A stretch of DNA of 64,000 bases, from assembly GCF_000196015.1 (NCBI RefSeq), contig NC_007972.2:62001-126000 (forward strand), written 5' to 3'. Shown here in pieces: positions 1-64,000 of this stretch (within the stretch, counting starts at the first letter, position 1; each line of letters starts with the position of its first letter). The position numbers and the translations under genes are program-made. Under the pieces are notes generated by a model. The model was not told where the DNA came from. It saw nothing but the letters and a program-made list of their open reading frames with translations, and ran no database searches. The stretch is from Cupriavidus metallidurans CH34. GTDB lineage: Bacteria > Pseudomonadota > Gammaproteobacteria > Burkholderiales > Burkholderiaceae.

Positions 1-2483
1 TGGCCCCGTGCCGCCGCGCCGAAACGTGTCAATGCCTGCACCGCCGTGCATTGGCCGGTCTGGACCGACGCCGCGATCCGGACCAGTTCATCCCAGGCAA
101 TTTCGATCAACACCAGCCGAACATCCGCGTCCGCGACCGCGGCCAGTTCTGACGGAACCGCATAGCCTTTGGGGACATGCAACCGGCGATCACGCAGATG
201 GGAGAGCCGCGGGCAGAGATCGAAGCCCAGCAACCGTGACAGACTCATGGCGAAGTCGGTGTAGCCGTGGGTATCGACGGCGAGTTGCGTGACGTCTTCC
301 CCGCCATTCTGACGAATCACGCCCTCGATGGCGGCACCCGCTTGTCTCTCATTCAAGAGGATCGGCTGGTCGTAGAAGATGCCCCATCGATCGCGGACAT
401 GGGTGTACATCCCAATCGACGCGGTACGTCGACGCGGGTCAGTCCGCGCTTGCCAGACCGAGCGCGTCGTCTCGAGCGACATCATGTCCGATGAGGCCAA
501 GTCGGCGCGACCCCAATGCGTGGCGATGGGATGCTGATGCATGAAGACAAGCACTGCATCAGCGGATTTTCGCAGCTTCCGTTCGTCCGCGATACGTTGC
601 ATCATCTGGCGAATCGCGCTTGATGAGAGTTCCGGCACCATGCGGGAGAGATCTGCCGCAGACATCGACGTTCCGTGCGCGAGCACTGCGGCGTAGACCA
701 TGAGCAACTCACTGCGGGAATAAGGCTCTCTGCCCAGCAGCATCCAACTGAAATGAGTGTGGCTATCGATTTCCAGAAGGATCTCGGGTAATTGTCCTTC
801 TGGATGCCGGTCAAACAGTGCACGCCGCAGGGCGTCAACCGAAGTCTCGGGCCGGTTCGCCTTGAGCGGTTCTAAATGGATGGCACTATCGATCTTCAGT
901 TCGCCCCGCGCGGCCGCATCGCGCAGTCGGGCTAGCCCCGCGTCCAGATGCGCGACAACAGGTTCCAAAAATGCGTTGGCGTCCTGCGGCAGTTTGAGAT
1001 GGCCATAGAAGTGGTTGCGCCGCGCCTGCCAATCCTGGCCGGATATCAGCATGGTGGCCTGGCTGCGGAAGGCGAAGCTGTGATCCAGGAATACCGAGCC
1101 ATTACGTAGCGCCACGCGCAGCGCAAACAGCGTTCCCCATTCGAAGGCGGCCAGCGCTCGCCTACGGTCCTGCCCCTCCAGTATTGGCTGCCAGGCTCGC
1201 CCGAAACGCACAGTCCCCCGATTTGGTAGCCAGTCGGCCCTTCGTGCATAGAGATTGCGCAAAACCTCCATTGCCTCTATCGCGGGATGGGCGGACTGCG
1301 TGGCGAATGGAAGTCGGACTATCCTGGCCAACATGGCTCTGGCAACCCGATGCCTCGACAAGAGTTGCTCGCGAATCATGCCGGCACGGGTTCGCAGGTG
1401 CTGCTGGCTGGTTGCGGCGTCCGCCAACGCATCCAAATGTTGGCAGAGCGCTTCACGCGTGAGCGTGTCGTCAGCGATGAGCCCTTTGACGGCAGAAGCA
1501 AATTCTCGCAGCTTAGTGTCTGGATCCGGTCGGCCAGCGTCAATGAGTCGTCCGGCATCGTTGACGGATTTGCGAATCCAGTGGCGCAGCATGGACGACA
1601 TCTGGTCCGTGGCAGCACACAAGGCATAGCGCAAAAAGCAAGCGGACTCCAGGCGGCGGGATTGTTGCACCACGCGTTTGCTGACCGAGGGCGGTCGATT
1701 CGCGCAACGTCTCGCGTAGTGCCGCACCACCGCCTCGTTGCAGACCGCCGGCCAGCGATGTTGGATGCCCAACTTGTACAGCCGCTCGATCTTGTCAAAC
1801 AGCTCCCCCATTTGATGCGTGGAGCTTCGCAAGGGAACAGCCCACAGCCATTGCTGCAGACTCGATTGATTGCCTTCCGGGCGAGGTAGCAAGGCGCCCC
1901 ACGCATCAAGCGATGCTTCCCCATAGGCGAGCACTAACGCGTCGGTCAATGAAGCCTCGGAGATCTCCACTGCCTGGCTGATGAGGCGTTTCAGCGCACG
2001 ATCATGCGGAATCAGAACACGATGCTCGTACAGCCACCGCTTCAGCTCGTGCAGCATGTCACTGCGATTGGGTTGTCCAGCCAATCGCTCCTTGAGCCAA
2101 CGCGTCACGTAGCGGCGCTGATGCTCTGCCATCGGGCTGAAACCAAGCGCCTGATAGGCGAGCATCTGATGGTCTACCAGTGTGTCGGTGCGTCCGTCAT
2201 ACAGGGCGCTCAGTGTGCCCATATCCGGCGGAGCGATGCCGAGTTGGGCGCCCACATAAGCCCAGAGAAATTTCGGCACCTGCTTGGAGGCGTCAAGGGT
2301 GCGCCCCGTCATACGGACAAAACCGATATGGACGGCACAGGCCAGCCGATACAGGTGACTGCGCCGCGCGTCGATCAGCGCGCGCTCTTTGGGGGAGAAG
2401 GTGAAGAATGTCGCAAGCTCGAACTCGCTGAGCTCGCGCGGCATCTGCCGCATGCCGAGATACGCCAGTTGCCAGTGATCCAT
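1..2483 (-). CDS. tnpA: Tn3-family transposase TnpA (C-terminus beyond window edge)
   Basis: An open frame runs from ATG at 2483 to the left edge (about 827 codons), beginning MDHWQLAYLGMRQMP. The N-terminal region resembles the DUF4158 domain of Tn3-family transposases. The last part visible contains LAVDTHGYTD, LLGFDLCPRL and a preceding YTHVRD, which are typical of the Tn3 DDE catalytic region. Members are usually about 970-1000 residues, so roughly 150 C-terminal residues lie outside. The enzyme cuts and joins the 38-bp class of terminal repeats during replicative transposition. No resolvase gene is visible on the upstream side, where only about 200 bp separate it from the presumed transposon end. 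The family is clear; the subgroup is not. Confidence 0.9.
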   Translation of the reverse strand, partial: MDHWQLAYLGMRQMPRELSEFELATFFTFSPKERALIDARRSHLYRLACAVHIGFVRMTGRTLDASKQVPKFLWAYVGAQLGIAPPDMGTLSALYDGRTDTLVDHQMLAYQALGFSPMAEHQRRYVTRWLKERLAGQPNRSDMLHELKRWLYEHRVLIPHDRALKRLISQAVEISEASLTDALVLAYGEASLDAWGALLPRPEGNQSSLQQWLWAVPLRSSTHQMGELFDKIERLYKLGIQHRWPAVCNEAVVRHYARRCANRPPSVSKRVVQQSRRLESACFLRYALCAATDQMSSMLRHWIRKSVNDAGRLIDAGRPDPDTKLREFASAVKGLIADDTLTREALCQHLDALADAATSQQHLRTRAGMIREQLLSRHRVARAMLARIVRLPFATQSAHPAIEAMEVLRNLYARRADWLPNRGTVRFGRAWQPILEGQDRRRALAAFEWGTLFALRVALRNGSVFLDHSFAFRSQATMLISGQDWQARRNHFYGHLKLPQDANAFLEPVVAHLDAGLARLRDAAARGELKIDSAIHLEPLKANRPETSVDALRRALFDRHPEGQLPEILLEIDSHTHFSWMLLGREPYSRSELLMVYAAVLAHGTSMSAADLSRMVPELSSSAIRQMMQRIADERKLRKSADAVLVFMHQHPIATHWGRADLASSDMMSLETTRSVWQARTDPRRRTASIGMYTHVRDRWGIFYDQPILLNERQAGAAIEGVIRQNGGEDVTQLAVDTHGYTDFAMSLSRLLGFDLCPRLSHLRDRRLHVPKGYAVPSELAAVADADVRLVLIEIAWDELVRIAASVQTGQCTAVQALTRFGAAARG

Positions 2484-2669
2484 CGCGCTTGCTCCCAAGC
2501 AGTAGACGGACCGCCGAGATTAGCGGCAAGAAGACCGAGACGCAACGAGACGCCGACTAAGAGGCTCTCAAGCCACTTGCGAAACTGAAAATCATGAGTC
2601 AGCAACTCATTGATTTACATGACTATCGTGTTCGTCTCTGCCCGGAAACCCGCATGAGTGCTTGGGGTC

Positions 2670-2707
2670 GCTATCCCGGCAAACTGCAGCACAATCAAGG
2701 GCACCCC
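2670..2707 (-). repeat. candidate terminal inverted repeat of the Tn3-family transposon
   Basis: Read on the minus strand, the sequence starting at 2707 begins GGGGTGCCC, the GGGG start usual for Tn3-family ends. It coincides with the point where the DUF3304 reading frame loses its conserved sequence. The matching repeat would be outside the window, so the call is an inference. Confidence 0.45.
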
Positions 2708-3126
2708 AGATACTGCGGATCGGCGGGCACCGGGCCATCTAGAACGGCGCTCTGCCTGCACCAAGGCACGCGCCCATCCCGTTTCCAAGCGATATCGATC
2801 GTAATCGGTAGTGCAGCGCCGGCTGGGATGGCGGCACAGCACACGCCACCGCCACCGCCAGAAGTCTTTGACGAAACCTCGATGTTGCCGCCGCCGGCCC
2901 CGTTGACGGTAAAACTGCCGATGTAAGTATCCGTGTAGTTGTAGCCGACGATGGTCAGCCCGCTCATGTTGGCCGGCAGGCGATTGTGGGGGGTAATCGG
3001 AGGCATCCGGTCATCAACGCCCGAAACCGTGCCCGCCGCGGCGCCAGGCGATATCGCCAACACCAGAAGCCCAAACAGCACGGCTCCGAGGAAATTTGCA
3101 AATCCGTTAACTCGTGGCGACTTCAT
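2695..3126 (-). pseudogene. DUF3304-type exported protein, 3' end truncated by transposon
   Basis: The frame from ATG 3126 has an N-terminal hydrophobic export segment (FLGAVLFGLLVLAISPGAAA). It is followed by the DUF3304 pattern GLTIVGYNYTD, SFTVNGAGGGN, TSGGGGGVCC and a late WC pair. Family members, often lipoproteins near type VI secretion genes, continue with a YLxVHF-like segment. Here the frame reads PADPQYL and then meets the GGGG end of the transposon, stopping four codons later. I therefore read it as cut by the insertion. The function of the family is unknown to me. Confidence 0.6.
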
Positions 3127-3204
3127 AGGCCGTTAATTCCTATCTATTCGACGCGCACAGCGGCCGCGTCCGCCAACGCATAGCACATGACCCTAACCTG
3201 GGCG

Positions 3205-3447
3205 CTACTGATGCCAGCGCTTACGCGCCCGCTCCTCTCTCGCTTGCCGGCTTTTCCTTCGTCGAATTGCACGGCCTTTCCTCCAAGCCGAAAAGCTCTT
3301 GACGAACCGGGAGGAGATCCCCCAGCCGTAGTCGATCAACCACACAAGCGCGAACAAGGCGATCACGATGCCGACGAGTATCAGTACGTCGACCAGCGTC
3401 TGCTCCCACGACACAAACCGCCCAATACCGCTGCTCCCATGTCTCAT
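3205..3447 (-). CDS. small single-pass membrane protein
   Basis: This 80-residue protein has one clear transmembrane stretch (residues about 18-40, TLVDVLILVGIVIALFALVW) and a strongly basic C-terminal tail (WRKGRAIRRRKSRQAREERARK). The tail would face the cytoplasm by the positive-inside rule. It lies in the same orientation as the flanking DUF3304 remnant and the 3517-3888 gene, so the three may have formed one locus. No family is recognised. Confidence 0.6.
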   Translation of the reverse strand: MRHGSSGIGRFVSWEQTLVDVLILVGIVIALFALVWLIDYGWGISSRFVKSFSAWRKGRAIRRRKSRQAREERARKRWHQ

Positions 3448-3516
3448 TGACGTCTACCTAAGATCGATCTCGAAAGAGCCGGTATGATCGGCACGCCTCG
3501 TCCTGGTTTCCCTGGA

Positions 3517-3888
3517 CTATCTCGGCAGCATGTTTACTTGCATGTCGGTGATGGGCCCACCTTGGTAGTCGAATCCTGCGCACACCTCTATCCTGCCAAT
3601 CTGCCATCGGGCCTCACAGCGCCCGTAGTCGAGCATCCAAAACTGATAGCGGTCTCCCAGCAAATCGACTGCCTCTCCCAGGGTCAGCGAGACCAGACGC
3701 AGAGGGTCGAGCAGCACCGCCAAGACTTTCCTCTCCCGCTCGTTCCTTTCCGCCTGTAGTCTTCGCAGCCGGCGCAACCGTACATATCGAAAAAGCACCC
3801 ATGCAAGCAGGCAGCCGACAGCTACCGGCGTGGAGACCGCCACGCGCAAGACCTGCGTCTCCACGGAAAGTACCTCGGGAATATGCAT
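3517..3888 (-). CDS. hypothetical N-terminally membrane-anchored protein
   Basis: From ATG 3888 this is a 123-residue protein. A hydrophobic segment (about residues 16-34, AVSTPVAVGCLLAWVLFRYV) is followed by a basic, charged linker (RLRRLRRLQAERNERERK). A soluble C-terminal part contains GEAVDLLGDRYQFWMLDYGRCEA and ends GGPITDMQVNMLPR. The longer upstream extension crosses a transcription terminator and is not credible, which fixes the start. The C-terminal part is probably periplasmic or cytoplasmic depending on topology. No family is recognised. Confidence 0.6.
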   Translation of the reverse strand: MHIPEVLSVETQVLRVAVSTPVAVGCLLAWVLFRYVRLRRLRRLQAERNERERKVLAVLLDPLRLVSLTLGEAVDLLGDRYQFWMLDYGRCEARWQIGRIEVCAGFDYQGGPITDMQVNMLPR

Positions 3889-3978
3889 AAGCTGTTTGGG
3901 GTGAGTAACGTAATTGTGCCGAGATCCGTGGTGGCTGTGCAACTGAGAAAAACAACGCTCTTTGCACGATACGTCAAC

Positions 3979-4020
3979 AAAAAAAAAGAGCCCCGACTCT
4001 CGATGAGTCGGGGCTTCTCT
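3979..4020 (-). terminator. rho-independent terminator after the PAPS-reductase-like gene
   Basis: A perfect 10-bp stem (GCCCCGACTC / GAGTCGGGGC) with a 5-base loop is followed on the minus strand by a run of T. It lies just past the stop codon at 4025. Confidence 0.9.
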
Positions 4021-4024
4021 TACA

Positions 4025-5794
4025 TCAACACAGGGCCAACTGGGCCTGCTTGATCGCGTGGTTTCCCCACGCTTCGCGCGCCCTGCCCGGCAGTGCCTCG
4101 GGGGGCACAGAGCGGGCCAGTACGTCTCGGACATCATAAGCGTCCGTCAATCCCAGTCGGTCCTTGAAGGCGGTGCGCCTCGCAATGTCATCGTGCTCTA
4201 CCTTCTGCGAATGCGATAGCGTGAGACATCCAAAATGCAGGTACCAGCGGTACCCCGCCGTGATAGACCCAGGTCGGTTGCCCGCGTCATGCATCGCCAG
4301 CAGGCGCTCGACTTCGAAGTCAACAATGAATGCAGCCGATTCGGCATCGACATCGAATTGCTGCTCTGTGGGGAGATCCAGTACCGCACGACCGTCGGAC
4401 GTCGTGACGATCGCTGGCGCACAGCAACTCCCCTCGGTGAGAGATTCTCGCATCGGGTCACGCAGACCAGTCCAATCCGCGCACGGGGCCGACTCATCCC
4501 AACCGTCCCCTACGTGAAGAAATCGCGCGGTCGGAATAGGCGTCGGCGCGACTTCAGGCACATCCGGAATGTCGTATCGTATCCCTCGCGCACGAATGTC
4601 GCGCAGATCGGCCCAAGCCGCAAAGGGCCTTGCCACGCCGTTCAGAGACTGCATCGCATCAACGGCTATCATCAGGTCGACTGGCAGCAGCCGGAACTTC
4701 GGCGCGTCACCCGCAGCTGCCGCTCGTCGCTCTTCATCGAAGTCCAGCTGCAGCATGAAACGAGTCAACTGCCGCAGCATCGCCGGATGATACGTGTCAG
4801 GCTGGATTTTGATATAGCCGCCTCGAATTGTCCGGCCAATCCAGTGTCGACGCTCCCAGTCATGGCGCGTAGCTCGAATGAAGCAGTTGAGCCGATGCAG
4901 GCCACGAGCATAGGCATAGCGTTCGTCGAATGCGATCATGTTGGCGAGGCTCTTGTCCTCCGCCATTTGGCACACGTGACATCCGAGACGGGCGCCGCAC
5001 CTGCCCTGCTTTCTTGCCGCTCCATCGAGGATCGCGTCGGCCACTACGGCGCAGCTGGTGCCAACCGAATGCGCATAAATCCGGCGCATCTCTTCGAAAT
5101 CCGAAAAGCCCGGCAAAGCACCGGACCCATAGAGGGCGACCGCCTCCCAGACATCGTCGTCGGACCACCGTGCGATCGGGCTGACAACCCAGTCGCCATC
5201 CTTGTTCTGCATGGCCGCATGATCCGACTCCCCTCGAGAACGCATCGCCGCCGCCCGCCTGGCGCTCTCGTCATACCGCGTTCCTAGGCAAGTTACCGGA
5301 GGTGGTAGACCTTTCGCCGCAAGGTCTCGGAATAGCTTTCGTCGGAACGCCCGCTGCGGACTGATCTTCAGGTCGGTACTGCAATCGCCGTGCGTCCCAG
5401 GAAAGCTTGGCAAGGCCCGGCCGGATAACACTTTCAACTGAAAGGTTGCGGCCATGGACGGTTGAACCACCTTGACGATAACCTTGAAGTCGTGATCCCT
5501 GCCGTACTGATGCATCCGGCGCAACTCCGCCCGGTAATGATGCGAGACCTCTGGCGATTCCACGAGGGTGTCGCCCGTCGTCGCAACAATGATCGGCGTG
5601 CCACCTGCCGCGCGATAAAGCATCGCAGCGTGCAACACCAATGCCGCTACGACACTGCTATCTTTGCCGCCGCTGAACGCAACGACAATGGGATGCCGTG
5701 CGTGCAACAGAGCGGTGATTATCGCGAGGGCGTTGTCGATCTTCTTCTCGATCGGCTCGAAAGCGCCTTGGGGAAATAATGAAATGGTTTCCAT
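4025..5794 (-). CDS. phosphoadenosine phosphosulfate reductase-family protein (DndC-like)
   Basis: This is a 589-residue PP-loop ATPase. The ATP-binding motif SGGKDSS is at residues 41-47. Cysteines at about 138 (GTHGDCSTDLK) and at 266, 272 and 275 (CGARLGCHVC) could hold an iron-sulfur cluster, as in DndC and related sulfur-transfer or PAPS-reductase-type enzymes. The start ATG 5794 (METISLF) is preferred because the longer frame runs through a structured leader. No dndA, dndB, dndD or dndE is nearby, so phosphorothioation of DNA is not supported. The substrate is unknown. The gene is followed by a strong terminator and preceded by a leader of the shared family. Confidence 0.8.
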   Translation of the reverse strand: METISLFPQGAFEPIEKKIDNALAIITALLHARHPIVVAFSGGKDSSVVAALVLHAAMLYRAAGGTPIIVATTGDTLVESPEVSHHYRAELRRMHQYGRDHDFKVIVKVVQPSMAATFQLKVLSGRALPSFPGTHGDCSTDLKISPQRAFRRKLFRDLAAKGLPPPVTCLGTRYDESARRAAAMRSRGESDHAAMQNKDGDWVVSPIARWSDDDVWEAVALYGSGALPGFSDFEEMRRIYAHSVGTSCAVVADAILDGAARKQGRCGARLGCHVCQMAEDKSLANMIAFDERYAYARGLHRLNCFIRATRHDWERRHWIGRTIRGGYIKIQPDTYHPAMLRQLTRFMLQLDFDEERRAAAAGDAPKFRLLPVDLMIAVDAMQSLNGVARPFAAWADLRDIRARGIRYDIPDVPEVAPTPIPTARFLHVGDGWDESAPCADWTGLRDPMRESLTEGSCCAPAIVTTSDGRAVLDLPTEQQFDVDAESAAFIVDFEVERLLAMHDAGNRPGSITAGYRWYLHFGCLTLSHSQKVEHDDIARRTAFKDRLGLTDAYDVRDVLARSVPPEALPGRAREAWGNHAIKQAQLALC

Positions 5795-5880
5795 GATGGT
5801 CCTGAATGGACCAACGCCCAACGGGCGCTGGTCCCGTTGGGTTGGAAGGAAAGAAGCCTGCGATGACGCAGGCGTTATGA
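5795..5880 (-). promoter_or_regulatory. structured 5' leader (shared family) of the PAPS-reductase-like gene
   Basis: Read on the minus strand: a GCCTGCG/CGCAGGC hairpin, then a pyrimidine tract, then CCCAACGGG/CCCGTTGGG (9-bp perfect stem), then GGTCC/GGACC ending 4 nt before ATG. The order of elements matches leaders upstream of many other genes in this window. Confidence 0.7.
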
Positions 5881-5901
5881 GACGTGCTGGAGCGACTTCG
5901 C

Positions 5902-6186
5902 TCAAACCAGCTTGCGGTTAGGGGGCAGCAAACCGAATTTCGCGAGCGCCTTCAAATTGGTCTCGACGTACGTCACCATGCCGTCGATCTTGACGGCAAG
6001 ATAGTGGTCAAAGCACGCGGCGTCCTGCGACACCTCCACGCTTTTCGCAGCGTGGAACACCTCGAGAAGTTTCTCGCGATCCACATCGGCCCCCTGCCAT
6101 CCGAATATACGGATGAATGTGTGGACCTTGCGGCGCCTTGGCAACAACTTTTCGGCCACTTCGGCCGTGACGAACACTTTTGACAT
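5902..6186 (-). CDS. small hypothetical protein
   Basis: This 94-residue soluble protein begins MSKVFVTAEVAEKLLPRRRK and ends LPPNRKLV. It has no signal peptide, membrane segment or metal motif. It lies between the Cys-rich small gene and the PAPS-reductase-like gene in the same orientation and is probably transcribed with them. Unrecognised. Confidence 0.6.
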   Translation of the reverse strand: MSKVFVTAEVAEKLLPRRRKVHTFIRIFGWQGADVDREKLLEVFHAAKSVEVSQDAACFDHYLAVKIDGMVTYVETNLKALAKFGLLPPNRKLV

Positions 6187-6232
6187 GACTAGTAACAGGG
6201 CTACGCCTGTGTGATTAACGGATCAGGAGAGC

Positions 6233-6412
6233 TCAAAGGCAGCCCTTCGGAAGGGGATAAAATCCGACCGGCATTTCGGTTTCGGCGTCGATGCCGTACT
6301 GGCAAACGGGTCCAGTGCCGCAATTGCCGCCGCCACAAATCTGTTGGCAGTAGCTCTCGATGCCATCGGCTCGGAGTTGGGCAAAAATATCTTCATGACA
6401 TTCGATGGCCAT
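6233..6412 (-). CDS. very small cysteine-rich protein
   Basis: A 59-residue ORF from ATG 6412 (an alternative TTG lies at 6421) contains six cysteines, with a cluster CQQICGGGNCGTGPVC in the middle, which suggests metal binding. No good Shine-Dalgarno sequence is visible and the gene follows directly on a terminator, so expression is uncertain. Position and orientation fit the surrounding minus-strand set. Confidence 0.4.
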   Translation of the reverse strand: MAIECHEDIFAQLRADGIESYCQQICGGGNCGTGPVCQYGIDAETEMPVGFYPLPKGCL

Positions 6413-6420
6413 TGGAGACA

Positions 6421-6461
6421 AAAGAAAAGCCCGCTCCCTTTCGGGAAGCGGGCATACGGTT
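6421..6461 (-). terminator. rho-independent terminator after the Rad50/SbcC-like gene
   Basis: GCCCGCT/AGCGGGC stem extended by TCCCGAAAGGGA, followed on the minus strand by TTTTCTTTTG, 17 bp beyond the stop codon at 6478. Confidence 0.85.
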
Positions 6462-6477
6462 AATGAATGGCGCCGAT

Positions 6478-8802
6478 CTACTGGAGCGCCAGCGCAACGA
6501 CATCGATGACGCCGTCGGCGTCGTCGACCAGGTCAGGAGTCTGCGAAATATAGAACTCCCGCTGATAGCCACCGATCCGCAGCACCTCCCGCTTCATCTT
6601 CATGAAGGCGCGCTTACGCTCCGGATCCAACGGACCATCCGCCTCGTCAGTGAACAGTGTTTGGAAAGGCTGCTGCGCGTCCTGCGCCCGATAGAGGGCG
6701 ATTCCGCGCGTCAGGCACTCGTTGATCCAGACTTTCTGTCCCCCTGACATCACACCAAACTCCTTTGTGGTGTCGTTGTCAGCGTCAATCACGTTGAGGG
6801 AAAAGCCCTCACGCAGCTCACCGCTGGCCAGCGCTGTCTGCGTCTGGATCGCGATGGTGAATCGCGGTCCATAGCAAGCCAAAAGCAAGTCATTGACGAT
6901 CTGCGTGATGGCGGGTCCCGCGTCATCAATGGACAACGCGATCACACCATCGTTGCCAAGGCCTTTCGCGAGCAGCTTCCATTGCGCAATCTGGTCGGAC
7001 AGCGCCTGGACCTTGGCCTCGATTGCCGGCATACCAGCAAGCTCGACCTCAAGACGCTCACGCTCGGCCACCAACATGCTCTCCTGCCGAATCAATGCTT
7101 CGATCCGGCCGGCGATCGCAGCGACAGCCTCCCGGCTGGCTGCGATCTGGCGGTCCATCTTGGCAAGCATGCCGGTCACGTCTTCCGTGGCCAGCGTCGC
7201 CAGTTCCCGACAGACCGCAGCGACTTGGAATTGCACGTCCGCGATATCGCGCTTCTGGCGCGCTACGCGTGAAGCATCCTCCTCGGCCAGCGCTGTCAGG
7301 TCCCGTTCGGCGTGTGCCAGTCCTTCGCGCGCGGCATCCAGCAGTGGCTTCTTGGCGGCCATCGCTGTGAGTCGCTGCAGCAGTTGCTGATCGCGAACCA
7401 GGTGGGCCTCCAATGCCGACAAGGCAGCACGTGCCGTGGCTCGCTCGGATAGCGGGCCTTGCATCGATTGCACCTGTTCCTGCTTCTTTCGATAGCTTTC
7501 ACGCAGTGCTTTGACCGACACCACCTGCTCTCCAAGCCTCGCTTTTGCTGTACGAGCCTGTGCCAGCAACGGACAGTTCGCGTGCATGGGATCCTCACGG
7601 CATGGCACCGTTTCAATGACCTCGGCTTGCAGTTTCAAGGAATCGGCCAACTTCGCGCCGGCAATGCCTTGCTGTTCCAGGCCCTTCAACTCGGTACTGA
7701 GCGCTGCATGCTCGACCTGGACTGCATCGAGCTTCTCCACGATAGCGCGCTGGCTGACAATTTCCTCCTGCCTTCGGCCAATAGCCATCTGCAGAACGTC
7801 ACGCTGGCCAGACGCCGCCTCAATGTCAGCGGCCTCCGCCAGTACCGCGCGATGGCCTGCCACCTGCCGATCCAGATCGCTCCGGCGTGTCAGGACACGT
7901 CCCGAAGCGGCCTGCTCGTCGCTGGCCAGCGATGCCGCACGCTGGTCCAATTCGCCCTTGCGCTGGTTCAGTTCCCGCAACCGCGCTTCGGTACCGGCAT
8001 TGGCGGCTTGCTTCGCCGCCAGCGTCGCGCGCTCCTGCAGCAGCTTGGCTGCATTTGCACTCTCACCGTCACGAGCATTGCGCTCCGCATCCAGGCTTTC
8101 GCCTATCTGCCAGATCTCCCGAGCCACCACCGCGGCACGATCACGCTTGCCCGTTAGGGTCAGCACGTCGCGCTGCAGGGTGTCGAGCGAGCGGGTCAGC
8201 AGCTTGGCCACCTCGCCCGCCTTCGCAGACAGGTCACGCAAGTGATCGATCCCCAGCAACTCGGCGAGCAGCTTCTTGATCTCGCCGGGCTGATAGCTCG
8301 CGAGGGGCCGCCTGTTTTGGGCAGAAAACACGCTCGTGAAGAACGCCTCTGGAGACCCGAGGACGGCTTCGAGACACCGGTTGTAGGTATCCGCCTTGCC
8401 GTCCGAAAGCGTGCCGTCTGCCAACTGCACAGGCTTCCACTCACCCGCGGCGTCTTTCTCAAACAGGTAGTACTCGGCCTTGCGGCTCTTGCCCGGATTG
8501 CGAAACGCGAACGCGGAGCGGTAGGTCTTGCCGCCGTGCTCCCATTCGAGGTCCTTTTCCGCGCGCGGGGCGCAGAGATGGTCCCAGTACGAGAACGCGT
8601 CGGCCGACATCTTGCTGGCGTGGCTTGGCATGACGGGAAACGGATGCAGGTTGTCCATGATCGTTGTCTTCCCAGCCCCGTTGGGGCCGACAAGGGCAAT
8701 CAGGCCGACCGGCAGCGTCGACAGATCCACCGTGACGCTATCCCGATGCATGCCGTCTCGGATCCCGTGGAATCCGGAAAGCGTCAGCTTCAGTGGGCGC
8801 AT
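6478..8802 (-). CDS. Rad50/SbcC-like ATPase
   Basis: This 774-residue SMC-type ATPase has Walker A GPNGAGKTT at residues 39-47, a long charged region with coiled-coil character, and in its middle a Cys pair (PCREDPMHANCP) where Rad50 has its zinc hook. An ABC signature (VMSGGQK) and a D-loop region (FTDEADGPLDPE) lie near the C-terminus. Such proteins pair with a Mre11/SbcD nuclease to process DNA ends. A candidate partner is encoded upstream (9484-10932). The start ATG 8802 has GGAGG eight bases upstream and overlaps the 3' end of the preceding gene by 13 bp, suggesting translational coupling. Similar ATPases commonly accompany PRTRC cassettes, to my recollection. Confidence 0.85.
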   Translation of the reverse strand: MRPLKLTLSGFHGIRDGMHRDSVTVDLSTLPVGLIALVGPNGAGKTTIMDNLHPFPVMPSHASKMSADAFSYWDHLCAPRAEKDLEWEHGGKTYRSAFAFRNPGKSRKAEYYLFEKDAAGEWKPVQLADGTLSDGKADTYNRCLEAVLGSPEAFFTSVFSAQNRRPLASYQPGEIKKLLAELLGIDHLRDLSAKAGEVAKLLTRSLDTLQRDVLTLTGKRDRAAVVAREIWQIGESLDAERNARDGESANAAKLLQERATLAAKQAANAGTEARLRELNQRKGELDQRAASLASDEQAASGRVLTRRSDLDRQVAGHRAVLAEAADIEAASGQRDVLQMAIGRRQEEIVSQRAIVEKLDAVQVEHAALSTELKGLEQQGIAGAKLADSLKLQAEVIETVPCREDPMHANCPLLAQARTAKARLGEQVVSVKALRESYRKKQEQVQSMQGPLSERATARAALSALEAHLVRDQQLLQRLTAMAAKKPLLDAAREGLAHAERDLTALAEEDASRVARQKRDIADVQFQVAAVCRELATLATEDVTGMLAKMDRQIAASREAVAAIAGRIEALIRQESMLVAERERLEVELAGMPAIEAKVQALSDQIAQWKLLAKGLGNDGVIALSIDDAGPAITQIVNDLLLACYGPRFTIAIQTQTALASGELREGFSLNVIDADNDTTKEFGVMSGGQKVWINECLTRGIALYRAQDAQQPFQTLFTDEADGPLDPERKRAFMKMKREVLRIGGYQREFYISQTPDLVDDADGVIDVVALALQ

Positions 8803-9305
8803 TCGGACACCTCCAGGCCGGTGAAAGAATGGAGATAGTCGGGCGGCACTTCCATCGCGTCGTCCGAATAGTCGGGCATCTCGGCCAGCACAGGGCGATC
8901 CTGTTCCGGCTTGCCCTCGATGGCGCGCTCGACTGAGCGTCGCGCAGCGGAAAACTGCTTGCCAGCAAGCTTCATCACGGCGTCCCAATCCTGCTCGCCA
9001 GTGAGGGCGCGCAGTTCCTGCTCGCTCCACTGTGATGCCAGGCCGTTGGAGAACGACCAGATCAAGTCCTGCAGTTCCTTGGACGGGGCTACGGCGAAGA
9101 AGGTGTTGCCACCCGCCTCACCCAAGGCCATCACTAGCATGTGGTCGCGCTTGGCGATCACGGCGCCGCGGCCGGGGCCGAACGGCTCATACATCGTGCA
9201 CGGCGTAAAGCCGTGCTGCTCGCAGAGGCGCTTGGCCATGTCCGAGCGGTTGATAAAGGTTTCCTCGACAAAAAGCCACTCGGGGCCTGCGTGGTAAAGA
9301 ATCAT
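8790..9305 (-). CDS. hypothetical protein coupled to the Rad50/SbcC-like gene
   Basis: This 171-residue soluble protein begins MILYHAGPEWLFVEETFINR. Its C-terminal part is acidic (DYSDDAMEVPPDYLHSF). It overlaps the ATPase gene by 13 bp and so is probably made in step with it. A full copy of the structured leader family precedes it, with the Shine-Dalgarno GGAG inside a 7-bp stem. No known domain is recognised. Confidence 0.7.
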   Translation of the reverse strand: MILYHAGPEWLFVEETFINRSDMAKRLCEQHGFTPCTMYEPFGPGRGAVIAKRDHMLVMALGEAGGNTFFAVAPSKELQDLIWSFSNGLASQWSEQELRALTGEQDWDAVMKLAGKQFSAARRSVERAIEGKPEQDRPVLAEMPDYSDDAMEVPPDYLHSFTGLEVSECAH

Positions 9306-9416
9306 CTTGCACTCCAGGGATATGACGGAGTGCGCCCCGGACGGGAAGCACCCGTCTGGGTAAGTAAAGAAGGAAATGGATACTGCTGGGTCGATGCGCC
9401 GGTGGCGCCGGTAAAA
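9306..9416 (-). promoter_or_regulatory. full structured 5' leader (shared family)
   Basis: Minus strand order: GGCGCC/GGCGC hairpin plus ATCGACC (box at 9389-9408), CATTTCCTTCTTT tract, CCCAGACGGG/CCCGTCCGGGG hairpin, then GCACTCC/GGAGTGC directly before ATG. The last stem buries the ribosome-binding site. Confidence 0.7.
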
Positions 9417-9483
9417 CCAGATTTCGACAGCCTCGCGGGCTGTCGGAACATGGCTTTCGCATGTTCTAGGGATTGGCGTATTG

Positions 9484-10932
9484 CTACGCAAAAAGATCGT
9501 CGGTCAGCCAGTTCATCGGTGCTGACGCAGTGGCAATGGGCGCTACTGGCTCCGCCGCCGCGACCGGGAATGCCTCGGGTGCGGCGCTCGGTTCCTCGAG
9601 CTCCATGTCCGTCAGCTTCGCAACGAACGGTGGCGCAACAGCTTCTACGGCGCCGACCTTCTGCGTAACGGGCATGGACATTTCATCAAGGCCAGCCAGC
9701 ACCTGATCGGCTATCGCCTGGGCCTCGAGGTTTTGGAGCATCGACAGACTGTCCAGCAACGGATTTGCATCGACACCGGTCAGTTCGCACCAACGTCCCA
9801 GCTTTGCGGACAAAGTGGCCGCCCGGCTGATGCCTTCAGCGCGGCTGCGAACAGCCGGCAGGACACGTGCTTCCAGCTTGACCTCGGCACTGCCGACAAA
9901 AAGCGCCTCGATGGCTTCGCGATCGACCAGTTGGCGATGCTCCTCATTGACCGTCCACCGCACCCGCACGAACTTGTGCGCTGCGTCCGCGGCCATCTCG
10001 GCAAGTTTTGCCATGTCAGGCGGCCCGTCGAAGTCGATGCAGACGGTCTCGCTCGCGGGTGTCTTCACCGGGATAGCCACTGCCTCCCCCGGAGATACCT
10101 GCCACTGAAGATAGCCTTTCGCGCCGATTTCGCCGTAGTGGAACCGTCCGATAGACCCGGGATAGGCCACCACCCTGCCCTCACGTTCCCACTGCTGGGC
10201 ACGGTGAATGTGGCCGAGCATGAACGCGTCGCAGTGAGCCTCGAACAGTGCCCCGATAGTGAACTCGTGGTCGAGTCCGGCCATCGGCACGCCGTGCTCC
10301 GTCTGGCAACCGTTGACGGTGCCGTGGGAAACGCCGATCGTACGGACGCCGTGTGAGCGCCATTGACGATTCACAGTGCCCGCGGCAGCCAGATAGTCAG
10401 CCAGGTGGTCGCCAACCGCCGTCGCGGCGTTTGCCACGCCGGCCGCGGCCGCCAGCACCGCCTTGTTGACCGTGGGTACGCAGGTGAAGACGACGTCTGG
10501 TAGCCCTTGCTGGGTCAGCAGCTTGTCCATTTCCGCATGGCTGAAGATCGCGCCATCGCTCGGAATGAATGTCCGGCCAACGAGCGCGACCTGGTGAATC
10601 CGGTCTGCAACGTATACCGGGAAGCTTGCGCCGATCAGTCGGAACAGATCCAGCGTGCCTGGGGGCTCGTGGCTGAAGGTGCCTTGAAGCATCACCACAG
10701 GCATGTGCACGGATAGCTGGTGAATGCGTCGCGCCAGCGCGGAGAGCGCCGGCGTGTGGGCATCCAACCGGTGGTCGGTCGAGTCGCCCGACACCACGGC
10801 AACCCGGCAACGATTTGCGATCGCGTCCTCCACCGCAAAGCCAAAGCAACGATCTGCCTCGGCCAAATGACCAGGGGAGTAGTGCAAATCAGAGAAATGC
10901 GCAGCCAACAGGCTTTCGCCATCTTCGAGCAT
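9484..10932 (-). CDS. calcineurin-like metallophosphoesterase (Mre11/SbcD-like)
   Basis: This is a 482-residue protein. Metal-binding motifs of the family are visible: DLH near residue 15, GDSTDH near 49, QGTFSHE where GNHE/D is usual, VSHGT, and GHIH. A long C-terminal region rich in Ala/Glu/Pro ends NWLTDDLFA, a possible partner-binding tail. Encoded just upstream of the Rad50/SbcC-like ATPase, it probably forms a nuclease complex acting on DNA ends. The variant third motif (T in place of N) could weaken exonuclease activity. Start ATG 10932 follows a GGAGG and a leader of the shared family. Confidence 0.8.
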   Translation of the reverse strand: MLEDGESLLAAHFSDLHYSPGHLAEADRCFGFAVEDAIANRCRVAVVSGDSTDHRLDAHTPALSALARRIHQLSVHMPVVMLQGTFSHEPPGTLDLFRLIGASFPVYVADRIHQVALVGRTFIPSDGAIFSHAEMDKLLTQQGLPDVVFTCVPTVNKAVLAAAAGVANAATAVGDHLADYLAAAGTVNRQWRSHGVRTIGVSHGTVNGCQTEHGVPMAGLDHEFTIGALFEAHCDAFMLGHIHRAQQWEREGRVVAYPGSIGRFHYGEIGAKGYLQWQVSPGEAVAIPVKTPASETVCIDFDGPPDMAKLAEMAADAAHKFVRVRWTVNEEHRQLVDREAIEALFVGSAEVKLEARVLPAVRSRAEGISRAATLSAKLGRWCELTGVDANPLLDSLSMLQNLEAQAIADQVLAGLDEMSMPVTQKVGAVEAVAPPFVAKLTDMELEEPSAAPEAFPVAAAEPVAPIATASAPMNWLTDDLFA

Positions 10933-11012
10933 TGTGGAACCTCCAAGGGAATGTGCCGGCATGCGGCAAGAAAGAAGAAAGGGAAGCCCATGGGCTCCCC
11001 TCAACTGCCGGC
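10933..11012 (-). promoter_or_regulatory. short structured leader before the phosphoesterase gene
   Basis: Minus strand: GGGAGCCCATGGGCTTCCC hairpin, a TTTCTTCTTTC tract, a GC-rich GCCGCATGCCGGC segment, then TTGGAGG before ATG. It has the same architecture as the other leaders but diverged sequence. Confidence 0.5.
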
Positions 11013-11028
11013 ACAAGGCTGGCGATAG

Positions 11029-12345
11029 TTATGTAGCGACGTCAGCGGCGATAGCCGCTACGTGTTCACGGAAGGCAGCGGGCTTGGTCAGCGCAGTGCG
11101 AAGTTGAGCCAAGAACCCCCGCACATCCTGTTCCCGCTTGGACCAGCCGCGCCCGAAGGTCGCCGCTGCATAAGCTTTCAACTGGCGGGCGCCGTCCTCG
11201 CTATTGAGCCCAAGGCGCTTCACGAGATCGAGATACTCGCTCTCCAGGTCCTCAGTACCCGCCGTATCGGATGGGGGCACCGAACCCGCGGACTGAACTA
11301 CGCCGCTTTCCGACGTACCGGTCTGCGGCGCCTCGATGGTGCCGTCATCGACCGACCCGTGGTCGGGCCGAACCTCCCTATCCCCTTCCAGCATGGAAAC
11401 GGCCTGTTCTGCCATCTCCAATGCCGGCGGGCGCCGATCCGAGCCATCAAGCAATGCCGCGATATCGATTTCGGCGTCGAGCGTGATCAGCCACTGCATC
11501 TGCCGCACCGGCTTGCCGGTGTCATCGATGCGGCTGATCTCAAGCTCTTGCTTGGACATCCAGAACTTGGCGCCTACGAGCCGCCCTCGCGCCATTGCCA
11601 CGGTCTGCATAGCCGCGTGGGCTTTTTGCAGGACGTAAATCGAGGTGGTGGGCATTTCGATGAGCCCGAGTCCGGAGATATGCGGAATCGCGAAGAAGAA
11701 GCTCGCAGACAGGTTGCAATGGCCGCCTTGGTACTGGGGACATTCCTGCGGATCGCACAATCCATCCTGAATATCATTGTCCTGCCTCAGGATGACGGTG
11801 CGACCGCCCCAGGTGCGCTTGGCACGATTGGCGCGCTCATCGCGCACCGGAGGTGCGTACATCTTGCAGTAGCGCCTGCCGTCACGGCCATATTCCGAGA
11901 AGTACTGCCTGCCGCTCTTCGTCCATGCAACGAGCTGGTTGGGCATGTTGCTCAGCCAGTCGTCGAACGCGAAGACCACGGGAAAACGCCAGAGGCGATG
12001 TCCGTTGCCGTCGTTGCGATCTTCGCCGTAGCGTTGGACGATGTCTTCGGCCAACGCCGGGTTGGCGAAGTCAGATGCACGGCAGGTGAACCAGGGAACG
12101 TTTTTCGGCACGAGCGGCGTCTTGATGCCTGTCGCCCGCGTGATATCGCCTTCGATGCGCTCGAAGCTGTCGCCCCGCGCGAGACCAGCATCGTGGATCT
12201 TCACGGCTTCGAGCTTGTCGCGCGCAGCTTTGGTGAGGACCTTGATGCCGGGTCGGATCTTGCCAATGATGGGCGGCCGCATGGGCCGCTCTTCTAGCAG
12301 GCTTCGGCGTCCGCCGGGCTCGCTGTAGGTGATGGGTGCATGCAT
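11029..12345 (-). CDS. Gp3-like (recombination directionality factor-type) metal-binding protein
   Basis: A 438-residue protein starts at ATG 12345 with AGGAG nine bases upstream. The N-terminal PPIIGKIRPG and a central cysteine cluster (LCDPQECPQYQGGHCNL, about residues 197-213) followed by SFFFAIPHISGLGLIEMPTTS resemble the Gp3-like family. That family includes phage recombination directionality factors, and plasmid members are often labelled hydrolase or metal-binding protein. The C-terminal 130 residues are of a different, acidic character and end in a helical segment. Role here is unknown; an accessory role with the neighbouring SbcCD-like pair or with an excision recombinase is possible. 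Confidence 0.6.
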   Translation of the reverse strand: MHAPITYSEPGGRRSLLEERPMRPPIIGKIRPGIKVLTKAARDKLEAVKIHDAGLARGDSFERIEGDITRATGIKTPLVPKNVPWFTCRASDFANPALAEDIVQRYGEDRNDGNGHRLWRFPVVFAFDDWLSNMPNQLVAWTKSGRQYFSEYGRDGRRYCKMYAPPVRDERANRAKRTWGGRTVILRQDNDIQDGLCDPQECPQYQGGHCNLSASFFFAIPHISGLGLIEMPTTSIYVLQKAHAAMQTVAMARGRLVGAKFWMSKQELEISRIDDTGKPVRQMQWLITLDAEIDIAALLDGSDRRPPALEMAEQAVSMLEGDREVRPDHGSVDDGTIEAPQTGTSESGVVQSAGSVPPSDTAGTEDLESEYLDLVKRLGLNSEDGARQLKAYAAATFGRGWSKREQDVRGFLAQLRTALTKPAAFREHVAAIAADVAT

Positions 12346-12602
12346 GCGTTCTTTCTCCTGTCGAGGAAACGAACGACGTTGGCCCGGATGGACGCAGCAT
12401 GCTCCCGAAGGCGCAGGGCTGTGTCGGCCCCGCGCTGGGTCGTTACGCGATTAAGAAAGTCGTTCTGTGCGACTTCCGGAAGACTGGCGACATATGCCGC
12501 CTCACAAAGGGATCGCCAAGCCTGCGGCATGTCCCTGTACTCGGGACGGCGCAAATTCAGCGTTGCCGCGATCGCGGCGGAAATCTCGGCGTTCTGGTGC
12601 AT
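12294..12602 (-). CDS. small hypothetical protein overlapping the Gp3-like gene
   Basis: This 102-residue, largely helical protein begins MHQNAEISAAIAATLNLRR. It starts at ATG 12602 with AGGAG upstream and overlaps the next gene by 52 bp. A longer frame to 12803 would have to translate a terminator-like hairpin and is rejected. It appears to be the first gene of the minus-strand run 12602 to 9484. Unrecognised family. Confidence 0.6.
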   Translation of the reverse strand: MHQNAEISAAIAATLNLRRPEYRDMPQAWRSLCEAAYVASLPEVAQNDFLNRVTTQRGADTALRLREHAASIRANVVRFLDRRKNACMHPSPTASPADAEAC

Positions 12603-13118
12603 GAGCTTCTCCTGAAGATCGAGGTCTCTCACCAGAAACAAAAAAAGCCCGCCCCGGTTTGCGCCGGCAGCGAGCTTTGATGTCAGGAACCCGAACTGCC
12701 ACGCCCCTTCCGGGGGCGTGGCACTCGGGGAGCGGCGCACTAGTGCGCGCGGCTCAATGTTGAGGACGTAAAGTCGCCCTCGTGCAGCATGGTCACGCTG
12801 CACAACAACCCTTTTCGCGAACCCACAGGTTCGGCCGCAGGTTCACGGATCGGCTCGACGTCTGCCGTTCTGCCTAGGAGGGGCCTTTGAGAGAGCTCCA
12901 CATGGTCCCAGGCTCGAACGGTGTCCAGCGTGCGCTCATGAAGAGGCACAGCGAGAACGCGTATTACGAGCTGATGAGGGGAAGTGTTCGGCGAAAACAC
13001 TTAGCACAAGAGATATCCACACTGGTAGCCAACCAGTCGGCGCGTGCGCAAATGCACGACTTGAACAAAGAGATGGACTCGCCAGGAGTCAGAGTCGATG
13101 CGTCGATGACGCTAGGTG
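12603..13118 (-). promoter_or_regulatory. long leader with 5' box, hairpins and an internal terminator-like structure
   Basis: This is a gene-free stretch. At 13093-13112 lies a GCGTC-ATC-GACGC hairpin followed by ATCGACT, the 5' box of the shared leader family. Nearer the gene, a GCCACGCCCC/GGGGCGTGGC hairpin (12697-12725) precedes a GC-rich imperfect stem followed by seven T on the minus strand (about 12638-12675). A terminator 40 bp before the start codon suggests attenuation or separation of an upstream transcript. Short ORFs across it on both strands are not convincing. Confidence 0.5.
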
Positions 13119-13251
13119 TGAAAGCATTGTGGCACAGGACTTTCTTTCAAAACTGACGAATGCTCGGCTATTTCGCGTAGCTTTCGAAGTCATGTGGTGT
13201 CCGTTCTTGTCCGACAATTCCGAGTGAGAGAGCATCCGAAAACATGGACAA

Positions 13252-13818
13252 ATGGCCGAACAGGATCCACCCAAGAAGCCCGCTACCGGGCTCAGGCCCA
13301 TCGAGCGCCTGAACAGTGAGGAACGCCTCAGCCGACTGACACCGGCAACGGCATCCGCAACCAACCACGAGTACTGCTCAAAGTTCGCTCGGGACTTCCT
13401 GGACGCGCATTTTTACTTTTGCTCGTCCAAATTTGTCGTCGCGCGCGGCGGTAAGGTCAAGGCACTTGACGAGGCATTCCGAGACGCGGAAGCGTGGTAC
13501 GCCAAAGCCTTGGAGTGGATCGGAAACAAGGATCAGGTCGAGATCCCGCTGTTTTACGAGTCGCGGGAAGTGCAGGTGTCGCATTCGTTTGCCGGTCGCC
13601 TTCTCCGGCTGCTGATGCAATACGACAGGCTCTTCGCGGAAACCCTCTACGGCCTGAACTGCGAATCCATCCCGGCTGACGCGCGCGAGAACACGACGGC
13701 AGTGGCCGCCAAGCGAATCAAGGCCATCCAGCAACTCTGCATCCCGGACACCGACAAGTTCGCTCCGGACGGCACCCTCCTCAACTCTTCCCGGAGCCAG
13801 AACCATGGACATGCGTGA
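13252..13818 (+). CDS. DUF1845 (PFL_4669-type) integrating conjugative element protein
   Basis: This 188-residue protein has the strongly conserved block RLSRLTPATASATNHEYCSKF at residues about 25-45 (abbreviated), then FARDFLDAHFYF, AEAWYAKALEWIGNKDQVEIP and a late IQQLCIPDTDKF. These match my memory of the DUF1845 family found on integrative conjugative elements. The molecular role is not settled. It begins a plus-strand three-gene unit and overlaps the next gene by 14 bp. It is divergent from the 12294-12602 unit. Confidence 0.8.
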   Translation: MAEQDPPKKPATGLRPIERLNSEERLSRLTPATASATNHEYCSKFARDFLDAHFYFCSSKFVVARGGKVKALDEAFRDAEAWYAKALEWIGNKDQVEIPLFYESREVQVSHSFAGRLLRLLMQYDRLFAETLYGLNCESIPADARENTTAVAAKRIKAIQQLCIPDTDKFAPDGTLLNSSRSQNHGHA

Positions 13819-14443
13819 GATCGAGCAGCTGCATGCTCAGTACGCCCAACCCGCCCTGACCATCGACATCTCGCCCTCACCGGCACGCTCGTCGACGCCG
13901 CCGTTGTGGCTTGGCAACGATAATAGTGGCGGCTTTGGTAAGGAAGCATCGGCTCCCGCCGGTGGAAACTTGTCCGTGCCTCCGCGTGCGTTGTGGGCAG
14001 CCGTCTTCGTCGTGGGCGCCGCCGCAATGTTCCTCATTGGCAGTTCCATGGGCAAGCGCGACGCCCGTACCCATAGCTCGGACGGGCCCGCCGCAGCCGT
14101 CACCGCGTCGGAAGCAGGGCCGTCTGCGGCTTCCCAGGCAGAGCCCGAACCGCATTCGCACGAATGGCCCGTGCGCGGCGATGCGAACAATGTCACAAGC
14201 CCAACGCCGGCATCTGGCGCGGCGCCACTGGCGGCAGCAGCTGACACCCCGAGAATCACCCTGCCTTCGCAGGAACCTGTCAAACCGATTGCGCCCGCCC
14301 CGAAGCCAGCCCCCGCGCCTGCAGCGCCTGCAGCGGCGGCCTCCGCGCCGGCGAAAGCCGCAGCGCCCGTCGTGCCTGCGCAGATCGCCCGTCCAGCCGT
14401 ATCGCCGCAAGCCGCCCCCAACCGCGAAATCAAACTGTTCTAA
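13805..14443 (+). CDS. single-pass membrane protein with Pro/Ala-rich periplasmic tail
   Basis: This 212-residue protein has a cytoplasmic N-terminus (about 60 residues), a transmembrane helix near residues 62-81 (ALWAAVFVVGAAAMFLIGSS), and a long low-complexity tail rich in Ala, Pro and Lys. The architecture recalls TonB- or conjugation-pore-associated linker proteins, but no domain proves it. It is translated with DUF1845 (overlap) and is followed by the bactofilin gene after 11 bp. Confidence 0.7.
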   Translation: MDMREIEQLHAQYAQPALTIDISPSPARSSTPPLWLGNDNSGGFGKEASAPAGGNLSVPPRALWAAVFVVGAAAMFLIGSSMGKRDARTHSSDGPAAAVTASEAGPSAASQAEPEPHSHEWPVRGDANNVTSPTPASGAAPLAAAADTPRITLPSQEPVKPIAPAPKPAPAPAAPAAAASAPAKAAAPVVPAQIARPAVSPQAAPNREIKLF

Positions 14444-14454
14444 GAGAGCGTCCC

Positions 14455-14874
14455 ATGACGATGCCAAGTACTCCAACTTTCAGCGTCCTGCGCGCCGGCA
14501 TGAGCATTCACGGCGATCTCGTTTCGGAGGACGGCTTCACCTGCCTCGCCCTCGTTACCGGCAACGTCAGGGCCAGCCACGGCCTGTTGCATATCGGTCG
14601 TGGCGGGGTCGTCCATGGCGACGTGGAAGGCGAACACATCATCATCGACGGCACCGTAGAAGGTGACGTCAAGAGTCGGGTCTCCCTCAAGATCAACGGC
14701 CGCGTGATCGGCCGCATCTTCTACGCCGGGACCATCCGGCTGGGCGAAAACGTGACGCTTGAAGGCAGCTCCATCACTCGGGTGCCCGCTGTGGGCTACG
14801 TGGCGTCCCCCCAAAAGGAGGATGCGCCCGCTATCCACATCGATGACCCGGAGGTCCCCGGTACTGCGGCGTAA
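14455..14874 (+). CDS. bactofilin family polymer-forming protein
   Basis: This 139-residue protein has a central beta-helix of short repeats: GMSIHGDLVSEDGFTCLALV, GNVRASHGLLHIGRGGVVHG, DVEGEHIIIDGTVEGDV, SRVSLKINGRVIGRIFYAGT. This is the bactofilin (DUF583) pattern. Bactofilins polymerise without nucleotide and scaffold membrane-proximal structures. Encoded directly after a membrane protein on a mobile element, it may organise that protein at the membrane. The start could be ATG 14455 or 14461. A convergent terminator follows. Confidence 0.85.
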   Translation: MTMPSTPTFSVLRAGMSIHGDLVSEDGFTCLALVTGNVRASHGLLHIGRGGVVHGDVEGEHIIIDGTVEGDVKSRVSLKINGRVIGRIFYAGTIRLGENVTLEGSSITRVPAVGYVASPQKEDAPAIHIDDPEVPGTAA

Positions 14875-14900
14875 GGAAGGAACATGTTCCTTTCAAAAAA
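14875..14900 (+). repeat. 26-bp repeat copy 1 (palindrome-containing), 3' of bactofilin
   Basis: The segment directly after the bactofilin stop is identical over 26 bp to 62236-62261. It contains the palindrome AAGGAACATGTTCCTT followed by TCAAAAAA. Both copies sit just downstream of a stop codon and upstream of a bidirectional terminator. Confidence 0.8.
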
Positions 14901-14936
14901 CGCGAAAGCGACCGTCTGAGACCACTCTTTCAAAGA

Positions 14937-14977
14937 CAAAAGGCCCGGCAACGTCAGTTGCCGGGCCTTCTTGTTTA
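14937..14977. terminator. bidirectional rho-independent terminator
   Basis: Perfect stem AGGCCCGGCAAC/GTTGCCGGGCCT with a GTCA loop at 14941-14968, flanked by T-rich sequence on both strands. It lies between the convergent bactofilin gene and the 14975-15484 gene. Confidence 0.9.
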
Positions 14978-15484
14978 ATAGACACGCCGCAGCGTCATCA
15001 GCTCCGCTTGCGTGAACACACCTGGGAACGTGATCCAGGGGAAATCGATGGCATTGGCGGGATCCCTGAAGGACAGGTAGGGAAAATCGCCATCCAACTG
15101 TATGCGGAAAATCCGTCGGAGCCGATCCTTGCCTCTGACTTCGTAAAGCACCCCATGTATCAGATCGAAGACAACGGCGCCTTGACTGAAACTAGCTGAC
15201 GCGCCCCGATTCTGTTGGTATCGCAAGTCCATCCACGTATCGTAACTGAGGGTAGTCAGGCGATCGCGGGTCTGGACGAGCCAAGAGGTATATTGCCCGG
15301 TGAACCGCTCCTTCTGCAGGCTGGATAGTTCAATGGTTTGGTGCATGAGTCGGTCCTGTACTCGCTGCACCCTGTTCCCTGCCGTGCTACGGCAAACGTA
15401 CTCGCCCCGTAGCCCGGCGATTGCGGCATCGCCTCCGCGAAACAGCCATCGCGGATAACGTGAATAGAAATCAATGTGGAACAT
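14975..15484 (-). CDS. hypothetical protein
   Basis: From ATG 15484 (MFHIDFYSRYP) this is a 169-residue soluble protein with no signal peptide or metal motif. It contains SLQKERFTGQYTSWLVQTRD and, later, FDLIHGVLYEVRGKDRLRR and ends VFTQAELMTLRRVY. It is flanked by terminators on both sides, so it is probably monocistronic. Unrecognised. Confidence 0.6.
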   Translation of the reverse strand: MFHIDFYSRYPRWLFRGGDAAIAGLRGEYVCRSTAGNRVQRVQDRLMHQTIELSSLQKERFTGQYTSWLVQTRDRLTTLSYDTWMDLRYQQNRGASASFSQGAVVFDLIHGVLYEVRGKDRLRRIFRIQLDGDFPYLSFRDPANAIDFPWITFPGVFTQAELMTLRRVY

Positions 15485-15498
15485 GGCAACGAGCAAAA

Positions 15499-15530
15499 GA
15501 AAAAAGCCCCGGGCTGTGCCGGGGCTTTAA
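15499..15530 (-). terminator. rho-independent terminator after the DUF932 gene
   Basis: AAAGCCCCGG...CCGGGGCTTT stem followed on the minus strand by TTTTTTC, between the DUF932 stop (15614) and the 14975-15484 gene. Confidence 0.85.
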
Positions 15531-15613
15531 GACCTGAAACGACCACTCCATTACCAAACAACGGCAACGGAGCGGCTCGCTTGAGGGCGGATAGAAGAGA
15601 CGCTCGAAGTTGC

Positions 15614-16588
15614 TTATGCAATCTCCGCGAGTTCGAGGGCTGCGTCCCAGGCGCGCTGCTTGAGAAATGCGCCCGCGCCGAACCATGCAGAGTCCAGCCG
15701 ATTACCCGGCGAGCGGGCTCGCTGCTGGTGGTCGACGTACTCGGTGACGCTGTTCACCAAGCCCCAAGCAGTGCCCGATGCAGACTCCAGCGCAGCGCCG
15801 CGGCCGGCCCCGTCGAAAAGACTCAGCACGGCTTTCAGGCCACGCTCGTTCATTCTTGCAGGCGCATCGGCACCATCCCTCGCCGAGGAATAGGTAAAGA
15901 GGCGCTGGAAGAACCGCTCGGACTCGGCCTTGCTGACCTTACGGTCTGCGAGGCTGTGCATGTTGGCCATGAAACCATCCCACGACGAAATGGCAATGCC
16001 GAGCTCTTCTTTCACCGCACGCGGATCGAACTGGCTACGATGCGGCACCTTGACGGCGCCACGATTGCGACCCAACGCGATCTGCAGCGTGTTGTTGCAA
16101 ACCACGCGGACCGAGGTGAACTGCGCCGTGGTCGCCAGCGTGCCATCGCAGGCCGTGGCCAGCAGCAGGTAGCCACGGACCTCGTCACCACCCTTGAGGA
16201 GCGCTGACTGTCCCGTACGGGCGAGCGCCCAGAGCTTGCGACCCTCTTTCAACACGCCTGCAGTCTCGAGCTGATAGCCGCCCACCTGCACGAGGTCTCG
16301 ATAGAACTCCAGGATCTCTGCAGGCTGAACAACCTGGTACCGCTGAGATACCGTCGACAGCGGCTTGCCGTTGTCCGAGCGGTACAGGACCTTCTGCTCG
16401 GGAAACGACTGGATGGGATCCAGGTCATGGGAACCAACGCGGTACATAACGTTGGTCTCCTCAATGCGCCAGTTCATGCCGGCGGCTTCGGCCCAGACTT
16501 CGAGGGGCTGATGCTCCGCCAGGCGGTTGCCCAGACCGTGCCAGGGGGTTGCGCCGGCGTACGCCATGGTTTGAACCAGATGGGACAT
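15614..16588 (-). CDS. DUF932 domain-containing protein
   Basis: This 324-residue protein begins MSHLVQTMAYAGATPWHGLG. The block TPWHGLGNRL, YRSDNGKPLSTVSQRYQVVQPAEIL, and TSVRVVCNNTL are hallmarks of DUF932 (the phage/plasmid-like protein family that includes YfjQ/YafZ). Start ATG 16588 has AGGAG eight bases upstream. The function of the family is unknown to me, but it is common on plasmids and genomic islands. A long leader region lies upstream, and a terminator closes the transcript at 15499-15530. Confidence 0.85.
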   Translation of the reverse strand: MSHLVQTMAYAGATPWHGLGNRLAEHQPLEVWAEAAGMNWRIEETNVMYRVGSHDLDPIQSFPEQKVLYRSDNGKPLSTVSQRYQVVQPAEILEFYRDLVQVGGYQLETAGVLKEGRKLWALARTGQSALLKGGDEVRGYLLLATACDGTLATTAQFTSVRVVCNNTLQIALGRNRGAVKVPHRSQFDPRAVKEELGIAISSWDGFMANMHSLADRKVSKAESERFFQRLFTYSSARDGADAPARMNERGLKAVLSLFDGAGRGAALESASGTAWGLVNSVTEYVDHQQRARSPGNRLDSAWFGAGAFLKQRAWDAALELAEIA

Positions 16589-16920
16589 AAAATTGCTCCT
16601 AAAAATGGGAATGCGAGCGACAGGCTGTGCTGACGCTCGAAGGTGGAAATGAAGGGAGAAAGAAATGGAGACCGTGCTTGTGCGCGGTCGGGGATGCGAC
16701 GCTCGCCATGAACCGCCTACGGCGACAAATGACAACGCGCCGTGTGGCTACAGCAAGGTGGATTGCATGGGGATCGGGAAGATGCCCACGGAGCCGTCCC
16801 GACAGGGAATGCTCCCTGTGGGCGGTTTCAAGAGATGGCCGGCGGTGCCGGCGTAGGGTCGATGCGTCGGAGACGCGGGTAAAACTTTGTTTGGACTGAA
16901 CGTATTCACTGCAAACAAAG
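16589..16920 (-). promoter_or_regulatory. upstream region of DUF932: full leader, tiny uORF and an inverted repeat
   Basis: Gene-free stretch. The 5' box (GCGTC-TCC-GACGC then ATCGACC) is at 16857-16876. It is followed by a GCCGGCACCGCCGGC hairpin and a CCCACAGGGA/TCCCTGTCGGG module ending near 16785. A six-codon ORF (16768-16748, MQSTLL) follows the leader. A second hairpin CGAGCG/CGCTCG lies about 60 nt before the DUF932 start. Upstream of the box, CTTTGTTTG (16885-16893) and CAAACAAAG (16912-16920) form a 9-bp inverted repeat that could be an operator. Confidence 0.55.
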
Positions 16921-16999
16921 CTCTGGTGGTACGGGAAAGCCTATCGCAAGAATCTTGAGCCGAGCCTGCGAAAGCTACGGATTTTTGATAGCCAAATCG

Positions 17000-17036
17000 A
17001 GAATATCCCCCAGCCGGATTCGGCTGGGGGCAAACA
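17000..17036 (-). terminator. probable terminator after the 17038-18588 gene
   Basis: CCCCCAGCCG/CGGCTGGGGG stem with a 4-base loop at 17007-17030, immediately after the stop. The following T-tract is weak (GATATTCTC), so it may act as a processing or rho-assisted site. Confidence 0.6.
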
Positions 17037-17037
17037 A

Positions 17038-18588
17038 TCAAGCGGTCACCTCGGGGGCGATTTGCGCAATGCGTGCCCGCGCATAGTTGAGCGTGCCGTC
17101 CTTTGCACGCAACGGCCGCGACATGCGCTTCACCGGATCATAGATACGGTAGCGCGTGACATTGCCCCGACGCTCGTCGACGAGCTGGGTAAAGCCGGCC
17201 TCGATGCAGAAATCGACGTACTCGCGTCCGTTCATTTGCTGACCGGTCTCGAGCCTGTAGGTCGTGCTTTCCGCCAACGATATTGCATCGGCCATCGAAC
17301 GTTCAGCGCGCTTGCGCGCTTTGTCGATGGCTTCATGTGCTTCCCATTGCGCTTGCTCGTCTACTGAGAACCCACATAGCTCGAAAAGCCGACGACGGCG
17401 CTCTGCCGCGCTGCATTGCAAGACATCGACACCGAGTTCGTCACGCAGAGCGCGCTTAGAGTCGGTATTCCAGTCCTTGGGGCCGTCGAAGATGTGGAGT
17501 ACTGCCGCAACATTGCGCTCCATGACCGCGAGCGCCACCCGGTTGGCCCAATCGTATCCATAACCGGCCCGGTAGATTGCGGCCGCCTTGGTCTGACGAT
17601 CAAACTCGCGCTGGCTGATTTTCTGCCCTTCGCGCTCCTCAGCCGCCTTTTTCATGGCTTCCTGGTACTGCCGCTCGCTTATCAGACCGTGGATTCGCGC
17701 CGCCAGTTTGGTGGCCGGCCGTGCATTCTCACCTTCGAGGGGCTTGGGCGTGGGCATCGTCCGCGGAGGAACAATTCCGGCCGCGAAAAGAGCGTCATCG
17801 ACAGCCACGTAGCCACCGTCACTCGGCACGTTACGCACTGCTGCGAGCAGTCTGGGAGCGTTGTGCGGCGTGATCTCCAGCTTCTCCCCGCGCATGACCT
17901 GGCAGAGCGCTTGCAGCACGCTGGACGACAGGGCTCCTCGCAGGGCCGGCACTTCGATCAAGGGCTGCATCCAGAACTCGGACCGCGCATGGTGCGGATT
18001 GTCGCGGTAGGTATTGATGATGCAATCCCGCACCTTCTCTCCGCGCATCAGCGCGTAGGCGACATGTACCTCATGCCGGCAGTTGGGACTCGCGGCCGGG
18101 TGATACAGCGGGCCATTCGTGCCATAGCCGAAGCGGCGGACAAATTCACCGCAAACGAAGCCTGCGATATCGAACGCTCCGCGATCCTCAAACAGATCTA
18201 CCGTCTGGAACAGCGGACCTGCATCGTCGTGAGACATGTCGATAGCCTCCTCGGGGAAATACGCCAAGCGGCCAGCGGCCACCACGGCGCCCCAGGCGGC
18301 GCGGCTCATCTCGTGTGGGCGCAGGATCTTGCCGCCGACACGAACGATAAACCGATCCACCTCGTCGAGGATCATCGAAAGGATGGCCCGCCGCGTGCCA
18401 ACGGGTCGAACGGCAAAGTTTCCGCCGGCCAGTCGAACCACTGGAATTGCGCCGCGTTCGACATGGCGCACTGCGATATCTTCGACGCGTGGCGCTGCCT
18501 TCCCGTCTCTATCTTCATTCAGGTACTGCAGCACGCCGGCGAGCGTGGTGCGATGCTCGGCGCGTTGGCCGATATGAATCACGTACAT
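17038..18588 (-). CDS. large hypothetical plasmid protein
   Basis: This 516-residue soluble protein begins MYVIHIGQRAEHRTTLAGVL. It has no signal peptide or membrane segment. A mid-region contains charged helices (EAMKKAAEEREGQKISQREF), and the C-terminal third has GQQMNGREYVDFCIEAGFTQ. Start ATG 18588 is chosen because it follows a short structured leader whose GCTCC/GGAGC stem contains the ribosome-binding site; the longer frame would translate the preceding gene's tail. It probably belongs to one transcript with the two small paralogous genes upstream. Unrecognised family. Confidence 0.7.
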   Translation of the reverse strand: MYVIHIGQRAEHRTTLAGVLQYLNEDRDGKAAPRVEDIAVRHVERGAIPVVRLAGGNFAVRPVGTRRAILSMILDEVDRFIVRVGGKILRPHEMSRAAWGAVVAAGRLAYFPEEAIDMSHDDAGPLFQTVDLFEDRGAFDIAGFVCGEFVRRFGYGTNGPLYHPAASPNCRHEVHVAYALMRGEKVRDCIINTYRDNPHHARSEFWMQPLIEVPALRGALSSSVLQALCQVMRGEKLEITPHNAPRLLAAVRNVPSDGGYVAVDDALFAAGIVPPRTMPTPKPLEGENARPATKLAARIHGLISERQYQEAMKKAAEEREGQKISQREFDRQTKAAAIYRAGYGYDWANRVALAVMERNVAAVLHIFDGPKDWNTDSKRALRDELGVDVLQCSAAERRRRLFELCGFSVDEQAQWEAHEAIDKARKRAERSMADAISLAESTTYRLETGQQMNGREYVDFCIEAGFTQLVDERRGNVTRYRIYDPVKRMSRPLRAKDGTLNYARARIAQIAPEVTA

Positions 18589-18652
18589 GGGGAGCTCCAG
18601 GACGGAGCATGCCCCTTCGGGGACATGCCCCGAATGGGTTGGAAAAGAATGA
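18589..18652 (-). promoter_or_regulatory. short intra-operon structured leader
   Basis: Minus strand: CAACCCA then TTCGGGG/CCCCGAA hairpin with outer CCC/GGG, then GCTCC/GGAGC, TCCCC and ATG. It fills the gap between two co-oriented genes and lacks the 5' box. Confidence 0.65.
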
Positions 18653-18653
18653 C

Positions 18654-19007
18654 CTATGCAGGCACGCCCGCTTTCGCGTCGTGGATTGCCTGCAGGAGGT
18701 CGACAGAAGTGATGCGCCAGACGGCCCCGCGAGCGTTGCCTACGGCAAGCGTTCGAGTCGGTTCGAAACAATCCGAATCGAGCAGCGCGACCACGGTGGA
18801 CATAGGCAAGCGCCACAGGCAGACGATCACCTCATTGTCCGCAAGCGTTTCGCTGGGGACGTTGCTCGTGAAAGTCTCGTAGAGATCGCCGGTCTTCGTT
18901 TCGACCAGCGACAGTGCAGCGCGATCGTTGACGGCATAGAGTTCCACTGCGATGCGCAATGGACCAGGCGATCCGGCCAGGCCGGCGCCGTCGATGGTGA
19001 TGGGCAT
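18654..19007 (-). CDS. small protein, paralogue of the upstream gene (possibly DUF4313-like)
   Basis: This 117-residue protein begins MPITIDGAGLAGSPG. It aligns with the next gene upstream (19065-19457): shared pattern of a beta-rich start, LADxE..V...W.LP, a LL....F..T.R stretch and a final G.VWRI. The layout recalls DUF4313-type ICE proteins, an inference from pattern only. It is separated from its paralogue by 57 bp holding a short leader. Function unknown. Confidence 0.6.
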   Translation of the reverse strand: MPITIDGAGLAGSPGPLRIAVELYAVNDRAALSLVETKTGDLYETFTSNVPSETLADNEVIVCLWRLPMSTVVALLDSDCFEPTRTLAVGNARGAVWRITSVDLLQAIHDAKAGVPA

Positions 19008-19064
19008 AGGGGTCTCCCAGGCCCACCGCCTTGCGGGATGGGCCCGCAAGGGTTAAGGAAGGGG
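19008..19064 (-). promoter_or_regulatory. short intra-operon structured leader
   Basis: Minus strand: CCTTCCTTAACCC then CTTGCGGG/CCCGCAAG hairpin, GGTGGGCCTGGGAGACC around the ribosome-binding site, then ATG. Confidence 0.6.
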
Positions 19065-19457
19065 TCAGGCAACCGCAGCGGTGCGCCGATCGGATCTGCT
19101 GCGACTGGCCACGACCCGTGCCGCAGCGACTTCCGTAAGGATTTCGGCGTCGACAATGCGCCAGACTTCACCCTGGTCAAACCCGACCTGGTTCCAACGG
19201 CCGGTTTGCACGAACTTGCCGGTCTCAAGCAAGGCAGCCTTGAGATCGGTTGGCAGATTCCAGTCGCCCGTAACGAGGAACTCGTCGTCGGCCAGATTGG
19301 CATCGGGCAGGTTCACCGACAACACGCCGTAGGGCATTTGGTCATCGGCGCAAACCAGTGAGAAGGCTGGGCGTAGGTTGGTGGAATAGACACTGGCACG
19401 AAGCAGCACGCCAGCAGGATAGCTGGCCAGGCCTGCGCCATAGACAGTACGGCTCAT
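19065..19457 (-). CDS. small protein, paralogue of the downstream gene (possibly DUF4313-like)
   Basis: This 130-residue protein begins MSRTVYGAGLASYPAG. It shares with 18654-19007 the order SVYSTN...FSLV, VNLPDANLADDEFLV, WNLP, GKFVQTGR and GEVWRIVD. It carries a longer basic C-terminal tail (VVASRSRSDRRTAAVA) that the paralogue lacks. Preceded by a terminator and a short leader, it likely starts a three-gene unit running to 17038. Confidence 0.6.
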   Translation of the reverse strand: MSRTVYGAGLASYPAGVLLRASVYSTNLRPAFSLVCADDQMPYGVLSVNLPDANLADDEFLVTGDWNLPTDLKAALLETGKFVQTGRWNQVGFDQGEVWRIVDAEILTEVAAARVVASRSRSDRRTAAVA

Positions 19458-19550
19458 CGGGATACTCCTTTAGTGGGGAGACGCCCCGACGGGACGACGC
19501 CCGTGTGGGAGGGAAAACGAAAAAACGCACCCCGAGAGGTGCGTTCAAGC
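19458..19550 (-). promoter_or_regulatory. terminator followed directly by a short structured leader
   Basis: AACGCACC/GGTGCGTT stem (19524-19545) followed by TTTTTTCGTTTT on the minus strand ends the upstream unit. The CCCACACGGG/CCCGTCGGGG hairpin and a CTCC...GGAG pairing then lead into ATG 19457. Because no promoter fits between the two, either read-through past the terminator or attenuation must feed the gene. Confidence 0.6.
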
Positions 19551-19587
19551 GGTGAGCCGACGAATCGGCTCCTGAGAAGGAATTGCC

Positions 19588-19701
19588 TCAGCCGTTGCGG
19601 TCGAGGTCTTCGAGCATGCGCTGGCGATCGGCATTGCGTTGAACCCACATGCCGAAGGCGGCCAAACACAAGGCAAAACCAAGAACAAATGGTCCAAACA
19701 T
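19588..19701 (-). CDS. 37-residue single-pass membrane protein
   Basis: The ORF starts within the stop codon of the upstream gene (TGATG overlap) and reads MFGPFVLGFALCLAAFGMWV then a charged tail ending LEDLDRNG. A hydrophobic N-terminal helix with a short cytoplasmic-type tail is clear. The upstream GGAGAGAAG supplies a ribosome-binding site. Coupled translation with a two-helix membrane protein suggests they work together. Confidence 0.6.
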   Translation of the reverse strand: MFGPFVLGFALCLAAFGMWVQRNADRQRMLEDLDRNG

Positions 19702-20171
19702 CACTTCTCTCCTTTCGCCAAGACTGCTCCTAGCGCAAATAGTACAGCAGCACCGAGGAGTAGGCACGCGGCGTTAATCACGACCGTGGCATTGATCGAT
19801 TGCACGCCGGCAACGTATCCAGCGAAGCCAACGGAGCAGGCTGCGGACAGCGTATGGTAATAGCGACCATATGCCTGCATCTGATCCTTGGTTGGGTTGG
19901 TAAGGGCGTCGGCCAGCCGACTGAGCCAACCGTCGCCGGTGGCATGCTCGGTGTCGAGCCGATAGACAGCGTCCACCATGTGCACCAGCGGAACGGAACT
20001 GCCCCGTTGATGGGCCACGAGCGCATAGCCCTCGCCGGCATCGACCGCAGCTGTGACACGTGCCGCCATCCGCTTGGGAAGCTCGACAGTGTCATCCGTA
20101 TGCAGCGTGGCAAACGCCGTGGTTTCTTCTCCGGAAGTGGAGTTGAACGTGACCTTAATCAGTCGACTCAT
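19701..20171 (-). CDS. hypothetical protein with C-terminal membrane segments
   Basis: This 156-residue protein has a soluble N-terminal domain (MSRLIKVTFNSTSGEE) that contains ALVAHQRGSSVPLVHMVDAV. It ends in two hydrophobic helices near residues 107-126 and 128-150 (INATVVINAACLLLGAAVLF). The tail-anchored layout fits an inner-membrane protein. It overlaps the following 37-residue gene. Unrecognised. Confidence 0.6.
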   Translation of the reverse strand: MSRLIKVTFNSTSGEETTAFATLHTDDTVELPKRMAARVTAAVDAGEGYALVAHQRGSSVPLVHMVDAVYRLDTEHATGDGWLSRLADALTNPTKDQMQAYGRYYHTLSAACSVGFAGYVAGVQSINATVVINAACLLLGAAVLFALGAVLAKGEK

Positions 20172-20183
20172 GGCGTACTCCTT

Positions 20184-20567
20184 TCAACCGCGACGCCCGG
20201 CCACCACGCGAAGCGTGGCGACGAGGTTCGCGTAGCCCTGGTCGCTGGCCAACGATTCGACGGCGACAGCGTTTTCACGGCCGCCGGTCAAATCTTCACG
20301 GTTCCGACAAGTCCGGTACGACATGAGCACACCGCCTTCGGCGCCGGCGGGATGCTTGATCTCGACGAGCAACGAATCGGTGTGCAGCGCGAACACGTCG
20401 ACCTCGCGGCGACGCTGACGATGCTCCCTGATCGTGAAATCGCGTGGGCGCAACGCCATGTCTCCGGCGACGCGGCGCAGAACGCGGCAAGCATCACGAC
20501 GGATCTCCTGGCATGCCGCGGTGTTGGTCGACGGATGCCGACGGGTAAAGGATTTGGGGATTTTCAT
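20184..20567 (-). CDS. hypothetical basic protein
   Basis: This 127-residue protein begins MKIPKSFTRRHPSTNTAACQ. It is rich in Arg (RRDACRVLRRVAGD, REHRQRRREVDVF) with a VFALHTDSLLVEIKHPAGAE block. The E-I-K within a beta strand context faintly resembles a nuclease core, but this is too weak to call. A full leader of the shared family precedes it. The gap of 12 bp to the next gene suggests cotranscription. Confidence 0.55.
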   Translation of the reverse strand: MKIPKSFTRRHPSTNTAACQEIRRDACRVLRRVAGDMALRPRDFTIREHRQRRREVDVFALHTDSLLVEIKHPAGAEGGVLMSYRTCRNREDLTGGRENAVAVESLASDQGYANLVATLRVVAGRRG

Positions 20568-20690
20568 GGATATCCTGGATAAGGACGGGACATCCTTCCC
20601 CACGGGACGGTTGTCCCAGCTGGGTTGGTAGTCCGGCGATGCCGGACATGGTCGATGCGTCGAAGACGCGGGTGAAAGCGACTTGCCCAA
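20568..20690 (-). promoter_or_regulatory. full structured 5' leader (shared family)
   Basis: Minus strand: GCGTC-TTC-GACGC plus ATCGACC at 20650-20669, TCCGGCATCGCCGGA hairpin, CCAACCCA, GGGAC/GTCCC hairpin with TGGGG, then a GGAT-rich segment before ATG. Upstream lie two further tandem hairpins made of CAAGCC/GGCTTG repeats (20685-20735). No clear -10 is visible for this copy. Confidence 0.65.
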
Positions 20691-20789
20691 GCCTCGGGGC
20701 TTGGGCAAGCCCTCTCGGGCTTGCGATAGGTTGGCCCGCGCGGCAAGCCGCGCAGGAGAGAACGAGATGGGACTCCGACTGGAGTCCGC

Positions 20790-21263
20790 TTAACGCGTAA
20801 GACGGTAGCCGTTACCCGACGACACGAGGTACAGCTGCTCGCCAGTCGTGAACTGCTGATCGGCATCCTGCGTGAGAACGATCTGGCTGCCATTCTCCTT
20901 GCGGACAACGACCTCGACGCCTGCACGCCGGTTGAGCTGCGAGGCAACGCCCTGCGCCAGCACCGCGGAAACGGTACCGGACATCGCACCTGCGACATAG
21001 CGGCCATTGCCGCCGCCAATCACACGCGCGCCGAGCAATCCACCGACCAACGCGCCGACAACACCGGGGATACCGCTGTTGGCCGACGAGTAGCCGTCAC
21101 TGTCGATGATCGTCACCTGACGGAGACGAATGACAGTGACGACTTCCGCGGAACCCGTGCGGAGCGCTTCCGAACTGCGATAGCTGTTCGGAGACGTCTG
21201 CTGAGCTGCGCAGCCGGTGAAGATGATCGAAGCAAGGAAAAGCGAAGCGATACGCTTGAACAT
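20790..21263 (-). CDS. SlyB/Pcp-like glycine-zipper outer-membrane lipoprotein
   Basis: From ATG 21263 this is a 157-residue protein with a lipoprotein signal (MFKRIASLFLASIIFTGCAA; lipobox FTGC). The middle holds a glycine-zipper membrane segment (IPGVVGALVGGLLGARVIGG) and a beta-rich tail (VVVRKENGSQIVLTQDADQQF) as in SlyB/Pcp proteins. It would be anchored in the outer membrane and may stabilise the envelope. It has its own promoter and full leader. Confidence 0.8.
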   Translation of the reverse strand: MFKRIASLFLASIIFTGCAAQQTSPNSYRSSEALRTGSAEVVTVIRLRQVTIIDSDGYSSANSGIPGVVGALVGGLLGARVIGGGNGRYVAGAMSGTVSAVLAQGVASQLNRRAGVEVVVRKENGSQIVLTQDADQQFTTGEQLYLVSSGNGYRLTR

Positions 21264-21420
21264 GATGGCCTCTTCAAAAAAATAAGGGCCAACATGCCTA
21301 CGGGCAGGGTGGCCCGTAGGTGGGAGAAAAACAGATGTCCGGCTATACAACCGGAAAGGTCGATGCGTCTGAGACGCGGTAGGTGGAGCAATCTTAGCAG
21401 CGTTGCCGTGCTTTCAGCAA
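21264..21420 (-). promoter_or_regulatory. sigma70-like promoter and full structured leader of the lipoprotein gene
   Basis: Minus strand: -35 TTGCTG (21415-21420), 18-bp spacer, -10 TAAGAT (21391-21396), then 12 bp to the GCGTC-TCA-GACGC hairpin plus ATCGACC (21359-21378). A TCCGG/CCGGA hairpin, CTGTTTTTCTCCCA and a perfect CCTACGGGC/GCCCGTAGG hairpin follow. The transcript would start a few bases before the first hairpin. Confidence 0.75.
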
Positions 21421-21671
21421 CCGTTGATCGACGCGATCTCTTCGGCGTCCTGTTGCAGGATGCCGTACTCGATTACGGGGTCGACATCGCTGGCATAGCC
21501 CTCGCAAAACAGAGGGTTCATGATCTCCGTATCGTTGTGTACGAAAACGAGGCACGGTAGAAGATCGCCCATACCGTCGTCGCACATGGCGATGTGGAAG
21601 CCGATGCTGGGATATCGCGCATGGAACCGGGCGAGATCGTCCACGGTCGCGCCGTTTGCAGGTCGAGACAA
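21414..21671 (-). CDS. small hypothetical protein
   Basis: This 85-residue acidic protein begins MSRPANGATVDDLARFHARY and ends EIASINGC. It has no membrane segment. It follows the 21745-22449 gene after a short leader and is probably cotranscribed. The promoter of the lipoprotein gene overlaps its last codons. Unrecognised. Confidence 0.5.
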   Translation of the reverse strand: MSRPANGATVDDLARFHARYPSIGFHIAMCDDGMGDLLPCLVFVHNDTEIMNPLFCEGYASDVDPVIEYGILQQDAEEIASINGC

Positions 21672-21735
21672 GAAATGCTCCTAAAACGAGCACGCCCTAT
21701 CGGGCAAGTGCCCGAGCGGGTGGATATGGAAGATG
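21672..21735 (-). promoter_or_regulatory. short intra-operon structured leader
   Basis: Minus strand: CCACCCGC, TCGGGC/GCCCGA hairpin with outer CCC/GGG, then TGCTC-GTTTTA-GGAGCA holding the ribosome-binding site, before ATG 21671. Confidence 0.65.
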
Positions 21736-21744
21736 CCGCTGTGA

Positions 21745-22449
21745 TCAGATGCGGCCGATCTCGCGGGCCAGCTGGTCGAGAATGGCTTCGACAATGCGCT
21801 CGCGCCGGGTCCGCTGCGCCAGCGCATTGAACGCGAGGTCGGGACTGAGATGCGCGAGCGCATCCACAATGCCAATCCAGGTCTCCGCGACCACAGCGAT
21901 ACGCACAACGTTGGCGCCAACCGGCGCCTTGCTGGCAATGCAGAGCAGCGCGTCGAAGCGCGAGAGGTCGAGCGCGTGCTTAAGCTCCATGCGCTGTTCG
22001 ACATAGCTAGCGATGAGGAAGGAGCAGAACGCAGCAAGACCGACGTCGGCATCGGATGCCAGCGCCTGAATCCATTCCAGCGCGGCAGGCCGCACGTTCA
22101 CGTAAAGCGAGTCGCCGCGCGGCACGCGGTCAACTTTGGCGAGCTGCCAGCCCCAGTCCGGTCCGATGGCATAGAACTGCACGAGCTTTCCGTCGAGGAC
22201 CTGCGGCACGGCGTCGAACCACGTTGCACCGTCTTGCGCGGTCTCCACAAAGGCATTCCGGCTTTCGTCGAAAGCCAGGCCGCGTACGTACTCGCACAAC
22301 TGGAGACCTTCGGTCCGCGTGAACAATGGGGAGCGCAGCGGTTGCCATGGCTTCCCATTGGAGAATGCGATCGCGACCAGCGATTTGGGTAGCCTTAGAG
22401 ACGCCACGAAGATCTGGCGAAAGGCTGCGGGCGATTGAACTTGACTCAT
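21745..22449 (-). CDS. hypothetical protein
   Basis: This 234-residue soluble protein begins MSQVQSPAAFRQIFVASLRL. It has a beta-rich first half (LVQFYAIGPDWGWQLAKVDR) and a helical second half (WIQALASDADVGLAAFCSF). Start ATG 22449 is fixed by the leader, in which GTGCTCC/GGAGCAC occludes the ribosome-binding site four bases before ATG. It has its own promoter. Unrecognised family. Confidence 0.6.
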   Translation of the reverse strand: MSQVQSPAAFRQIFVASLRLPKSLVAIAFSNGKPWQPLRSPLFTRTEGLQLCEYVRGLAFDESRNAFVETAQDGATWFDAVPQVLDGKLVQFYAIGPDWGWQLAKVDRVPRGDSLYVNVRPAALEWIQALASDADVGLAAFCSFLIASYVEQRMELKHALDLSRFDALLCIASKAPVGANVVRIAVVAETWIGIVDALAHLSPDLAFNALAQRTRRERIVEAILDQLAREIGRI

Positions 22450-22594
22450 GAACGTGCTCCAAAAGATGTGGAGCACTCCGCCAGGGCAGGTGCCCCAACG
22501 GGATGAGAAAGATATGTGGCCGCGGCCACTGAGTCGATGCGCCTAAGGCGCGAGGTGTGGCTGCATAGTAGCAGCCAGGCACGCGCGATTGCAA
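22450..22594 (-). promoter_or_regulatory. sigma70-like promoter and full structured leader
   Basis: Minus strand: -35 TTGCAA (22589-22594), 18-bp spacer, -10 TACTAT (22565-22570), 13 bp, GCGCC-TTA-GGCGC plus ATCGACT (22532-22551), GTGGCCGCGGCCAC hairpin, ATCTTTCTCATCCC tract, GGGGC/GCCCT hairpin, GTGCTCC/GGAGCAC over the ribosome-binding site. Confidence 0.8.
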
Positions 22595-22604
22595 CGGCGC
22601 GCAA

Positions 22605-22643
22605 AAGAAAAAAGCCACTCCCGACGAAATCGGGAATGGCTGT
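22605..22643 (-). terminator. rho-independent terminator after the PRTRC operon
   Basis: AGCCATTCCCGA/TCGGGAGTGGCT stem followed on the minus strand by TTTTTTCTTTTG, directly after the ThiF stop codon. Confidence 0.9.
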
Positions 22644-23447
22644 TTAAACAGACTGGGCAGGCTTGCGCTTCGCTCGTGCTTTGCGTGCGCCAAGCTTGTA
22701 GCCGAAGCGCTCCCACACGACGGGATCAACGGGCAGCGGACTCGTTCTCCCCGTCAACAGGTTCACGAACGCGCCGCAGTTCTGCAGCGTGCCGGTGCGG
22801 AACAACGTCCAGAGCAGGTTATACGCCTGCACTGCGATCGCCATGTTGATCACCAAGGACTGCTTCTGCAGTGCCTCAGCCATCGAGCACGAAGGCGCGG
22901 TATCAGCCTTGTCCCCTTTCGGATCCAGCAGCTGCGGATACAGATCACCGACGTGCGGCAGGCGCTCCTTTGCCTTACCACCGATTTGACCGAGGATTAC
23001 CTGACCGTCATCCGCGTTGTTGCCGCAGTCGAGGTAGTAACCACCGGCACCGCGCTGCATGGCACCGACAATCGCCTTGCGCGCGGCACGGCTATCGACG
23101 CAGCCGATCACCATGTCGCACACGAAGCGATCTCCCGACCCGACGCGCCGGGTATGCGCTTCCCAGCGCGTACCCATCAGGTTGTTGAGCCGGTTCACGA
23201 TCAACGTCGCCTTGTACTGGCCCACGTCCACCGGATAGAAGCCCTGACGGCCGACGTTGGTCTCGCTGACGGTATCGTCATCGTAGACCGTGCAGTCGAT
23301 GCCGCCGGGGTGGCCCAGCTCGAGCATCGCATGATGCAGGCGTGCAAGATTTGGCAGCAATGCGCTACCGGTACCGCCGGCGCCCACAACGGATACGCGC
23401 CAGGCCCGAAGCAGCATGTCCTCTGGAATGCGATGGACGAAGGTCAT
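22644..23447 (-). CDS. PRTRC system ThiF family protein (E1-like adenylyltransferase)
   Basis: This 267-residue protein has the nucleotide-binding motif GAGGTG (residues 22-27), an acidic strand end YDDDTV, ETNVGRQGFY and GQYKA, as in ThiF/MoeB/E1 enzymes that adenylate a C-terminal glycine. Cys187 (APSCSMAEAL) is a candidate thioester cysteine. It overlaps the PRTRC A gene by 4 bp (ATGA), so the two are translated together. It would activate a ubiquitin-like partner, possibly PRTRC C. A terminator follows at once, closing the operon. Confidence 0.9.
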   Translation of the reverse strand: MTFVHRIPEDMLLRAWRVSVVGAGGTGSALLPNLARLHHAMLELGHPGGIDCTVYDDDTVSETNVGRQGFYPVDVGQYKATLIVNRLNNLMGTRWEAHTRRVGSGDRFVCDMVIGCVDSRAARKAIVGAMQRGAGGYYLDCGNNADDGQVILGQIGGKAKERLPHVGDLYPQLLDPKGDKADTAPSCSMAEALQKQSLVINMAIAVQAYNLLWTLFRTGTLQNCGAFVNLLTGRTSPLPVDPVVWERFGYKLGARKARAKRKPAQSV

Positions 23448-24085
23448 GCCGACACCTCCGCGCGCGCCGCGTCGTACCAACCGTGCGGGATGCGCTCGAC
23501 GTTCTCGAAGATGCCCTTGGCACATAGGCGTAGAGCCAGCGATGGCACGGCGGCATTGCAGTTGCCGATCACGAAGGCAAACTTTACGTCGTGCCGGTCA
23601 TCCGCATCGTCCGTTGCCGAAAAGAATGCCGGGTAGCGACCATGAGAATGGCAGTCGACCACCAGAACATCATCGGCACCGAGCCGGGGACGGTCGTACT
23701 TGAGGTGGCCAGTACCCTGCGCCAGGATCCGCAGCGGAACCAGGCGGAACTGCTGGGTACGGGCATTCCAGACCACGAACGCACCGGTTTCATTCGGATA
23801 CGCAGCGCGCGCCATGTCGGTAAACTCACCGATGAGCGCCGGAGGCACGCGGCCGCAGCGCAGTTCCGTTACTTCGGTCGCATCGCCATACGGGATGGCG
23901 GTTTGATGCTGGAACTCGCCGAGCCGGCGAACAACGCGCAGCCACGGCCGCACGATCTCGAGGAACACACCGTTAGCAGCGATGAGCAATCGCTCACCTA
24001 CCTGCTCCAGTGCCGGCAACGCGCCGTGGCGCGGCACCATCACCGAGGGAAACGACTGCTGCAAAGCCATATCAGCTGGATGCAT
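23444..24085 (-). CDS. PRTRC system protein A (JAMM/Mov34-type metalloprotease fold)
   Basis: This 213-residue protein carries an intact JAMM zinc site: His146-Ser-His148, seven residues, Ser156, two residues, Asp159 (HSHGRYPAFFSATD), with a plausible upstream Glu99 (NETGAFVVW). JAMM enzymes cleave isopeptide or peptide bonds after ubiquitin-like proteins. Lying between the B and ThiF genes with 2-bp and 4-bp junctions, it is likely the processing or deconjugating partner in the cassette. Confidence 0.9.
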   Translation of the reverse strand: MHPADMALQQSFPSVMVPRHGALPALEQVGERLLIAANGVFLEIVRPWLRVVRRLGEFQHQTAIPYGDATEVTELRCGRVPPALIGEFTDMARAAYPNETGAFVVWNARTQQFRLVPLRILAQGTGHLKYDRPRLGADDVLVVDCHSHGRYPAFFSATDDADDRHDVKFAFVIGNCNAAVPSLALRLCAKGIFENVERIPHGWYDAARAEVSA

Positions 24086-24087
24086 GA

Positions 24088-24807
24088 TTAGTTGTCCAGT
24101 TTGCCGGCGATTAGTTGCGCGAGCGTGAGTTTCATGGGAACGAGAACCTGCTTCGGAAAGTCCGGAAACTTACCGTCGAGCATGTCCTTCCAGAAGGCGT
24201 AGACACCGCGTTCGTACGCGACTCGTTTGCCGCCGTGATTGGGGTGGGTAAAGGCCGAGTTGAAGAAGCCCTCCTCCCAGCCAGAGATCGAAGCCACGTC
24301 GATCTGCTTTGGCACCTGCGCCGAGCCAATGCAGATCCTTCCGTGGTCCCAAGTGTTGAAGTAAGGCGGCTCGAACAAGGCGGTCTCCGGGCCCGGGCGA
24401 TCCTCGCCCTGCAGGGCAAAGACGCTGAAGCCCGAATGCGACGCCTGAAACACTAGGGCTGGATGCGCGACGATCGCGTTACGCTCACCGAACTCCTCGC
24501 ACTTGAAGAACACGCGGCGCGAGGCCGCAGGGCACCACCACGTGACAGTGGTGGCACTGATCGACAGTACATTCGGTGTCAGGAACTCGCCCTTGGGCAG
24601 CGCGTTCGCGGCAACCTGCCGAACCGCATGGATGAGAGCCATGCGGTTCAGCGGTACGCCAGCGCCAATCACCGGGCGCCCGGAGGCATCCGACACCATC
24701 CGATGGGCAGTCGCGTACGAGAACTGTCCGGGACCCTCCCCATAAAGCAAAATGGCCCCTTGGAGGGCCACGTCATGCGACCGCGACACGGTCAGGATTT
24801 CGGCCAT
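24088..24807 (-). CDS. PRTRC system protein B (E2-like signature)
   Basis: This 239-residue protein has in its C-terminal half the stretch PPYFNTWDHGRICIGS. Asn151 and Cys159 are eight residues apart, the same spacing as the conserved Asn and catalytic Cys of ubiquitin-conjugating E2 enzymes (HPN...GxICL). Membership in PRTRC B is clear from context and sequence; the E2-like role is inference. It is separated from PRTRC A by 2 bp and from F by 9 bp. Confidence 0.85.
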   Translation of the reverse strand: MAEILTVSRSHDVALQGAILLYGEGPGQFSYATAHRMVSDASGRPVIGAGVPLNRMALIHAVRQVAANALPKGEFLTPNVLSISATTVTWWCPAASRRVFFKCEEFGERNAIVAHPALVFQASHSGFSVFALQGEDRPGPETALFEPPYFNTWDHGRICIGSAQVPKQIDVASISGWEEGFFNSAFTHPNHGGKRVAYERGVYAFWKDMLDGKFPDFPKQVLVPMKLTLAQLIAGKLDN

Positions 24808-24816
24808 GTGGCCCTC

Positions 24817-25956
24817 CTAGTCAGAGATAAGTGTGAGAACGCGATCAAGCGCAGCGATGATCTTGAACATGCCGCTCAAATCCTCGAACTGCTGCCGGAT
24901 CGCCTTTGGCTCAACGGCGATGGGAATGAAGCACTGGAACAGTGTCGCGTCACCGCTGTTAGCGTACCCGTCATAAAGGTCGTCGAGCACCTGTGTGACG
25001 TAGTCCGACTCTGCATAGGCCAAGGTCGCCGCGGAGTGGGCCGGCTCAGCCCACTGTGAGTCAGCAACGGCCGAGCGGTCGCGCTGTCGTTTGACCGCGA
25101 GATTCAACTCCGCCAGCGCCACGCAAACATCCTTGAGCCAACCATGCTGGCTTCGGGCCAGCTCGTAGAGCTTCCTGCTGCCAACGGTCTTTAGCTTGCG
25201 CGACTCCGGGTACGCATGACAGAACGGTGGAAGCACGTCGTCGGGCGCGAGCTCGGGACGGACGGCCGATGGCAGATACCGTGCGATGTCGCCTTCATCC
25301 ATGCCACAGCCATTCTTGAGAAACTCACGCGCATCATCGTCGTTGGCCAGGGTGCAGTCGTACTCCCAGTGCCAGCGCGCGAACAGGTCGAGCAAGACAT
25401 CCGGTGTACGAAGGTGCAACGATTTCGAGCTGGCCAGATTGATCAGCGACATGGCGGTGTAGAGCAGGTAGGGATGCACTGCACGCAGCGCATCTGCCCG
25501 GGCCTTGCCAATGAAATAGACCTCATCGCCAGGCAGGTCGATGGCCAGGTAAAGCGATGCATCCACTTGGTCATCCCAGCCAAACTGCATCAGCTGATCC
25601 TTCGCCGCATTGAGGTCGACAAGCGAGAAGCTGAAGTTCAGCCTGCGGCAGGTAGGCATTCGCGCGGCCAGCCACGCAAACATCGCCTGCGCGAACGCAT
25701 CCGCGGCGCTGGTCGGATTGACGACGTCACTGGCTCGAAGCACGCCAGTCTCGAATTGCGCGCGAGCAAGTTCGAGCGCATCGGGCTCGTCACCGAACGA
25801 CAGGAACGCACGACCGGGGGTCTCCGCCGCGATGGCCGGGAGCGTCAGAAAACCATGGGAAGGTCGATGTCTGGCAGCGGGATGCTGTCGCGCAAACGAC
25901 CATCCGGGTTGTCCTCCATCGAGCGCTGGAACAAACGACCGAGGATCGAACAGCAT
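24817..25956 (-). CDS. PRTRC system protein F
   Basis: This 379-residue protein begins MLFDPRSFVPALDGGQPGWS. GAGGAG seven bases before ATG 25956 fixes the start. It is mostly helical with no nucleotide-binding or metal motif that I can see, apart from a Cys/Asp-rich DDDAREFLKNGCGMDEGD. Identification rests on its place in the cassette and its general fit to the PRTRC F family. Its role is unknown. A terminator-like hairpin separates it from PRTRC C, so its expression may be set by read-through. Confidence 0.75.
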   Translation of the reverse strand: MLFDPRSFVPALDGGQPGWSFARQHPAARHRPSHGFLTLPAIAAETPGRAFLSFGDEPDALELARAQFETGVLRASDVVNPTSAADAFAQAMFAWLAARMPTCRRLNFSFSLVDLNAAKDQLMQFGWDDQVDASLYLAIDLPGDEVYFIGKARADALRAVHPYLLYTAMSLINLASSKSLHLRTPDVLLDLFARWHWEYDCTLANDDDAREFLKNGCGMDEGDIARYLPSAVRPELAPDDVLPPFCHAYPESRKLKTVGSRKLYELARSQHGWLKDVCVALAELNLAVKRQRDRSAVADSQWAEPAHSAATLAYAESDYVTQVLDDLYDGYANSGDATLFQCFIPIAVEPKAIRQQFEDLSGMFKIIAALDRVLTLISD

Positions 25957-25975
25957 TGTTGAGTCTCCTCAGAAT

Positions 25976-26003
25976 GTAAAAAAACCGCCCTCTCGGGCGG
26001 CTT
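25976..26003 (-). terminator. terminator/attenuator inside the PRTRC operon
   Basis: AAGCCGCCC-GAGA-GGGCGG followed by seven T on the minus strand, 20 bp before the PRTRC F start codon. Its place inside the operon suggests partial termination that lowers expression of F, B, A and ThiF relative to ParB, E and C. Confidence 0.8.
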
Positions 26004-26046
26004 CGTAGTGGAAGAGAACTGGCCTGACGCCAGCGCTTTCATCAAG

Positions 26047-26271
26047 TCAGATTTGCGCATACGCGCCCTTGGCGCCGGCAGCGCGCACAAAGGTAAATCG
26101 AGCAACACCGTCCTTTACCTCCGGACCATCCACCGCAGCGGTGGTCAGCTCGGGGTATTGCGCGGAGTAGACATCGCGAACCTGGTCCGGCGTGAACGCA
26201 GCACCGGGATCCATGAACGTCATGCCGTTGTACGAGAACTGTCGGATCAGCTTGACGATTTCGAGTGCCAT
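26047..26271 (-). CDS. PRTRC system protein C (candidate ubiquitin-like)
   Basis: This 74-residue protein begins MALEIVKLIRQFSYNGMTFM. Alternating beta strands with one helix (FTPDQVRDVYSAQYPEL) and a C-terminal AAGAKGAYAQI are compatible with a beta-grasp, ubiquitin-like fold. If it is the conjugated protein of the cassette, trimming by the JAMM protein to expose the internal glycine would be needed, since it does not end in Gly. It follows PRTRC E by 10 bp. Family assignment is good; the fold is inference. Confidence 0.8.
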   Translation of the reverse strand: MALEIVKLIRQFSYNGMTFMDPGAAFTPDQVRDVYSAQYPELTTAAVDGPEVKDGVARFTFVRAAGAKGAYAQI

Positions 26272-26281
26272 GATGGGCTCC

Positions 26282-26749
26282 TTAAAGCAGGGATGAGAGA
26301 TCGGTGCCCGAGGGCACCATGGTGCCCGGTTCGGCCTTGGCTTCGGTCTGCGTGTCGCCCTTCGTAGTGCTACCGCGTACCGCAACCTCTCCCGCATCGT
26401 TGTCATCGTCATCGTTGCCATCGCTCGAACCCGATCCCGACGCCGCCTTGGCCAGTGCCTTCGTCGCTTTGGACGACTGCGTGGTCTTGGCTGCATCGAG
26501 AATCGACTTCGTTGCTTCGGCCTGCTCCGCCAGAGAGCGATGCGCTGCCGTGACGCTCGTGACCGCGTTGGCAAACTCGGCGTCCAGCTCTGCCGCCGTT
26601 GCGGACAACACGACTGGCGTCGTCAGCGCGGCATCTGCGGCATTCTTGATAACGGGCATGACGACAGCCGACATGGTGTCGCCTTGCATCGTGAGCGTGA
26701 TCACGACCTTGTCGCTCGCGCGAACGAGCGGTACCAATTCAGTGAACAT
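26282..26749 (-). CDS. PRTRC system protein E
   Basis: This 155-residue protein begins MFTELVPLVRASDKVVITLT. The N-terminal 70 residues are an ordered alpha/beta domain. The rest is a low-complexity acidic tail (SGSGSSDGNDDDDNDAGE) ending GTDLSSLL. Start ATG 26749 follows a leader-like segment with a GGGCGC/GGCGCC hairpin and ATCTGTCTTTCC. PRTRC E is known to me only as a cassette member of unknown function. Confidence 0.8.
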   Translation of the reverse strand: MFTELVPLVRASDKVVITLTMQGDTMSAVVMPVIKNAADAALTTPVVLSATAAELDAEFANAVTSVTAAHRSLAEQAEATKSILDAAKTTQSSKATKALAKAASGSGSSDGNDDDDNDAGEVAVRGSTTKGDTQTEAKAEPGTMVPSGTDLSSLL

Positions 26750-26825
26750 GGTGAGTCCTTTGGGGAAATGGAAAGACAGATAGGCGCCATGAGCGCCCAT
26801 CCAAACTGTGAAGAGTGAAGTTCGG

Positions 26826-28511
26826 TCAGAAGCCCAAAACCTTGGGCACCTTCCCGGTGTAGTCGAAACCGTCCACCGCCAGCAGGCCGGCGATGACTTC
26901 GGGCTTCGATTTGTTGAACAGCTTGGCAAAGCCGTCGCCCAGCGCTTTGCGGATACCCAACTCGTCGGCGAGAACCTTCATCTCCGACTTGGTGAGCATC
27001 TCGAGGAAGTCCTGCGCCTTCTGCAGGTTCCAGTGCAGCTTGAGATCGAGCTTGTGATAACGGCACAGGTCACGAAGACTCGTCACGTCCATCCCGTCGA
27101 TCGCCGCCACCGTCGTTGCAACAGTCAGCTGCTGGCGCTTGCCAGGGTCCAGCGCCTGTACCGCCGTCAGACAGCCGGGGAACGTAGAAGACGCCTTCTG
27201 CTCGGTAAGCTTCTCGAAGAACTTGCCCATCGTGTCGCCAGTGATGGTACGTGCAAGCCCGTGCAAGGCAATCGAGATCAGGTACGCGTTGGCGAGTTCG
27301 GCATTCTGCGCGACTTCCTTGCGCAGCGCCTTGCGCCAGACATCGGTCCGATAGGCTTTCACCTTCTCGGATTCACTGATCGACGTAACGGGCTTCTCTG
27401 CAGGTGCAGTGGCCTTGCCCGCCGCACCCTTGGCGGTAGCAGGCTTGTCGGAAGAGGAGCTGCTGCTCGCGGGCGCTTGCGTGGCCGCTTTCGCGTCGCG
27501 CTCGGCCTTGATGCGAGCCGCGACCTTCTGCGAATTGCAGGCGGTATCGAAGCACTGGCCGCCATAGACCTTGCCGAGAGAGCCCGGGAGGCCACTGACG
27601 GCGGCGCCAAAATTCTGGCAGCCGTGGCACGCCTTGGCTTGTTCCTCACCAACGCCAGTGGGACCCTCGACCAGCAGTTGAACGCGGGTCTCGTTGTCCC
27701 CCGCGCGCACGATCCGAATGACCTGGTACTCGTCCTTCAGCCCATAGGCAATGCCTTCGAGCTTCCGGTCGGTCTTCTCCGTATAGCATGCGCGATTGGT
27801 ACAGTTGCCCGTCGCGATCGCCTCGCCGAACATCTCCGTCTGCAACGAAGAATTGTGCTGGCAGGTCGTGCACTGCGTCTTCTCGAAGATGGCCTTCTCG
27901 AGGCTGCACGCGGCGGCCTCGATGGTCTTCTTCAATTCCGCAACTGCTTTCTTCTCGCTCACGATGACGGGCAGCAGCTTATCTTGCGTGCCCTTCTCGA
28001 GCGTCGCCAGCAGCTCGGCATGCCCCAGCTGGATCGTGCGGGTATTGAGCGCCTCCAGAACGGATTCGCTGCAGTTCATCAGCGCGAGGCGCTTGTCGAG
28101 CGTCGATCGCGACCAGCCGAGCTGACGAGCCGCCTCATCGCGGTCCCCCTGCAGCCAGCCCACAATCTTGGCCGCTTGCACTGCCTCCTCGGAAGGAGCC
28201 ATGTCGGCACGCTGGATATTCTCGATGAGCGCAAAGCTATCTGCTTCGGCATCGGTCATGGCCTTGATGATGACAGGAACGGGATAGTCTTCGCCGTGGG
28301 CCGAAAGCGCTGCGCGGTAGCGGCGTTCACCTGCAACTACCTCGTACTCGCGGCCGCTCTCGTCTTCTTCCACGGGGCGAATCAGGAGGGACTGAAGCAC
28401 GCCATTGACCCGGACGGACTCGGTGAGCTCGGCCATTTCGGCAGGATCGAAGTACTTGCGCGGATTACGGCCAGGACGGATCTTGCCAACAACTACGGTC
28501 GGAGTTTGCAT
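26826..28511 (-). CDS. PRTRC system ParB family protein
   Basis: This 561-residue protein has the ParB/Spo0J core in its first 200 residues: VGKIRPGRNPRKYF, the CTPase-type VAGERRYRAA box, ALIENIQRADM and a helix-turn-helix near EAARQLGWSRSTLDKRLALM. It then carries two Cys clusters typical of the PRTRC ParB type (CTTCQHN...CTNRAC and CHGCQNF...CFDTAC) and an Ala/Ser-rich linker (about 360-400). ParB proteins bind parS-like sites and load onto DNA for segregation. No ParA is in the window. Start ATG 28511 is fixed by its promoter and leader. Confidence 0.9.
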   Translation of the reverse strand: MQTPTVVVGKIRPGRNPRKYFDPAEMAELTESVRVNGVLQSLLIRPVEEDESGREYEVVAGERRYRAALSAHGEDYPVPVIIKAMTDAEADSFALIENIQRADMAPSEEAVQAAKIVGWLQGDRDEAARQLGWSRSTLDKRLALMNCSESVLEALNTRTIQLGHAELLATLEKGTQDKLLPVIVSEKKAVAELKKTIEAAACSLEKAIFEKTQCTTCQHNSSLQTEMFGEAIATGNCTNRACYTEKTDRKLEGIAYGLKDEYQVIRIVRAGDNETRVQLLVEGPTGVGEEQAKACHGCQNFGAAVSGLPGSLGKVYGGQCFDTACNSQKVAARIKAERDAKAATQAPASSSSSSDKPATAKGAAGKATAPAEKPVTSISESEKVKAYRTDVWRKALRKEVAQNAELANAYLISIALHGLARTITGDTMGKFFEKLTEQKASSTFPGCLTAVQALDPGKRQQLTVATTVAAIDGMDVTSLRDLCRYHKLDLKLHWNLQKAQDFLEMLTKSEMKVLADELGIRKALGDGFAKLFNKSKPEVIAGLLAVDGFDYTGKVPKVLGF

Positions 28512-28705
28512 TTTCTGGGTTCTCGCGAAATGGGGAACCCGTTGCCGCACCGGGAACGTGGTTCCCGATGGGATGGAAGGATGGACTACCAGGCTATGCT
28601 GGCCGGCCACCGTACTGCAAAAGCTGGCACCGGAAGGTGCGGGGTCGATGCGTCTAGGACGCGGTAGGTGCCGAGAAGAATACCTAAATTTTGTTTAACA
28701 GGCAA
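28512..28705 (-). promoter_or_regulatory. sigma70-like promoter and full structured leader of the PRTRC operon
   Basis: Minus strand: -35 TTGCCT (28700-28705), 17-bp spacer, -10 TATTCT (28677-28682), 14 bp, GCGTC-CTA-GACGC plus ATCGACC (28643-28662), GCACCTTCCGGTGC hairpin, GGCCGGCC, CATCCTTCCATCCCA, CGGGAAC/GTTCCCG hairpin, then GGGTTC/GAACCC just before ATG. It drives the seven-gene PRTRC set. Confidence 0.8.
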
Positions 28706-28929
28706 TCGCTAAAGTGCCCCAGCAATACCGGCCCCGGTAGCAGATCTCGCAGGATCGCAGTCGCACCTCCAAATCTGTGACTCCGAGGCCCTACGCCATC
28801 CTGGGCGAGCCCTATCCCATCGACGCTATGTTCGGTAACACACGGAAGCCGACCCATGGGCCTCATTATTTTCCAGCCACGACGTAAACTTTTCCGACAT
28901 AAACAAGATTTCATAAACTAGCCGCTCCT
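28706..28929. other. gene-free spacer between divergent units
   Basis: This stretch separates the PRTRC promoter from the plus-strand gene at 28930. Short frames across it on the minus strand have no start context or recognisable product. The composition becomes visibly more AT-rich toward 28900. Confidence 0.5.
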
Positions 28930-29124
28930 ATGGACGTTAATGCTCTCACAATGGCGCATCAAGTCATCACCATGCTCGAATTCTACCGAGCACATTACGC
29001 GGACTCACAGGTCTTTGTCGATAAAAAACGAGAACTCGTAATGTCTCTAAAGAATATTTCCTCTACGGGCGTCGATGACGCCCCATTGATATCGGCGTTC
29101 TCTGATGCAATAGACAAGCTGTAA
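28930..29124 (+). CDS. small hypothetical protein of atypical composition
   Basis: This 64-residue helical protein begins MDVNALTMAHQVITMLEFYR. It lies with its neighbour 29180-29578 in a visibly AT-richer patch inside GC-rich sequence and runs against the surrounding minus-strand genes, which suggests recent acquisition. No good Shine-Dalgarno is seen. Unrecognised. Confidence 0.5.
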   Translation: MDVNALTMAHQVITMLEFYRAHYADSQVFVDKKRELVMSLKNISSTGVDDAPLISAFSDAIDKL

Positions 29125-29179
29125 TTGAGGCTTTCAGCAATACCATTAGCATCTACCGATGCTCCTGAGAGATTATAAA

Positions 29180-29578
29180 ATGACGAAACCTTTCACGCTC
29201 TTTAATGCAGCCGCGCTTGGTAAGTCTCAACCAATTGTTGATGTCGGCGAGCCGGAACCGGTCGTTGGAATTGCGACAGATGACTATATCATTGCGCTCG
29301 CGAACCTAACTAACATAGTCGTGAGTCTTCAGCGAATGAAGGTGGGAAATAATCCGTGGACGGCCTTCACACCCATGGCTCCAATAGGAAGAACATGCAG
29401 CTACGGCGACCCAAAAAAATGTGCTGACGAGGGAAAGTACCAGAAAGTCACCGTTATCGGATGCGGAGGGGCTAGTTTCTCCATCGAGCTTCGGAATCAC
29501 GACGGCGAAGGCGCAGTGTGGGATGGGTTGTATGCTGACTGTCAGTATGGCGGCGGCGTTTTATTTCTCGTCCCATGA
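29180..29578 (+). CDS. hypothetical protein of atypical composition
   Basis: From ATG 29180 (MTKPFTLFNAAALGKSQ) this is a 132-residue protein. Its second half has a Cys pair (TCSYGDPKKC), then VTVIGCGGASFSIELRNHDG and a final DCQYGGGVLFLVP. It lacks a signal peptide. It shares the AT-rich patch and orientation with the gene at 28930, and the two may form a two-gene accessory unit. Function unknown. Confidence 0.55.
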   Translation: MTKPFTLFNAAALGKSQPIVDVGEPEPVVGIATDDYIIALANLTNIVVSLQRMKVGNNPWTAFTPMAPIGRTCSYGDPKKCADEGKYQKVTVIGCGGASFSIELRNHDGEGAVWDGLYADCQYGGGVLFLVP

Positions 29579-29654
29579 ATTCGCCTTAAAGACCGCGAGG
29601 ACCTCTGTCGACCGAACCTGTAATCTTCACTAGTATCGGACTAGATTAAGATTC

Positions 29655-29690
29655 AAAAAAAAAGCCCCTCACAAGGAGGGGCTGGTAGGA
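29655..29690 (-). terminator. rho-independent terminator downstream of the methylase-like gene
   Basis: AGCCCCTCC-TTGT-GAGGGGCT-type stem at 29663-29683 followed by nine T on the minus strand. It lies about 115 bp past the methylase stop codon. Confidence 0.8.
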
Positions 29691-29802
29691 ACGGGTCCAT
29701 CTGAGAGAGCCTGTAGCGGGGTCGTGCTACAGAGATCATCTTATCGTCGAACCCGCTCCCCGCAGGAGGCGAAAGCTCGCCAATTTTGCGGGTGTTTTGC
29801 GG

Positions 29803-30696
29803 TTAGAACAGCGCGAGCTGGTCGTCAGGCACAAGGACCCGCAGTGCCGCTGCGGGAATGGGTGTTCCGTCAGCGCGAAACGCCTCGTCGGCCGCACGGT
29901 CGCCGACCTCCGTCTCATTCACGCGCTTCGCACTCTGGAGCAGCTCCCGCATGGCCTCGGCCCTCCGGCGAAACCTGAGCTTCTCGCCCCAGCCTCCCAC
30001 GACATGTGCCGGCGTGAACCAGGTAGACCAGGCCTCCACCGACAGCGCGTTGCCGTGAATGACGATCGCGGGGATGTGCAGCAGCGCCAACTGGACATAC
30101 GTCATGTGCACGCACCGCGGATCGATATCGATGCACGTGGCGTGCATCGTCTGCTGGTAATTGTGCCCCGCATCGTGCAGTGCATCGGCACAGGCAATCA
30201 CCATGCCGCCCGCGCCACACGCTGGCTCGCTGAGCGTCACGAAACCATCGCGCTGGACGAACGGAGCACCATCTCCTATGTTCATTCGCGCCATGAGCCG
30301 CGAAACGGGGTACGGTGTGAAGAACTGCCCCGCCTTGTCGTTACCGAGCTCAAGCATCATGTACGTCTGACCAAGGACATCGGCCAGACCGTCGCCGTTG
30401 GGCACCCATCCCTGCACCAAATCCTCGAACGTCTGGACCAGCGCCCCAAACATCTGTGGGAAGCGCTCGCGATCCACGCGCTCGTATCGCCTGACGATCT
30501 CTTTGTACCGTTTCTCACGAGCCTCGGCGTGGTGGCGATCAACGGAATTGCTGATGGACAGGGCTGCGATCTCCACGAAATCGGAGAACACCTCGTGTAC
30601 CGAGTATCGGTGGCCGAACTGCTTGAAGAGCGACAGCAAGACCTTGTGCGGCTCGCTAGCACTGCCTTCGAACCTCCGTTTGGCGGCGCGACTCAT
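29803..30696 (-). CDS. N-6 DNA methylase-like protein (HsdM-type, short)
   Basis: This 297-residue protein has an HsdM-like core: FTPYPVSRLMARM, the SAM-binding motif EPACGAGGMVIACAD, and a later VIHGNALSVEAW. The catalytic NPPY/F motif expected after this last segment is not visible; the frame goes to FTPAHVVGGWGEKLRF. No specificity or restriction subunit is nearby. It may be an orphan methylase with an unusual catalytic motif or a SAM-binding protein without methylase activity. Preceded by a leader-like segment; cotranscription with 30838-31317 is plausible. Confidence 0.75.
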   Translation of the reverse strand: MSRAAKRRFEGSASEPHKVLLSLFKQFGHRYSVHEVFSDFVEIAALSISNSVDRHHAEAREKRYKEIVRRYERVDRERFPQMFGALVQTFEDLVQGWVPNGDGLADVLGQTYMMLELGNDKAGQFFTPYPVSRLMARMNIGDGAPFVQRDGFVTLSEPACGAGGMVIACADALHDAGHNYQQTMHATCIDIDPRCVHMTYVQLALLHIPAIVIHGNALSVEAWSTWFTPAHVVGGWGEKLRFRRRAEAMRELLQSAKRVNETEVGDRAADEAFRADGTPIPAAALRVLVPDDQLALF

Positions 30697-30837
30697 CGTA
30701 ACCGCTCACGCAGAAATGGGTACGCGGCCGAGGTGGGACTGGCAATCTGTGTATGTATTCGGGGCATTTCAATCGGCTTTTTTTGGCCGGGGAAACGCAC
30801 CCTCCGGGACGAATCCCGGCAGGGTTGAAGAACTGAA
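30697..30837 (-). promoter_or_regulatory. structured leader before the methylase-like gene
   Basis: Minus strand just after the upstream stop: CTTCAACCC, GCCGGGATTCGTCCCGG-A-GGG hairpin, then GCGTTTCCCCGGCC and an AAAAAAAGCC tract. About 100 nt of further sequence precede ATG 30696. Confidence 0.5.
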
Positions 30838-31317
30838 TTAGTGCAGACGGTAAGCCGTCGTGACAGGCGTGAAGCCCATGGCCCACCATTGGGCGATGGG
30901 ATGGTTGGGAAACTGCGGGATCTGGCCGCTCCGGAACACGTCCGGTACCAGCGCGAGTGCTTCCGGGCGGGCCATTACAGTCGCCCGCCATTTCCCTTGA
31001 AGCTCGAGCCAGGTCAGCTCGGCGCGTGCGATGTGGTCCCACTGCATCGGGAGCATGGCCTCGTCGAAGCGCTTCGCTCCCTCGGCCGTCATGACGGCTA
31101 CGACTTCGTGGTAGCGCCCGAGTTCGTGCGGAAAGCCGCAACGAACGAATCGGAGATCCTCGGGATCGGGGTTATCGAAGATCCGCTGCAGCTGGCGGAT
31201 GTACACGGCGCACTCGCGCCGCGAGCGCTCGCTGTAATCTTCGTGGCCAACCTGTGCGCACGATTCCTCCGCCGGCACGGGGCCGACTTCGATGCGGATA
31301 GTTCTGGGGTAAGACAT
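30838..31317 (-). CDS. hypothetical protein, paralogue of 31787-32311
   Basis: This 159-residue protein begins MSYPRTIRIEVGPVPAEESC. It shares with the gene two positions upstream a common order: a helix ending IxxLxRxF, P.P..LRF, a G.Y.VVAV strand, an AMLPMQWD/AVPTRWD motif and an aromatic C-terminal part (QWWAMGFTPVTTAYRLH). A short leader whose GCGTTTCC/GGAAACGC stem covers the ribosome-binding site precedes it. Function unknown. Confidence 0.6.
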   Translation of the reverse strand: MSYPRTIRIEVGPVPAEESCAQVGHEDYSERSRRECAVYIRQLQRIFDNPDPEDLRFVRCGFPHELGRYHEVVAVMTAEGAKRFDEAMLPMQWDHIARAELTWLELQGKWRATVMARPEALALVPDVFRSGQIPQFPNHPIAQWWAMGFTPVTTAYRLH

Positions 31318-31375
31318 GGTGCGTTTCCTATGCGGATATGGGAAACGCCCCGGCCGGGACGTTTCCCGGTTAGGA
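31318..31375 (-). promoter_or_regulatory. short intra-operon structured leader
   Basis: Minus strand: CTCCTAACC, CCGGGAAACGTCCCGG hairpin plus GGGG, then an 8-bp GCGTTTCC/GGAAACGC stem ending three bases before ATG 31317. Confidence 0.65.
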
Positions 31376-31420
31376 GGGGGGCCGCGCGCGAGCCCGGTAA
31401 AGGACTGCGCGCGGCGATGC

Positions 31421-31624
31421 TCAGGCCAGATGGCCAGAGAGATGCGAGAACTTCGACAACACCCAGGCGGCGGCCACCACGAGGACGGCCGCTGCGAGAG
31501 AGGTCAGTTGGAAGTACAGCAGTGCGAGGCTTGCAGTCGTCACGATGAAGAACAGCGCGGCGAACAGGATCACGACCAGCGCAGCAACGGCGATGGCGGT
31601 CTCACGGGTCTCGATAACAGGCAT
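31421..31624 (-). CDS. 67-residue two-helix membrane protein
   Basis: Begins MPVIETRETAIAVAALVVIL. Two hydrophobic segments (about residues 10-30 and 33-56) almost fill the protein. Start ATG 31624 sits one base after an 8-bp stem that encloses the GGAG. It is the first gene after a promoter and full leader. Function unknown. Confidence 0.65.
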   Translation of the reverse strand: MPVIETRETAIAVAALVVILFAALFFIVTTASLALLYFQLTSLAAAVLVVAAAWVLSKFSHLSGHLA

Positions 31625-31775
31625 GATGGCTCCAGAGAAAGTGGAGCCATGACCCATAGGGGACAAAAGCCCCAATGGGTGGAAGAAAAGCAGATGGCCG
31701 GTACGCCGGCAGGTGTCGATGCGCAGTAGCGCGGAGAATCGGACGAATCTTACCTCGCCTTCCGACAACCTACAA
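31625..31775 (-). promoter_or_regulatory. sigma70-like promoter and full structured leader
   Basis: Minus strand: -35 TTGTAG (31770-31775), 17-bp spacer, -10 TAAGAT (31747-31752), 14 bp, GCGC-TACT-GCGC plus ATCGACA (31713-31732), GCCGGCGTACCGGC hairpin, CTGCTTTTCTTCC, ACCCAT-TGGGG..CCCCT-ATGGGT nested hairpin, ATGGCTCC/GGAGCCAT stem, ATG. This is the clearest copy of the full architecture. Confidence 0.85.
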
Positions 31776-31786
31776 CACCACGACGC

Positions 31787-32311
31787 CTACCGCTTCCCTG
31801 CGGCGTGCCGGGCGAGACGATTTGCCTCACGGAGGCGATTCACCACGGCCCAGCGACGTTGCTCGACCTCTTCTGGGTTCTCCAGATTGGAATAGTCCTG
31901 CACGGGACCGTCCCCGACGAAAGGCACATAGTCTTCGGGAAGCCGGCCGTCAGCTTTGGCTTTTTCCCGCTGCAGGCGCCCAAGCCCGTCGGTACTCTCT
32001 GTAATGGCGACGTAGTCCCACCGCGTCGGGACGGCATCCTCCGCGAACCAAACCTCGCCTTCGCCCTTCCCCACGATTGCAACGACGTCATAGATGCTCC
32101 CTACGGGAGAGGGGTTCGCCCGAACCTCAAACCGCAGAACGTCGGGCCGCGGATGCCAGAACACGCGGTCCAGGTAGCGCTTGAAGATGAACGCGTCCAA
32201 CCGCGCAATCTCGCCATATTGCGGCTCGCCTGGGGCAATGAACTGCGGCTCGTTCTTCGGGCGGTTGCCGAGCGATACCTCGCGGGCCATCGATGTAGTG
32301 ACTTGGGACAT
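31787..32311 (-). CDS. hypothetical protein, paralogue of 30838-31317
   Basis: From ATG 32311 (MSQVTTSMAREVSLGNRPKN) this is a 174-residue protein. It aligns with 30838-31317 over RLDAFIFKRYLDRVF, PDVLRF, GSIYDVVAIV and AVPTRWDYVAI. It adds an N-terminal 35 residues and a basic C-terminal helix. No signal peptide or known domain. The longer frame to 32662 is a shadow of the opposite-strand gene and is rejected. Confidence 0.6.
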   Translation of the reverse strand: MSQVTTSMAREVSLGNRPKNEPQFIAPGEPQYGEIARLDAFIFKRYLDRVFWHPRPDVLRFEVRANPSPVGSIYDVVAIVGKGEGEVWFAEDAVPTRWDYVAITESTDGLGRLQREKAKADGRLPEDYVPFVGDGPVQDYSNLENPEEVEQRRWAVVNRLREANRLARHAAGKR

Positions 32312-32468
32312 GGGTTTTCGGTAAAAGGCGCACGAAATTCTATCCCTTTCGCGGCCTACGCCCGCTTTTCTGCCTTGAAAATGTTTGGCGGCGAACTTCG
32401 CCCGCCGGCGGCCTTGACTTCGATGTGGCCCCGGTATCTTGGTCCTAGACCCATTTACCTTAGCCGCC

Positions 32469-32918
32469 ATGCGATTCACCCGATTCGGACGCCACTCCCC
32501 CATCAACTTCAATACCCGCCGCCAAGCCGCCTTCGCTCGCAAACAGCAGCGTGAGCGCGAGCGGTACCCGCTCTTCGCCGAGCATGTCGCCGCCGAGCAG
32601 CATTCTGCTGATGACGAGTTGGCGCGCCGGCAGCGACGTTCGGACCGGCTCGAAGCGTCCACGCGTGACCACCAGGCCCGTGTCTGGCGGCAGAAGCGCG
32701 CGGTCTACTTCTCTCTCACCCCAGAACAGCAAGCCGAAGTCCGCGCCAAGTGGCTGGCCTGGACAGGCCCCACCACCGCGTTCTATTTCGCTTACATCGT
32801 AGACAACATCAGTGGCGAGGCCGCACGACGCGACGAGGTGCTTCGCGCCCGCACGCTGGAAGTGCGGCGCCGCGTCCTCGCGAACATGCCCGAGCAAGTC
32901 GCTTTGGAGATGGCATGA
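32469..32918 (+). CDS. hypothetical helical protein upstream of the helicase gene
   Basis: From ATG 32469 (MRFTRFGRHSPINFNTRRQA) this is a 149-residue, highly charged, helical protein with a central AVYFSLTPEQQAEVRAKWLA. It overlaps the helicase gene by 4 bp (ATGA), so it is likely the first gene of the plus-strand operon that runs to the DUF5131 gene. No domain recognised. Confidence 0.65.
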   Translation: MRFTRFGRHSPINFNTRRQAAFARKQQRERERYPLFAEHVAAEQHSADDELARRQRRSDRLEASTRDHQARVWRQKRAVYFSLTPEQQAEVRAKWLAWTGPTTAFYFAYIVDNISGEAARRDEVLRARTLEVRRRVLANMPEQVALEMA

Positions 32919-34375
32919 CGCCGACCACTGAGCAGGAACAGGTTGTGGAAACCGTCCGCGGCGGTGGCCCCGTCAAGGTCAAAGCCTACGCCGGCGCTGG
33001 CAAGACATCGACGTTGCGCATGGCCGCAGAAGCCCGCGGCCGCGCGCGCGGCCTCTACCTCGCATTCAACAAGGAGATCGCCAACGAGGCGGCCCGCAAG
33101 TTTCCGCAGAACACGCGCTGCCGCACCGTGCACTCCCTTGCATATAGCGGCACACGCCCGGAGATCACCCGCAAGCTGCGCAATCCCGTCGAGCCGCCCC
33201 ACCAACTGGCGCTGCGCTATGGCTTGGGCAAGCTGCACCTGCCGACGACGATCGGCAAGGATCTGGAGCTGAGCCCGAGCAAGGTCGCACGCATGGTGAT
33301 GGACGGAGCAGCCCGCTTTTGCCGGTCGGCCCAGGCCGAGCCGCTGGCATGGCACATCCCGGTCGACGCGATCGTGAAGGACGATGAAGCCGAGCACCTG
33401 CGCGAAGCCCTCCTGCCTTCGGTGAAACGTCTCTGGTCGGAATATCTCGATCCGGCCGCGCCTTCGGCAATCGGTCACGATACGTACGTAAAACTCTGGC
33501 AACTCAGCAGGCCCCGCATCGGCGCCGACTTCATCCTGTTCGATGAAGCGCAGGACGCCGACGGCTTGATGCTCTCTGTGCTGCGGGCCCAGCAATGCCA
33601 GGTGATTTACGTCGGTGATCCCTACCAGCAGATCTACGAATGGCGCGGCGCGGTCAACGCCATGGACCATATCCGCGCGCCGGAATGCGCCCTCACCGAG
33701 TCGTTCCGATTCGGGCCTGCGATCGCACAGTTGGCCAGTCGTGTCCTCGCGCTGATGGACGAAGACACGCCCGTGCGCGGCCAGAACGGAGTCGCTTCCC
33801 GCATCCTGCACGAGTCCGCCCTCGGACAAGAACGATTCGACGCGGTTCTGTGCCGAAAGAACGCTACGGTCCTGACTCACCTGGCCCAAGGCATCGGCCG
33901 CGGCGATCGCGTCGCGGTGCGCGCCAACGTCGACGAACTGCGGGCCTTTGCGGACGGGGCGGAGCAGCTCATGCGCGGCCAGCGAATCGGGTATCCGGCC
34001 ACTCTCGCCCTCTTCGAAACGTGGGAAGAGGTGCAGGAATATGCAGAGTCTTTCGCTGGCCGGGATCTTAAGCCGCTGGTCACGCTGATCGACAACGAGG
34101 GAGTGGATTACCTGCGGCTGATCCTCACCCGCGTATCGCCCGAGGACGAAGCCGACTACATCGTTTCAACCGTACACCGGGCCAAAGGCCTCGAATGGGA
34201 CCGCGTGCAGCTGGCAGGGGATTTCAAATTCAAGAACGGCGACGACGGCAAGCTGACCATGGCGCCGGAAGAAATGCGGCTGCTCTACGTCGCCATGACC
34301 CGCGCCAAGCACGTACTGGATGTAAGCGAGATCCGCCGCGACCTGTACACGATGTTCCGTGAAGCCGGCGTCTAG
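32915..34375 (+). CDS. UvrD/Rep-type superfamily 1 helicase
   Basis: This 486-residue protein has the SF1A motifs in order: Q-motif region TTEQEQVV, Walker A AYAGAGKTS (about 25), a TVHSLA segment, Walker B LFDEAQDAD, motif III GDPYQQIYEWRGA, motif IV-like SFRFG, a late VSTVHRAKGLEWDRV and MRLLYVAMTRAKHVL. The layout resembles Fbh1/UvrD helicases that clear recombinase filaments or unwind DNA. Start ATG 32915 overlaps the previous stop. DUF1173 follows after 11 bp. Confidence 0.9.
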   Translation: MTPTTEQEQVVETVRGGGPVKVKAYAGAGKTSTLRMAAEARGRARGLYLAFNKEIANEAARKFPQNTRCRTVHSLAYSGTRPEITRKLRNPVEPPHQLALRYGLGKLHLPTTIGKDLELSPSKVARMVMDGAARFCRSAQAEPLAWHIPVDAIVKDDEAEHLREALLPSVKRLWSEYLDPAAPSAIGHDTYVKLWQLSRPRIGADFILFDEAQDADGLMLSVLRAQQCQVIYVGDPYQQIYEWRGAVNAMDHIRAPECALTESFRFGPAIAQLASRVLALMDEDTPVRGQNGVASRILHESALGQERFDAVLCRKNATVLTHLAQGIGRGDRVAVRANVDELRAFADGAEQLMRGQRIGYPATLALFETWEEVQEYAESFAGRDLKPLVTLIDNEGVDYLRLILTRVSPEDEADYIVSTVHRAKGLEWDRVQLAGDFKFKNGDDGKLTMAPEEMRLLYVAMTRAKHVLDVSEIRRDLYTMFREAGV

Positions 34376-34386
34376 AGAGGAAACAT

Positions 34387-35613
34387 ATGATCACCGTGCG
34401 GATTGGCGGGAACGAGTTCCCCCTGGACGATGTACTGGACGACCCCGGCCGCTACGCGCGCCACCTCGAGCGCGCCAAGAAAATCCAAGGCTTTGCTGAA
34501 TGCGGGTGCGGCACGCAACGGCCCAGGCCGAAGCTCGTGATCCGCCGCCACCGGGACATTTTTCTGCTTGCCCGATGGCCAGAACAGGCGCACCAACACG
34601 CGGCGGCCTGCCCGTTCAACCGGCCGACGCTGGCCAAGTCGGGGCCAACCGATAACCTCGATGCCTTCCGGCTCAAGGACGGCCATCATGACATCAGGCT
34701 CGGGGTAGCGCTGAGCGTCAGCACGCGTACGCCAGCGGCGACCGTCCAGCGGTCTGCGCAGGGCCAAAGCAGCAAGCCCCAGCGGCGCTCCGCCGGGCTG
34801 CTGGCGTTCCTAGAGTATGCCTGGGAGCAGGCCGGGCTGAACGTGTGGCCCGGAACCGGCTATCGCGGTTGGATTGCTTGCTGGTCACAACTGACCGCCG
34901 AACTTGCGGGATGCCGGATCAACGGCACGTCTGCCGACGGTTTGCTCCACATCGTTCAGCGATGGGATCCCAGTCGCAAAGCGGAAATCCTTGCCGAGTT
35001 CGACGCTTGGCAGGCCCGGCTCACCCCCATGGCCGCCGGCAACCCGCGTGGCATCGTCATCGGCCAGCTTGAATCCCACGAACCCTCACAGTACGGCGGC
35101 AAACTCGTATTGCGACAGAGCCGGCAACGCTATTTCCTCAATGCGGACCTTTATGCGTGCCTGCAGAGTTCGTTTGGCAGCGCCTTGTCCGCCGTGGGCA
35201 GAGACGACCAGCGCTGCGTTGCAATCCTACTGGTAGAGATGTCCAAGGGCGGCTATCTGCGGGTGGTCGACATCGCGGCGATGCTGACCAACAGCCATTT
35301 CGTGCCGTGTGACTCGTCGCATGAAATCGCCATGGCCGATCACCTGATCGCCGAGCGTCGGGCGTTTCGCAAGCCGCTGCGCCATATCGGCCGGGCTGCC
35401 GCTCACCCGGACTTCATCTTGACCGATGTAGCTCCGGAGGTGGTCATCGAGGTCCTCGGCATGTCCGGCAATGCAGACTATGACGCCCGAATTGCCGAGA
35501 AGCGAGCACACTACCTTGCCTCCGGCATCCCGTTGCTCGAGTGGGACGTCAAGGCCGGTCCGGCCGCCAGCGTCCGTCTGCCAACCGCGAACCGAAGCAA
35601 TGACGGCGCCTGA
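34387..35613 (+). CDS. DUF1173 family protein
   Basis: This 408-residue protein begins MITVRIGGNEFPLDDVLDDP. Early cysteines (ECGCGTQRPR and, later, AACPF) suggest a zinc site. Blocks such as LLAFLEYAWEQAGLNVWPGT, RYFLNADLYACLQ and DVAPEVVIEVLGMSGNADYD match my memory of DUF1173, common on plasmids and ICEs. The last block (EVVIEV..., then EWDVKAG) recalls a PD-(D/E)XK-like core. It overlaps the next gene by 14 bp. Confidence 0.8.
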   Translation: MITVRIGGNEFPLDDVLDDPGRYARHLERAKKIQGFAECGCGTQRPRPKLVIRRHRDIFLLARWPEQAHQHAAACPFNRPTLAKSGPTDNLDAFRLKDGHHDIRLGVALSVSTRTPAATVQRSAQGQSSKPQRRSAGLLAFLEYAWEQAGLNVWPGTGYRGWIACWSQLTAELAGCRINGTSADGLLHIVQRWDPSRKAEILAEFDAWQARLTPMAAGNPRGIVIGQLESHEPSQYGGKLVLRQSRQRYFLNADLYACLQSSFGSALSAVGRDDQRCVAILLVEMSKGGYLRVVDIAAMLTNSHFVPCDSSHEIAMADHLIAERRAFRKPLRHIGRAAAHPDFILTDVAPEVVIEVLGMSGNADYDARIAEKRAHYLASGIPLLEWDVKAGPAASVRLPTANRSNDGA

Positions 35614-35968
35614 TATCGCATCGGCAGCGCTGGTTGACCGTGAATACGCACGTGCGTTGGATCTGGTCCAGCGCTTTCGCGCTGCGTCCGTAGCGCTGCT
35701 GCAGCGGCATTTGCAGATTGGCCCCGATGTTGCCGAATCGTTGCTGCTGCGCATGTCGCGGGAGACAACGCTCGTGCGCAGGATGCCAGATGGGCTCTAC
35801 CTGTTCGTCGGCGAAATCATCGGCAACGAACTGCAGGCTTTCCACGGTTTCGCCCGCGAGGTCCTAACGGCAATCACCGTAGGTCGCATCGACGCCGAGC
35901 AACTCCGCGCTGCTGCCGACCGTTACGGCATTACGCCGCAAGTCTTGACTTCGTTGCCGCCTCGATAG
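35600..35968 (+). CDS. FtsK gamma-domain DNA-binding protein
   Basis: This 122-residue protein has an N-terminal winged-helix of the FtsK gamma type: YARALDLVQRFRAASVALLQ then HLQIGPDVAESLLLRMSRE. In FtsK this domain reads KOPS sequences. No FtsK motor domain is present, so this is a stand-alone DNA-binding protein, perhaps a regulator or recombination accessory. The C-terminal part is helical. It overlaps the DUF1173 gene, supporting cotranscription. Confidence 0.8.
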   Translation: MTAPDIASAALVDREYARALDLVQRFRAASVALLQRHLQIGPDVAESLLLRMSRETTLVRRMPDGLYLFVGEIIGNELQAFHGFAREVLTAITVGRIDAEQLRAAADRYGITPQVLTSLPPR

Positions 35969-36031
35969 GCTGATGAGGTAACCCGGCGCGTTGCACCCAA
36001 CACCCCACGCCTCCATACGCAGCCCGACCAT

Positions 36032-36349
36032 ATGGAAAAACATACCGTACGAGAAAACATACCCTCTGGAGCCGAGTCGCCGTCGCTTGTCAGTATCGGC
36101 CGCCGGCCCATCGCCGCACGAGCCAAAGGCGGCTACCTAGTGCATTTGGTGGACCTCGCCACAGGCCTTGCGCTATGCGGACACAAGCCGCGCCATACGG
36201 CCAAGCGCATGAAGCGCCGGAGTGGCTGGCTACCGTATGGCGCCGTGCCCCCTACCTGCATCAAATGCGAGGCAGCGCAACCGCCTGCGACCGAGGCGCC
36301 CGAGCGCGACCCCCTGACGATCGACATGTTTGAGGACGCACAGTCATGA
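36032..36349 (+). CDS. hypothetical protein
   Basis: This 105-residue protein begins MEKHTVRENIPSGAESPSLV. It contains a possible Cys/His site (ALCGHKPRHTAKRMKR and PPTCIKCE) and ends with an acidic tail (PLTIDMFEDAQS). Its stop overlaps the ATG of the DUF5131 gene (ATGA), so the two were translated together before the insertion. Unrecognised. Confidence 0.6.
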   Translation: MEKHTVRENIPSGAESPSLVSIGRRPIAARAKGGYLVHLVDLATGLALCGHKPRHTAKRMKRRSGWLPYGAVPPTCIKCEAAQPPATEAPERDPLTIDMFEDAQS

Positions 36350-36396
36350 GCGAAAACACGAAGATCGAGTGGACCGACCACACCTGGAACCCGTGA
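36346..36396 (+). pseudogene. DUF5131 (phage Gp37/Gp68-like) gene, 5' fragment cut by the insertion
   Basis: ATG 36346 reads MSENTKIEWTDHTWNP and then a stop contributed by the inserted element. Intact family members continue directly into WEGCxKVGPGCxHCYAE, and exactly that sequence resumes at 59150. The element therefore lies between Pro16 and Trp17 of the original protein. Confidence 0.9.
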
Positions 36397-36430
36397 TATG
36401 TAACCATCTGTCTGCTGCGTATTGCATGGG
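36396..36430 (+). repeat. left-end imperfect inverted repeat of the element
   Basis: ATGTAACCATCTGTCTGCTG followed by CGTATTG here pairs with the reverse complement of the right end (ATGAAACCTTGTTGTTGCG then CATTG). Matches are interrupted by small gaps. The repeat begins about 5 bp from the left junction and about 12 bp from the right one. Confidence 0.6.
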
Positions 36431-36494
36431 GCCTCGATATAATGCGACAGGTGTGTCGGGGGATAGTTTTCTCTTTCAATCGTAGGTCGGAGCC

Positions 36495-36600
36495 TGTGGA
36501 GCTTGTGGGCTAGGCTGGAGACTGTGGGCGGGTTGTGGGCAACCTGAAGGTTGTCCACGAGCCGTCCATAGGAAGGAGCTCGTCCTCCGAAGGAGGAAGT
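36495..36600 (+). repeat. TGTGG-type short repeats and hairpins near the left end
   Basis: TGTGGA/G recurs at 36495, 36504, 36523 and 36534. An inverted pair GTTGTGGGCAACC...GGTTGTCCAC and a CCTCCGAAGGAGG hairpin follow. Such sub-terminal repeats could be recombinase arm sites. The stretch 36397-36655 holds no convincing gene. Confidence 0.45.
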
Positions 36601-36655
36601 CCACAAATCCTCAGACTGATGGACCGCAGCAGTTTTTTTGGCACTTAGGGATCTT

Positions 36656-36751
36656 ATGGGACACCAAGTAAAACGGGTGCCACTGGACTTCGATTGGCAG
36701 ATCAACAAGGCGTGGTCCGAATATCCTCCGCGCGAGACGGTCGCTGCATGA
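36656..36751 (+). CDS. 31-codon leader ORF overlapping the first recombinase
   Basis: Reads MGHQVKRVPLDFDWQINKAW then 11 more residues to a TGA that overlaps the recombinase ATG (ATGA). The first 20 residues look like the start of a larger phage/plasmid protein family (MGxxVKRVPLDFDWPLNKxW, from memory), cut short. It may be a captured gene start now used for translational coupling. Confidence 0.5.
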   Translation: MGHQVKRVPLDFDWQINKAWSEYPPRETVAA

Positions 36752-37893
36752 AACTGTTCTTCACCGATGGCCAGTTTGCTGTCGCTGGCTATTCTCGCCC
36801 AGACGTGCCTTTTCTCTGCGATGCGGAGATGGAGCTAGTCGACGCACCGAATCGCTACCTGCGCTACATTGCGACCGTCAAAGGGCGGACTCGCGCTGCG
36901 AATACCTGGCGCACATACGGCGCCGCGCTCTACGAGTTTTTTGCGTTTCTTGAGGCGAACGGCCTCGCATGGGATCGCGTCGATCAAAGCCAGATCGCGG
37001 CCTGGCGTGACACCATGCTTGAGCGCGGTTGCGCCAGAAGCACCGTCAATCAGCGGCTTCGTACCGTTGACGCCTTCTACAACTGGGCAAAGTCGAATGG
37101 AATGACGCACTCGATTCCTTTCGATCGGACCGATGTTTGGGTCGCGAAGCCTCGTGGGTTCCTCGCGCACGTCGATGCGTCAGGCGACCGATTCGAGGCC
37201 AATTCCCTTACGGTGCAAACGCACAAGGTTACCCCCCAGTTTCTCCATCTGGACCGCGCGATTCGCTTTCTCGACGCGCTGACGCCCTACCGCATGCGCT
37301 TGATGGGGTATCTCGCCCTGCTCACTGGCATGCGGCGCGAAGAGGTGGTCAGCATGGATTGCCGCGTGCTGCCCAACCCAGCCGGACGAGATTCGAACAA
37401 GCAGATCCCCATGCACCTTGATCCGTCCATTACCCCAACGAAGGGGGAAAAGGACCGGACCGTGATGTTGCCGTACGATCTCGCCGTCGCGTTGTATCAG
37501 TACTTCACATTTGAGCGCTCGCGCTTGCTCGCCAAGCACAGGGCCAAGTTCGGCATCGAAACGACATTGCTGTTTCTTTCGCAAACGGGAGACCCGTTGT
37601 CAGTAAACGGACTGAACAACGCGTTCAGGCGTGTCAGCCAGAAGACGGGGATCTGGTGCACACCTCACATGCTGCGGCACACCTTCGGCACCTATGAACT
37701 GATGCGGATGAGCCGACAGAAAACCCAGACCCAGGCATTGCTGTGGGTACGCGACAGAATGGGGCACAACTCGATCACAACGACTGAAATCTACGTCCAC
37801 GCGGCCGACCTGGTCGAGCATGACGACGTGGATGGCTACCACTTAGATATTTGCCGCGCGCTCGCACATGGCAATCCGACGTCAAAAACTTGA
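36748..37893 (+). CDS. tyrosine recombinase 1 (TnpA-like)
   Basis: This 381-residue protein begins MKLFFTDGQFAVAGYSRPDV. It has a SAM-like N-terminal core-binding domain (TWRTYGAALYEFFAFLEANG) and a complete catalytic set: Arg in TGMRREEVV, HMLRHTF, GHNSITTTEIY (nucleophile Tyr). It is the first of three overlapping recombinase genes; overlap with the next is 26 bp. Start ATG 36748 overlaps the 31-codon ORF. It should cut and join DNA at the element ends with its two partners. Confidence 0.9.
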   Translation: MKLFFTDGQFAVAGYSRPDVPFLCDAEMELVDAPNRYLRYIATVKGRTRAANTWRTYGAALYEFFAFLEANGLAWDRVDQSQIAAWRDTMLERGCARSTVNQRLRTVDAFYNWAKSNGMTHSIPFDRTDVWVAKPRGFLAHVDASGDRFEANSLTVQTHKVTPQFLHLDRAIRFLDALTPYRMRLMGYLALLTGMRREEVVSMDCRVLPNPAGRDSNKQIPMHLDPSITPTKGEKDRTVMLPYDLAVALYQYFTFERSRLLAKHRAKFGIETTLLFLSQTGDPLSVNGLNNAFRRVSQKTGIWCTPHMLRHTFGTYELMRMSRQKTQTQALLWVRDRMGHNSITTTEIYVHAADLVEHDDVDGYHLDICRALAHGNPTSKT

Positions 37894-39526
37894 TCGCAAA
37901 GCCAGCGCCCAGATTCAAGGCGGCCGGGTCATTGACCTGGCGCCCGGCTGGTCTTTCTCGCTCGTTTGCCCTCACCAGGGCGAGCAGCGGTTCGATTTTA
38001 AAGAGTATCGTGCGCGCGGCCGCGAGAATCTTGCAGCGCATATGCGCGACGCCGCCTGGAGTCTACGCAATGAGCTAGGCGCCTACACCCTGACTTCCTA
38101 TGTTAGCTTTCTGCGCCGCTTCTGGCTGTTTCTTGACGACCTGTCCGCAAAGGGCGAGGATATTGTTGCTCTCAACCAGATTACGCGGTCGTTGATTGAA
38201 CGGTATCTGGCGTGGATGGAACGCCAGATCATCGTCGCCACCCAAAACCGTGGGCAGATTTGGTCGATAGGGACTCGGCGCACTGCCTACAAGGCCCTCA
38301 AGGCATTCCTCGTAGCAAGGCAAAAGCGGGTTCCCGACGAGGTAAGCGATCAGCTGACTTTTCCGCGCAACCCATTTCCCAACGCAAACAGTCACTCCTC
38401 CAAGCGCCAGCCCTATTCGGACAGAGAGCAGAAGCGACTTCTTGCGGCGCTGAATCAAGATTTGCGCACCATCCACGAGGGCGTCGGAGCACCCCTCTCG
38501 GAATTGCAGGTGCTCGTCGTTCACCTGCTATTGTTTGCTCTTGCAACGGGCATTAATCAGCAGCCGTTGCTGGATCTCAAGCGGGATAGTTTTCGACCCC
38601 ATCCCCTCCCAGACAGAGAATTGCTGGTCACGCTCAAACGTCGAGGCTATTCCGTCCAGAACACGTCCGTCCGCGCGGCCGAGGCACCAGTTGCTACCGC
38701 AAATATGCAATCGGTCCCGTCCACGATCGGCGAACACTTCCGGTTTCTGTGCCAGTTCACTGAATCTGTCGCCGATGACGCTGCACCGCGTGACCGCGAG
38801 TATGTGTTCCTGCGTCGCGGACTTCTCAACGAGCGCAAAGGCGTTGTATCTCGACTGTCCGCGAGAGATGCCAAGAATGCCGTCGCGATCTTCATGCGCC
38901 GGCACAAATTGGAGGATGATCGCGGCCAGCCTCTGCAGGTCAGAGTCGCGCGCTTACGCCCGACGTTTGCTACGGAGTTATACCGCCGCACCCGTGACTT
39001 GCGCCGCGTGCAACGGGCACTCGGGCACGCGAGCGTCTCCACCACTGCCCGTCACTACGTCGACTCACCCATCGAGGCTGAGCGTGATCATGCCTTTGTC
39101 CTCGATGGGATGGTCAGCAGCTTCACTAAGCAAGACGTTTCTGGCAAAGTCCTTATCGCTGCCGACGGGTTAATCCCCGCGGCGAACATAAAAGACCTCC
39201 TCTCGGGTGGATACAACACCGGCGTCGCGCGGTGTCGAAATCCATTTCGGGATGACGCGTCCGTTTGCAAGAAGTTCTTTACCTGCTTCGGCTGTCCAAA
39301 TATGGTGGTCTTCGAAGATGACCTGTGGCGGCTCTTCAGCTTCTACTACCGCTTGATCTCCGAACGGCCGAAGATCAATGCCGCGCACTGGCTGAAGACC
39401 TACGCTCCGATTATCCGGCGCATTGATACCGATATCGCACCGCAGTTTCCGAAGGACAAAGTCACTGAGGCGCGAGCGCGTGCCCAACAAAATCCCCATC
39501 CGACCTGGCGTGGTATCGCCCTATGA
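37868..39526 (+). CDS. tyrosine recombinase 2 (TnpB-like, degenerate active site)
   Basis: This 552-residue protein has an N-terminal core-binding region (LTSYVSFLRRFWLFLDDL) and a recognisable catalytic fold. The first active-site Arg is replaced (TGINQQPLL where TGxRxxE is expected) and the His of HxxR is Ala (ARLRPTF). The final GHASVSTTARHYVD keeps His and Tyr. A cysteine-rich region near the end (CRNPFRDDASVCKKFFTCFG) may bind zinc. It is probably a structural partner of recombinases 1 and 3. It overlaps the next gene by 4 bp. Confidence 0.85.
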   Translation: MAIRRQKLDRKASAQIQGGRVIDLAPGWSFSLVCPHQGEQRFDFKEYRARGRENLAAHMRDAAWSLRNELGAYTLTSYVSFLRRFWLFLDDLSAKGEDIVALNQITRSLIERYLAWMERQIIVATQNRGQIWSIGTRRTAYKALKAFLVARQKRVPDEVSDQLTFPRNPFPNANSHSSKRQPYSDREQKRLLAALNQDLRTIHEGVGAPLSELQVLVVHLLLFALATGINQQPLLDLKRDSFRPHPLPDRELLVTLKRRGYSVQNTSVRAAEAPVATANMQSVPSTIGEHFRFLCQFTESVADDAAPRDREYVFLRRGLLNERKGVVSRLSARDAKNAVAIFMRRHKLEDDRGQPLQVRVARLRPTFATELYRRTRDLRRVQRALGHASVSTTARHYVDSPIEAERDHAFVLDGMVSSFTKQDVSGKVLIAADGLIPAANIKDLLSGGYNTGVARCRNPFRDDASVCKKFFTCFGCPNMVVFEDDLWRLFSFYYRLISERPKINAAHWLKTYAPIIRRIDTDIAPQFPKDKVTEARARAQQNPHPTWRGIAL

Positions 39527-41436
39527 ACGCACTCTCAATCGATATCAAGCGGGCTGGCGCTGTCGATCCGGCAGATCGTAACTCCATGCCCGTGTCGGCG
39601 ATCGCGACGGAGGACGGTGGCCGTCATGTGATCAGCCGCTATGGCGACTCCAAGTGGGATTTCTACCCGTTCATTCCCCAACTCAATCTAAAGGGCTCAA
39701 GCAAACGCATCAATTGGGCAATACGTTTGAGCGACGGATCGCTCCTCACGGATCCGCAACACGGACAGCTTCTCGCCAGTAGCAAGGCGTATATCTGGTC
39801 GCTATTCGCCGATCCGGTTGATGGCCGGAAGCGCCCTTCACTGCTCACGCTATGCGAAAAGACCGCTAGTCTCGTTCCGCTGCTACGCTGGATGTTCGAG
39901 ATGGGCCTGCGGCGCTTCGAGGACTTGTCGGGCCACACTCTTCAATATGTTCCGGCCGCGAGGCTCAATCTTAATGGCTCAGCCGCCGTACCGCATACAG
40001 TGGCAACGAAGCTGTTTATTGTTGAAGACCTCTATTTGCAGCGCGACAAACTCGACGACGCGCTTCGAAGTCACCCGTGGCCTCATGAAAGCGCGATGTC
40101 TCTGGCGGGCGAACGGCGGAGGCACGCTCATCGCGTACCTAAGACTGAGTTCATCCCCGATCAAATAGCGCAGCGGATCACGGATGCCGCACTCGACTAC
40201 GTCCGCGTGAAGGGCGACTCTATCTTGAAGGCCCGTGACGCCGTCGCCGAGGCCCGCCTACACAGCGTGGGCCGGTCTGGGGGAACACTGACTCGTTATC
40301 TGGCATCGGCCGCGACCCAGAATGGATTCGACGGAGTAAACCATGTAATCAGCGAGATGGGCATGCTGCGTACTGCGTGCTACGTCACTGTCGCCATGTT
40401 CTCGGGGCTGCGGGACTCTGAGATGATGTCCCTGGAGGAAAACTGCCTTTCGTCGTCACGAAGCAAAGATGGGAGCATTGAAGTCCTCTGGCTGCACGGA
40501 ACGATTTATAAAACCGGCCGCCGCGCAAAAAAGTGGATGGTCCCTGCCGTTGTCGGTGACGCTATCAGCGTCTTGACACGCCTTACGGAGCCGTGGCGAA
40601 TTGCATTGGCTGGTGAGGAGCGCGCGCTCATGGGCCAACTGGACGCGTCGCTTGGCTCTGGGTCGAGCGTCAGACGGCGCCTTGACGAGGTTCGGGTCCA
40701 GAAAAAGAGCCTGTTTCTTGGCCGGCAACGGTCGGGGGGAATCGGCACTCTCTCCAGCCGCGCTATCAACATGAATCTGAAAGAGTTCTGCGAGGCCTGC
40801 AACATTGTTGGTCTGGATGGGAATCCTTACCCCCTTACGACACATCAATTCCGCCGCTCGTATGCGCGCTTCATCGCGAAGGCCGAACTGGGAGATCTCC
40901 TGACACTCCAACACCACTTCGGCCACTGGAGTCTGGACATGACTGCGCTCTACGCCGACGGAGCCCCGGATGAATACGAGACTGACACGGAGCTGCTGGA
41001 GATGGTGACCGAGGAAAAGCGCATCCGGCAGACGGAGGTGATGACGTCCTACCTTGACTCCGACGCTCCGCTCGCCAACGGCTCGCACTGGCTAGAGGAT
41101 TGGCGCAGTACGGTTCGCACAGCCGCGAACAAAGAGGAGTTGATTGCCGAGTACGCCGGCACGATCACCCTCAATGGCACGGGCCACTCGTGGTGCGTAG
41201 GTAACGCCAAGGGCGTAGGTTGTGGCGGTCTATGCGTATTCGAGGCCCAAATGTGTGTTGATTGCAATCACGGGATTATTGGTCAGGAGCACCGCTCCGT
41301 TTGGGAGGGCATTCGAGATCAGCAAATCGAAGCCATCGCCATTGGCGACCTTGGTGAAAGCGGGAAGGCTCGCGCCCAACAGATTCTGGTCAAGGCTGAG
41401 AAGGTTCTCCGTCGCCTCGATAAAGACCCGGCATGA
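39523..41436 (+). CDS. tyrosine recombinase 3 (TnpB-like, complete active site)
   Basis: This 637-residue protein has catalytic residues Arg in SGLRDSEMM, HQFRRSY and GHWSLDMTALYAD. The C-terminal 130 residues carry a Cys cluster (CVGNAKGVGCGGLCVFEAQM then CVDC) resembling a zinc ribbon. The size and tail fit TnpB of Tn554-type elements. Overlaps of 4 bp on both sides make the recombinase operon tightly coupled. Confidence 0.9.
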   Translation: MNALSIDIKRAGAVDPADRNSMPVSAIATEDGGRHVISRYGDSKWDFYPFIPQLNLKGSSKRINWAIRLSDGSLLTDPQHGQLLASSKAYIWSLFADPVDGRKRPSLLTLCEKTASLVPLLRWMFEMGLRRFEDLSGHTLQYVPAARLNLNGSAAVPHTVATKLFIVEDLYLQRDKLDDALRSHPWPHESAMSLAGERRRHAHRVPKTEFIPDQIAQRITDAALDYVRVKGDSILKARDAVAEARLHSVGRSGGTLTRYLASAATQNGFDGVNHVISEMGMLRTACYVTVAMFSGLRDSEMMSLEENCLSSSRSKDGSIEVLWLHGTIYKTGRRAKKWMVPAVVGDAISVLTRLTEPWRIALAGEERALMGQLDASLGSGSSVRRRLDEVRVQKKSLFLGRQRSGGIGTLSSRAINMNLKEFCEACNIVGLDGNPYPLTTHQFRRSYARFIAKAELGDLLTLQHHFGHWSLDMTALYADGAPDEYETDTELLEMVTEEKRIRQTEVMTSYLDSDAPLANGSHWLEDWRSTVRTAANKEELIAEYAGTITLNGTGHSWCVGNAKGVGCGGLCVFEAQMCVDCNHGIIGQEHRSVWEGIRDQQIEAIAIGDLGESGKARAQQILVKAEKVLRRLDKDPA

Positions 41437-41933
41437 GAGTACTGTCGGCGGCCGCACGGAAGGCGTTATCGGAGCAGAAAGATGTGTCGACCAGGAGAAC
41501 GCGGAAACGCCTTGAGCAGGCGCTGCAACGGCTTTCCCGAGGCACACCCGAGACCGTCATCATAGGCTCCCGGCTCACTGTCTCCAATGTGGCTAAAGAG
41601 GCGGGTGTCGATCGTGCCACGCTATATCGTTTCCATCAACCGGTGCTCGACGCGATCCGAAAAGCGGCCGGCGACTCGAAGCCTTCGGCAAAGAAGACTC
41701 GCAGAAACCTCACTGAGAGTGAAGCTAAACTCAAGGAATATCGTGCTTTGGTTGAGGATGCCCAAAGCGAGGTCGCGGCTTTGGCACGTATCAACTATCG
41801 TCTTGACGCGAGGATTCGGGAGTTGGAGGAATTGATCCGGATACGAGACCGAGTAATCACAGATTTGCAGTTGCAACTGAATCAGCGCCCCGACTCGAGG
41901 CAGCCGACCCCGCTGAAGCGCCCCAGAGCATGA
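41433..41933 (+). CDS. TnpC-like accessory protein (HTH plus coiled coil)
   Basis: This 166-residue protein has an N-terminal helix-turn-helix of TetR-like appearance (TVSNVAKEAGVDRATLYRFH) and a long coiled coil (ESEAKLKEYRALVEDAQSEV). It ends in a basic, Pro-rich tail. The layout matches TnpC/DUF6262-type accessory proteins encoded after tyrosine recombinases. It overlaps recombinase 3 by 4 bp. It probably biases direction or target choice of transposition. Confidence 0.75.
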   Translation: MRVLSAAARKALSEQKDVSTRRTRKRLEQALQRLSRGTPETVIIGSRLTVSNVAKEAGVDRATLYRFHQPVLDAIRKAAGDSKPSAKKTRRNLTESEAKLKEYRALVEDAQSEVAALARINYRLDARIRELEELIRIRDRVITDLQLQLNQRPDSRQPTPLKRPRA

Positions 41934-42234
41934 TCGCGACGTCCCCTTTGTATTTCGATCAGGCTGATCGATTTGCTCTGCCACACGAGCGCTAAGATTG
42001 AGGTTCACTAGGCGGATTCAACCGTATGCAGCGGCAATGAAAGACTGACGGCGACCGAGGCCGTGTGGAAACACCCCTCGACCCGTTGCTGCCCGATCGG
42101 GGTTCGCTGAACAACGTCTGCTTCGCAGCGATTGCTGTCGGTCGGCTTGAACGGGTGAACTCACGCTGTCGGCCACTAAGCGGCCACTAGCTCTGGCTGC
42201 GCTCCTGTGAAAGTTAGTTGAATGGAGGGCTGGG
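41934..42234. other. gene-free spacer between recombinase and cargo operons
   Basis: About 300 bp with converging operons on either side. I see short GC hairpins (GTCGGCCACTAAGCGGCCAC region) but no strong terminator and no convincing gene. An 84-codon frame on the minus strand is rejected. Confidence 0.4.
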
Positions 42235-43680
42235 TCACACGAACGTGGCACCAAAAGACAGCTTTTCTTCAAAGCCGTTGAATCCGCCCTTCCTATGGAG
42301 CGTTCTCACACGCCAGAAGTAGAACGATCGCACCTCCTGAACTGCATCATCCGGTGATATGCGATATGCCGTACCTCTGGAGACAAGGGCCATGCCGCAG
42401 TTTCCGTCGAACTGCATGGGGCGAACCGGACCCCAGCCTGCATTCCAATAGCTGAGGTCGGCGATGACGGCGCTACCCGACTTAACCTCCAGCACCCCAT
42501 CACGAGGCGTGACCTCCAACTGGTCGCGCCTTGGAATTGCAGGCAAGTAGAGGCGGCCGGGATAAAGATCGAGCTGCAGGTAACCGAGGCGCTCAAAGTC
42601 GAGCAGCTTTGCCAGCGGCCAAGCTCTGCTCTCCCGATCGGCTATCGCTTGATGCGCCGGTGACTCCAGGACCGTCGTCGTTCCTAGGGGCTCGTGGAAG
42701 TCGCTAGCGAGTAGCTCTCCAGTTCTCCACAGATCCTTCAAGTGTTCAGCCAAGCCTTCATCAGCGACGCTGCTACCTGCCACCTGCGCCCACCGGACGA
42801 CCGAGACCTCCACACAGCGGTCCATTGACATCACAACGGGAGACGCGAAGGCCATCAGTTCGTCGCCGGGACGTTCTAGCTGAACCCGTTCAACGAGACT
42901 GCGGACAGCCCCACCAATAGCCTCGTCATCGCCGTCGAACTCCGTTCGGCCTGGAAACCAAGCTGGCCGCCTAGGCCTAAGCAGTGCAAGTGTCGGGTGA
43001 ACAGGCAAAGCCAATAGAGCCCATTCTTCCGCTGTATCGGGAGGCATGCCCCAGAACTCCTCAGCAACCGCCAACGTGCGGTGGTAGGCGGAGATCATCC
43101 GCAAGGCAGTCCGGGATGAGATTTGACCGCTGAACCCGTCGCCCAAGAGGCGCGAGAAATGCCAAGGGTCACCCTGAAAAGGAGCATCCGGATAGGCCTC
43201 CTTGTTCATCGACCACTCGAAAGCCATCTGGCGGACGAACGGCAGCCGCGTAGCGGCCTCAAGTTCCGTCATGGAGGTACGGAACATCCGCGGAAGGTCC
43301 GCACCTTGGACTCCGTTGAAATCCTGTGGAATCTCGAAGTCCTCAGGCACTTCTTCTAGGCCTTCGTCCGGGATGTCCGCCCACAGCCCGAGGCTCTCTA
43401 GCAATAGCTCCGAGAGGACGGACGTCTTAGGAATGCTCTCGGCCAGTTTCTGGCTGGCCTCGTACCCGTGCGCCTGCGCGGCCATCCAAAAGACGAAGAG
43501 CGCCTCCACCACCTCGGCCTCGAGCTTCCTTGTGCCGAGGAATTCAAGAAGTGCGGCCTCCGTCGCCGCTTTGGACGCCGGCGCGCCCAGCCGAGCGGCG
43601 AGCTCCTGCATGGTCCACCACCGTGCAGCGGTCGACGGCCAGCCCAGCCTAGCGACGAGGATGCGAAGGTCATCCATCAT
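42235..43680 (-). CDS. hypothetical partner of the nuclease-STAND protein
   Basis: This 481-residue soluble protein begins MMDDLRILVARLGWPSTAAR. The N-terminal WWTMQELAARLGAP looks like a small helical domain; the C-terminal part is beta-rich (PVRPMQFDGNCGMALVSRGT) and ends EEKLSFGATFV. The ATG overlaps the stop of the upstream gene by 4 bp (ATGA), so the two products are probably made in fixed ratio and act together. No known domain is recognised, which makes it the novel half of a candidate defence pair. Confidence 0.7.
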   Translation of the reverse strand: MMDDLRILVARLGWPSTAARWWTMQELAARLGAPASKAATEAALLEFLGTRKLEAEVVEALFVFWMAAQAHGYEASQKLAESIPKTSVLSELLLESLGLWADIPDEGLEEVPEDFEIPQDFNGVQGADLPRMFRTSMTELEAATRLPFVRQMAFEWSMNKEAYPDAPFQGDPWHFSRLLGDGFSGQISSRTALRMISAYHRTLAVAEEFWGMPPDTAEEWALLALPVHPTLALLRPRRPAWFPGRTEFDGDDEAIGGAVRSLVERVQLERPGDELMAFASPVVMSMDRCVEVSVVRWAQVAGSSVADEGLAEHLKDLWRTGELLASDFHEPLGTTTVLESPAHQAIADRESRAWPLAKLLDFERLGYLQLDLYPGRLYLPAIPRRDQLEVTPRDGVLEVKSGSAVIADLSYWNAGWGPVRPMQFDGNCGMALVSRGTAYRISPDDAVQEVRSFYFWRVRTLHRKGGFNGFEEKLSFGATFV

Positions 43681-46600
43681 GTGCCCTTCGCCCTCGCAGC
43701 GTCGAGCTCTTCTGCCCAGCGCGGCCGTTCCAGCGGAAGGGTTCGGGTGTCTTCAAGAACGCAATTCACCATCATCTCGGCGAACTTCACGGCGTCGGCA
43801 ACGCGCTTCTGCCGTGCATAGAAATAGACCATCAGATTCGTCGGCGCTACACGCGGCGGCTCGGGCTCTCCGAACATGCCATACGTCGTCTCAGCGACGA
43901 ACTCGTCGCAACGACTCGGGTAGTGCTGAACGACCATATCCAGCCTCTCACGCGTCTTTTCTTCGCTTTCCGCGAAGCCCAGCCATGCACCCTTCCGGAC
44001 CTGTGCCTGAACGAGGTAATTCCACGCAGCCTTCGAGCCGCTCAGCCTGCGCCTCGTCTCAAAGGCGAGGTCAGACAGTTCGAGGATGCCATTCATGCGC
44101 CCCTCGTCTGAGTGAAGAAAGCCGTCCAACGCCGCGAGAAGGCGCTTGCCATGTCCGGCCTTATCCCAGTGCTCGTACCATGTCCGAAAGAGCCTCTTCT
44201 TCTCGTTGTAGCTGGTCGACAGGCTTGCCAGCATCTCGTCGACCTGCTCCGGTGCAAACGTGGTGACATCGCCCGTATACGGCTTGCTGTCAATGTCGCC
44301 GCTAGACGAGTCTGCACGCTGAAGCACGCCGACGTCCCAGCCGGCATGCTCCCTGAGAACACGCAGCCGCTCGGCAGCGCCATCCTGACCATTGCGCTCA
44401 AGCTGCATCAACGCGTCTTGGACCTCTGGGTGAACACCCGTGCGCATAAGCGCATCCAGGGGCCAACCGTCCCGCACGCCCTGCTCTACGTACGCCCGCA
44501 GGCTGTCCTCCGCATGCGACCAATCGCCGGCGGCCGTGTGCTCCTCATACTTCACCACCAGAGCTGGTGGGCAGAGCTTCGCCAACAGGCGGTCAGCGGC
44601 TGAGAGCACGTGCCTCGTGCCCTTTCCGTCCGTGAAGTCCAGCACGCGGTGGATCTGGGGCGAAATCGAGCTGAGCAGCCGTCGAGCATCGTCTGGCACG
44701 ACCTCCACCAGGTAGTCAATGGCGTCGACGGTGTTGTTCAACGTGGGGTCCTTGCGGTGCCCGTAGCCGGTCACCAGCTCCCAAGTCTGCGTGCAGAGCT
44801 CCCGGGCGCTGGTGTTTAAGCCGTGGCTAAGGGTGATGCCGCAGAGTTGCAGAGGCGTCTGAAGATGAACGCTGGTCTCCTGGCGGATCTCAGCATCGAG
44901 CAGGACGCGTTGGGATTGGATGAAGGCCGCTGCAGCTTCATCGCTCATCCTGGTCAGCAATCCTGCCGCGTACTGGGTGCGGAAGGACGCAGGGTCGAAC
45001 CACTCGCCAGTAGCTGAGGCGACCATGGTGGCCTCAGTGAGTTCAACATCGTCGCGACCGGCAAGCAGGCAGCTCCCCAGCCGGATGTCGCAGGCAATGC
45101 GATGCAGTCCAGCCCGGAAATCCTCCGCTGCTGAGCTGGCATCGTGACCCTGCCTAAAGCGCCTGAACTGGATAGGCTTGAGCAGTTCGAACAGCTCATG
45201 AAAGTCCACGAACTCCCCGCGCCACCAGCGCTCAGCAACCTGAGCTGCAATTGCTGAGAGGGAATTCAAGAAGTAGCTGATGTTCCTCCTGTCCTCGTAG
45301 GTGGGCGCCCGCACGAACTCGAAGCCGGTTTGTCCTTCTGCCTTCATGCAAAGGCTCAGGTGCACGCCGCTGAAGAACCAATGATGAACGAGCGCACTCA
45401 GGTCGTCCTTGCGCTCGTAGTAGTCACCCTTGAGCCACTCAATGGGGATGGGCTCGTTCAGCGGTTTGGAGCCCCGTGTGCGGGCGGCCTCCAATGCGGC
45501 AACAAATGGGGTTCGCGCCAGTTTGTTGAAGTCGTCGCGGTCAAAGATGCTCACCCCCGCCGTTGCAGCCGCCCGGACGCAGACGTCGCTGAGAACACTC
45601 TTATCCGGATCGTCGGGCGGCAGCGGGGTGGCCGCGTCCATCAGGTCGTCCAGCACGCCCTCATCAACCAGCATCCGGGCTCTCGGCATCCACACGACAG
45701 GGGCGTTCTCGCGAACCAGCTTGGCAAACGCCTCTGAGGTCGCACCGATGACACCCAAGCGCGCGAACGCCTCGACCAAGAACTTGAAATCAGCAGTTCC
45801 TTCGTTTGACGAGTACCGCGTGGAGAAGCGGCTGAGACCTCTGAAACGCCGCAGTGCCTCGGAACCACAGGTCTTGGCCAGTACCGCATGTCCTCGCGCC
45901 TGCAAGGCCAAGCCAAGGGCTGCCACACGCAGGATGTCCGTCTCGTGCCGCGACGCCACAGCCTCTCGGACAACACAGTCGTCGGCTGTCAGCCTCAGCG
46001 TAAACGACACAAGCCGAGCCATGTCGTCGTCCTGCATCTGAAACTCGCTGCCACGGACCATCCGCGCCCTGAGATGGTCAAGGCGGTAGGCGTCGGCAAA
46101 CGCATTGGTATCCAGCGCCGCGACCATGGCCTCCGACAACAAGGTGTCGAACAGCGACTCTGGATAGCCTTCCTCCAGGCGGAGCATGATCCAGTCGCGG
46201 GTCAACCCGGCAATGAGGTTCTTGGGGTCACCGAGCCTGGCCTGAACCGACCAGAGCCAGTTGACGCGCAAAGAAGGCGGTGCCGATGTTTCAAGCCAGC
46301 CCGCCACCGCCGGCATCAGTTCCTTGATGCGCTCGTCGTAGTCCGGTGTTGAGCGCACAAAGACGGCCAGGCTCTCGTGGAAGACCTTCAGGCCAGCCGC
46401 TGAGGAATGCAGTAGGTGCTCCACCTTCGCGACATCGGGCTGAGCAGTGCCAAGCTTCGCCGCAATCTCCAAGAACCCAGCCTTTGGCCAGAAGAAGGGG
46501 AACGCGCACACCAAGCGCAGCGTGTCCTTCAGACTGGGTGGCAGCTCTTCCCACAGGGACGCGTAGTAGAACTTAACCTCCTTGGTCATATCCCCTTGCA

Positions 46601-48101
46601 GCCGCTCGATATCCCAGCTGTCCAGGTCACCCCCGGCATGCTCAACCTCCGCGGTGGCGTAGATGACGTGCAGCGGGTGGCCGTTGGTCTTCTTGCGAAG
46701 CGCGGTCGCCGCCTCCTGCAGTTGGCGCTCCGACTGCCCCTCATCGTCGAATCGGGTCGACAGCCTGCCCTCGTCAACAGCCTTGCGCAGGTACGACAAC
46801 ACTGCGTTCTCGGACATCGCTGGCAACTCACGCCAACTGGCCTTCGGGGCTACCGCCAAGAGGTCCCTAGGAAGCTGGGCGTCGTCAACCGGCTGCGTGC
46901 CCACCAACAGAACCATGTTGTCCGGACACGGCAAGACCTGCGAGAACAAGTCGTCCAGCGGACGCTTGTCGGCGGCATTGATGCGCCAGACATGGTCCAA
47001 GCCGTCCAGAACCAGCACGAACGGCTTGCCCTTACCCTCGTAGTACGCCGCGCAAGCTTCGAGGAGCCCTCGCAAGTCACCGCCGAGTGCCTGAACCCCT
47101 GGATGAAACTGCTTGACCTGAGCCGCGATGGACTGCTCAACCACATAGCTGTGCACGCGGTCGCGCCCCCGCTCGGTCGTCGACAGGAAGTAGTGGTGAC
47201 GGACCGTGGGAATGTCCAAGCTAGCAAGCTTGTCGCACAGCGCGCTCAAGTACGTGCTCTTCCCGCGGCCAGGCGGCCCCGTGAGCACGAATGCCTGTCC
47301 GGCACCGGCGGCGGTGTCGCGCACGAAGTCCCGGTGGAACGTTTCGTCTGGCACTTCATATCCGAGCGGCACGAAAAAGTCTTCAGGCAAGGGGGCCGCC
47401 GGCGCAGCTCGCAGGATTGTGAGCACCTGGTTCAAGGAGATCCACCCGTCAGGCGGCGGGGAATTCTTCCGAATCGCCCAGTTCAAAGCGACATTCTTGA
47501 GGTTCGCAATGCCCTCAGGCGTACCGTGCCGGTGCAGTCGAGCATCGACCTCGTGCTCGAGCGATTCGAACCCCTTGTCGCTGTGAAGAACCTGCAGCTG
47601 ACTGAAGAAGGCTTCGCACTTCTCCTGGTCGCCCAGCTCGGCGATTAACGCTGAGCGCCGCGGCTCGGGAACTTTGGCGAAGTCGATCTTCCCCCCGGAC
47701 AAGCACGCCTCAACTTCCGCATCTGGCCGGCGATTCGTCCTCAGCGATAGGACGCCAACCCGAGCGGGGTCCAAAGCGGCGAACGCGTCAAACCACTTCC
47801 GAAGCATGGACCTCGACCGCGCAGTCGTGCCTGCCTTCTCAAGCATCCACTCCCAGCTCAGCGCGTGCGCACCCGGGTTCGGTGTGTACTTGACCTGCTC
47901 CAGATCGATGAGGTCATCTGCGCGCTCGGCGACGATGTCGTCCAGTCCCTTCGGCGCAACGGCCTCGTCGTCACACTCAAACTTCACACGGGTGAAGCGT
48001 GTCGGCGCATCTAGCCAATCGCAAAGAAGCCTCAGTCCCTGCCGATTCTGATAGATGTAGCCGGCGGCGGTTATCGCAGTGTTCTTAATCTCTTCAGACA
48101 T
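43677..48101 (-). CDS. DUF4297-like nuclease fused to STAND NTPase (Avs-like antiphage candidate)
   Basis: From ATG 48101 (MSEEIKNTAITAAGYIYQNR) this is a 1474-residue protein. Residues about 10-75 carry a PD-(D/E)XK-type pattern: YQNRQGLRLL, a core GLDDIV near 53 and LEQVKY near 67, as in DUF4297/Cap4 nucleases. Walker A GPPGRGKST is at 275-283 and Walker B VLVLDGLD at about 362-369. The remaining 1000 residues are helical and repeat-like, as in STAND sensors. This is the Avs layout (effector, NTPase, sensor). A TTG start at 48137 is possible but less likely. It overlaps its partner gene by 4 bp. Confidence 0.8.
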   Translation of the reverse strand: MSEEIKNTAITAAGYIYQNRQGLRLLCDWLDAPTRFTRVKFECDDEAVAPKGLDDIVAERADDLIDLEQVKYTPNPGAHALSWEWMLEKAGTTARSRSMLRKWFDAFAALDPARVGVLSLRTNRRPDAEVEACLSGGKIDFAKVPEPRRSALIAELGDQEKCEAFFSQLQVLHSDKGFESLEHEVDARLHRHGTPEGIANLKNVALNWAIRKNSPPPDGWISLNQVLTILRAAPAAPLPEDFFVPLGYEVPDETFHRDFVRDTAAGAGQAFVLTGPPGRGKSTYLSALCDKLASLDIPTVRHHYFLSTTERGRDRVHSYVVEQSIAAQVKQFHPGVQALGGDLRGLLEACAAYYEGKGKPFVLVLDGLDHVWRINAADKRPLDDLFSQVLPCPDNMVLLVGTQPVDDAQLPRDLLAVAPKASWRELPAMSENAVLSYLRKAVDEGRLSTRFDDEGQSERQLQEAATALRKKTNGHPLHVIYATAEVEHAGGDLDSWDIERLQGDMTKEVKFYYASLWEELPPSLKDTLRLVCAFPFFWPKAGFLEIAAKLGTAQPDVAKVEHLLHSSAAGLKVFHESLAVFVRSTPDYDERIKELMPAVAGWLETSAPPSLRVNWLWSVQARLGDPKNLIAGLTRDWIMLRLEEGYPESLFDTLLSEAMVAALDTNAFADAYRLDHLRARMVRGSEFQMQDDDMARLVSFTLRLTADDCVVREAVASRHETDILRVAALGLALQARGHAVLAKTCGSEALRRFRGLSRFSTRYSSNEGTADFKFLVEAFARLGVIGATSEAFAKLVRENAPVVWMPRARMLVDEGVLDDLMDAATPLPPDDPDKSVLSDVCVRAAATAGVSIFDRDDFNKLARTPFVAALEAARTRGSKPLNEPIPIEWLKGDYYERKDDLSALVHHWFFSGVHLSLCMKAEGQTGFEFVRAPTYEDRRNISYFLNSLSAIAAQVAERWWRGEFVDFHELFELLKPIQFRRFRQGHDASSAAEDFRAGLHRIACDIRLGSCLLAGRDDVELTEATMVASATGEWFDPASFRTQYAAGLLTRMSDEAAAAFIQSQRVLLDAEIRQETSVHLQTPLQLCGITLSHGLNTSARELCTQTWELVTGYGHRKDPTLNNTVDAIDYLVEVVPDDARRLLSSISPQIHRVLDFTDGKGTRHVLSAADRLLAKLCPPALVVKYEEHTAAGDWSHAEDSLRAYVEQGVRDGWPLDALMRTGVHPEVQDALMQLERNGQDGAAERLRVLREHAGWDVGVLQRADSSSGDIDSKPYTGDVTTFAPEQVDEMLASLSTSYNEKKRLFRTWYEHWDKAGHGKRLLAALDGFLHSDEGRMNGILELSDLAFETRRRLSGSKAAWNYLVQAQVRKGAWLGFAESEEKTRERLDMVVQHYPSRCDEFVAETTYGMFGEPEPPRVAPTNLMVYFYARQKRVADAVKFAEMMVNCVLEDTRTLPLERPRWAEELDAARAKGT

Positions 48102-48769
48102 GGAATGGGATGGCCGGCAAAGGTATTGACCGAGCAAACGGCCTTGTGACGCCGCTTGCGGAACACTAGTTCTTGCACACGCACCTATCAGCTTACATTG
48201 GCGGCGCCGGAGCCTCGCAGTAGTGGCAGAAACTGCTCAAGGAACAGGGCACGTCAAAAGATCATAGCAACTCCCTTGCAAGGAGGCTTGTTGCTGCGCT
48301 GAAGGATGTGCTTGGACTTCGGAGTTCCTAAGGCGGCTCGACGACAGCCCGCAGTAAAGCAGGGAGTCGCGTCAGCTGTGCTCGGAGGTCGGGTATTAAT
48401 GTGAGCCGTCGCTCGGTTCGACCACGGCGATTGGCTGGAATCGACCCTTCTGAGCCGTTCAGCCAACCCATGGCAACGGCAGTTACGCGATATCGTACGG
48501 CCATTCGGACGCGTTTCAGGTTAAGTCAGAACCGAAACTGGCCGCAAGCGCCTAGTTTCGTACGGGGCTCGCTCGCGAGTGCTCCATCCTCACGGAGGCA
48601 AGGCTGTCTGACCCCTATAGAGCGTGGCCGATGTAACCCATATTGATATCAGATGTGAGCATCTCAGTACATGTCGAAGTCGTCCTCGCCGTAGACTTCT
48701 GCCGGCAGTACGCCGCACCAGCTAGAGAATAATGCTTGGATAGCAATAACAATTTCGGGGAGTGGGAAG
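48102..48769. other. gene-free region between defence and RHS cargo
   Basis: About 670 bp that should hold the promoters of the divergent nuclease-STAND operon and the first RHS unit. Short frames (70-110 codons) cross it on both strands but have no recognisable product or start context. Confidence 0.4.
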
Positions 48770-50210
48770 GTGGGTCGACGACATTGTCTTGTACTTTTTC
48801 TATTTTTTCTGCAATTAATATTCTGCATTGGCCCATCTCATGCCGCAGAGAGAAAGACATACTGGAAGCTCGCTGCGGTTCCGCAGGGCACGAAATTAAA
48901 CACCGATTTTCTCTATAGCGCGCCGCAGGATGCTTGTCCGGATGCATTCCAGGCGTTTAGTGCAGTGTATGAATATCCTACCGTGCGGTGGTACCTTAAA
49001 CAGGATCCCTACGTTGAGCGACTAGTTCACTGCAACGCAATTATCCTGAACACAGCAAATCAGGAAATCGAGTACGGTAGTTTTGCGACGGTGGAACGCT
49101 TTTTCAAGTGTCCTGATGGTCTAGAGTTTACTAATTCCGCATATATATGCCCGGTGGCGGATTGGCCGGAAGATAGCTGCGGGAGCGGCGCCAAAGTGGC
49201 CTTGTCGTTCAATGGGGTATCGCTTGCCAGTTGTAAAGCGCGGGAAAAGTCCTGCCCATATGGGAACCCGGTCTTCCCCGGGACAGGCATTAAGGTTGCG
49301 ACCGAAATTGATTACGCCGCAGCGGGTGCGGACGCGCTCTCGCTGATACGCACTTACCGTTCGAGCTTTCACATTGCCCCCAAGAACGGATTCGGTGCCG
49401 TTTGGATGCACCAGTATCAGAAGCGGCTGGACACCTCCATCATGTACGAACCGGGTGGTAGCGTGGCGGCGCTGCGAGGAGACGGTAACTATCTGCGGTT
49501 TTTCAAGAGCGGCTCGGTTTGGCTTTCCTCCGAAGGGCGAGATCGGTTGATTCCATCGTTCAGCAGCACGGGCGCTATTACGGGATGGCAATATGAGTCC
49601 GCAGAGGATGGCACCGTTGAGGCCTACGACAACACTGGACTGCTGCGATCCGTCACGGCGCTAAATGGCTGGCAGACGGGCCTTGTTTACAGCGATGCCA
49701 CCACCCCGATAAGCATCGCGCCAAGAAGCGGGCTCCTGATCAAGATTCGGGGTCAGTTTGGCCGTGAGATGCAGTTGATCTATGACTCGCGTGTGCGAAT
49801 CACGCGTGTGGTCGGTCCGGCCGGCAAAGCCACGGACTACCAATACGACAACAACAATATGCTGGTCACGGTAACGTGGTCCGATCAAAAGATCCGGCAG
49901 TACCATTATGAGGACAGCCGATTCGCTTATGCGCTGACTGGCATCACGGATGAGAAGGGTGTTCGCTATGCTACCTATGCGTATGACTCGCTCGGCCGCG
50001 CCATCAGCACTGAACATGCTGGCGGCGTAGATAGGTTCCAGTTCAATGTCCTGGGGAATGGCCAAACGTCGGTCATTTCTCCCAGTGGCACTGGCTTTAC
50101 GCTGAGCTCGGAACTGCAAGGTACCGTTTTGCGACCGACTTCAGCTTCGGCCGCTTGCCCGGAGTGCGGTGACATTGCGAAATCGACTTCCTACGATGCG
50201 GCGGGGAAGG
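48770..50210 (+). pseudogene. RHS/YD-repeat protein 1, 5' part (interrupted by IS21-family element)
   Basis: The GTG at 48770 starts a signal peptide (CLVLFLFFLQLIFCIGPSHA) and a 250-residue N-terminal region. An RHS start domain follows (GIKVATEIDYAAAGADALSL, RTYRSSF, DUF6531-like), then YD repeats (YDSRVRITRVVG, YDNNNMLVTVTW, YDSLGRAISTEHAGG). It ends in SYDAAGK at the IS junction; the frame then runs 29 codons into the IS. The rest of the protein resumes in frame at 52899. The intact parent was similar to the second RHS protein (55594-58413). Confidence 0.85.
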
Positions 50211-50303
50211 TGCGGATTTCGGTGAAGGTGATCAGCGGTTTCGGCGAACGTGATCAGGGAAGGAAGGTGGTACTGCGCGGTCAGGAGATTGTAGCGTAGG
50301 TGA

Positions 50304-51059
50304 TCACGATGCCCGTTTCTTGACGTCGGTAGCCGAGCGCTTGCGCATGGATTCGCCTTTGAGCGATACCTTGTGCGCCTGGTGGACCAGCCGGTCCAGA
50401 ATGGCGTCAGCCAGCGTCGGATCATCCAACCACTGGTGCCAATGCTCGATCGGGAGCTGGCTGGTCACGATGGTCGAGCGGGTGCCGACGCGATCGTCCA
50501 GAACTTCCAGCAGATCGCCGCGTGCGCTTTTAGAAGGCTCCTGTAGGCCCCAGTCGTCCAGCACCAGGACATCGATGCGCGCGAGCTGTGCCAGGCGGCG
50601 GGTGAAGCTCCCGTCGCCGTGGGCGATCTGCAGTTCCTCGAACAGTCGCGGCACCCGCAGGTAGAGCGCAGAGAATCCCTGCCGACAGGCCTGCTGAGCA
50701 AACGCACAGGCCAGCCAGGACTTGCCGGCACCGGTCGCCCCGGTAAGGATGAGACTCTGAGCATTGCGGATCCAGTCGCAACTGGCCAGGCTGGCGACCA
50801 GCCGCTGGTCAAGACCGCGGCTGCCGTCATAGACCACATCCTCGAGGCATGCCTGGGCGTGCTTGAGCTTGGCCGAGCGCAGCAGCCGCTCCAGGCGCCT
50901 GGTGTCACGCCAAGCAATCTCCCGGTCGACCAGCATGGAGAAGCGTTCTTCGAACGGCAGGCTGGAGCTGGCGGTCAGGGCAGACTGTTCCTCGAAGGCC
51001 CGCGCCATCCCGTCGAGCTTCAGGGCCTTGAGCTGGCCGACGGTGTGTTGCATCAGCAT
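50304..51059 (-). CDS. istB: IS21-family helper ATPase IstB
   Basis: This 251-residue AAA+ protein begins [20 protein letters not shown]. Walker A is [11 protein letters not shown], Walker [10 protein letters not shown], with sensor-like [13 protein letters not shown]. IstB assists the IstA transposase in target capture. It starts 7 bp after the istA stop. It is full length and appears intact. Confidence 0.9.
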
Positions 51060-51066
51060 AGTTTTC

Positions 51067-52620
51067 CTAATGGTAGTAGTCGGGTCCGCGCACGTTGTCG
51101 TGCATGGGGGAATGCCACTCGGTTTGCGATACCGGCAGAGTGGCTTGCCGGTCCAGATGGTTTTCAAGGATGGAGACCACAGACTTACGCGTGAGCGAGC
51201 CAATGGCGACGGCGCGGGCGCAAGCGGCTTCGAGCCGCTCCTTGCTGTACTTCTTGGCCAGACTCAGCAGACCCAGGCAGGCGCGATAGCCCATCTCGGG
51301 ATGGCTCTTGTGGGTGAGCTGGTATTCGACGATGACGGCGACGTTGGGCCCAATCGAGGCTGCCCAGTTGAGCAGCCGGCCGGGCGTCCATTCGAGGTGC
51401 GCGCGGTGGGCCACCGGCATGTGTTCCTTGACCGTGCTGTGGCTGCCCTTGCGGGTATTGCGCGCGTGCAGCGCCACCCGTTTGCCGCCGTACAGGATCT
51501 CGATGGTGTGGCGAGTTACGCGAGCCTCCACCGCCTTGCGCACCAGGGCATGCGGCACGCTGTAGTAGTGGCCGTCGATCTCGACGTGGTAGTCGACGTT
51601 GACGCGGCACTGTTTGAACGTTGCAACTTCGTAGCGCCGCGGCGGCAGCGGTCGCAGCACTGGCCGGTCCAACCGCTCGAACCACTCCCGGCGCGTGCCA
51701 GGCAGCTTCTTGAACGGTCGGTCGTTCAGGTCGGCGACGAGCTTCTTGATAGCCTTGTTGAGCTCGCCCAAGCTGTAGAAGCGGTGATTGCGCAGCCGCG
51801 CTAGGATCCACCGCTCGACGATCAGTACGCCAGTCTCGACCTTGGCCTTGTCTTGCGGCTTGCGTGGCCGTGCTGGCAGCATGGCCGTGCCGTAGTGATG
51901 AACGAAGTCTTCTGCAGTTCGGGACAGCACTGGCTCGTATCGGTCAGGGCGAGCCACCAGCGCGCGCGGGTTGTCCGGAACAAGCAGCTCGGGCACGCCG
52001 CCGGCGAATTCCATCGCGCAGACCATTCCCCCGATCCAGTCGGCAGTGGTCTGCCCCCGGGTGGCGCACGCGTACGTGTAATTTGAAGCGCCGAGCACAG
52101 CGACGAAGATGCTGGCTTCGAAGGCAATGCCGCCCTCCGCATCCAGAATCGGCACCATCTGACCGGCGAAGTCAGCAAACAGCTTCTCGCCGGCGCGGTG
52201 CTGCTGGCGCATGGACCGCTTGAGCGTCGCTGCCCAGTCCCGGTAACGGCAGCAGAACTGCGTGTATTGGTAAATGGGGACGTTTGGATTCGCCTCCAGG
52301 TATTCCTCCCACAGCAACTGCAGTGTCACGCCCTTGCGGCGCAACTCGCGATGCAGATAGGGGAAGTCCGGCATCACCCGCCCGCCCGGGCTGTTGGCCG
52401 GCTTCTGCGCGCCGAACAGCCGCTGCTCCAGCGTATCTTCGTTCAGGCTGTCCGCCTGCGGCCAATCCAGCCCCGCTGCCTTCGCCATTGCCGCGTACTG
52501 CGAAACGGCGCCAACACTCACACCCGTCGCCCTAGCGATCTGCCGGTGCGAAAGGCCACACGCCCACTTCAGGCGAAGCACTTCCTTGATTTTGCGCATG
52601 GTCATCCGGTTGGCCGGCAT
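51067..52620 (-). CDS. istA: IS21-family transposase IstA
   Basis: This 517-residue protein has an N-terminal helix-turn-helix ([22 protein letters not shown]) with an rve-type integrase core: [12 protein letters not shown] (first Asp), [27 protein letters not shown] (second Asp) and [20 protein letters not shown] (Glu). A C-terminal basic region with [17 protein letters not shown] is typical of the family. Intact and followed by istB. Confidence 0.92.
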
Positions 52621-52898
52621 CAGCTTGCTTCCTTGAAAAAGGAAGCAGCGTATCGCCGGCGTTCTAGTCCATGCGCAGTCCCACCCCTAACCCCGGCCCC
52701 ATTGCGGTGCGTGATCACCCATTTCGGCTGCTTGATCACCTATTTCGGCAACGTGATCACTCGTTTCGGGAAGCTGATCACCGATTTCGGCGGCATCGCC
52801 GAAGTGATCACGTTCCGCCGAAACCAGCGATCAGCATCCGCCCGAAACAGGTGATCACGTTCCCCCGAAATCGCTGATCACGCGCCCCGAAATACGCA

Positions 52899-54249
52899 GG
52901 GGAATGTCGCGACCAGAAGGGATTTTGCCGAAAAGGAGACGCGCTACAGCTACGACGCGCTCGGCCGGGAAACCCAACGTGTCGAGGGCTACGGCACGGC
53001 CGACGCGAAGACCACGACAACCGAGTGGCATCCGACGTGGAATCTGCCATTGAAGGTGGCTGCGCCAGGGCGGGTCGACTATTTCACCTACGACGGGATG
53101 GGTCAAATGACCGCCCATGGGTGGTTTCCCACAGCCGACGCCAACGGCAGCCAAGGGCTCAACGCAGCGCCATCGGGCGCGGTGTCCAGCAACAGCTATG
53201 GCTATGACACCAATGCGCTGATGACGGCGCTAACTGAGGTAGAGGACGGTGCGATCGCCAAACAATGGAGCCTGACTTACGATGCACAGGGAAATCTGCT
53301 GACGGCAACAGACGGCACGCGGACAGCGCGGGCACTGGCGTACGATCCATCCGGCCGTTTGCTTGAGGCGGTGAACATTGACGGCGACACGCTCAAGTAT
53401 GTGTACGACTCCCGAGGCCGGGTGACGCAGTATGTATTCGGGGAGAACGTGACTGCGTACGTCTACGATGCGATAGGGCAAAAGATTCAGGTTACTAGTC
53501 CGGAAGGAGACGTGACAAACTACGTCTATGATGCGGCCCATCGCCTGATCGATGTTCTGTACAACGGCGAGTCTCTGACTACACCGGAGGCGCCTGAGAC
53601 GGCGGCCATCACGATGGCAAAGGCAGAATCCGGGGCCGACAATGCCGGTGCCAATCCCTTTGCGTCGTGGTTTGGCTGGATCGCCAAGCTATTCAAATGG
53701 TTGTTGCCGTCGGCACATGCACAAGGGGTACCGGCACCTTCACCGCCGATCTATGGAGGCGGTGGCTCGGCACCGGGCACATACACACCCAATCCGCTGC
53801 AGGACTTGGTGCCGGGGCTGAATGGTGACAAGACGCCTGGCCAGTGGCTGGCCATGGCAACCCAGCGTGCCGTCGACTATTGCCGTTCAAAGGTGCAGGA
53901 GAACATTCATCGCGGGAAGATCCAGGCTCAGGGCGCCGGGTATCGTGATCCAGGTGTAGGAGATGCCGAAACGTGGGGACCCCAGCTAAGCCCGCCGACG
54001 GTGGAGTGGGGGCTACAAGCGTTGGAGAGAATTGAAGCGCGCATGAATAACAAGCAGCGTAGCACCAGAAATCAGGCGCTCAAGGACGCAAAGAGATATG
54101 TAATCTCAACAGGGCGCGCCGGCGGACTCGACGCAGTCAGAAAGAAGTCTTTCTACAATGACGAGATCCGGAAAGAGAATGAAGATGGTGGCAGACGAGA
54201 TGAGCGCGTTGATGTCGATATTCTGGGTGGCAAGGCGTTTGTGCCCTGA
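52899..54249 (+). pseudogene. RHS/YD-repeat protein 1, 3' part with C-terminal tip
   Basis: The frame resumes as NVATRRDFAEKETRYSYDAL, matching the second RHS protein at the same place. YD repeats continue (YVYDSRGRVTQYVFGENVTA, YVYDAIGQKIQV, YDAAHRLIDVLYNGE). A Pro-rich linker, GRIQAGYRDPGVGD-type motif and a variable tip follow (ARMNNKQRSTRNQALKDAKR, then FYNDEIRKENEDGG) ending ILGGKAFVP. Interruption by the IS probably silences it unless an internal start is used. Confidence 0.85.
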
Positions 54250-54258
54250 GGAGAAAAA

Positions 54259-54474
54259 ATGATGCAAAAATTTGAGCTTTGGGAATTTTTCAACGAGAAG
54301 GGGAATTCCTACTCGGTTGAGCTATGCGAGGAAGGGAAATTTGTGAACCTCGATCCCCCGGAATGGAAAAAGCCACGATTGCTTAAAGTGTTCGAAGCGC
54401 GAGATATCGACGAGGCGACCCAGATGCGGAACGACTATATGGGTTGGGGAAAGCATTACCCTACGAAAGACTAG
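54259..54474 (+). CDS. candidate immunity protein for RHS tip 1
   Basis: This 71-residue acidic protein begins MMQKFELWEFFNEKGNSYSV, 9 bp after the RHS stop. It aligns with the protein after the second RHS gene (58426-58641), sharing LLK.F.A...DEA and a C-terminal NDYxGWGKxxPxKD. Position and size fit an immunity protein against the RHS tip toxin. GAGGAG precedes the start. Confidence 0.7.
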   Translation: MMQKFELWEFFNEKGNSYSVELCEEGKFVNLDPPEWKKPRLLKVFEARDIDEATQMRNDYMGWGKHYPTKD

Positions 54475-54587
54475 GCGATGGCCCCAGACCGAGCCAACGT
54501 CGGCTCATGCCTACACAGCGGACGCCCACGAACTAAATCGCAATGACCGAGTCGGCCGGCCCCTGCCTTCCATCCGATCAAGATGGA

Positions 54588-55280
54588 TCATGTCAACGCA
54601 TTCTGGTGTTTTAACAGCCAGTTTCGAGCCAGCGCGGTTGTCAACAGGGGCTGTTCCAGGGAAGGGAAGTGACCACAGCCCTCCAGCATGTCGAGTTGGG
54701 CGTGGGGCATGAGCCTCGCCATCTCTTCTCCAATCCCGGTGGGCAGGAACCTATCGACCATTCCCCATGTAATAAGGGTTGGGGCGACGATGGAACTCAG
54801 CTTGTCCCAGTGGTCCCTTCGGGTAAGAGCAGCGTCTGACTGACGAGCGAACACTTCCGCACCGATGACTCGTCCCATCTCGATAAACACGGTGCGGCAG
54901 TCCGCTGCTGTATCCGGCATCGCCGCAGTGGCAAATTCTTCGAGCACCTGATCGAGTTGCCCGCTTCTAAGCCGAAAGCTGGTTTCCCGCACTGCGTCGA
55001 GGTCAGGGTGTGCCCCCGGATTGCAGTTCATCAACCACAACCCCGCAACGCGTTCTGGTGCACGAATCGCTGTCTCAATCGCAAGGCACCCACCGTAGGC
55101 GGTGCCGGCGATGATAAATCTGCCATGGATGCTGGTCAGCAAGTGTTCTGCACCCGCGTCAAACGATTGGGCGTCTACCACCATAACTCTGCACTCCGTC
55201 AGGTCTGATAGACCAGAAACCTGCGCGGCATACATACGTTCGTCGCATGGCATCGCGGGCAAGAGGATGAGGGGTAGCAA
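54588..55280 (-). CDS. alpha/beta-hydrolase-fold protein lacking the nucleophile serine
   Basis: This 230-residue protein begins MLPLILLPAMPCDERMYAAQ. The fold is recognised from LILLPAMPCDERMY, GLWLMNCNPGA, the acid Asp in WGMVDRFLP and the catalytic His in EGCGHFPSLEQP. The nucleophile elbow reads AGTAYGGCLA, where GxSxG is expected, so Ala replaces Ser. It may be catalytically inactive or a binding protein. It runs opposite to the RHS genes and separates the two RHS units. Confidence 0.75.
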   Translation of the reverse strand: MLPLILLPAMPCDERMYAAQVSGLSDLTECRVMVVDAQSFDAGAEHLLTSIHGRFIIAGTAYGGCLAIETAIRAPERVAGLWLMNCNPGAHPDLDAVRETSFRLRSGQLDQVLEEFATAAMPDTAADCRTVFIEMGRVIGAEVFARQSDAALTRRDHWDKLSSIVAPTLITWGMVDRFLPTGIGEEMARLMPHAQLDMLEGCGHFPSLEQPLLTTALARNWLLKHQNALT

Positions 55281-55593
55281 TCAGTGCTCCTGTGCTGGTT
55301 GGAGGTGCATGAGTATTTCGGGACTACGCAAGGCCGCCATCGTCCCTTTATAGACCCTCAGCAGCTCGCCTTCAATGGCCGCTATCCAGTACTAGCCAGT
55401 CGTTGAGATCTTCGTTCGATTGTCGACTCCTGCGGCTACCGTCAACTGCCGACACCTAAAGTGCGTGCCTGATTTCAACTCGACTTAACCCTGATATGCA
55501 TTACAAGATACATGGTTCGATGCGATTTGTTTAAACTCAACCCAAATTAATCAAGGCGGCGCTTCGGCAGTCGCGACTTCGGGTCGGTAAAAA
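55281..55593. other. gene-free spacer before the second RHS unit
   Basis: About 310 bp. The part close to 55500-55560 is AT-rich (TTTGTTTAAACTCAACCC) and probably holds the promoter of the RHS gene. No gene seen. Confidence 0.4.
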
Positions 55594-58413
55594 ATGAATC
55601 TAACAATATCCGTTTCGAGCGCGGCGACGGGCTTGCACCCGTTGCGAGCGCTCCAAAATATAGCTTCGCTGAAGCTGCTGGGAATTTTTGGAAAATTTCT
55701 TCCGATCGCATTATCACTTGCGGGATTTTGTTTCGCTTCCTTTGTATCAGAGGCAAAGGCTGATCCGCCCGTGCAAGCCTTCATTCTTAGATGGAACGAT
55801 ACCTATCACAACGAACCGGGGAACATCAAATCATCGGCTGCAGCCTTATGTACAGAGGTTCTGCCGAAAACCTTTGCTTCGGACATGCCGGGATGGACGC
55901 TGACGAGTTTCCCATATTTCGGCAGTCGGGGTATGTGCGTGATGGATATAAGGCAGAATTACGACGGAACCGTTATGACAGACTGGCCCGCCGGCTGGCC
56001 ATACTTGTATGGTTCCATTTGCGAGGATGGGTCGAAACCTGATACGACGAAGCCTTTGGATCAACAATGCGGCACGGTCCGGGGAAACGTGTCGAACTAC
56101 CCGGGCTCGCAGATCCCCGTCAATCAAATCGATGAGCGGAGCTGTGCCGTTGGCAATCCATGCTCCGTTGGCTCAGGGCTAAAGCGGCAATCCGAGGTTG
56201 ACTATGTCGGCGCCGGCGCTCAGCCTCTATCCCTGCAACGAACCTACCGATCGAGCTACCTGGTGGCGCCAAGAAAAGGCTTCGGTGCCCTGTGGATGCA
56301 CGAATGGCAGAGGCGTCTGGATTTTTCTTCGTACTCTGGCACCACGCCTCTGCTCACTGTTCAGCGTGCCGATGGCAGTCATTCCAACTTCGGCCCCAGC
56401 AACGGTATTTGGCTTTCCGTAGATGGAAAAGGCGATTCCCTGACGCCACTTCGAGATGGTAAAGGAGTAATTTCTGGCTGGCGGTTTGCCCAAATAACGA
56501 TGGGAGTCACGGAAGACTTTGACATTGCCGGCAAGCTCCTGCGCGTACAAAAAGCCAATGGTTGGGCAACGTCGCTGACATACAGTGACGCAAGCACGCC
56601 CTCGAGCATTGCACCGGAACCGAATCTTCTCTTGGAAGTTCGGAATGCATTTGGTCAGAAGCTCTCTTTTGCGTACGATGCGCAGAGTCGTATCGTTGCT
56701 GTCACCACGCCCGGCGGGAACGTAATCACATATTCGTACGATGCCAACGGCATGCTGAACGGCGTGACCTATGCCGATGGCACGCGACGCCAGTATCACT
56801 ACGAAAACTCCCAGTACCGCTGGGCGCTGACGGGCATCACTGATGAAAAGGGCGTCCGGTTCGCGACGTATGCCTACGATTCCCTCGGCCGCGCCACCAG
56901 CACCGAACACGCCGGGGGCGTCGACAAGTTCCAACTGAGCTTCCTCGGGAATGGACAAACATCGGTGACCACCGCGGACGGCACCAGCCGCACCTTCACC
57001 TCGGAACTGCAGGGCAACGTGCTACGTGCTACCGGCGCCTCGGCCCCCTGCCCAGCGTGCGGGGACATCGCCAAGGCGGTGACCTACGATGCGGCAGGAA
57101 ATGTTGCGAGTCGGAGGAATTTTGCGGACAAGGAGACGCGCTACAGCTACGATGCGCTCGGGCGCGAGACCCAACGCATCGAGGGCTACGGCACGGCGGA
57201 CGCGAAGACCACGACCACCGAGTGGCATCCGACGTGGAATTTGCCGCTGAAGGTGGCTGCGCCCGGGCGGGTCGACTATTTCACTTACGATGGTCAAGGT
57301 CAAATGACCGCCCATGGGTGGTTTCCCACAGCCGACGTCAATGGCGGCCAAGGGCTCAACGCAGCCCCATCGGGAGCGGTGTCCAGCAACAGCTATGGCT
57401 ATGACGCCAACGGGCTAATGACAGCATTGACCGAACAAGTCGATGGCACGGCGACCCAGCAGTGGACGTTCGGCTACGACGCACAAGGCAATTTGACGTC
57501 TGCGGCAGACGGAACCGGTAGAACTTCGCATGCTGTGCAATATGATGCCGCCGGGCGCCTCCTCGAAGCGGTCGATCTGGAAGGCGTGACCGTCAAGTAT
57601 GTCTACAATCAGCGAGGTCGCGTGCTCCAGTACCTGTATGGCGAGAACGTGACCGCATACGTGTACGACGCAATCGGGCAGAAAGTCCAGGTGACCAGTC
57701 CCAACGGAGACGTCACGAACTACACTTACGATGCGGCGCACCGGCTCATCGACGTATTGTTCAATGGTCAGTCGCTCACTGGCCCAGACCCGGATGAGCA
57801 ACCTCTGGCCCTAGCCAGGACATCGGCAGAAGATGCAGGGGCCAATCCCTTCAGTGCATGGATGGGTTGGGTTTCGAAGCTATTCAACTGGTTGTTCGGT
57901 TCGGCACATGCGCAAGCGATACCAGTGCCGGTAACGGCAGTAGGCGCATCTATGTCGATTCCTGGTACCTACACACCGAACCCATGGGACGTGCTTGCCC
58001 CCAACCTCGGTGGAAAGAAGCCTTGGGAGTGGATGGCGATTTGGACGACACGATTGATTGAAGCGTGTTCGGGAAACAGTCCGAAAACCGATCACCGAGG
58101 ACGGATTCAGGCGCAAGGTCCTGGCTATCCAGATGAGGGCGTTGGCGATGTTGAGGCGTGGGCGCAGGCGGACCCGCTTTCTGCAGCGTCTGGATTGGCG
58201 AAACTGGAAGCCCTTGAAGGGCGAATGACAAAGAAGCAGTATCAAGCTCGTTCACAGGCTTTGGCGAGAGCTAAGCGGTTTGTTGTGAATGCCAGCAGAG
58301 GCGGCGGAACAGGCCCAACGAAACAGACCTTCCGCAACGATGAGGTCATCGCAGTCAATGGCAGTGAGCGCATTGATATTGAGGTACAAAAAGGCATGGC
58401 TTTCGTGCCGTAA
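55594..58413 (+). CDS. RHS/YD-repeat protein 2 (intact polymorphic-toxin-like)
   Basis: This is a 939-residue protein. An N-terminal hydrophobic export segment lies near residues 28-55 (GKFLPIALSLAGFCFASFVS). A 130-residue N-terminal region follows, then an RHS start domain (CSVGSGLKRQSEVDYVGAGA), YD repeats through about residue 730, a linker with a second hydrophobic stretch, and a tip (LEGRMTKKQYQARSQALARA, ending EVQKGMAFVP). It is short for an RHS protein. The repeat region is nearly identical to RHS 1 in parts. The tip is probably a toxin paired with the 71-residue protein next to it. Confidence 0.85.
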   Translation: MNLTISVSSAATGLHPLRALQNIASLKLLGIFGKFLPIALSLAGFCFASFVSEAKADPPVQAFILRWNDTYHNEPGNIKSSAAALCTEVLPKTFASDMPGWTLTSFPYFGSRGMCVMDIRQNYDGTVMTDWPAGWPYLYGSICEDGSKPDTTKPLDQQCGTVRGNVSNYPGSQIPVNQIDERSCAVGNPCSVGSGLKRQSEVDYVGAGAQPLSLQRTYRSSYLVAPRKGFGALWMHEWQRRLDFSSYSGTTPLLTVQRADGSHSNFGPSNGIWLSVDGKGDSLTPLRDGKGVISGWRFAQITMGVTEDFDIAGKLLRVQKANGWATSLTYSDASTPSSIAPEPNLLLEVRNAFGQKLSFAYDAQSRIVAVTTPGGNVITYSYDANGMLNGVTYADGTRRQYHYENSQYRWALTGITDEKGVRFATYAYDSLGRATSTEHAGGVDKFQLSFLGNGQTSVTTADGTSRTFTSELQGNVLRATGASAPCPACGDIAKAVTYDAAGNVASRRNFADKETRYSYDALGRETQRIEGYGTADAKTTTTEWHPTWNLPLKVAAPGRVDYFTYDGQGQMTAHGWFPTADVNGGQGLNAAPSGAVSSNSYGYDANGLMTALTEQVDGTATQQWTFGYDAQGNLTSAADGTGRTSHAVQYDAAGRLLEAVDLEGVTVKYVYNQRGRVLQYLYGENVTAYVYDAIGQKVQVTSPNGDVTNYTYDAAHRLIDVLFNGQSLTGPDPDEQPLALARTSAEDAGANPFSAWMGWVSKLFNWLFGSAHAQAIPVPVTAVGASMSIPGTYTPNPWDVLAPNLGGKKPWEWMAIWTTRLIEACSGNSPKTDHRGRIQAQGPGYPDEGVGDVEAWAQADPLSAASGLAKLEALEGRMTKKQYQARSQALARAKRFVVNASRGGGTGPTKQTFRNDEVIAVNGSERIDIEVQKGMAFVP

Positions 58414-58425
58414 AGGGGGAACAGG

Positions 58426-58641
58426 ATGACCAAGACATACGAGATTTGGCAAGCAATCTCGGACATTGATGGAAGCGGACAAAACGCGCTTATCGAAAAG
58501 GGGCAATTCGAAGCGCAAGCCCACTTGTTCGAGGGCACGCCAGTGCTACTAAAGACGTTTGATGCCGAAACCTATGACGAAGCCGCACAAATCTATAACG
58601 ATTACTTCGGATGGGGCAAATACCACCCGATGAAAGACTAG
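58426..58641 (+). CDS. candidate immunity protein for RHS tip 2
   Basis: This 71-residue protein begins MTKTYEIWQAISDIDGSGQN, 12 bp after the RHS stop. It is homologous to 54259-54474, with the common ending NDYFGWGKYHPMKD. Equal size and spacing in both units support toxin/immunity pairing. Sequence divergence between the two is clear in the first half, as expected for proteins specific to different tips. Confidence 0.7.
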   Translation: MTKTYEIWQAISDIDGSGQNALIEKGQFEAQAHLFEGTPVLLKTFDAETYDEAAQIYNDYFGWGKYHPMKD

Positions 58642-59099
58642 GGGTTGATCGGTGTTACGCTCGGCGCGAGACGATTGGGGACGAGCGGTGCTCTTGATGG
58701 GAATCACCAAAGCCGAATCAACGTCGGTTCATGATAGTTGAGCGGACGTTTGTCGCAAAAGGTCCAGTGGCTGGGATTGGCCGGACCCAGCCACCTGGCC
58801 AGCAGTCAGTGAATGACTGTCATGGCCTGCGGCGCAGGGCTACTACCTCGCCCCTAGAGGGATTTTGATCCAGCGGACACAATTCATGCGCCGCTCAAAG
58901 CAACCCCTCGGTTGAAATCGTCCTCCAACGTCCGCGACGACGCACAGCCGTCTCGGCTGAAGCTAGCACCGGAAACTATCACGAGCGGGCCAAGATCATC
59001 GAGCGCCTGTATGTATTCGCCACGACCGGTGCCGAAGTTCATTGTCCTCAATTTCAATGCGCAACACGCGATACGCTGATCAGTGCCCAAAGCCCCTGG
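58642..59099. other. gene-free right part of the element
   Basis: The first 110 bp resemble the sequence after the first immunity gene (both contain CAACGTCGG, TCATG and AGCGGACG), so the duplicated RHS unit extends past the immunity gene. The rest shows no convincing gene. Confidence 0.5.
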
Positions 59100-59149
59100 G
59101 TGACAGCGACTTCTCAATGCGCAACAACAAGGTTTCATTAGATAATGCC
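59055..59149 (+). repeat. right-end repeats of the element
   Basis: TCAATGCGCAACA occurs twice in direct orientation (59055-59067 and 59114-59126). The outer copy, with GGTTTCAT, is the inverted counterpart of the left-end repeat. The last 7-8 bp (ATAATGCC) do not match the left end, as expected if a short coupling sequence comes from the previous donor site. Confidence 0.6.
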
Positions 59150-60067
59150 TGGGAAGGCTGCCAGAAGGTAGGCCCGGGCTGCGACCATTGCTATGCCGAA
59201 ACCCGCAACCAACGGTCTGGCGGGGGCGTTGCCCCGAACTGGGGACCAGGGGCGCCGCGCCGCCGCACCTCCGCAGCCAACTGGCGAAAAATGTTTCGGT
59301 GGAACGCTGCCCACGCCGCGTTCGCTGCGGTCCACGGCCGCCGCCAGCGCGTCTTCTGCGCGAGCTTGGCCGACGTGTTCGATACCGCCGTCCCTATCGA
59401 ATGGCTTATCGACGTGCTTGATGTTTGGCGCCAGACGCCGCACCTGGACAAACTCGTGCTGACCAAGCGCATCGGCAACGCTACGAAGCGGCTCGGTGAG
59501 GCGTTCAACACGCTGATGCTGCGCGACGATTGTGCAGAGAATCCGCTCGTACCTTGGCTGGCAACGTGGATCGCCGGCAATGCACCCGCTGATATCTGGC
59601 TCGGTGCCACGATCGTGAATCAGGCTGAAGCCGACCGCGATATCCCCAAGCTGCTGCGCACGCCTGCCAAGACGCGGTTCCTTTCGATGGAGCCGCTGCT
59701 CGGCCATGTCGACGTTTTCTCCTCTGCTACCGGCGAACTGTTGCACACGTCCGGCAACGACTACGAGCCGGGCGCCCTCGACTGGATCATCGTGGGAGGT
59801 GAGAGCGGCGCCGGCGCCCGCTCAATGCACCCGGCATGGGCCCGTTCCCTGCGCGACCAATGCGCCTCGGCTGGCGTGCCGTTCCTCTTCAAGCAATGGG
59901 GGCACTGGCAGGTCGTGGATGGGTCTACGGGGAAAGCGGCCTTTCACGCTGTCGGCAAGAAGGCCTCCGGCCGGCTGCTGGACGGGGTGGTCCATGACGC
60001 CTTCCCTGTGACGTCGCTCGACGTCGGCGCTGCATGCGGACGCGCACTGGCGCGTGGAGCGAAGTGA
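59117..60067 (+). CDS. DUF5131 (phage Gp37/Gp68-like) protein, chimeric N-terminus
   Basis: The frame from ATG 59117 reads MRNNKVSLDNA from the element and then the authentic WEGCQKVGPGCDHCYAETRN. Cysteines C-x6-C-x2-C in that segment resemble a radical-SAM-like cluster site of the family. The C-terminus has DWIIVGGESGAGARSMHPAW and FLFKQWGHW, typical of DUF5131. The original first 16 residues lie at 36346-36393. The element thus supplies a new start in frame, and a 316-residue product could still be made. Confidence 0.85.
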   Translation: MRNNKVSLDNAWEGCQKVGPGCDHCYAETRNQRSGGGVAPNWGPGAPRRRTSAANWRKMFRWNAAHAAFAAVHGRRQRVFCASLADVFDTAVPIEWLIDVLDVWRQTPHLDKLVLTKRIGNATKRLGEAFNTLMLRDDCAENPLVPWLATWIAGNAPADIWLGATIVNQAEADRDIPKLLRTPAKTRFLSMEPLLGHVDVFSSATGELLHTSGNDYEPGALDWIIVGGESGAGARSMHPAWARSLRDQCASAGVPFLFKQWGHWQVVDGSTGKAAFHAVGKKASGRLLDGVVHDAFPVTSLDVGAACGRALARGAK

Positions 60068-60355
60068 TGGAGCCGTGCCGCCCAGGCACTCGGCTTGCCG
60101 ACCCACGGCGCCATGCAGCCTACCGACATCCCCGACTTCTTCACGCGGTTCCTGTCCCAGCCAGGCGACCTTGTGGTCGACCCATTCGGCGGGACGATTC
60201 GCACCGGCCTGGCCGCCGAGAGGTTAGGTCGGCGCTGGATCGCAACGGAATGGATCCTGCAATACGCGCGCGGTGCCGCCGAACTGTTCCGCCAGTTCGA
60301 CGGCTTTCAGATGCACCCGGCCATGCAATGGGCCACTCAACCCAAACGACAATGA
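60068..60355 (+). pseudogene. C-terminal remnant of a DNA methyltransferase
   Basis: From the codon after the DUF5131 stop the frame reads WSRAAQALGLPTHGAMQPTD, IPDFFTRFLSQPGDLVVDPF, GGTIRTGLAAERLGRRWIAT. This is motif X/I of amino-methyltransferases (DPFGGT...AAERLGRRWI). The catalytic (D/N)PPY half is absent, so about two thirds of the protein is missing. A TTG at 60095 could start an 86-residue product. The last codons overlap the next gene (ATGA). Confidence 0.75.
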
Positions 60356-60597
60356 CGCAGCACGACGACAACGAACGCGAATACCCCGAACCCGAAACCG
60401 TCCTTGCCATCCGCGGTGCCATCGCCACCGGGCAGCTGGGCGGCCCCAAGGGTCCGCCTGGCCACTGGCTTAATGAATTCTGGCAGATTGGCGCCGCGCT
60501 GCGCGACCATGCCGAAATCCTGCAGGGCTTCGAGGACACCGCGCTGCAGGAACTCCTGAATACGACGGCAGACTATCTGGCGACCGACGTCCCTTAG
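60352..60597 (+). CDS. small hypothetical acidic protein
   Basis: This 81-residue protein begins MTQHDDNEREYPEPETVLAI, with GQLGGPKGPPGHWLNEFWQI in the middle. It starts inside the stop codon of the methylase remnant, which shows the two were once coupled. No domain recognised. Confidence 0.6.
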   Translation: MTQHDDNEREYPEPETVLAIRGAIATGQLGGPKGPPGHWLNEFWQIGAALRDHAEILQGFEDTALQELLNTTADYLATDVP

Positions 60598-60691
60598 CCC
60601 GGCCGCCTTTCGCACAGTCAGTCGCGCCCGACCGTTGGGCACAGGATGCGGGCAGGCATAATGCCGGCATTTCCCGATCCTGATTCTCCCC

Positions 60692-61282
60692 ATGCCCAGC
60701 GGCCTCCTCCAATGCGCCCACTGCGACGGCGCCCCGACCTACATCTCTGGCCGGCTCCAGGCAGTTATCGTATGTGAAGAATGCGGCATTTCTACGCCTC
60801 CTGTTCGCCTGGACTCTGCGGACAAGGACACCGCGTTCACGACGCTCAGCGCGATCTGGAATAGCCGCGTCGAGCACCGCCCAGCCGACCAGAACGCGGT
60901 CTCAATGATGTCGCGGCGCGCGCTCACCGCATCGGACATCCCCTACTTCCTGAATCTGCTGGCGGCAACGACCTCCGACTGGGAGACGGTCGGACCCAAG
61001 TTTGCCGCCATGGCCGCGGCGCTTGCCCAGCCAGGGTACGAGTTCAAGCACGTAGATCCACCGGAGACCGTGATCTCCCAGGCGGCGAGATACCAGAAAC
61101 TGTTGAAGCGCGCGAAGATCATCTATATCGATGGCGCACCGATGATCCGCTTCGATCATGTGCCGGCACTGTGCGCGGAGATCGCCGAAGAATCCCTCGC
61201 CGACAAGGACTGGCCGCTTCTGGATCTGCACGAGTTCATTGGTAAGGCTATCGATGGCCTCCCCGATCACTGGCAGCCTTGA
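60692..61282 (+). CDS. Lar-like zinc-ribbon protein with C-terminal extension
   Basis: This 196-residue protein has an N-terminal ribbon C-x2-C...C-x2-C (LLQCAHCDGAPTY, VIVCEECGIS) and a following AIWNSR that match the restriction alleviation protein Lar family. Lar proteins modulate type I restriction. The C-terminal 110 residues (SDIPYFLNLLAATTSDWETV onwards) are of unknown function. It overlaps or nearly touches the nuclease gene downstream. Confidence 0.65.
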   Translation: MPSGLLQCAHCDGAPTYISGRLQAVIVCEECGISTPPVRLDSADKDTAFTTLSAIWNSRVEHRPADQNAVSMMSRRALTASDIPYFLNLLAATTSDWETVGPKFAAMAAALAQPGYEFKHVDPPETVISQAARYQKLLKRAKIIYIDGAPMIRFDHVPALCAEIAEESLADKDWPLLDLHEFIGKAIDGLPDHWQP

Positions 61283-61335
61283 CTTTGGCCCAGAAAGGGC
61301 AAGCTGGGAGCGTGTTCAATGACGCCCTCCCAGCA

Positions 61336-62226
61336 ATGATCCGTCAACTTACAGTCGCCCTTCTTCTCGCCGTCACCGCGGCAGCCGCCTCCGCCAAGGA
61401 CGCCGCGCAATGCGGAAACATCCTCGAGGCCGGCAAGCCGGCGGCCAGCCGTCCTGCCGCCAACACCAAGCTGCTCTGCTACCGCGCGTACGCAGTCCTC
61501 TACTCGCCGCAGACCCGCACGGCCCTATGGTCCGCCGAACGCCTGACCGCCGCCGCGGCGGATGCGGCCCGTACATTGCCGCGCGACAGTGATTTCTATG
61601 AAGAAGATCGCTTGCCGGCTGGCGAGCGTGCGCAGCGGCGAGACTTCGTACGATCTGGATACGACCGTGGCCACCTTGCCCCGAGCGGTGATTTCGGAGA
61701 CAAGGCGTCTCAGGCCGAAAGCTTCAGCCTCGCCAACGTCGTGCCTCAGAACAGCACGTCGAACCGGAGGACCTGGAGCCATATCGAGACATCGACGCGC
61801 AAGCTCGCGCGTCAGTATGGCGCCATCCATGTCGTGACCGGTCCGGCATTCACCAATGCCGCCCGAATGCTGAACGGCCGCGTGCGCATCCCGGACTATT
61901 TGTGGAAGGCAATCTATGTGCCGGGCGTCGGCGCTGCGGCCTACGTCGTCCGTAACGATGCGACGCAAGCCTACAGCGTCATCAGCATTAGCGAACTGTC
62001 GCGCTTCACCGGCATCGATCCGTTCCCCGCTCTGGCGCCGACAAAGCGAGGCGTCGCATTGGATCTACCGCCGCCGACACCGCATCCGGGGGAGAAGGCG
62101 GCTCGCCGTGTCGCATTTGCCAGGCTTGTTGGAAACGACAAAGCAGGGGATGCGGCTGAATCCCTCGGTGGGCTGGTTCAGCACGCCGGTGCGCTGGCCA
62201 CGCTCATGCTGGCCTACGCGCGGTAG
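61336..62226 (+). CDS. secreted DNA/RNA non-specific endonuclease
   Basis: This 296-residue protein has a signal peptide (MIRQLTVALLLAVTAAAASA) followed by a beta-beta-alpha-metal nuclease domain. The DRGH motif (YDRGHLAPSGDF) contains the catalytic His, and NVVPQNSTSNRRTW supplies the metal-binding Asn. Start ATG 61336 is chosen for the signal peptide, though TTG 61279 overlaps the previous gene. Periplasmic or secreted nucleases of this family occur near conjugation genes, where they may clear external DNA. Confidence 0.9.
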   Translation: MIRQLTVALLLAVTAAAASAKDAAQCGNILEAGKPAASRPAANTKLLCYRAYAVLYSPQTRTALWSAERLTAAAADAARTLPRDSDFYEEDRLPAGERAQRRDFVRSGYDRGHLAPSGDFGDKASQAESFSLANVVPQNSTSNRRTWSHIETSTRKLARQYGAIHVVTGPAFTNAARMLNGRVRIPDYLWKAIYVPGVGAAAYVVRNDATQAYSVISISELSRFTGIDPFPALAPTKRGVALDLPPPTPHPGEKAARRVAFARLVGNDKAGDAAESLGGLVQHAGALATLMLAYAR

Positions 62227-62235
62227 CATCCCGCC

Positions 62236-62261
62236 GGAAGGAACATGTTCCTTTCAAAAAA
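62236..62261 (+). repeat. 26-bp repeat copy 2, 3' of the endonuclease gene
   Basis: Identical to 14875-14900, including the palindrome AAGGAACATGTTCCTT. Both copies lie between a plus-strand stop codon and a bidirectional terminator, 47 kb apart. Confidence 0.8.
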
Positions 62262-62298
62262 GACGAAAGGCGCGCCTTTTGACGCGCCTTTCGCTTTC
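62258..62298. terminator. bidirectional rho-independent terminator
   Basis: CGAAAGGCGCG/CGCGCCTTTCG stem (62264-62293) with T/A-rich flanks, between the convergent endonuclease and 62317-63249 genes. Confidence 0.85.
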
Positions 62299-62316
62299 AT
62301 ACTGGCCGATTTACAG

Positions 62317-63249
62317 TCAGCCTCGTGCCCAAAGCCACGTTCCGAGGCCGAAGTACAAGGATAGCGGGATGGATGCCCCCGCCAGCGAAGCCAGAACGAA
62401 GCGGAGCCGGGAAGGGCGCCGCGGCGCCCGCGCAAGCTCGATAGCGCGCCAGCGGACATTGTCCACCATGTCCCGTACCTTCGGGTCCACCGCGGACTCG
62501 TCGAAGCCCGCCAGCCACACCATGTCGGAGTTGTGAATCTCGCCCACGAAAATCGATATCTCGCTGCCCCCAAACACCCTCGCCCGTTCCACTGCGAACT
62601 CCAGCATGAAGACGCTTCGCAACGGGATGTTGAGCTCAGGCTCGATCATCGCAAGCCAGCGCCAATCAGGATCCGGAAACACAGGCCCGCAGCGATCACC
62701 CCCGCCCGCCCGCCGCCGGCAATTCTCCACGAGATAGGCGTACGGCTCCGGAAAGCCAGCAATCCTGCGCCGCTCGTCGGGCGAGAGCGCATGGAAGGCG
62801 GCAGAGCCACCGATGTCCTGGAGACGACGAAACCCGTTCGCTCCGAAGCGGTCCGCCATCGTCCGCCGCTCGCGCCGCATGCCAGCGGCCACCATAAACA
62901 TGCGCATCGGCGTGAGAGCGGCTTTGAACTGCATCCGGAATGCATCGCGCAGTGGGATCTCAGTCCAGTCGTCCATCTCGACCTGGATGCCCCGGTACAG
63001 CTTCGCGAACTTCGTCTCGCCAAAGACAAGCTCTCCCGGGGCATTCTCGATTGCGTCTTCGACCAGAGCTTTGTACTGGCGATTGGTGCCACCCGTCAGA
63101 CCATGGAGCACGCCATAGACATGGCAAGTGACGCCGCGATATCGGATCGTCGCCGCATCGAGGCGTTGCGGGATCTCCGCGGTGCCGGCGAGCAGCTCCG
63201 CGACCGGCACGTATTGTGGGGAGGGCGCATGCATCGCGTCACCGGCCAC
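62317..63249 (-). CDS. hypothetical protein with C-terminal membrane anchor (weakly TraB/PrgY-like)
   Basis: This 310-residue protein begins, from GTG 63249, MAGDAMHAPSPQYVPVAELL; ATG 63234 is an alternative. The segment CHVYGVLHGL, then ELVFGETKFAKLY and a late IFVGEIHNSDMVWLAGF recall the GxxH...E...GxxH plan of TraB/Tiki-like proteins, but only weakly. A membrane helix lies near the C-terminus (FVLASLAGASIPLSLYFGLG). Function unknown. Its start overlaps the extended HU-like frame by about 150 bp. Confidence 0.55.
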   Translation of the reverse strand: MAGDAMHAPSPQYVPVAELLAGTAEIPQRLDAATIRYRGVTCHVYGVLHGLTGGTNRQYKALVEDAIENAPGELVFGETKFAKLYRGIQVEMDDWTEIPLRDAFRMQFKAALTPMRMFMVAAGMRRERRTMADRFGANGFRRLQDIGGSAAFHALSPDERRRIAGFPEPYAYLVENCRRRAGGGDRCGPVFPDPDWRWLAMIEPELNIPLRSVFMLEFAVERARVFGGSEISIFVGEIHNSDMVWLAGFDESAVDPKVRDMVDNVRWRAIELARAPRRPSRLRFVLASLAGASIPLSLYFGLGTWLWARG

Positions 63250-63530
63250 CGGCCACCATTGACCGCATCCTTGAATCGCTGGCCCGCCTTGAACTTCACG
63301 GTCTTGGCTGCCTCGACCCGGATTTCCTCGCCGGTGCGCGGATTGCGCGCCATGCGTTCGCCACGCTCGCCTTTGCTGAAGGTACCGAAGCCGATCAGGC
63401 TCAAGGTTTCGCCGCGGCCTACCGCCTCGACGATGGCATCGAGCGTTGCATTGAGGACTTGCTCGGCCTTGGTCTTCGTGAGACCGTCGACACCGCGAGC
63501 AACGGCGTCAATCAGTTCAGATTTCGTCAT
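63096..63530 (-). CDS. HU-family DNA-binding protein with long C-terminal extension
   Basis: From ATG 63530 (MTKSELIDAVARGVDGLTKT) the first 90 residues are a standard HU/IHF-like domain: GETLSLIGFGTFSKGERGER and ARNPRTGEEIRVEAAKTVKF. HU usually ends at KDAVN; here the frame continues about 52 residues (GGRWPVTRCMRPPHNTCRSR onwards) in a different frame of the downstream gene. This looks like a lost stop codon rather than a designed domain. It would bend DNA without sequence specificity. Confidence 0.85.
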   Translation of the reverse strand: MTKSELIDAVARGVDGLTKTKAEQVLNATLDAIVEAVGRGETLSLIGFGTFSKGERGERMARNPRTGEEIRVEAAKTVKFKAGQRFKDAVNGGRWPVTRCMRPPHNTCRSRSCSPAPRRSRNASMRRRSDIAASLAMSMACSMV

Positions 63531-63615
63531 GCGGGTATTCTCCTTGCGCGTTGGATGTGCCGAGGTATTCAAGCACGCCTCGACCTCATCTCTCGCCTGG
63601 AAAGACCCGCCAAAT

Positions 63616-63948
63616 TCACAACCTTTCGGAGTTGGAGCCTGGCCTGCCCGCTATCGGCCGAGCAGGCAGCTCCGCAAAGTCCTTCAAACCATCGAGGTAA
63701 GCGCGCCCCTGGCATGCGAGACTAAGATGCGCGACGTCGGCCTGCTTAAGCGCTACACCCAACGCCTTTCCCAACACATCGCCCTTCTCCGGCGGCATGG
63801 CGGACGAAATGCGAAAAATCGTTCCAGCCTCGGTATCGTGATCCTCGAGCTGCCACCCCGCCCCGTTCAGCCGCCGCCTGGCTAACGGTGCGAAGTGCGG
63901 ACCGTAGGCAAATTCCGCCAGCAAAAGATCTCGTGCTAGGAGGCTCAC
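63616..63948 (-). CDS. small hypothetical protein
   Basis: This 110-residue protein begins MSLLARDLLLAEFAYGPHFA, with NGAGWQLEDHDTEAGTIFRI in the middle. Soluble, no known domain. It lies upstream of the HU-like gene in the same orientation. Upstream sequence (63950-64000) is AT-rich and likely holds its promoter. Confidence 0.5.
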   Translation of the reverse strand: MSLLARDLLLAEFAYGPHFAPLARRRLNGAGWQLEDHDTEAGTIFRISSAMPPEKGDVLGKALGVALKQADVAHLSLACQGRAYLDGLKDFAELPARPIAGRPGSNSERL

Positions 63949-64000
63949 GCTGGCGGTATGCTACTCTAATTGAGAATTAGAACTATATAGGGCAGAGTGC

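Follow-up and report, generated by a model that had tools for sequence, protein, structure and literature searches.

The short hairpin boxes repeated on the minus strand of pMOL28, the Cupriavidus metallidurans plasmid to which the analysed window (a stretch of 64,000 nucleotides) belongs, are, on a slight balance of probability, 5'-terminal modules shared by structured RNA leaders, a family that controls backbone genes of PRTRC-bearing Burkholderiaceae plasmids. The original prediction described the box and missed both that a longer leader begins with it and that this leader holds a larger feature, a hairpin that hides the Shine-Dalgarno (SD) sequence and has an alternative partner. The family, tagged by the box hairpin HP1, looks like a so far undescribed form of translational control, and our searches for papers on PRTRC, sbcD RNA and SD-sequestering plasmid leaders returned no description of the element. 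All coordinates below are window positions on the minus strand.

All eight boxes predicted in the window were present, the copy placed at 21378 really starting at 21377. Seven of them match the pattern GCGYCNNNGRCGCATCGAC exactly, and the eighth, GCGC-TACT-GCGC-AUCGAC at 31715-31732, deviates from it. The exact pattern occurs eight times in the whole 6.9-Mb genome, seven of these inside the window and all on a single strand of one 171-kb contig, and a reversed control pattern gave no match in the same 6.9 Mb. When three mismatches were allowed, the window count of 13 was not unusual (shuffle mean 7.75; 7/100 shuffles equally high), and the signal thus resides in the exact form. pMOL28 carries three additional boxes outside the window, one of them with a different stem. 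The element is thus repeated in a plasmid backbone and is not limited to the PRTRC region; copies also precede the genes for a primase and an integrase, and the SbcCD side carries the box as well.

An association with PRTRC was seen across the genus. In 60 Cupriavidus genomes, the listed counts summed to 244 exact matches vs 3 for the reversed control, and at least three boxes were present in 29 of the 30 genomes with a PRTRC ParB over the cut-off vs 3 of the other 30. This ParB was found outside the genus in 9 of 399 genomes of an order sample, and outside the family it was rare (1 other genome of 369 in a class sample). Exact-pattern scans returned at least 117 stretches from genome contigs and at least 120 from viral contigs, many of which are necessarily chance matches. 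Filtering the listed genome-contig loci for a perfect stem and for no more than a single G among the 8 nt preceding the box left 26 places, and among the matches listed, the named ones that looked real by eye belonged to Cupriavidus, Paraburkholderia, Burkholderia and Caballeronia. One further filtered place, locus L097, also looked real by eye.

The variation of the stem around a constant AUCGAC had been taken as the mark of an RNA element, and both the variants on pMOL28 and the pairing bore this out. In 15 chosen HP1 variants, including GCGTC/GACGC, GCGCC/GGCGC and the primase form GCCTG/CAGGC, all cells (100%) were paired and three of the five stem pairs were altered on both sides; the covariation score of this set was reached by 0/500 shuffles. 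Since stems are nearly invariant inside single orthologous groups, and since two of five measures on these variants were no better than shuffles (208/500 and 427/500), the covariation evidence rests on the comparison between groups. The GCCTG/CAGGC stem precedes the primase gene with AUCGAC retained, the hairpin is present in 29/30 primase loci, and the primase-form pattern had 2 matches in a family-wide sample of 60 genomes. The constancy of AUCGAC is partly due to the way in which copies were selected, because AUCGA belonged to both search patterns. Among 95 collected leaders, the GCGTC/GACGC stem occurs in 84, and the HP1 loop is 3 nt long in 82, the other 13 having a loop of 4 nt and seven of these being GCGC/GCGC. 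Unlike HP1, the other stems of the leaders vary freely.

As predicted, four window copies (31732, 28662, 22551 and 21377) are preceded by a sigma70-like -35/-10 pair, which matches 7-8 of 12 consensus bases, has a 17-18-bp spacer and lies 13-14 nt before HP1. The remaining four copies score 4-6 of 12 with no visible sigma70 promoter, and in three of these an upstream hairpin takes the promoter's place. Among the 95 leaders, a pair scoring at least 8 stands at the usual place in 28, vs 0-2 at seven shifted places, and no -10-like hexamer is seen there in 8 of the 27 groups of leaders. A passage of PMC7563307 reports that pMOL30 yielded a TAnAAT promoter consensus and that pMOL28 did not, and the searched passages of PMC9045368 and PMC7563307 name no transcript start at a box. 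For the copies with promoters, transcripts very probably begin about 7 nt before HP1, and published start-site maps for strain CH34 are available for comparison with the predicted 5' ends.

A hairpin at this position could be a plain 5' stabiliser of the ompA type, protecting transcripts against 5'-end-dependent decay, with HP2-HP4 as separate elements. HP1 heads every kind of stretch seen here, namely switch leaders, the sbcD RNA stretch and a terminator-ended RNA, and its distance from the promoter is fixed wherever a promoter is visible, as this explanation would have it. However, a plain 5' stabiliser requires no fixed sequence, whereas HP1 keeps the same stem in most leaders and AUCGAC even in the primase variant (in part an effect of the search patterns), and the tails of such hairpins are usually shorter than the 4-7 nt predicted here. 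We therefore consider stabilisation alone a rather unlikely account, and prefer to regard HP1 as the head of the structured leader.

This leader comprises further modules in most cases. A second hairpin (HP2), scored as a stem of at least 5 bp within 40 nt after AUCGAC, is present in 85/95 leaders, with at most 33 in shuffles. The SD hairpin HP4 holds the SD sequence just before the ATG, as in translational switch leaders, and was detected in 72/95 leaders, 68 of them at -4 kcal/mol or better; this last count falls to 59/95 after removal of nine calls judged doubtful. It was not detected in 23/95 leaders, among them every one of the 13 in the group to which the sbcD RNA leader belongs. Over the 130 nt that follow the box, folding is better than in shuffles (mean z -3.1; z <=-2 in 22/27 groups vs 4/27 for a control stretch further downstream), and for the HP2 and HP3-HP4 stretches folded alone it is weakly better (mean z -1.2 and -1.8). 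On pMOL28, 4/8 box-proximal annotated starts reached -6 kcal/mol vs 14/156 others. Switch-like places as such are not rare, since a loose finder placed 21 of its 26 hits on 155 kb away from any box. No closed upstream ORF of at least 3 codons with an SD, and hence no translated leader peptide, was found in 68 leaders (0/68), an ATG ahead of the start being present in 34 of them.

The parB leader of the PRTRC region carries the full set, with HP1 at 28644-28662, HP2 at 28627-28640, HP3 at 28545-28572 (5' arm x, GGGAACC) and HP4 at 28509-28540, where the SD is hidden in GAGAACCC and the hairpin ends at the parB ATG. In the leader with the deviating box, the HP3 core with x, the partner of the anti-SD strand, lies at 31659-31675, and HP4 (ATGGCTCCA...TGGAGCCAT) hides the SD at 31620-31650, followed by the ATG. 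The leader of a hypothetical-protein gene starts with a GCGCC/GGCGC box at 22533-22551 and continues with HP3 at 22478-22501 (x TGGGGCAC) and HP4 at 22447-22476 (GTGCTCCA...TGGAGCAC, with the SD, then ATG). Similarly, the leader of a membrane protein gene, whose glycine-zipper match is just below the Pfam cut-off, has its box at 21359-21377, HP3 at 21297-21320 (x GGGCC, read from the sequence and the same group) and HP4 at 21261-21291 (TGGCC...GGCCA, with the SD, then ATG). Two leaders without a visible sigma70 promoter and with a hairpin directly upstream are built in the same way: one has HP1 at 20651-20669, HP3 at 20598-20619 (x TGGGACA) and HP4 at 20565-20595 (GGATGTCC...GGATATCC), and the other has a GCGCC/GGCGC box at 9390-9408, HP3 at 9335-9358 (x GGGTGC) and HP4 at 9303-9333 (GCACTCCG...TGGAGTGC), both HP4 with the SD and then the ATG. 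The box at 16858-16876, also with a hairpin directly upstream, heads the long leader of a DUF932/TIGR03299 gene, in which an HP3-like hairpin (CCCACAGGGA...TCCCTGTCGGG, 16798-16822) and no HP4 was found. In addition, the HP3/HP4 module precedes two operon-internal genes without HP1, at 31315-31370 (x GGGAAACGTC : y GGCGTTTCCC) and at 18586-18635 (x CGGGGCA : y TGCTCCG), the ORFs concerned having their starts at 31317 and 18588, respectively.

The 5' arm of HP3 (x) is complementary to the anti-SD strand of HP4 (y), and a second, SD-free pairing therefore exists; by computed pairing, the anti-SD strand thus has mutually exclusive partners. In 17 groups, each x paired with its own y at a mean of -14.0 kcal/mol vs -10.0 for crossed pairs, and 0/20,000 permutations were as good. 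The outcome was the same when doubtful calls were replaced, and again with 12 groups after those taken as counterparts of others were dropped. In nine parB leaders of other families, the permutation test was not significant (3351/40,000), and the module was seen by eye in 6/9. The closed, SD-hidden fold is predicted to be stronger by 3.4-12.9 kcal/mol in 17/17 finished leaders, and in RNA ending after y, x:y can be imposed at a cost of no more than 3 kcal/mol in 14/17. These energies would suit a pulse in the nascent RNA, in which x:y forms first, the SD is briefly free and the leader then refolds to the closed state, giving brief translation with no trans factor. The energies computed here are, however, static, and such a pulse would leave the constant sequence of HP1 unexplained, so that we regard it as unlikely and keep to a tagged switch leader.

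The extended structure also bears on the possibility that the box acts as DNA, namely as an operator located downstream of the promoter to which a plasmid repressor in the style of KorB or ParB binds, for which its dyad symmetry, its several copies near promoters on one plasmid and the nearby PRTRC ParB would speak. This is very unlikely, because the half-site spacing is variable (3 or 4 nt; GCGC-N4-GCGC), the primase copies alter the half-sites yet conserve the pairing, all pMOL28 copies were found in one orientation with an asymmetric AUCGAC tail, and RNA structure follows the box.

In line with the expectation that no described element has this form, no match to a family of Rfam release 15 covers a box in the searched DNA, which comprised the window and loci L238, L243, L319, L321, L324 and L332 at gathering score and nine small loci at E <=1. 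At a loose threshold, the window gave weak matches alone besides sbcD RNA (RF01757), whose sole matching place in the window is 12841-12687 and whose gathering cut-off was reached at none of the boxes. An ncS54 match lies upstream of a box in L321/L324. The sbcD RNA, listed for Burkholderiales in PMC2864571, shares plasmids and strand with the boxes, but is a separate 155-nt structure whose match excludes the box, and the other box leaders of the window are unmatched by it. It scores over the cut-off in 30/60 genomes and begins 269-274 nt after the box start in 17/17 pairs compared, of which one has an imperfect stem; in the window, the sbcD RNA occupies 12687-12841 and starts 271 nt 3' of where the box at 13094-13112 starts, and this box heads the same stretch. 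These data point to the orphan sbcD RNA as one section of a longer leader that bears the tag. Furthermore, one box heads a terminator-ended RNA of about 118 nt, predicted from sequence, which is a candidate small RNA; within the L340 candidate small RNA there is a weak match to SorX (24.9 bits vs a cut-off of 46.6).

We also searched for a trans-acting factor that could read HP1. The genome contains one NusG-family match at the cut-off, on another contig and none on the plasmid, and hence no NusG paralogue of the RfaH/LoaP type that would recognise the element; no FinO/ProQ-domain protein (PF04352) was matched anywhere in the genome (E 0.001). When 30 of the plasmid's proteins were scanned with Pfam, an SSB, a KfrA-like protein and an HU-like protein emerged as nucleic-acid binders and no obvious RNA-binding regulator did, so that these searches returned no candidate. 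Although HP1 begins transcripts whose leaders abound in GC-rich hairpins, including a terminator-like one inside the L321 leader, its use as a processive-antitermination site of the put, ops or LoaP type for polymerase passage through such leaders is highly improbable, given the single NusG-family gene and an HP1-headed small RNA that apparently ends at a normal terminator.

The sequences themselves show the modules, how these are conserved, their compensatory changes and the complementarity of x and y. On the reading that we favour, a tagged transcript would start with a short unstructured tail, followed by HP1 and AUCGACC and, in most mRNAs, by HP2, HP3 and HP4, the last masking the SD directly before the ATG. 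Since the SD is masked by HP4, translation would be off in the default fold, which we hold to be probable. The strand y could pair alternatively with x and would then release the SD; in a growing transcript whose SD strand is not yet made, x:y would be near the best fold in energy, and in the finished leader the closed fold would win. That the leaders really switch between both pairings is in our estimation evenly poised, and we give the same even weight to the idea that a specific factor recognises HP1 as its tag. HP1-AUCGACC would then most likely be the shared recognition tag for one trans-acting factor of host or plasmid, which would set the stability or translation of every tagged transcript, and the HP1-headed RNA of about 118 nt would be a member or a decoy in the same network. 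In its fullest form, which we offer tentatively and hold to be rather unlikely, this would be a plasmid RNA regulon of about ten tagged transcripts, in which one tag-reading factor sets the anti-SD switch of most leaders, the small RNA tunes that factor and the backbone genes are co-activated translationally. If so, ParB, the ubiquitin-like PRTRC cassette, primase, SbcCD and other backbone genes would be turned on together, and the leader family offers testable handles on the poorly understood PRTRC cassette.

Finally, the leaders resemble known systems in part. As in anti-SD attenuators and riboswitches, the anti-SD strand has two mutually exclusive partners, the SD being one, and the erm leaders are an example of translational attenuators with anti-SD and anti-anti-SD pairing. 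The box leaders differ from attenuators of the erm/cat type in having no SD-bearing leader ORF in the 68 leaders searched, and from attenuators and riboswitches in general in showing no sequence-conserved aptamer between HP1 and the switch and in recurring several times on a plasmid with arms that are unrelated in sequence. HP1 shares with ompA-type stabilising hairpins its place near the predicted 5' end, but its stem and 3' flank are conserved in sequence. The candidate small RNA shares its hairpin with many mRNAs, like the CsrB-type sponges or decoys, whereas it has one hairpin copy, not many, and no known binding protein. The usual view is that large plasmids rely on DNA-binding repressors for the coordination of backbone genes, and a repeated, tagged RNA leader with a built-in SD switch, together with a small RNA carrying the same tag, would differ from such repressor-based coordination.

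The window forms part of plasmid pMOL28 of C. metallidurans CH34 (record NC_006525.1; NZ_CP046330.1 holds an identical stretch, with 100% identity over the compared 14.7 kb), and positions on its contig, C2, equal window positions plus 62000. Replicon CP000355 probably shares this numbering, to judge by the contig positions and the cnrY start given in PMC9045368. All eight boxes that the original prediction placed in the window were found, each being a short 5' hairpin (HP1) followed by AUCGAC on the minus strand. The exact box pattern occurs eight times in the CH34 genome, seven times in the window and once outside, always on the same strand of the same contig, with no match for the reversed control. 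When the plasmid record was scanned piecewise for hairpins and the output inspected by eye, extra boxes emerged at NC_006525 40062 and 46208, the latter being the exact match outside the window, as well as a box with a different stem at 42736, directly before the primase gene. The minus-strand genes around the boxes include the PRTRC cassette (ParB, E, C, F, B, A and ThiF), whose protein C matched prokaryotic ubiquitin (PF14454), and further genes for an N-6 DNA methylase, a DNA repair exonuclease and an AAA ATPase, the last two of which we read as SbcD- and SbcC-like, a DUF932 protein and unnamed proteins. The same backbone carries, at window 4025-5905 on the minus strand, a DndC-similar protein, under the DndC cut-off and annotated as phosphoadenosine phosphosulfate reductase family.

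Across 60 Cupriavidus genomes, the listed counts of exact-pattern matches sum to 244, against 3 for the reversed control; 36 genomes have at least one match and 32 at least three boxes. At least three boxes were found in 29 of the 30 genomes with a PRTRC ParB over the cut-off, the exception (G006) being an assembly of about 730 contigs, and in 3 of the 30 genus genomes without one (G014, G037 and G054). The wider family sample gave a match in 156 of 398 genomes, where many single ones may be chance.

We then compared 95 leaders, the predicted 5' parts of transcripts headed by the box. They come from pMOL28 (the window plus stretch L244) and from 19 other genomes, in which 20 stretches were picked for box clusters; boxes too close to stretch ends were omitted, and the leaders were sorted into 27 groups by downstream sequence. 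Under a search pattern that admitted only GCGYC-type and GCGC-type boxes, the HP1 stems were GCGTC/GACGC (84), GCGC/GCGC (7) and GCGCC/GGCGC (4). The loop has 3 nt in 82 leaders and 4 nt in 13, and G accounts for 9 of the 246 letters of the 3-nt loops and is likewise rare in the few nucleotides preceding HP1. In one leader only, near 9941 on the minus strand of stretch L317, GCGTCACACCTC is tandemly duplicated right before HP1.

With the primase leader as query, 28 of 60 genomes gave relatives, and a hairpin followed by AUCGAC stands ahead of the start codon in 29 of the 30 primase loci examined, several of which are identical; in 27 of those 29 the hairpin has the form GCCTG-NNN-CAGGC. The proposal that stem covariation points to an RNA hairpin was supported by an alignment of 15 HP1 variants, which pairs in all cells and has changes on both sides in 3 of 5 pairs; these variants were picked to display variation, and the counts are an illustration rather than a sample. 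Shifting the partner positions abolishes the pairing pattern, and among 500 shuffles none reached three of the five measures, while the other two (pairs with both-side change and further pair types) were reached by 208 and 427. In G505, a genome from another family of the order, the parB leader carries CTCAC-CCT-GTGAG in the equivalent position, with another flank; no other hairpin of such form came up in a narrow scan of 40 kb there.

Downstream of the box, HP2 (a stem of at least 5 bp no more than 40 nt after AUCGACC) was found in 85 of 95 leaders; 20 shuffled sets gave 23.6 on average and 33 at most. HP3 and then HP4 follow it. By a loose finder, HP4 pairs the Shine-Dalgarno (SD) sequence just before the ATG in 72 of 95 leaders, in 68 at -4 kcal/mol or better, and in 59 once nine judged doubtful are removed. 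Among the 23 leaders without it are all 13 from the group that includes the sbcD RNA leader and the two of group 11, to which the DUF932 copy of the window belongs. The HP4 pairing is supported by the arm sequences, since these are unrelated between groups (for example, GTGCTCCA/TGGAGCAC, GGGTTCCC/GAGAACCC and GCGATTGCC/GGCAATCGT). With a similar finder on annotated pMOL28 starts, -6 kcal/mol was reached at 4 of 8 box-proximal starts versus 14 of 156 others. One of those eight, the RefSeq start of HXI70_RS00385 at NC_006525 83402 (window about 31657), lies inside HP3, and a start after HP4, as in the second RefSeq record that covers this DNA, fits the leader better. The 130 nt after the box fold more strongly than dinucleotide shuffles (mean z -3.1; z of -2 or below in 22 of 27 groups), compared with a mean z of -0.9 (4 of 27) for a control stretch further downstream; the HP2 stretch alone gave -1.2 (5 of 27) and the HP3-HP4 stretch alone -1.8 (10 of 27).

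A complement to y, the anti-SD strand that forms the 5' arm of HP4, is present in x, the 5' arm of HP3, such that x:y would form an alternative, SD-free pairing. Over 17 groups the mean pairing energy was -14.0 kcal/mol for own versus -10.0 for crossed partners, and no permutation out of 20,000 matched the observed sum, in a test where y was set from HP4 only, the whole preceding stretch was used and one representative had a doubtful HP4. Clean representatives gave -13.7 versus -9.9 kcal/mol, and both this test and one on 12 groups, with five dropped as counterparts of others, again gave 0 of 20,000. In the complete leader, enforcing HP4 gives a better fold than x:y in all 17 groups, by 3.4 to 12.9 kcal/mol; in an RNA cut after y, x:y can be forced in 14 of 17 for no more than 3 kcal/mol. 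According to these predicted energies, therefore, the leader is closed by default, with the x:y state near in energy only during synthesis or if HP3/HP4 is disturbed.

The HP3/HP4 module also occurs without a box before two operon-internal window genes on the minus strand, at 31315-31370 (start 31317) and 18586-18635 (start 18588). A loose scan of 155 kb on both strands returned 26 switch-like places, 5 with a box and 21 without, and since so many lack a box, most of the 21 are probably chance. Of nine PRTRC parB leaders from other families, six (L331, L355, L356, L357, L358 and L360) show x:y and an SD hairpin when read by eye, and L359, L361 and L362 do not; the permutation test on these nine was not significant (3351 of 40,000).

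The leader modules, their conservation, the compensatory changes and the x:y complementarity are established at the level of sequence. As for function, closed leaders would repress translation, and some event would open them. We favour a common trans-acting factor that recognises HP1, because the sequence of HP1 and AUCGAC is kept while the other stems change. The main rival is that HP1 is a plain 5' stabiliser. A trans-acting factor was sought and no candidate was found, nor was a NusG paralogue on the plasmid or a ProQ/FinO protein. None of 68 leaders has a leader ORF with an SD.

At the expected place, 28 of 95 leaders have a -35/-10 pair scoring at least 8 of 12, where seven shifted places gave 0-2, and in 19 of 27 groups the first leader has a -10-like hexamer beginning 18-21 nt upstream of HP1. 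The first leaders of the other eight (groups 3, 4, 6, 7, 10, 11, 16 and 23) have none at the usual place; two group 4 leaders from another genus do carry one. In seven of these eight, where the upstream sequence was checked, an imperfect hairpin ends a few nucleotides before HP1 and is followed by TTTYACC, as at the window boxes at 20669, 16876 and 9408, where it stands in place of a promoter. This element is possibly a terminator, a processing site or an unusual promoter, and 5' ends at promoter-less copies may be processed rather than primary. Transcript start-site maps exist for CH34 (PMC9045368, PMC7563307). PMC7563307 reports a TAnAAT promoter consensus for pMOL30 but not pMOL28, which was counted against ordinary promoters at the boxes; according to PMC9045368, 177 of the 468 start sites on the two plasmids have strong RpoD motifs.

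The exact-pattern box outside the window (G000:C2:130851, NC_006525 46208) heads a stretch of 116-121 nt whose 3' end is a terminator-like hairpin with a T run; on pMOL28 it spans about 130851-130732. This stretch is present in 16 copies, in pMOL28 and in 15 of 16 further stretches, L342 having another stretch; the 16 further stretches were chosen for carrying the same letters GCGTCCCCGACGC, so that loop constancy among the copies follows from this choice, and the middle hairpin varies in sequence. The HP1-headed stretch is a candidate small RNA, and its L340 copy matches the SorX sRNA family weakly, below threshold. Directly 3' of the terminator (e.g. L334, L337 and L344) lies DNA that is strongly conserved and looks non-coding (GTGGACCGTGTCGGATAGTGAGGACACCGGACACC...); it may be an origin or a recombination site. 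Separately, the Burkholderia sRNA ncS54 (RF02871), treated in PMC5688073, matches exactly at the gathering score at L321:6642-6725 and L324:8670-8753 on the minus strand, about 160 nt upstream of a box.

In the sequences searched, no Rfam 15 match covers a box. Among the PRTRC papers covered, no title or listed abstract deals with such an RNA, and literature searches gave no description of such leaders, in a coverage that leaves out most subscription journals, so that absence is not proven. The known RNA that accompanies the box is the sbcD RNA (RF01757), a Burkholderiales motif according to PMC2864571. At least three sbcD RNAs beyond the 17 pairs compared below (G027:C35, G021:C32 and G021:C34) have no exact-pattern box at the distance seen in those pairs. 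In the window, the sbcD RNA lies at 12687-12841 on the minus strand, downstream of the box at 13112, and in all 17 compared pairs, one with an imperfect stem, it starts 269-274 nt past the box start.
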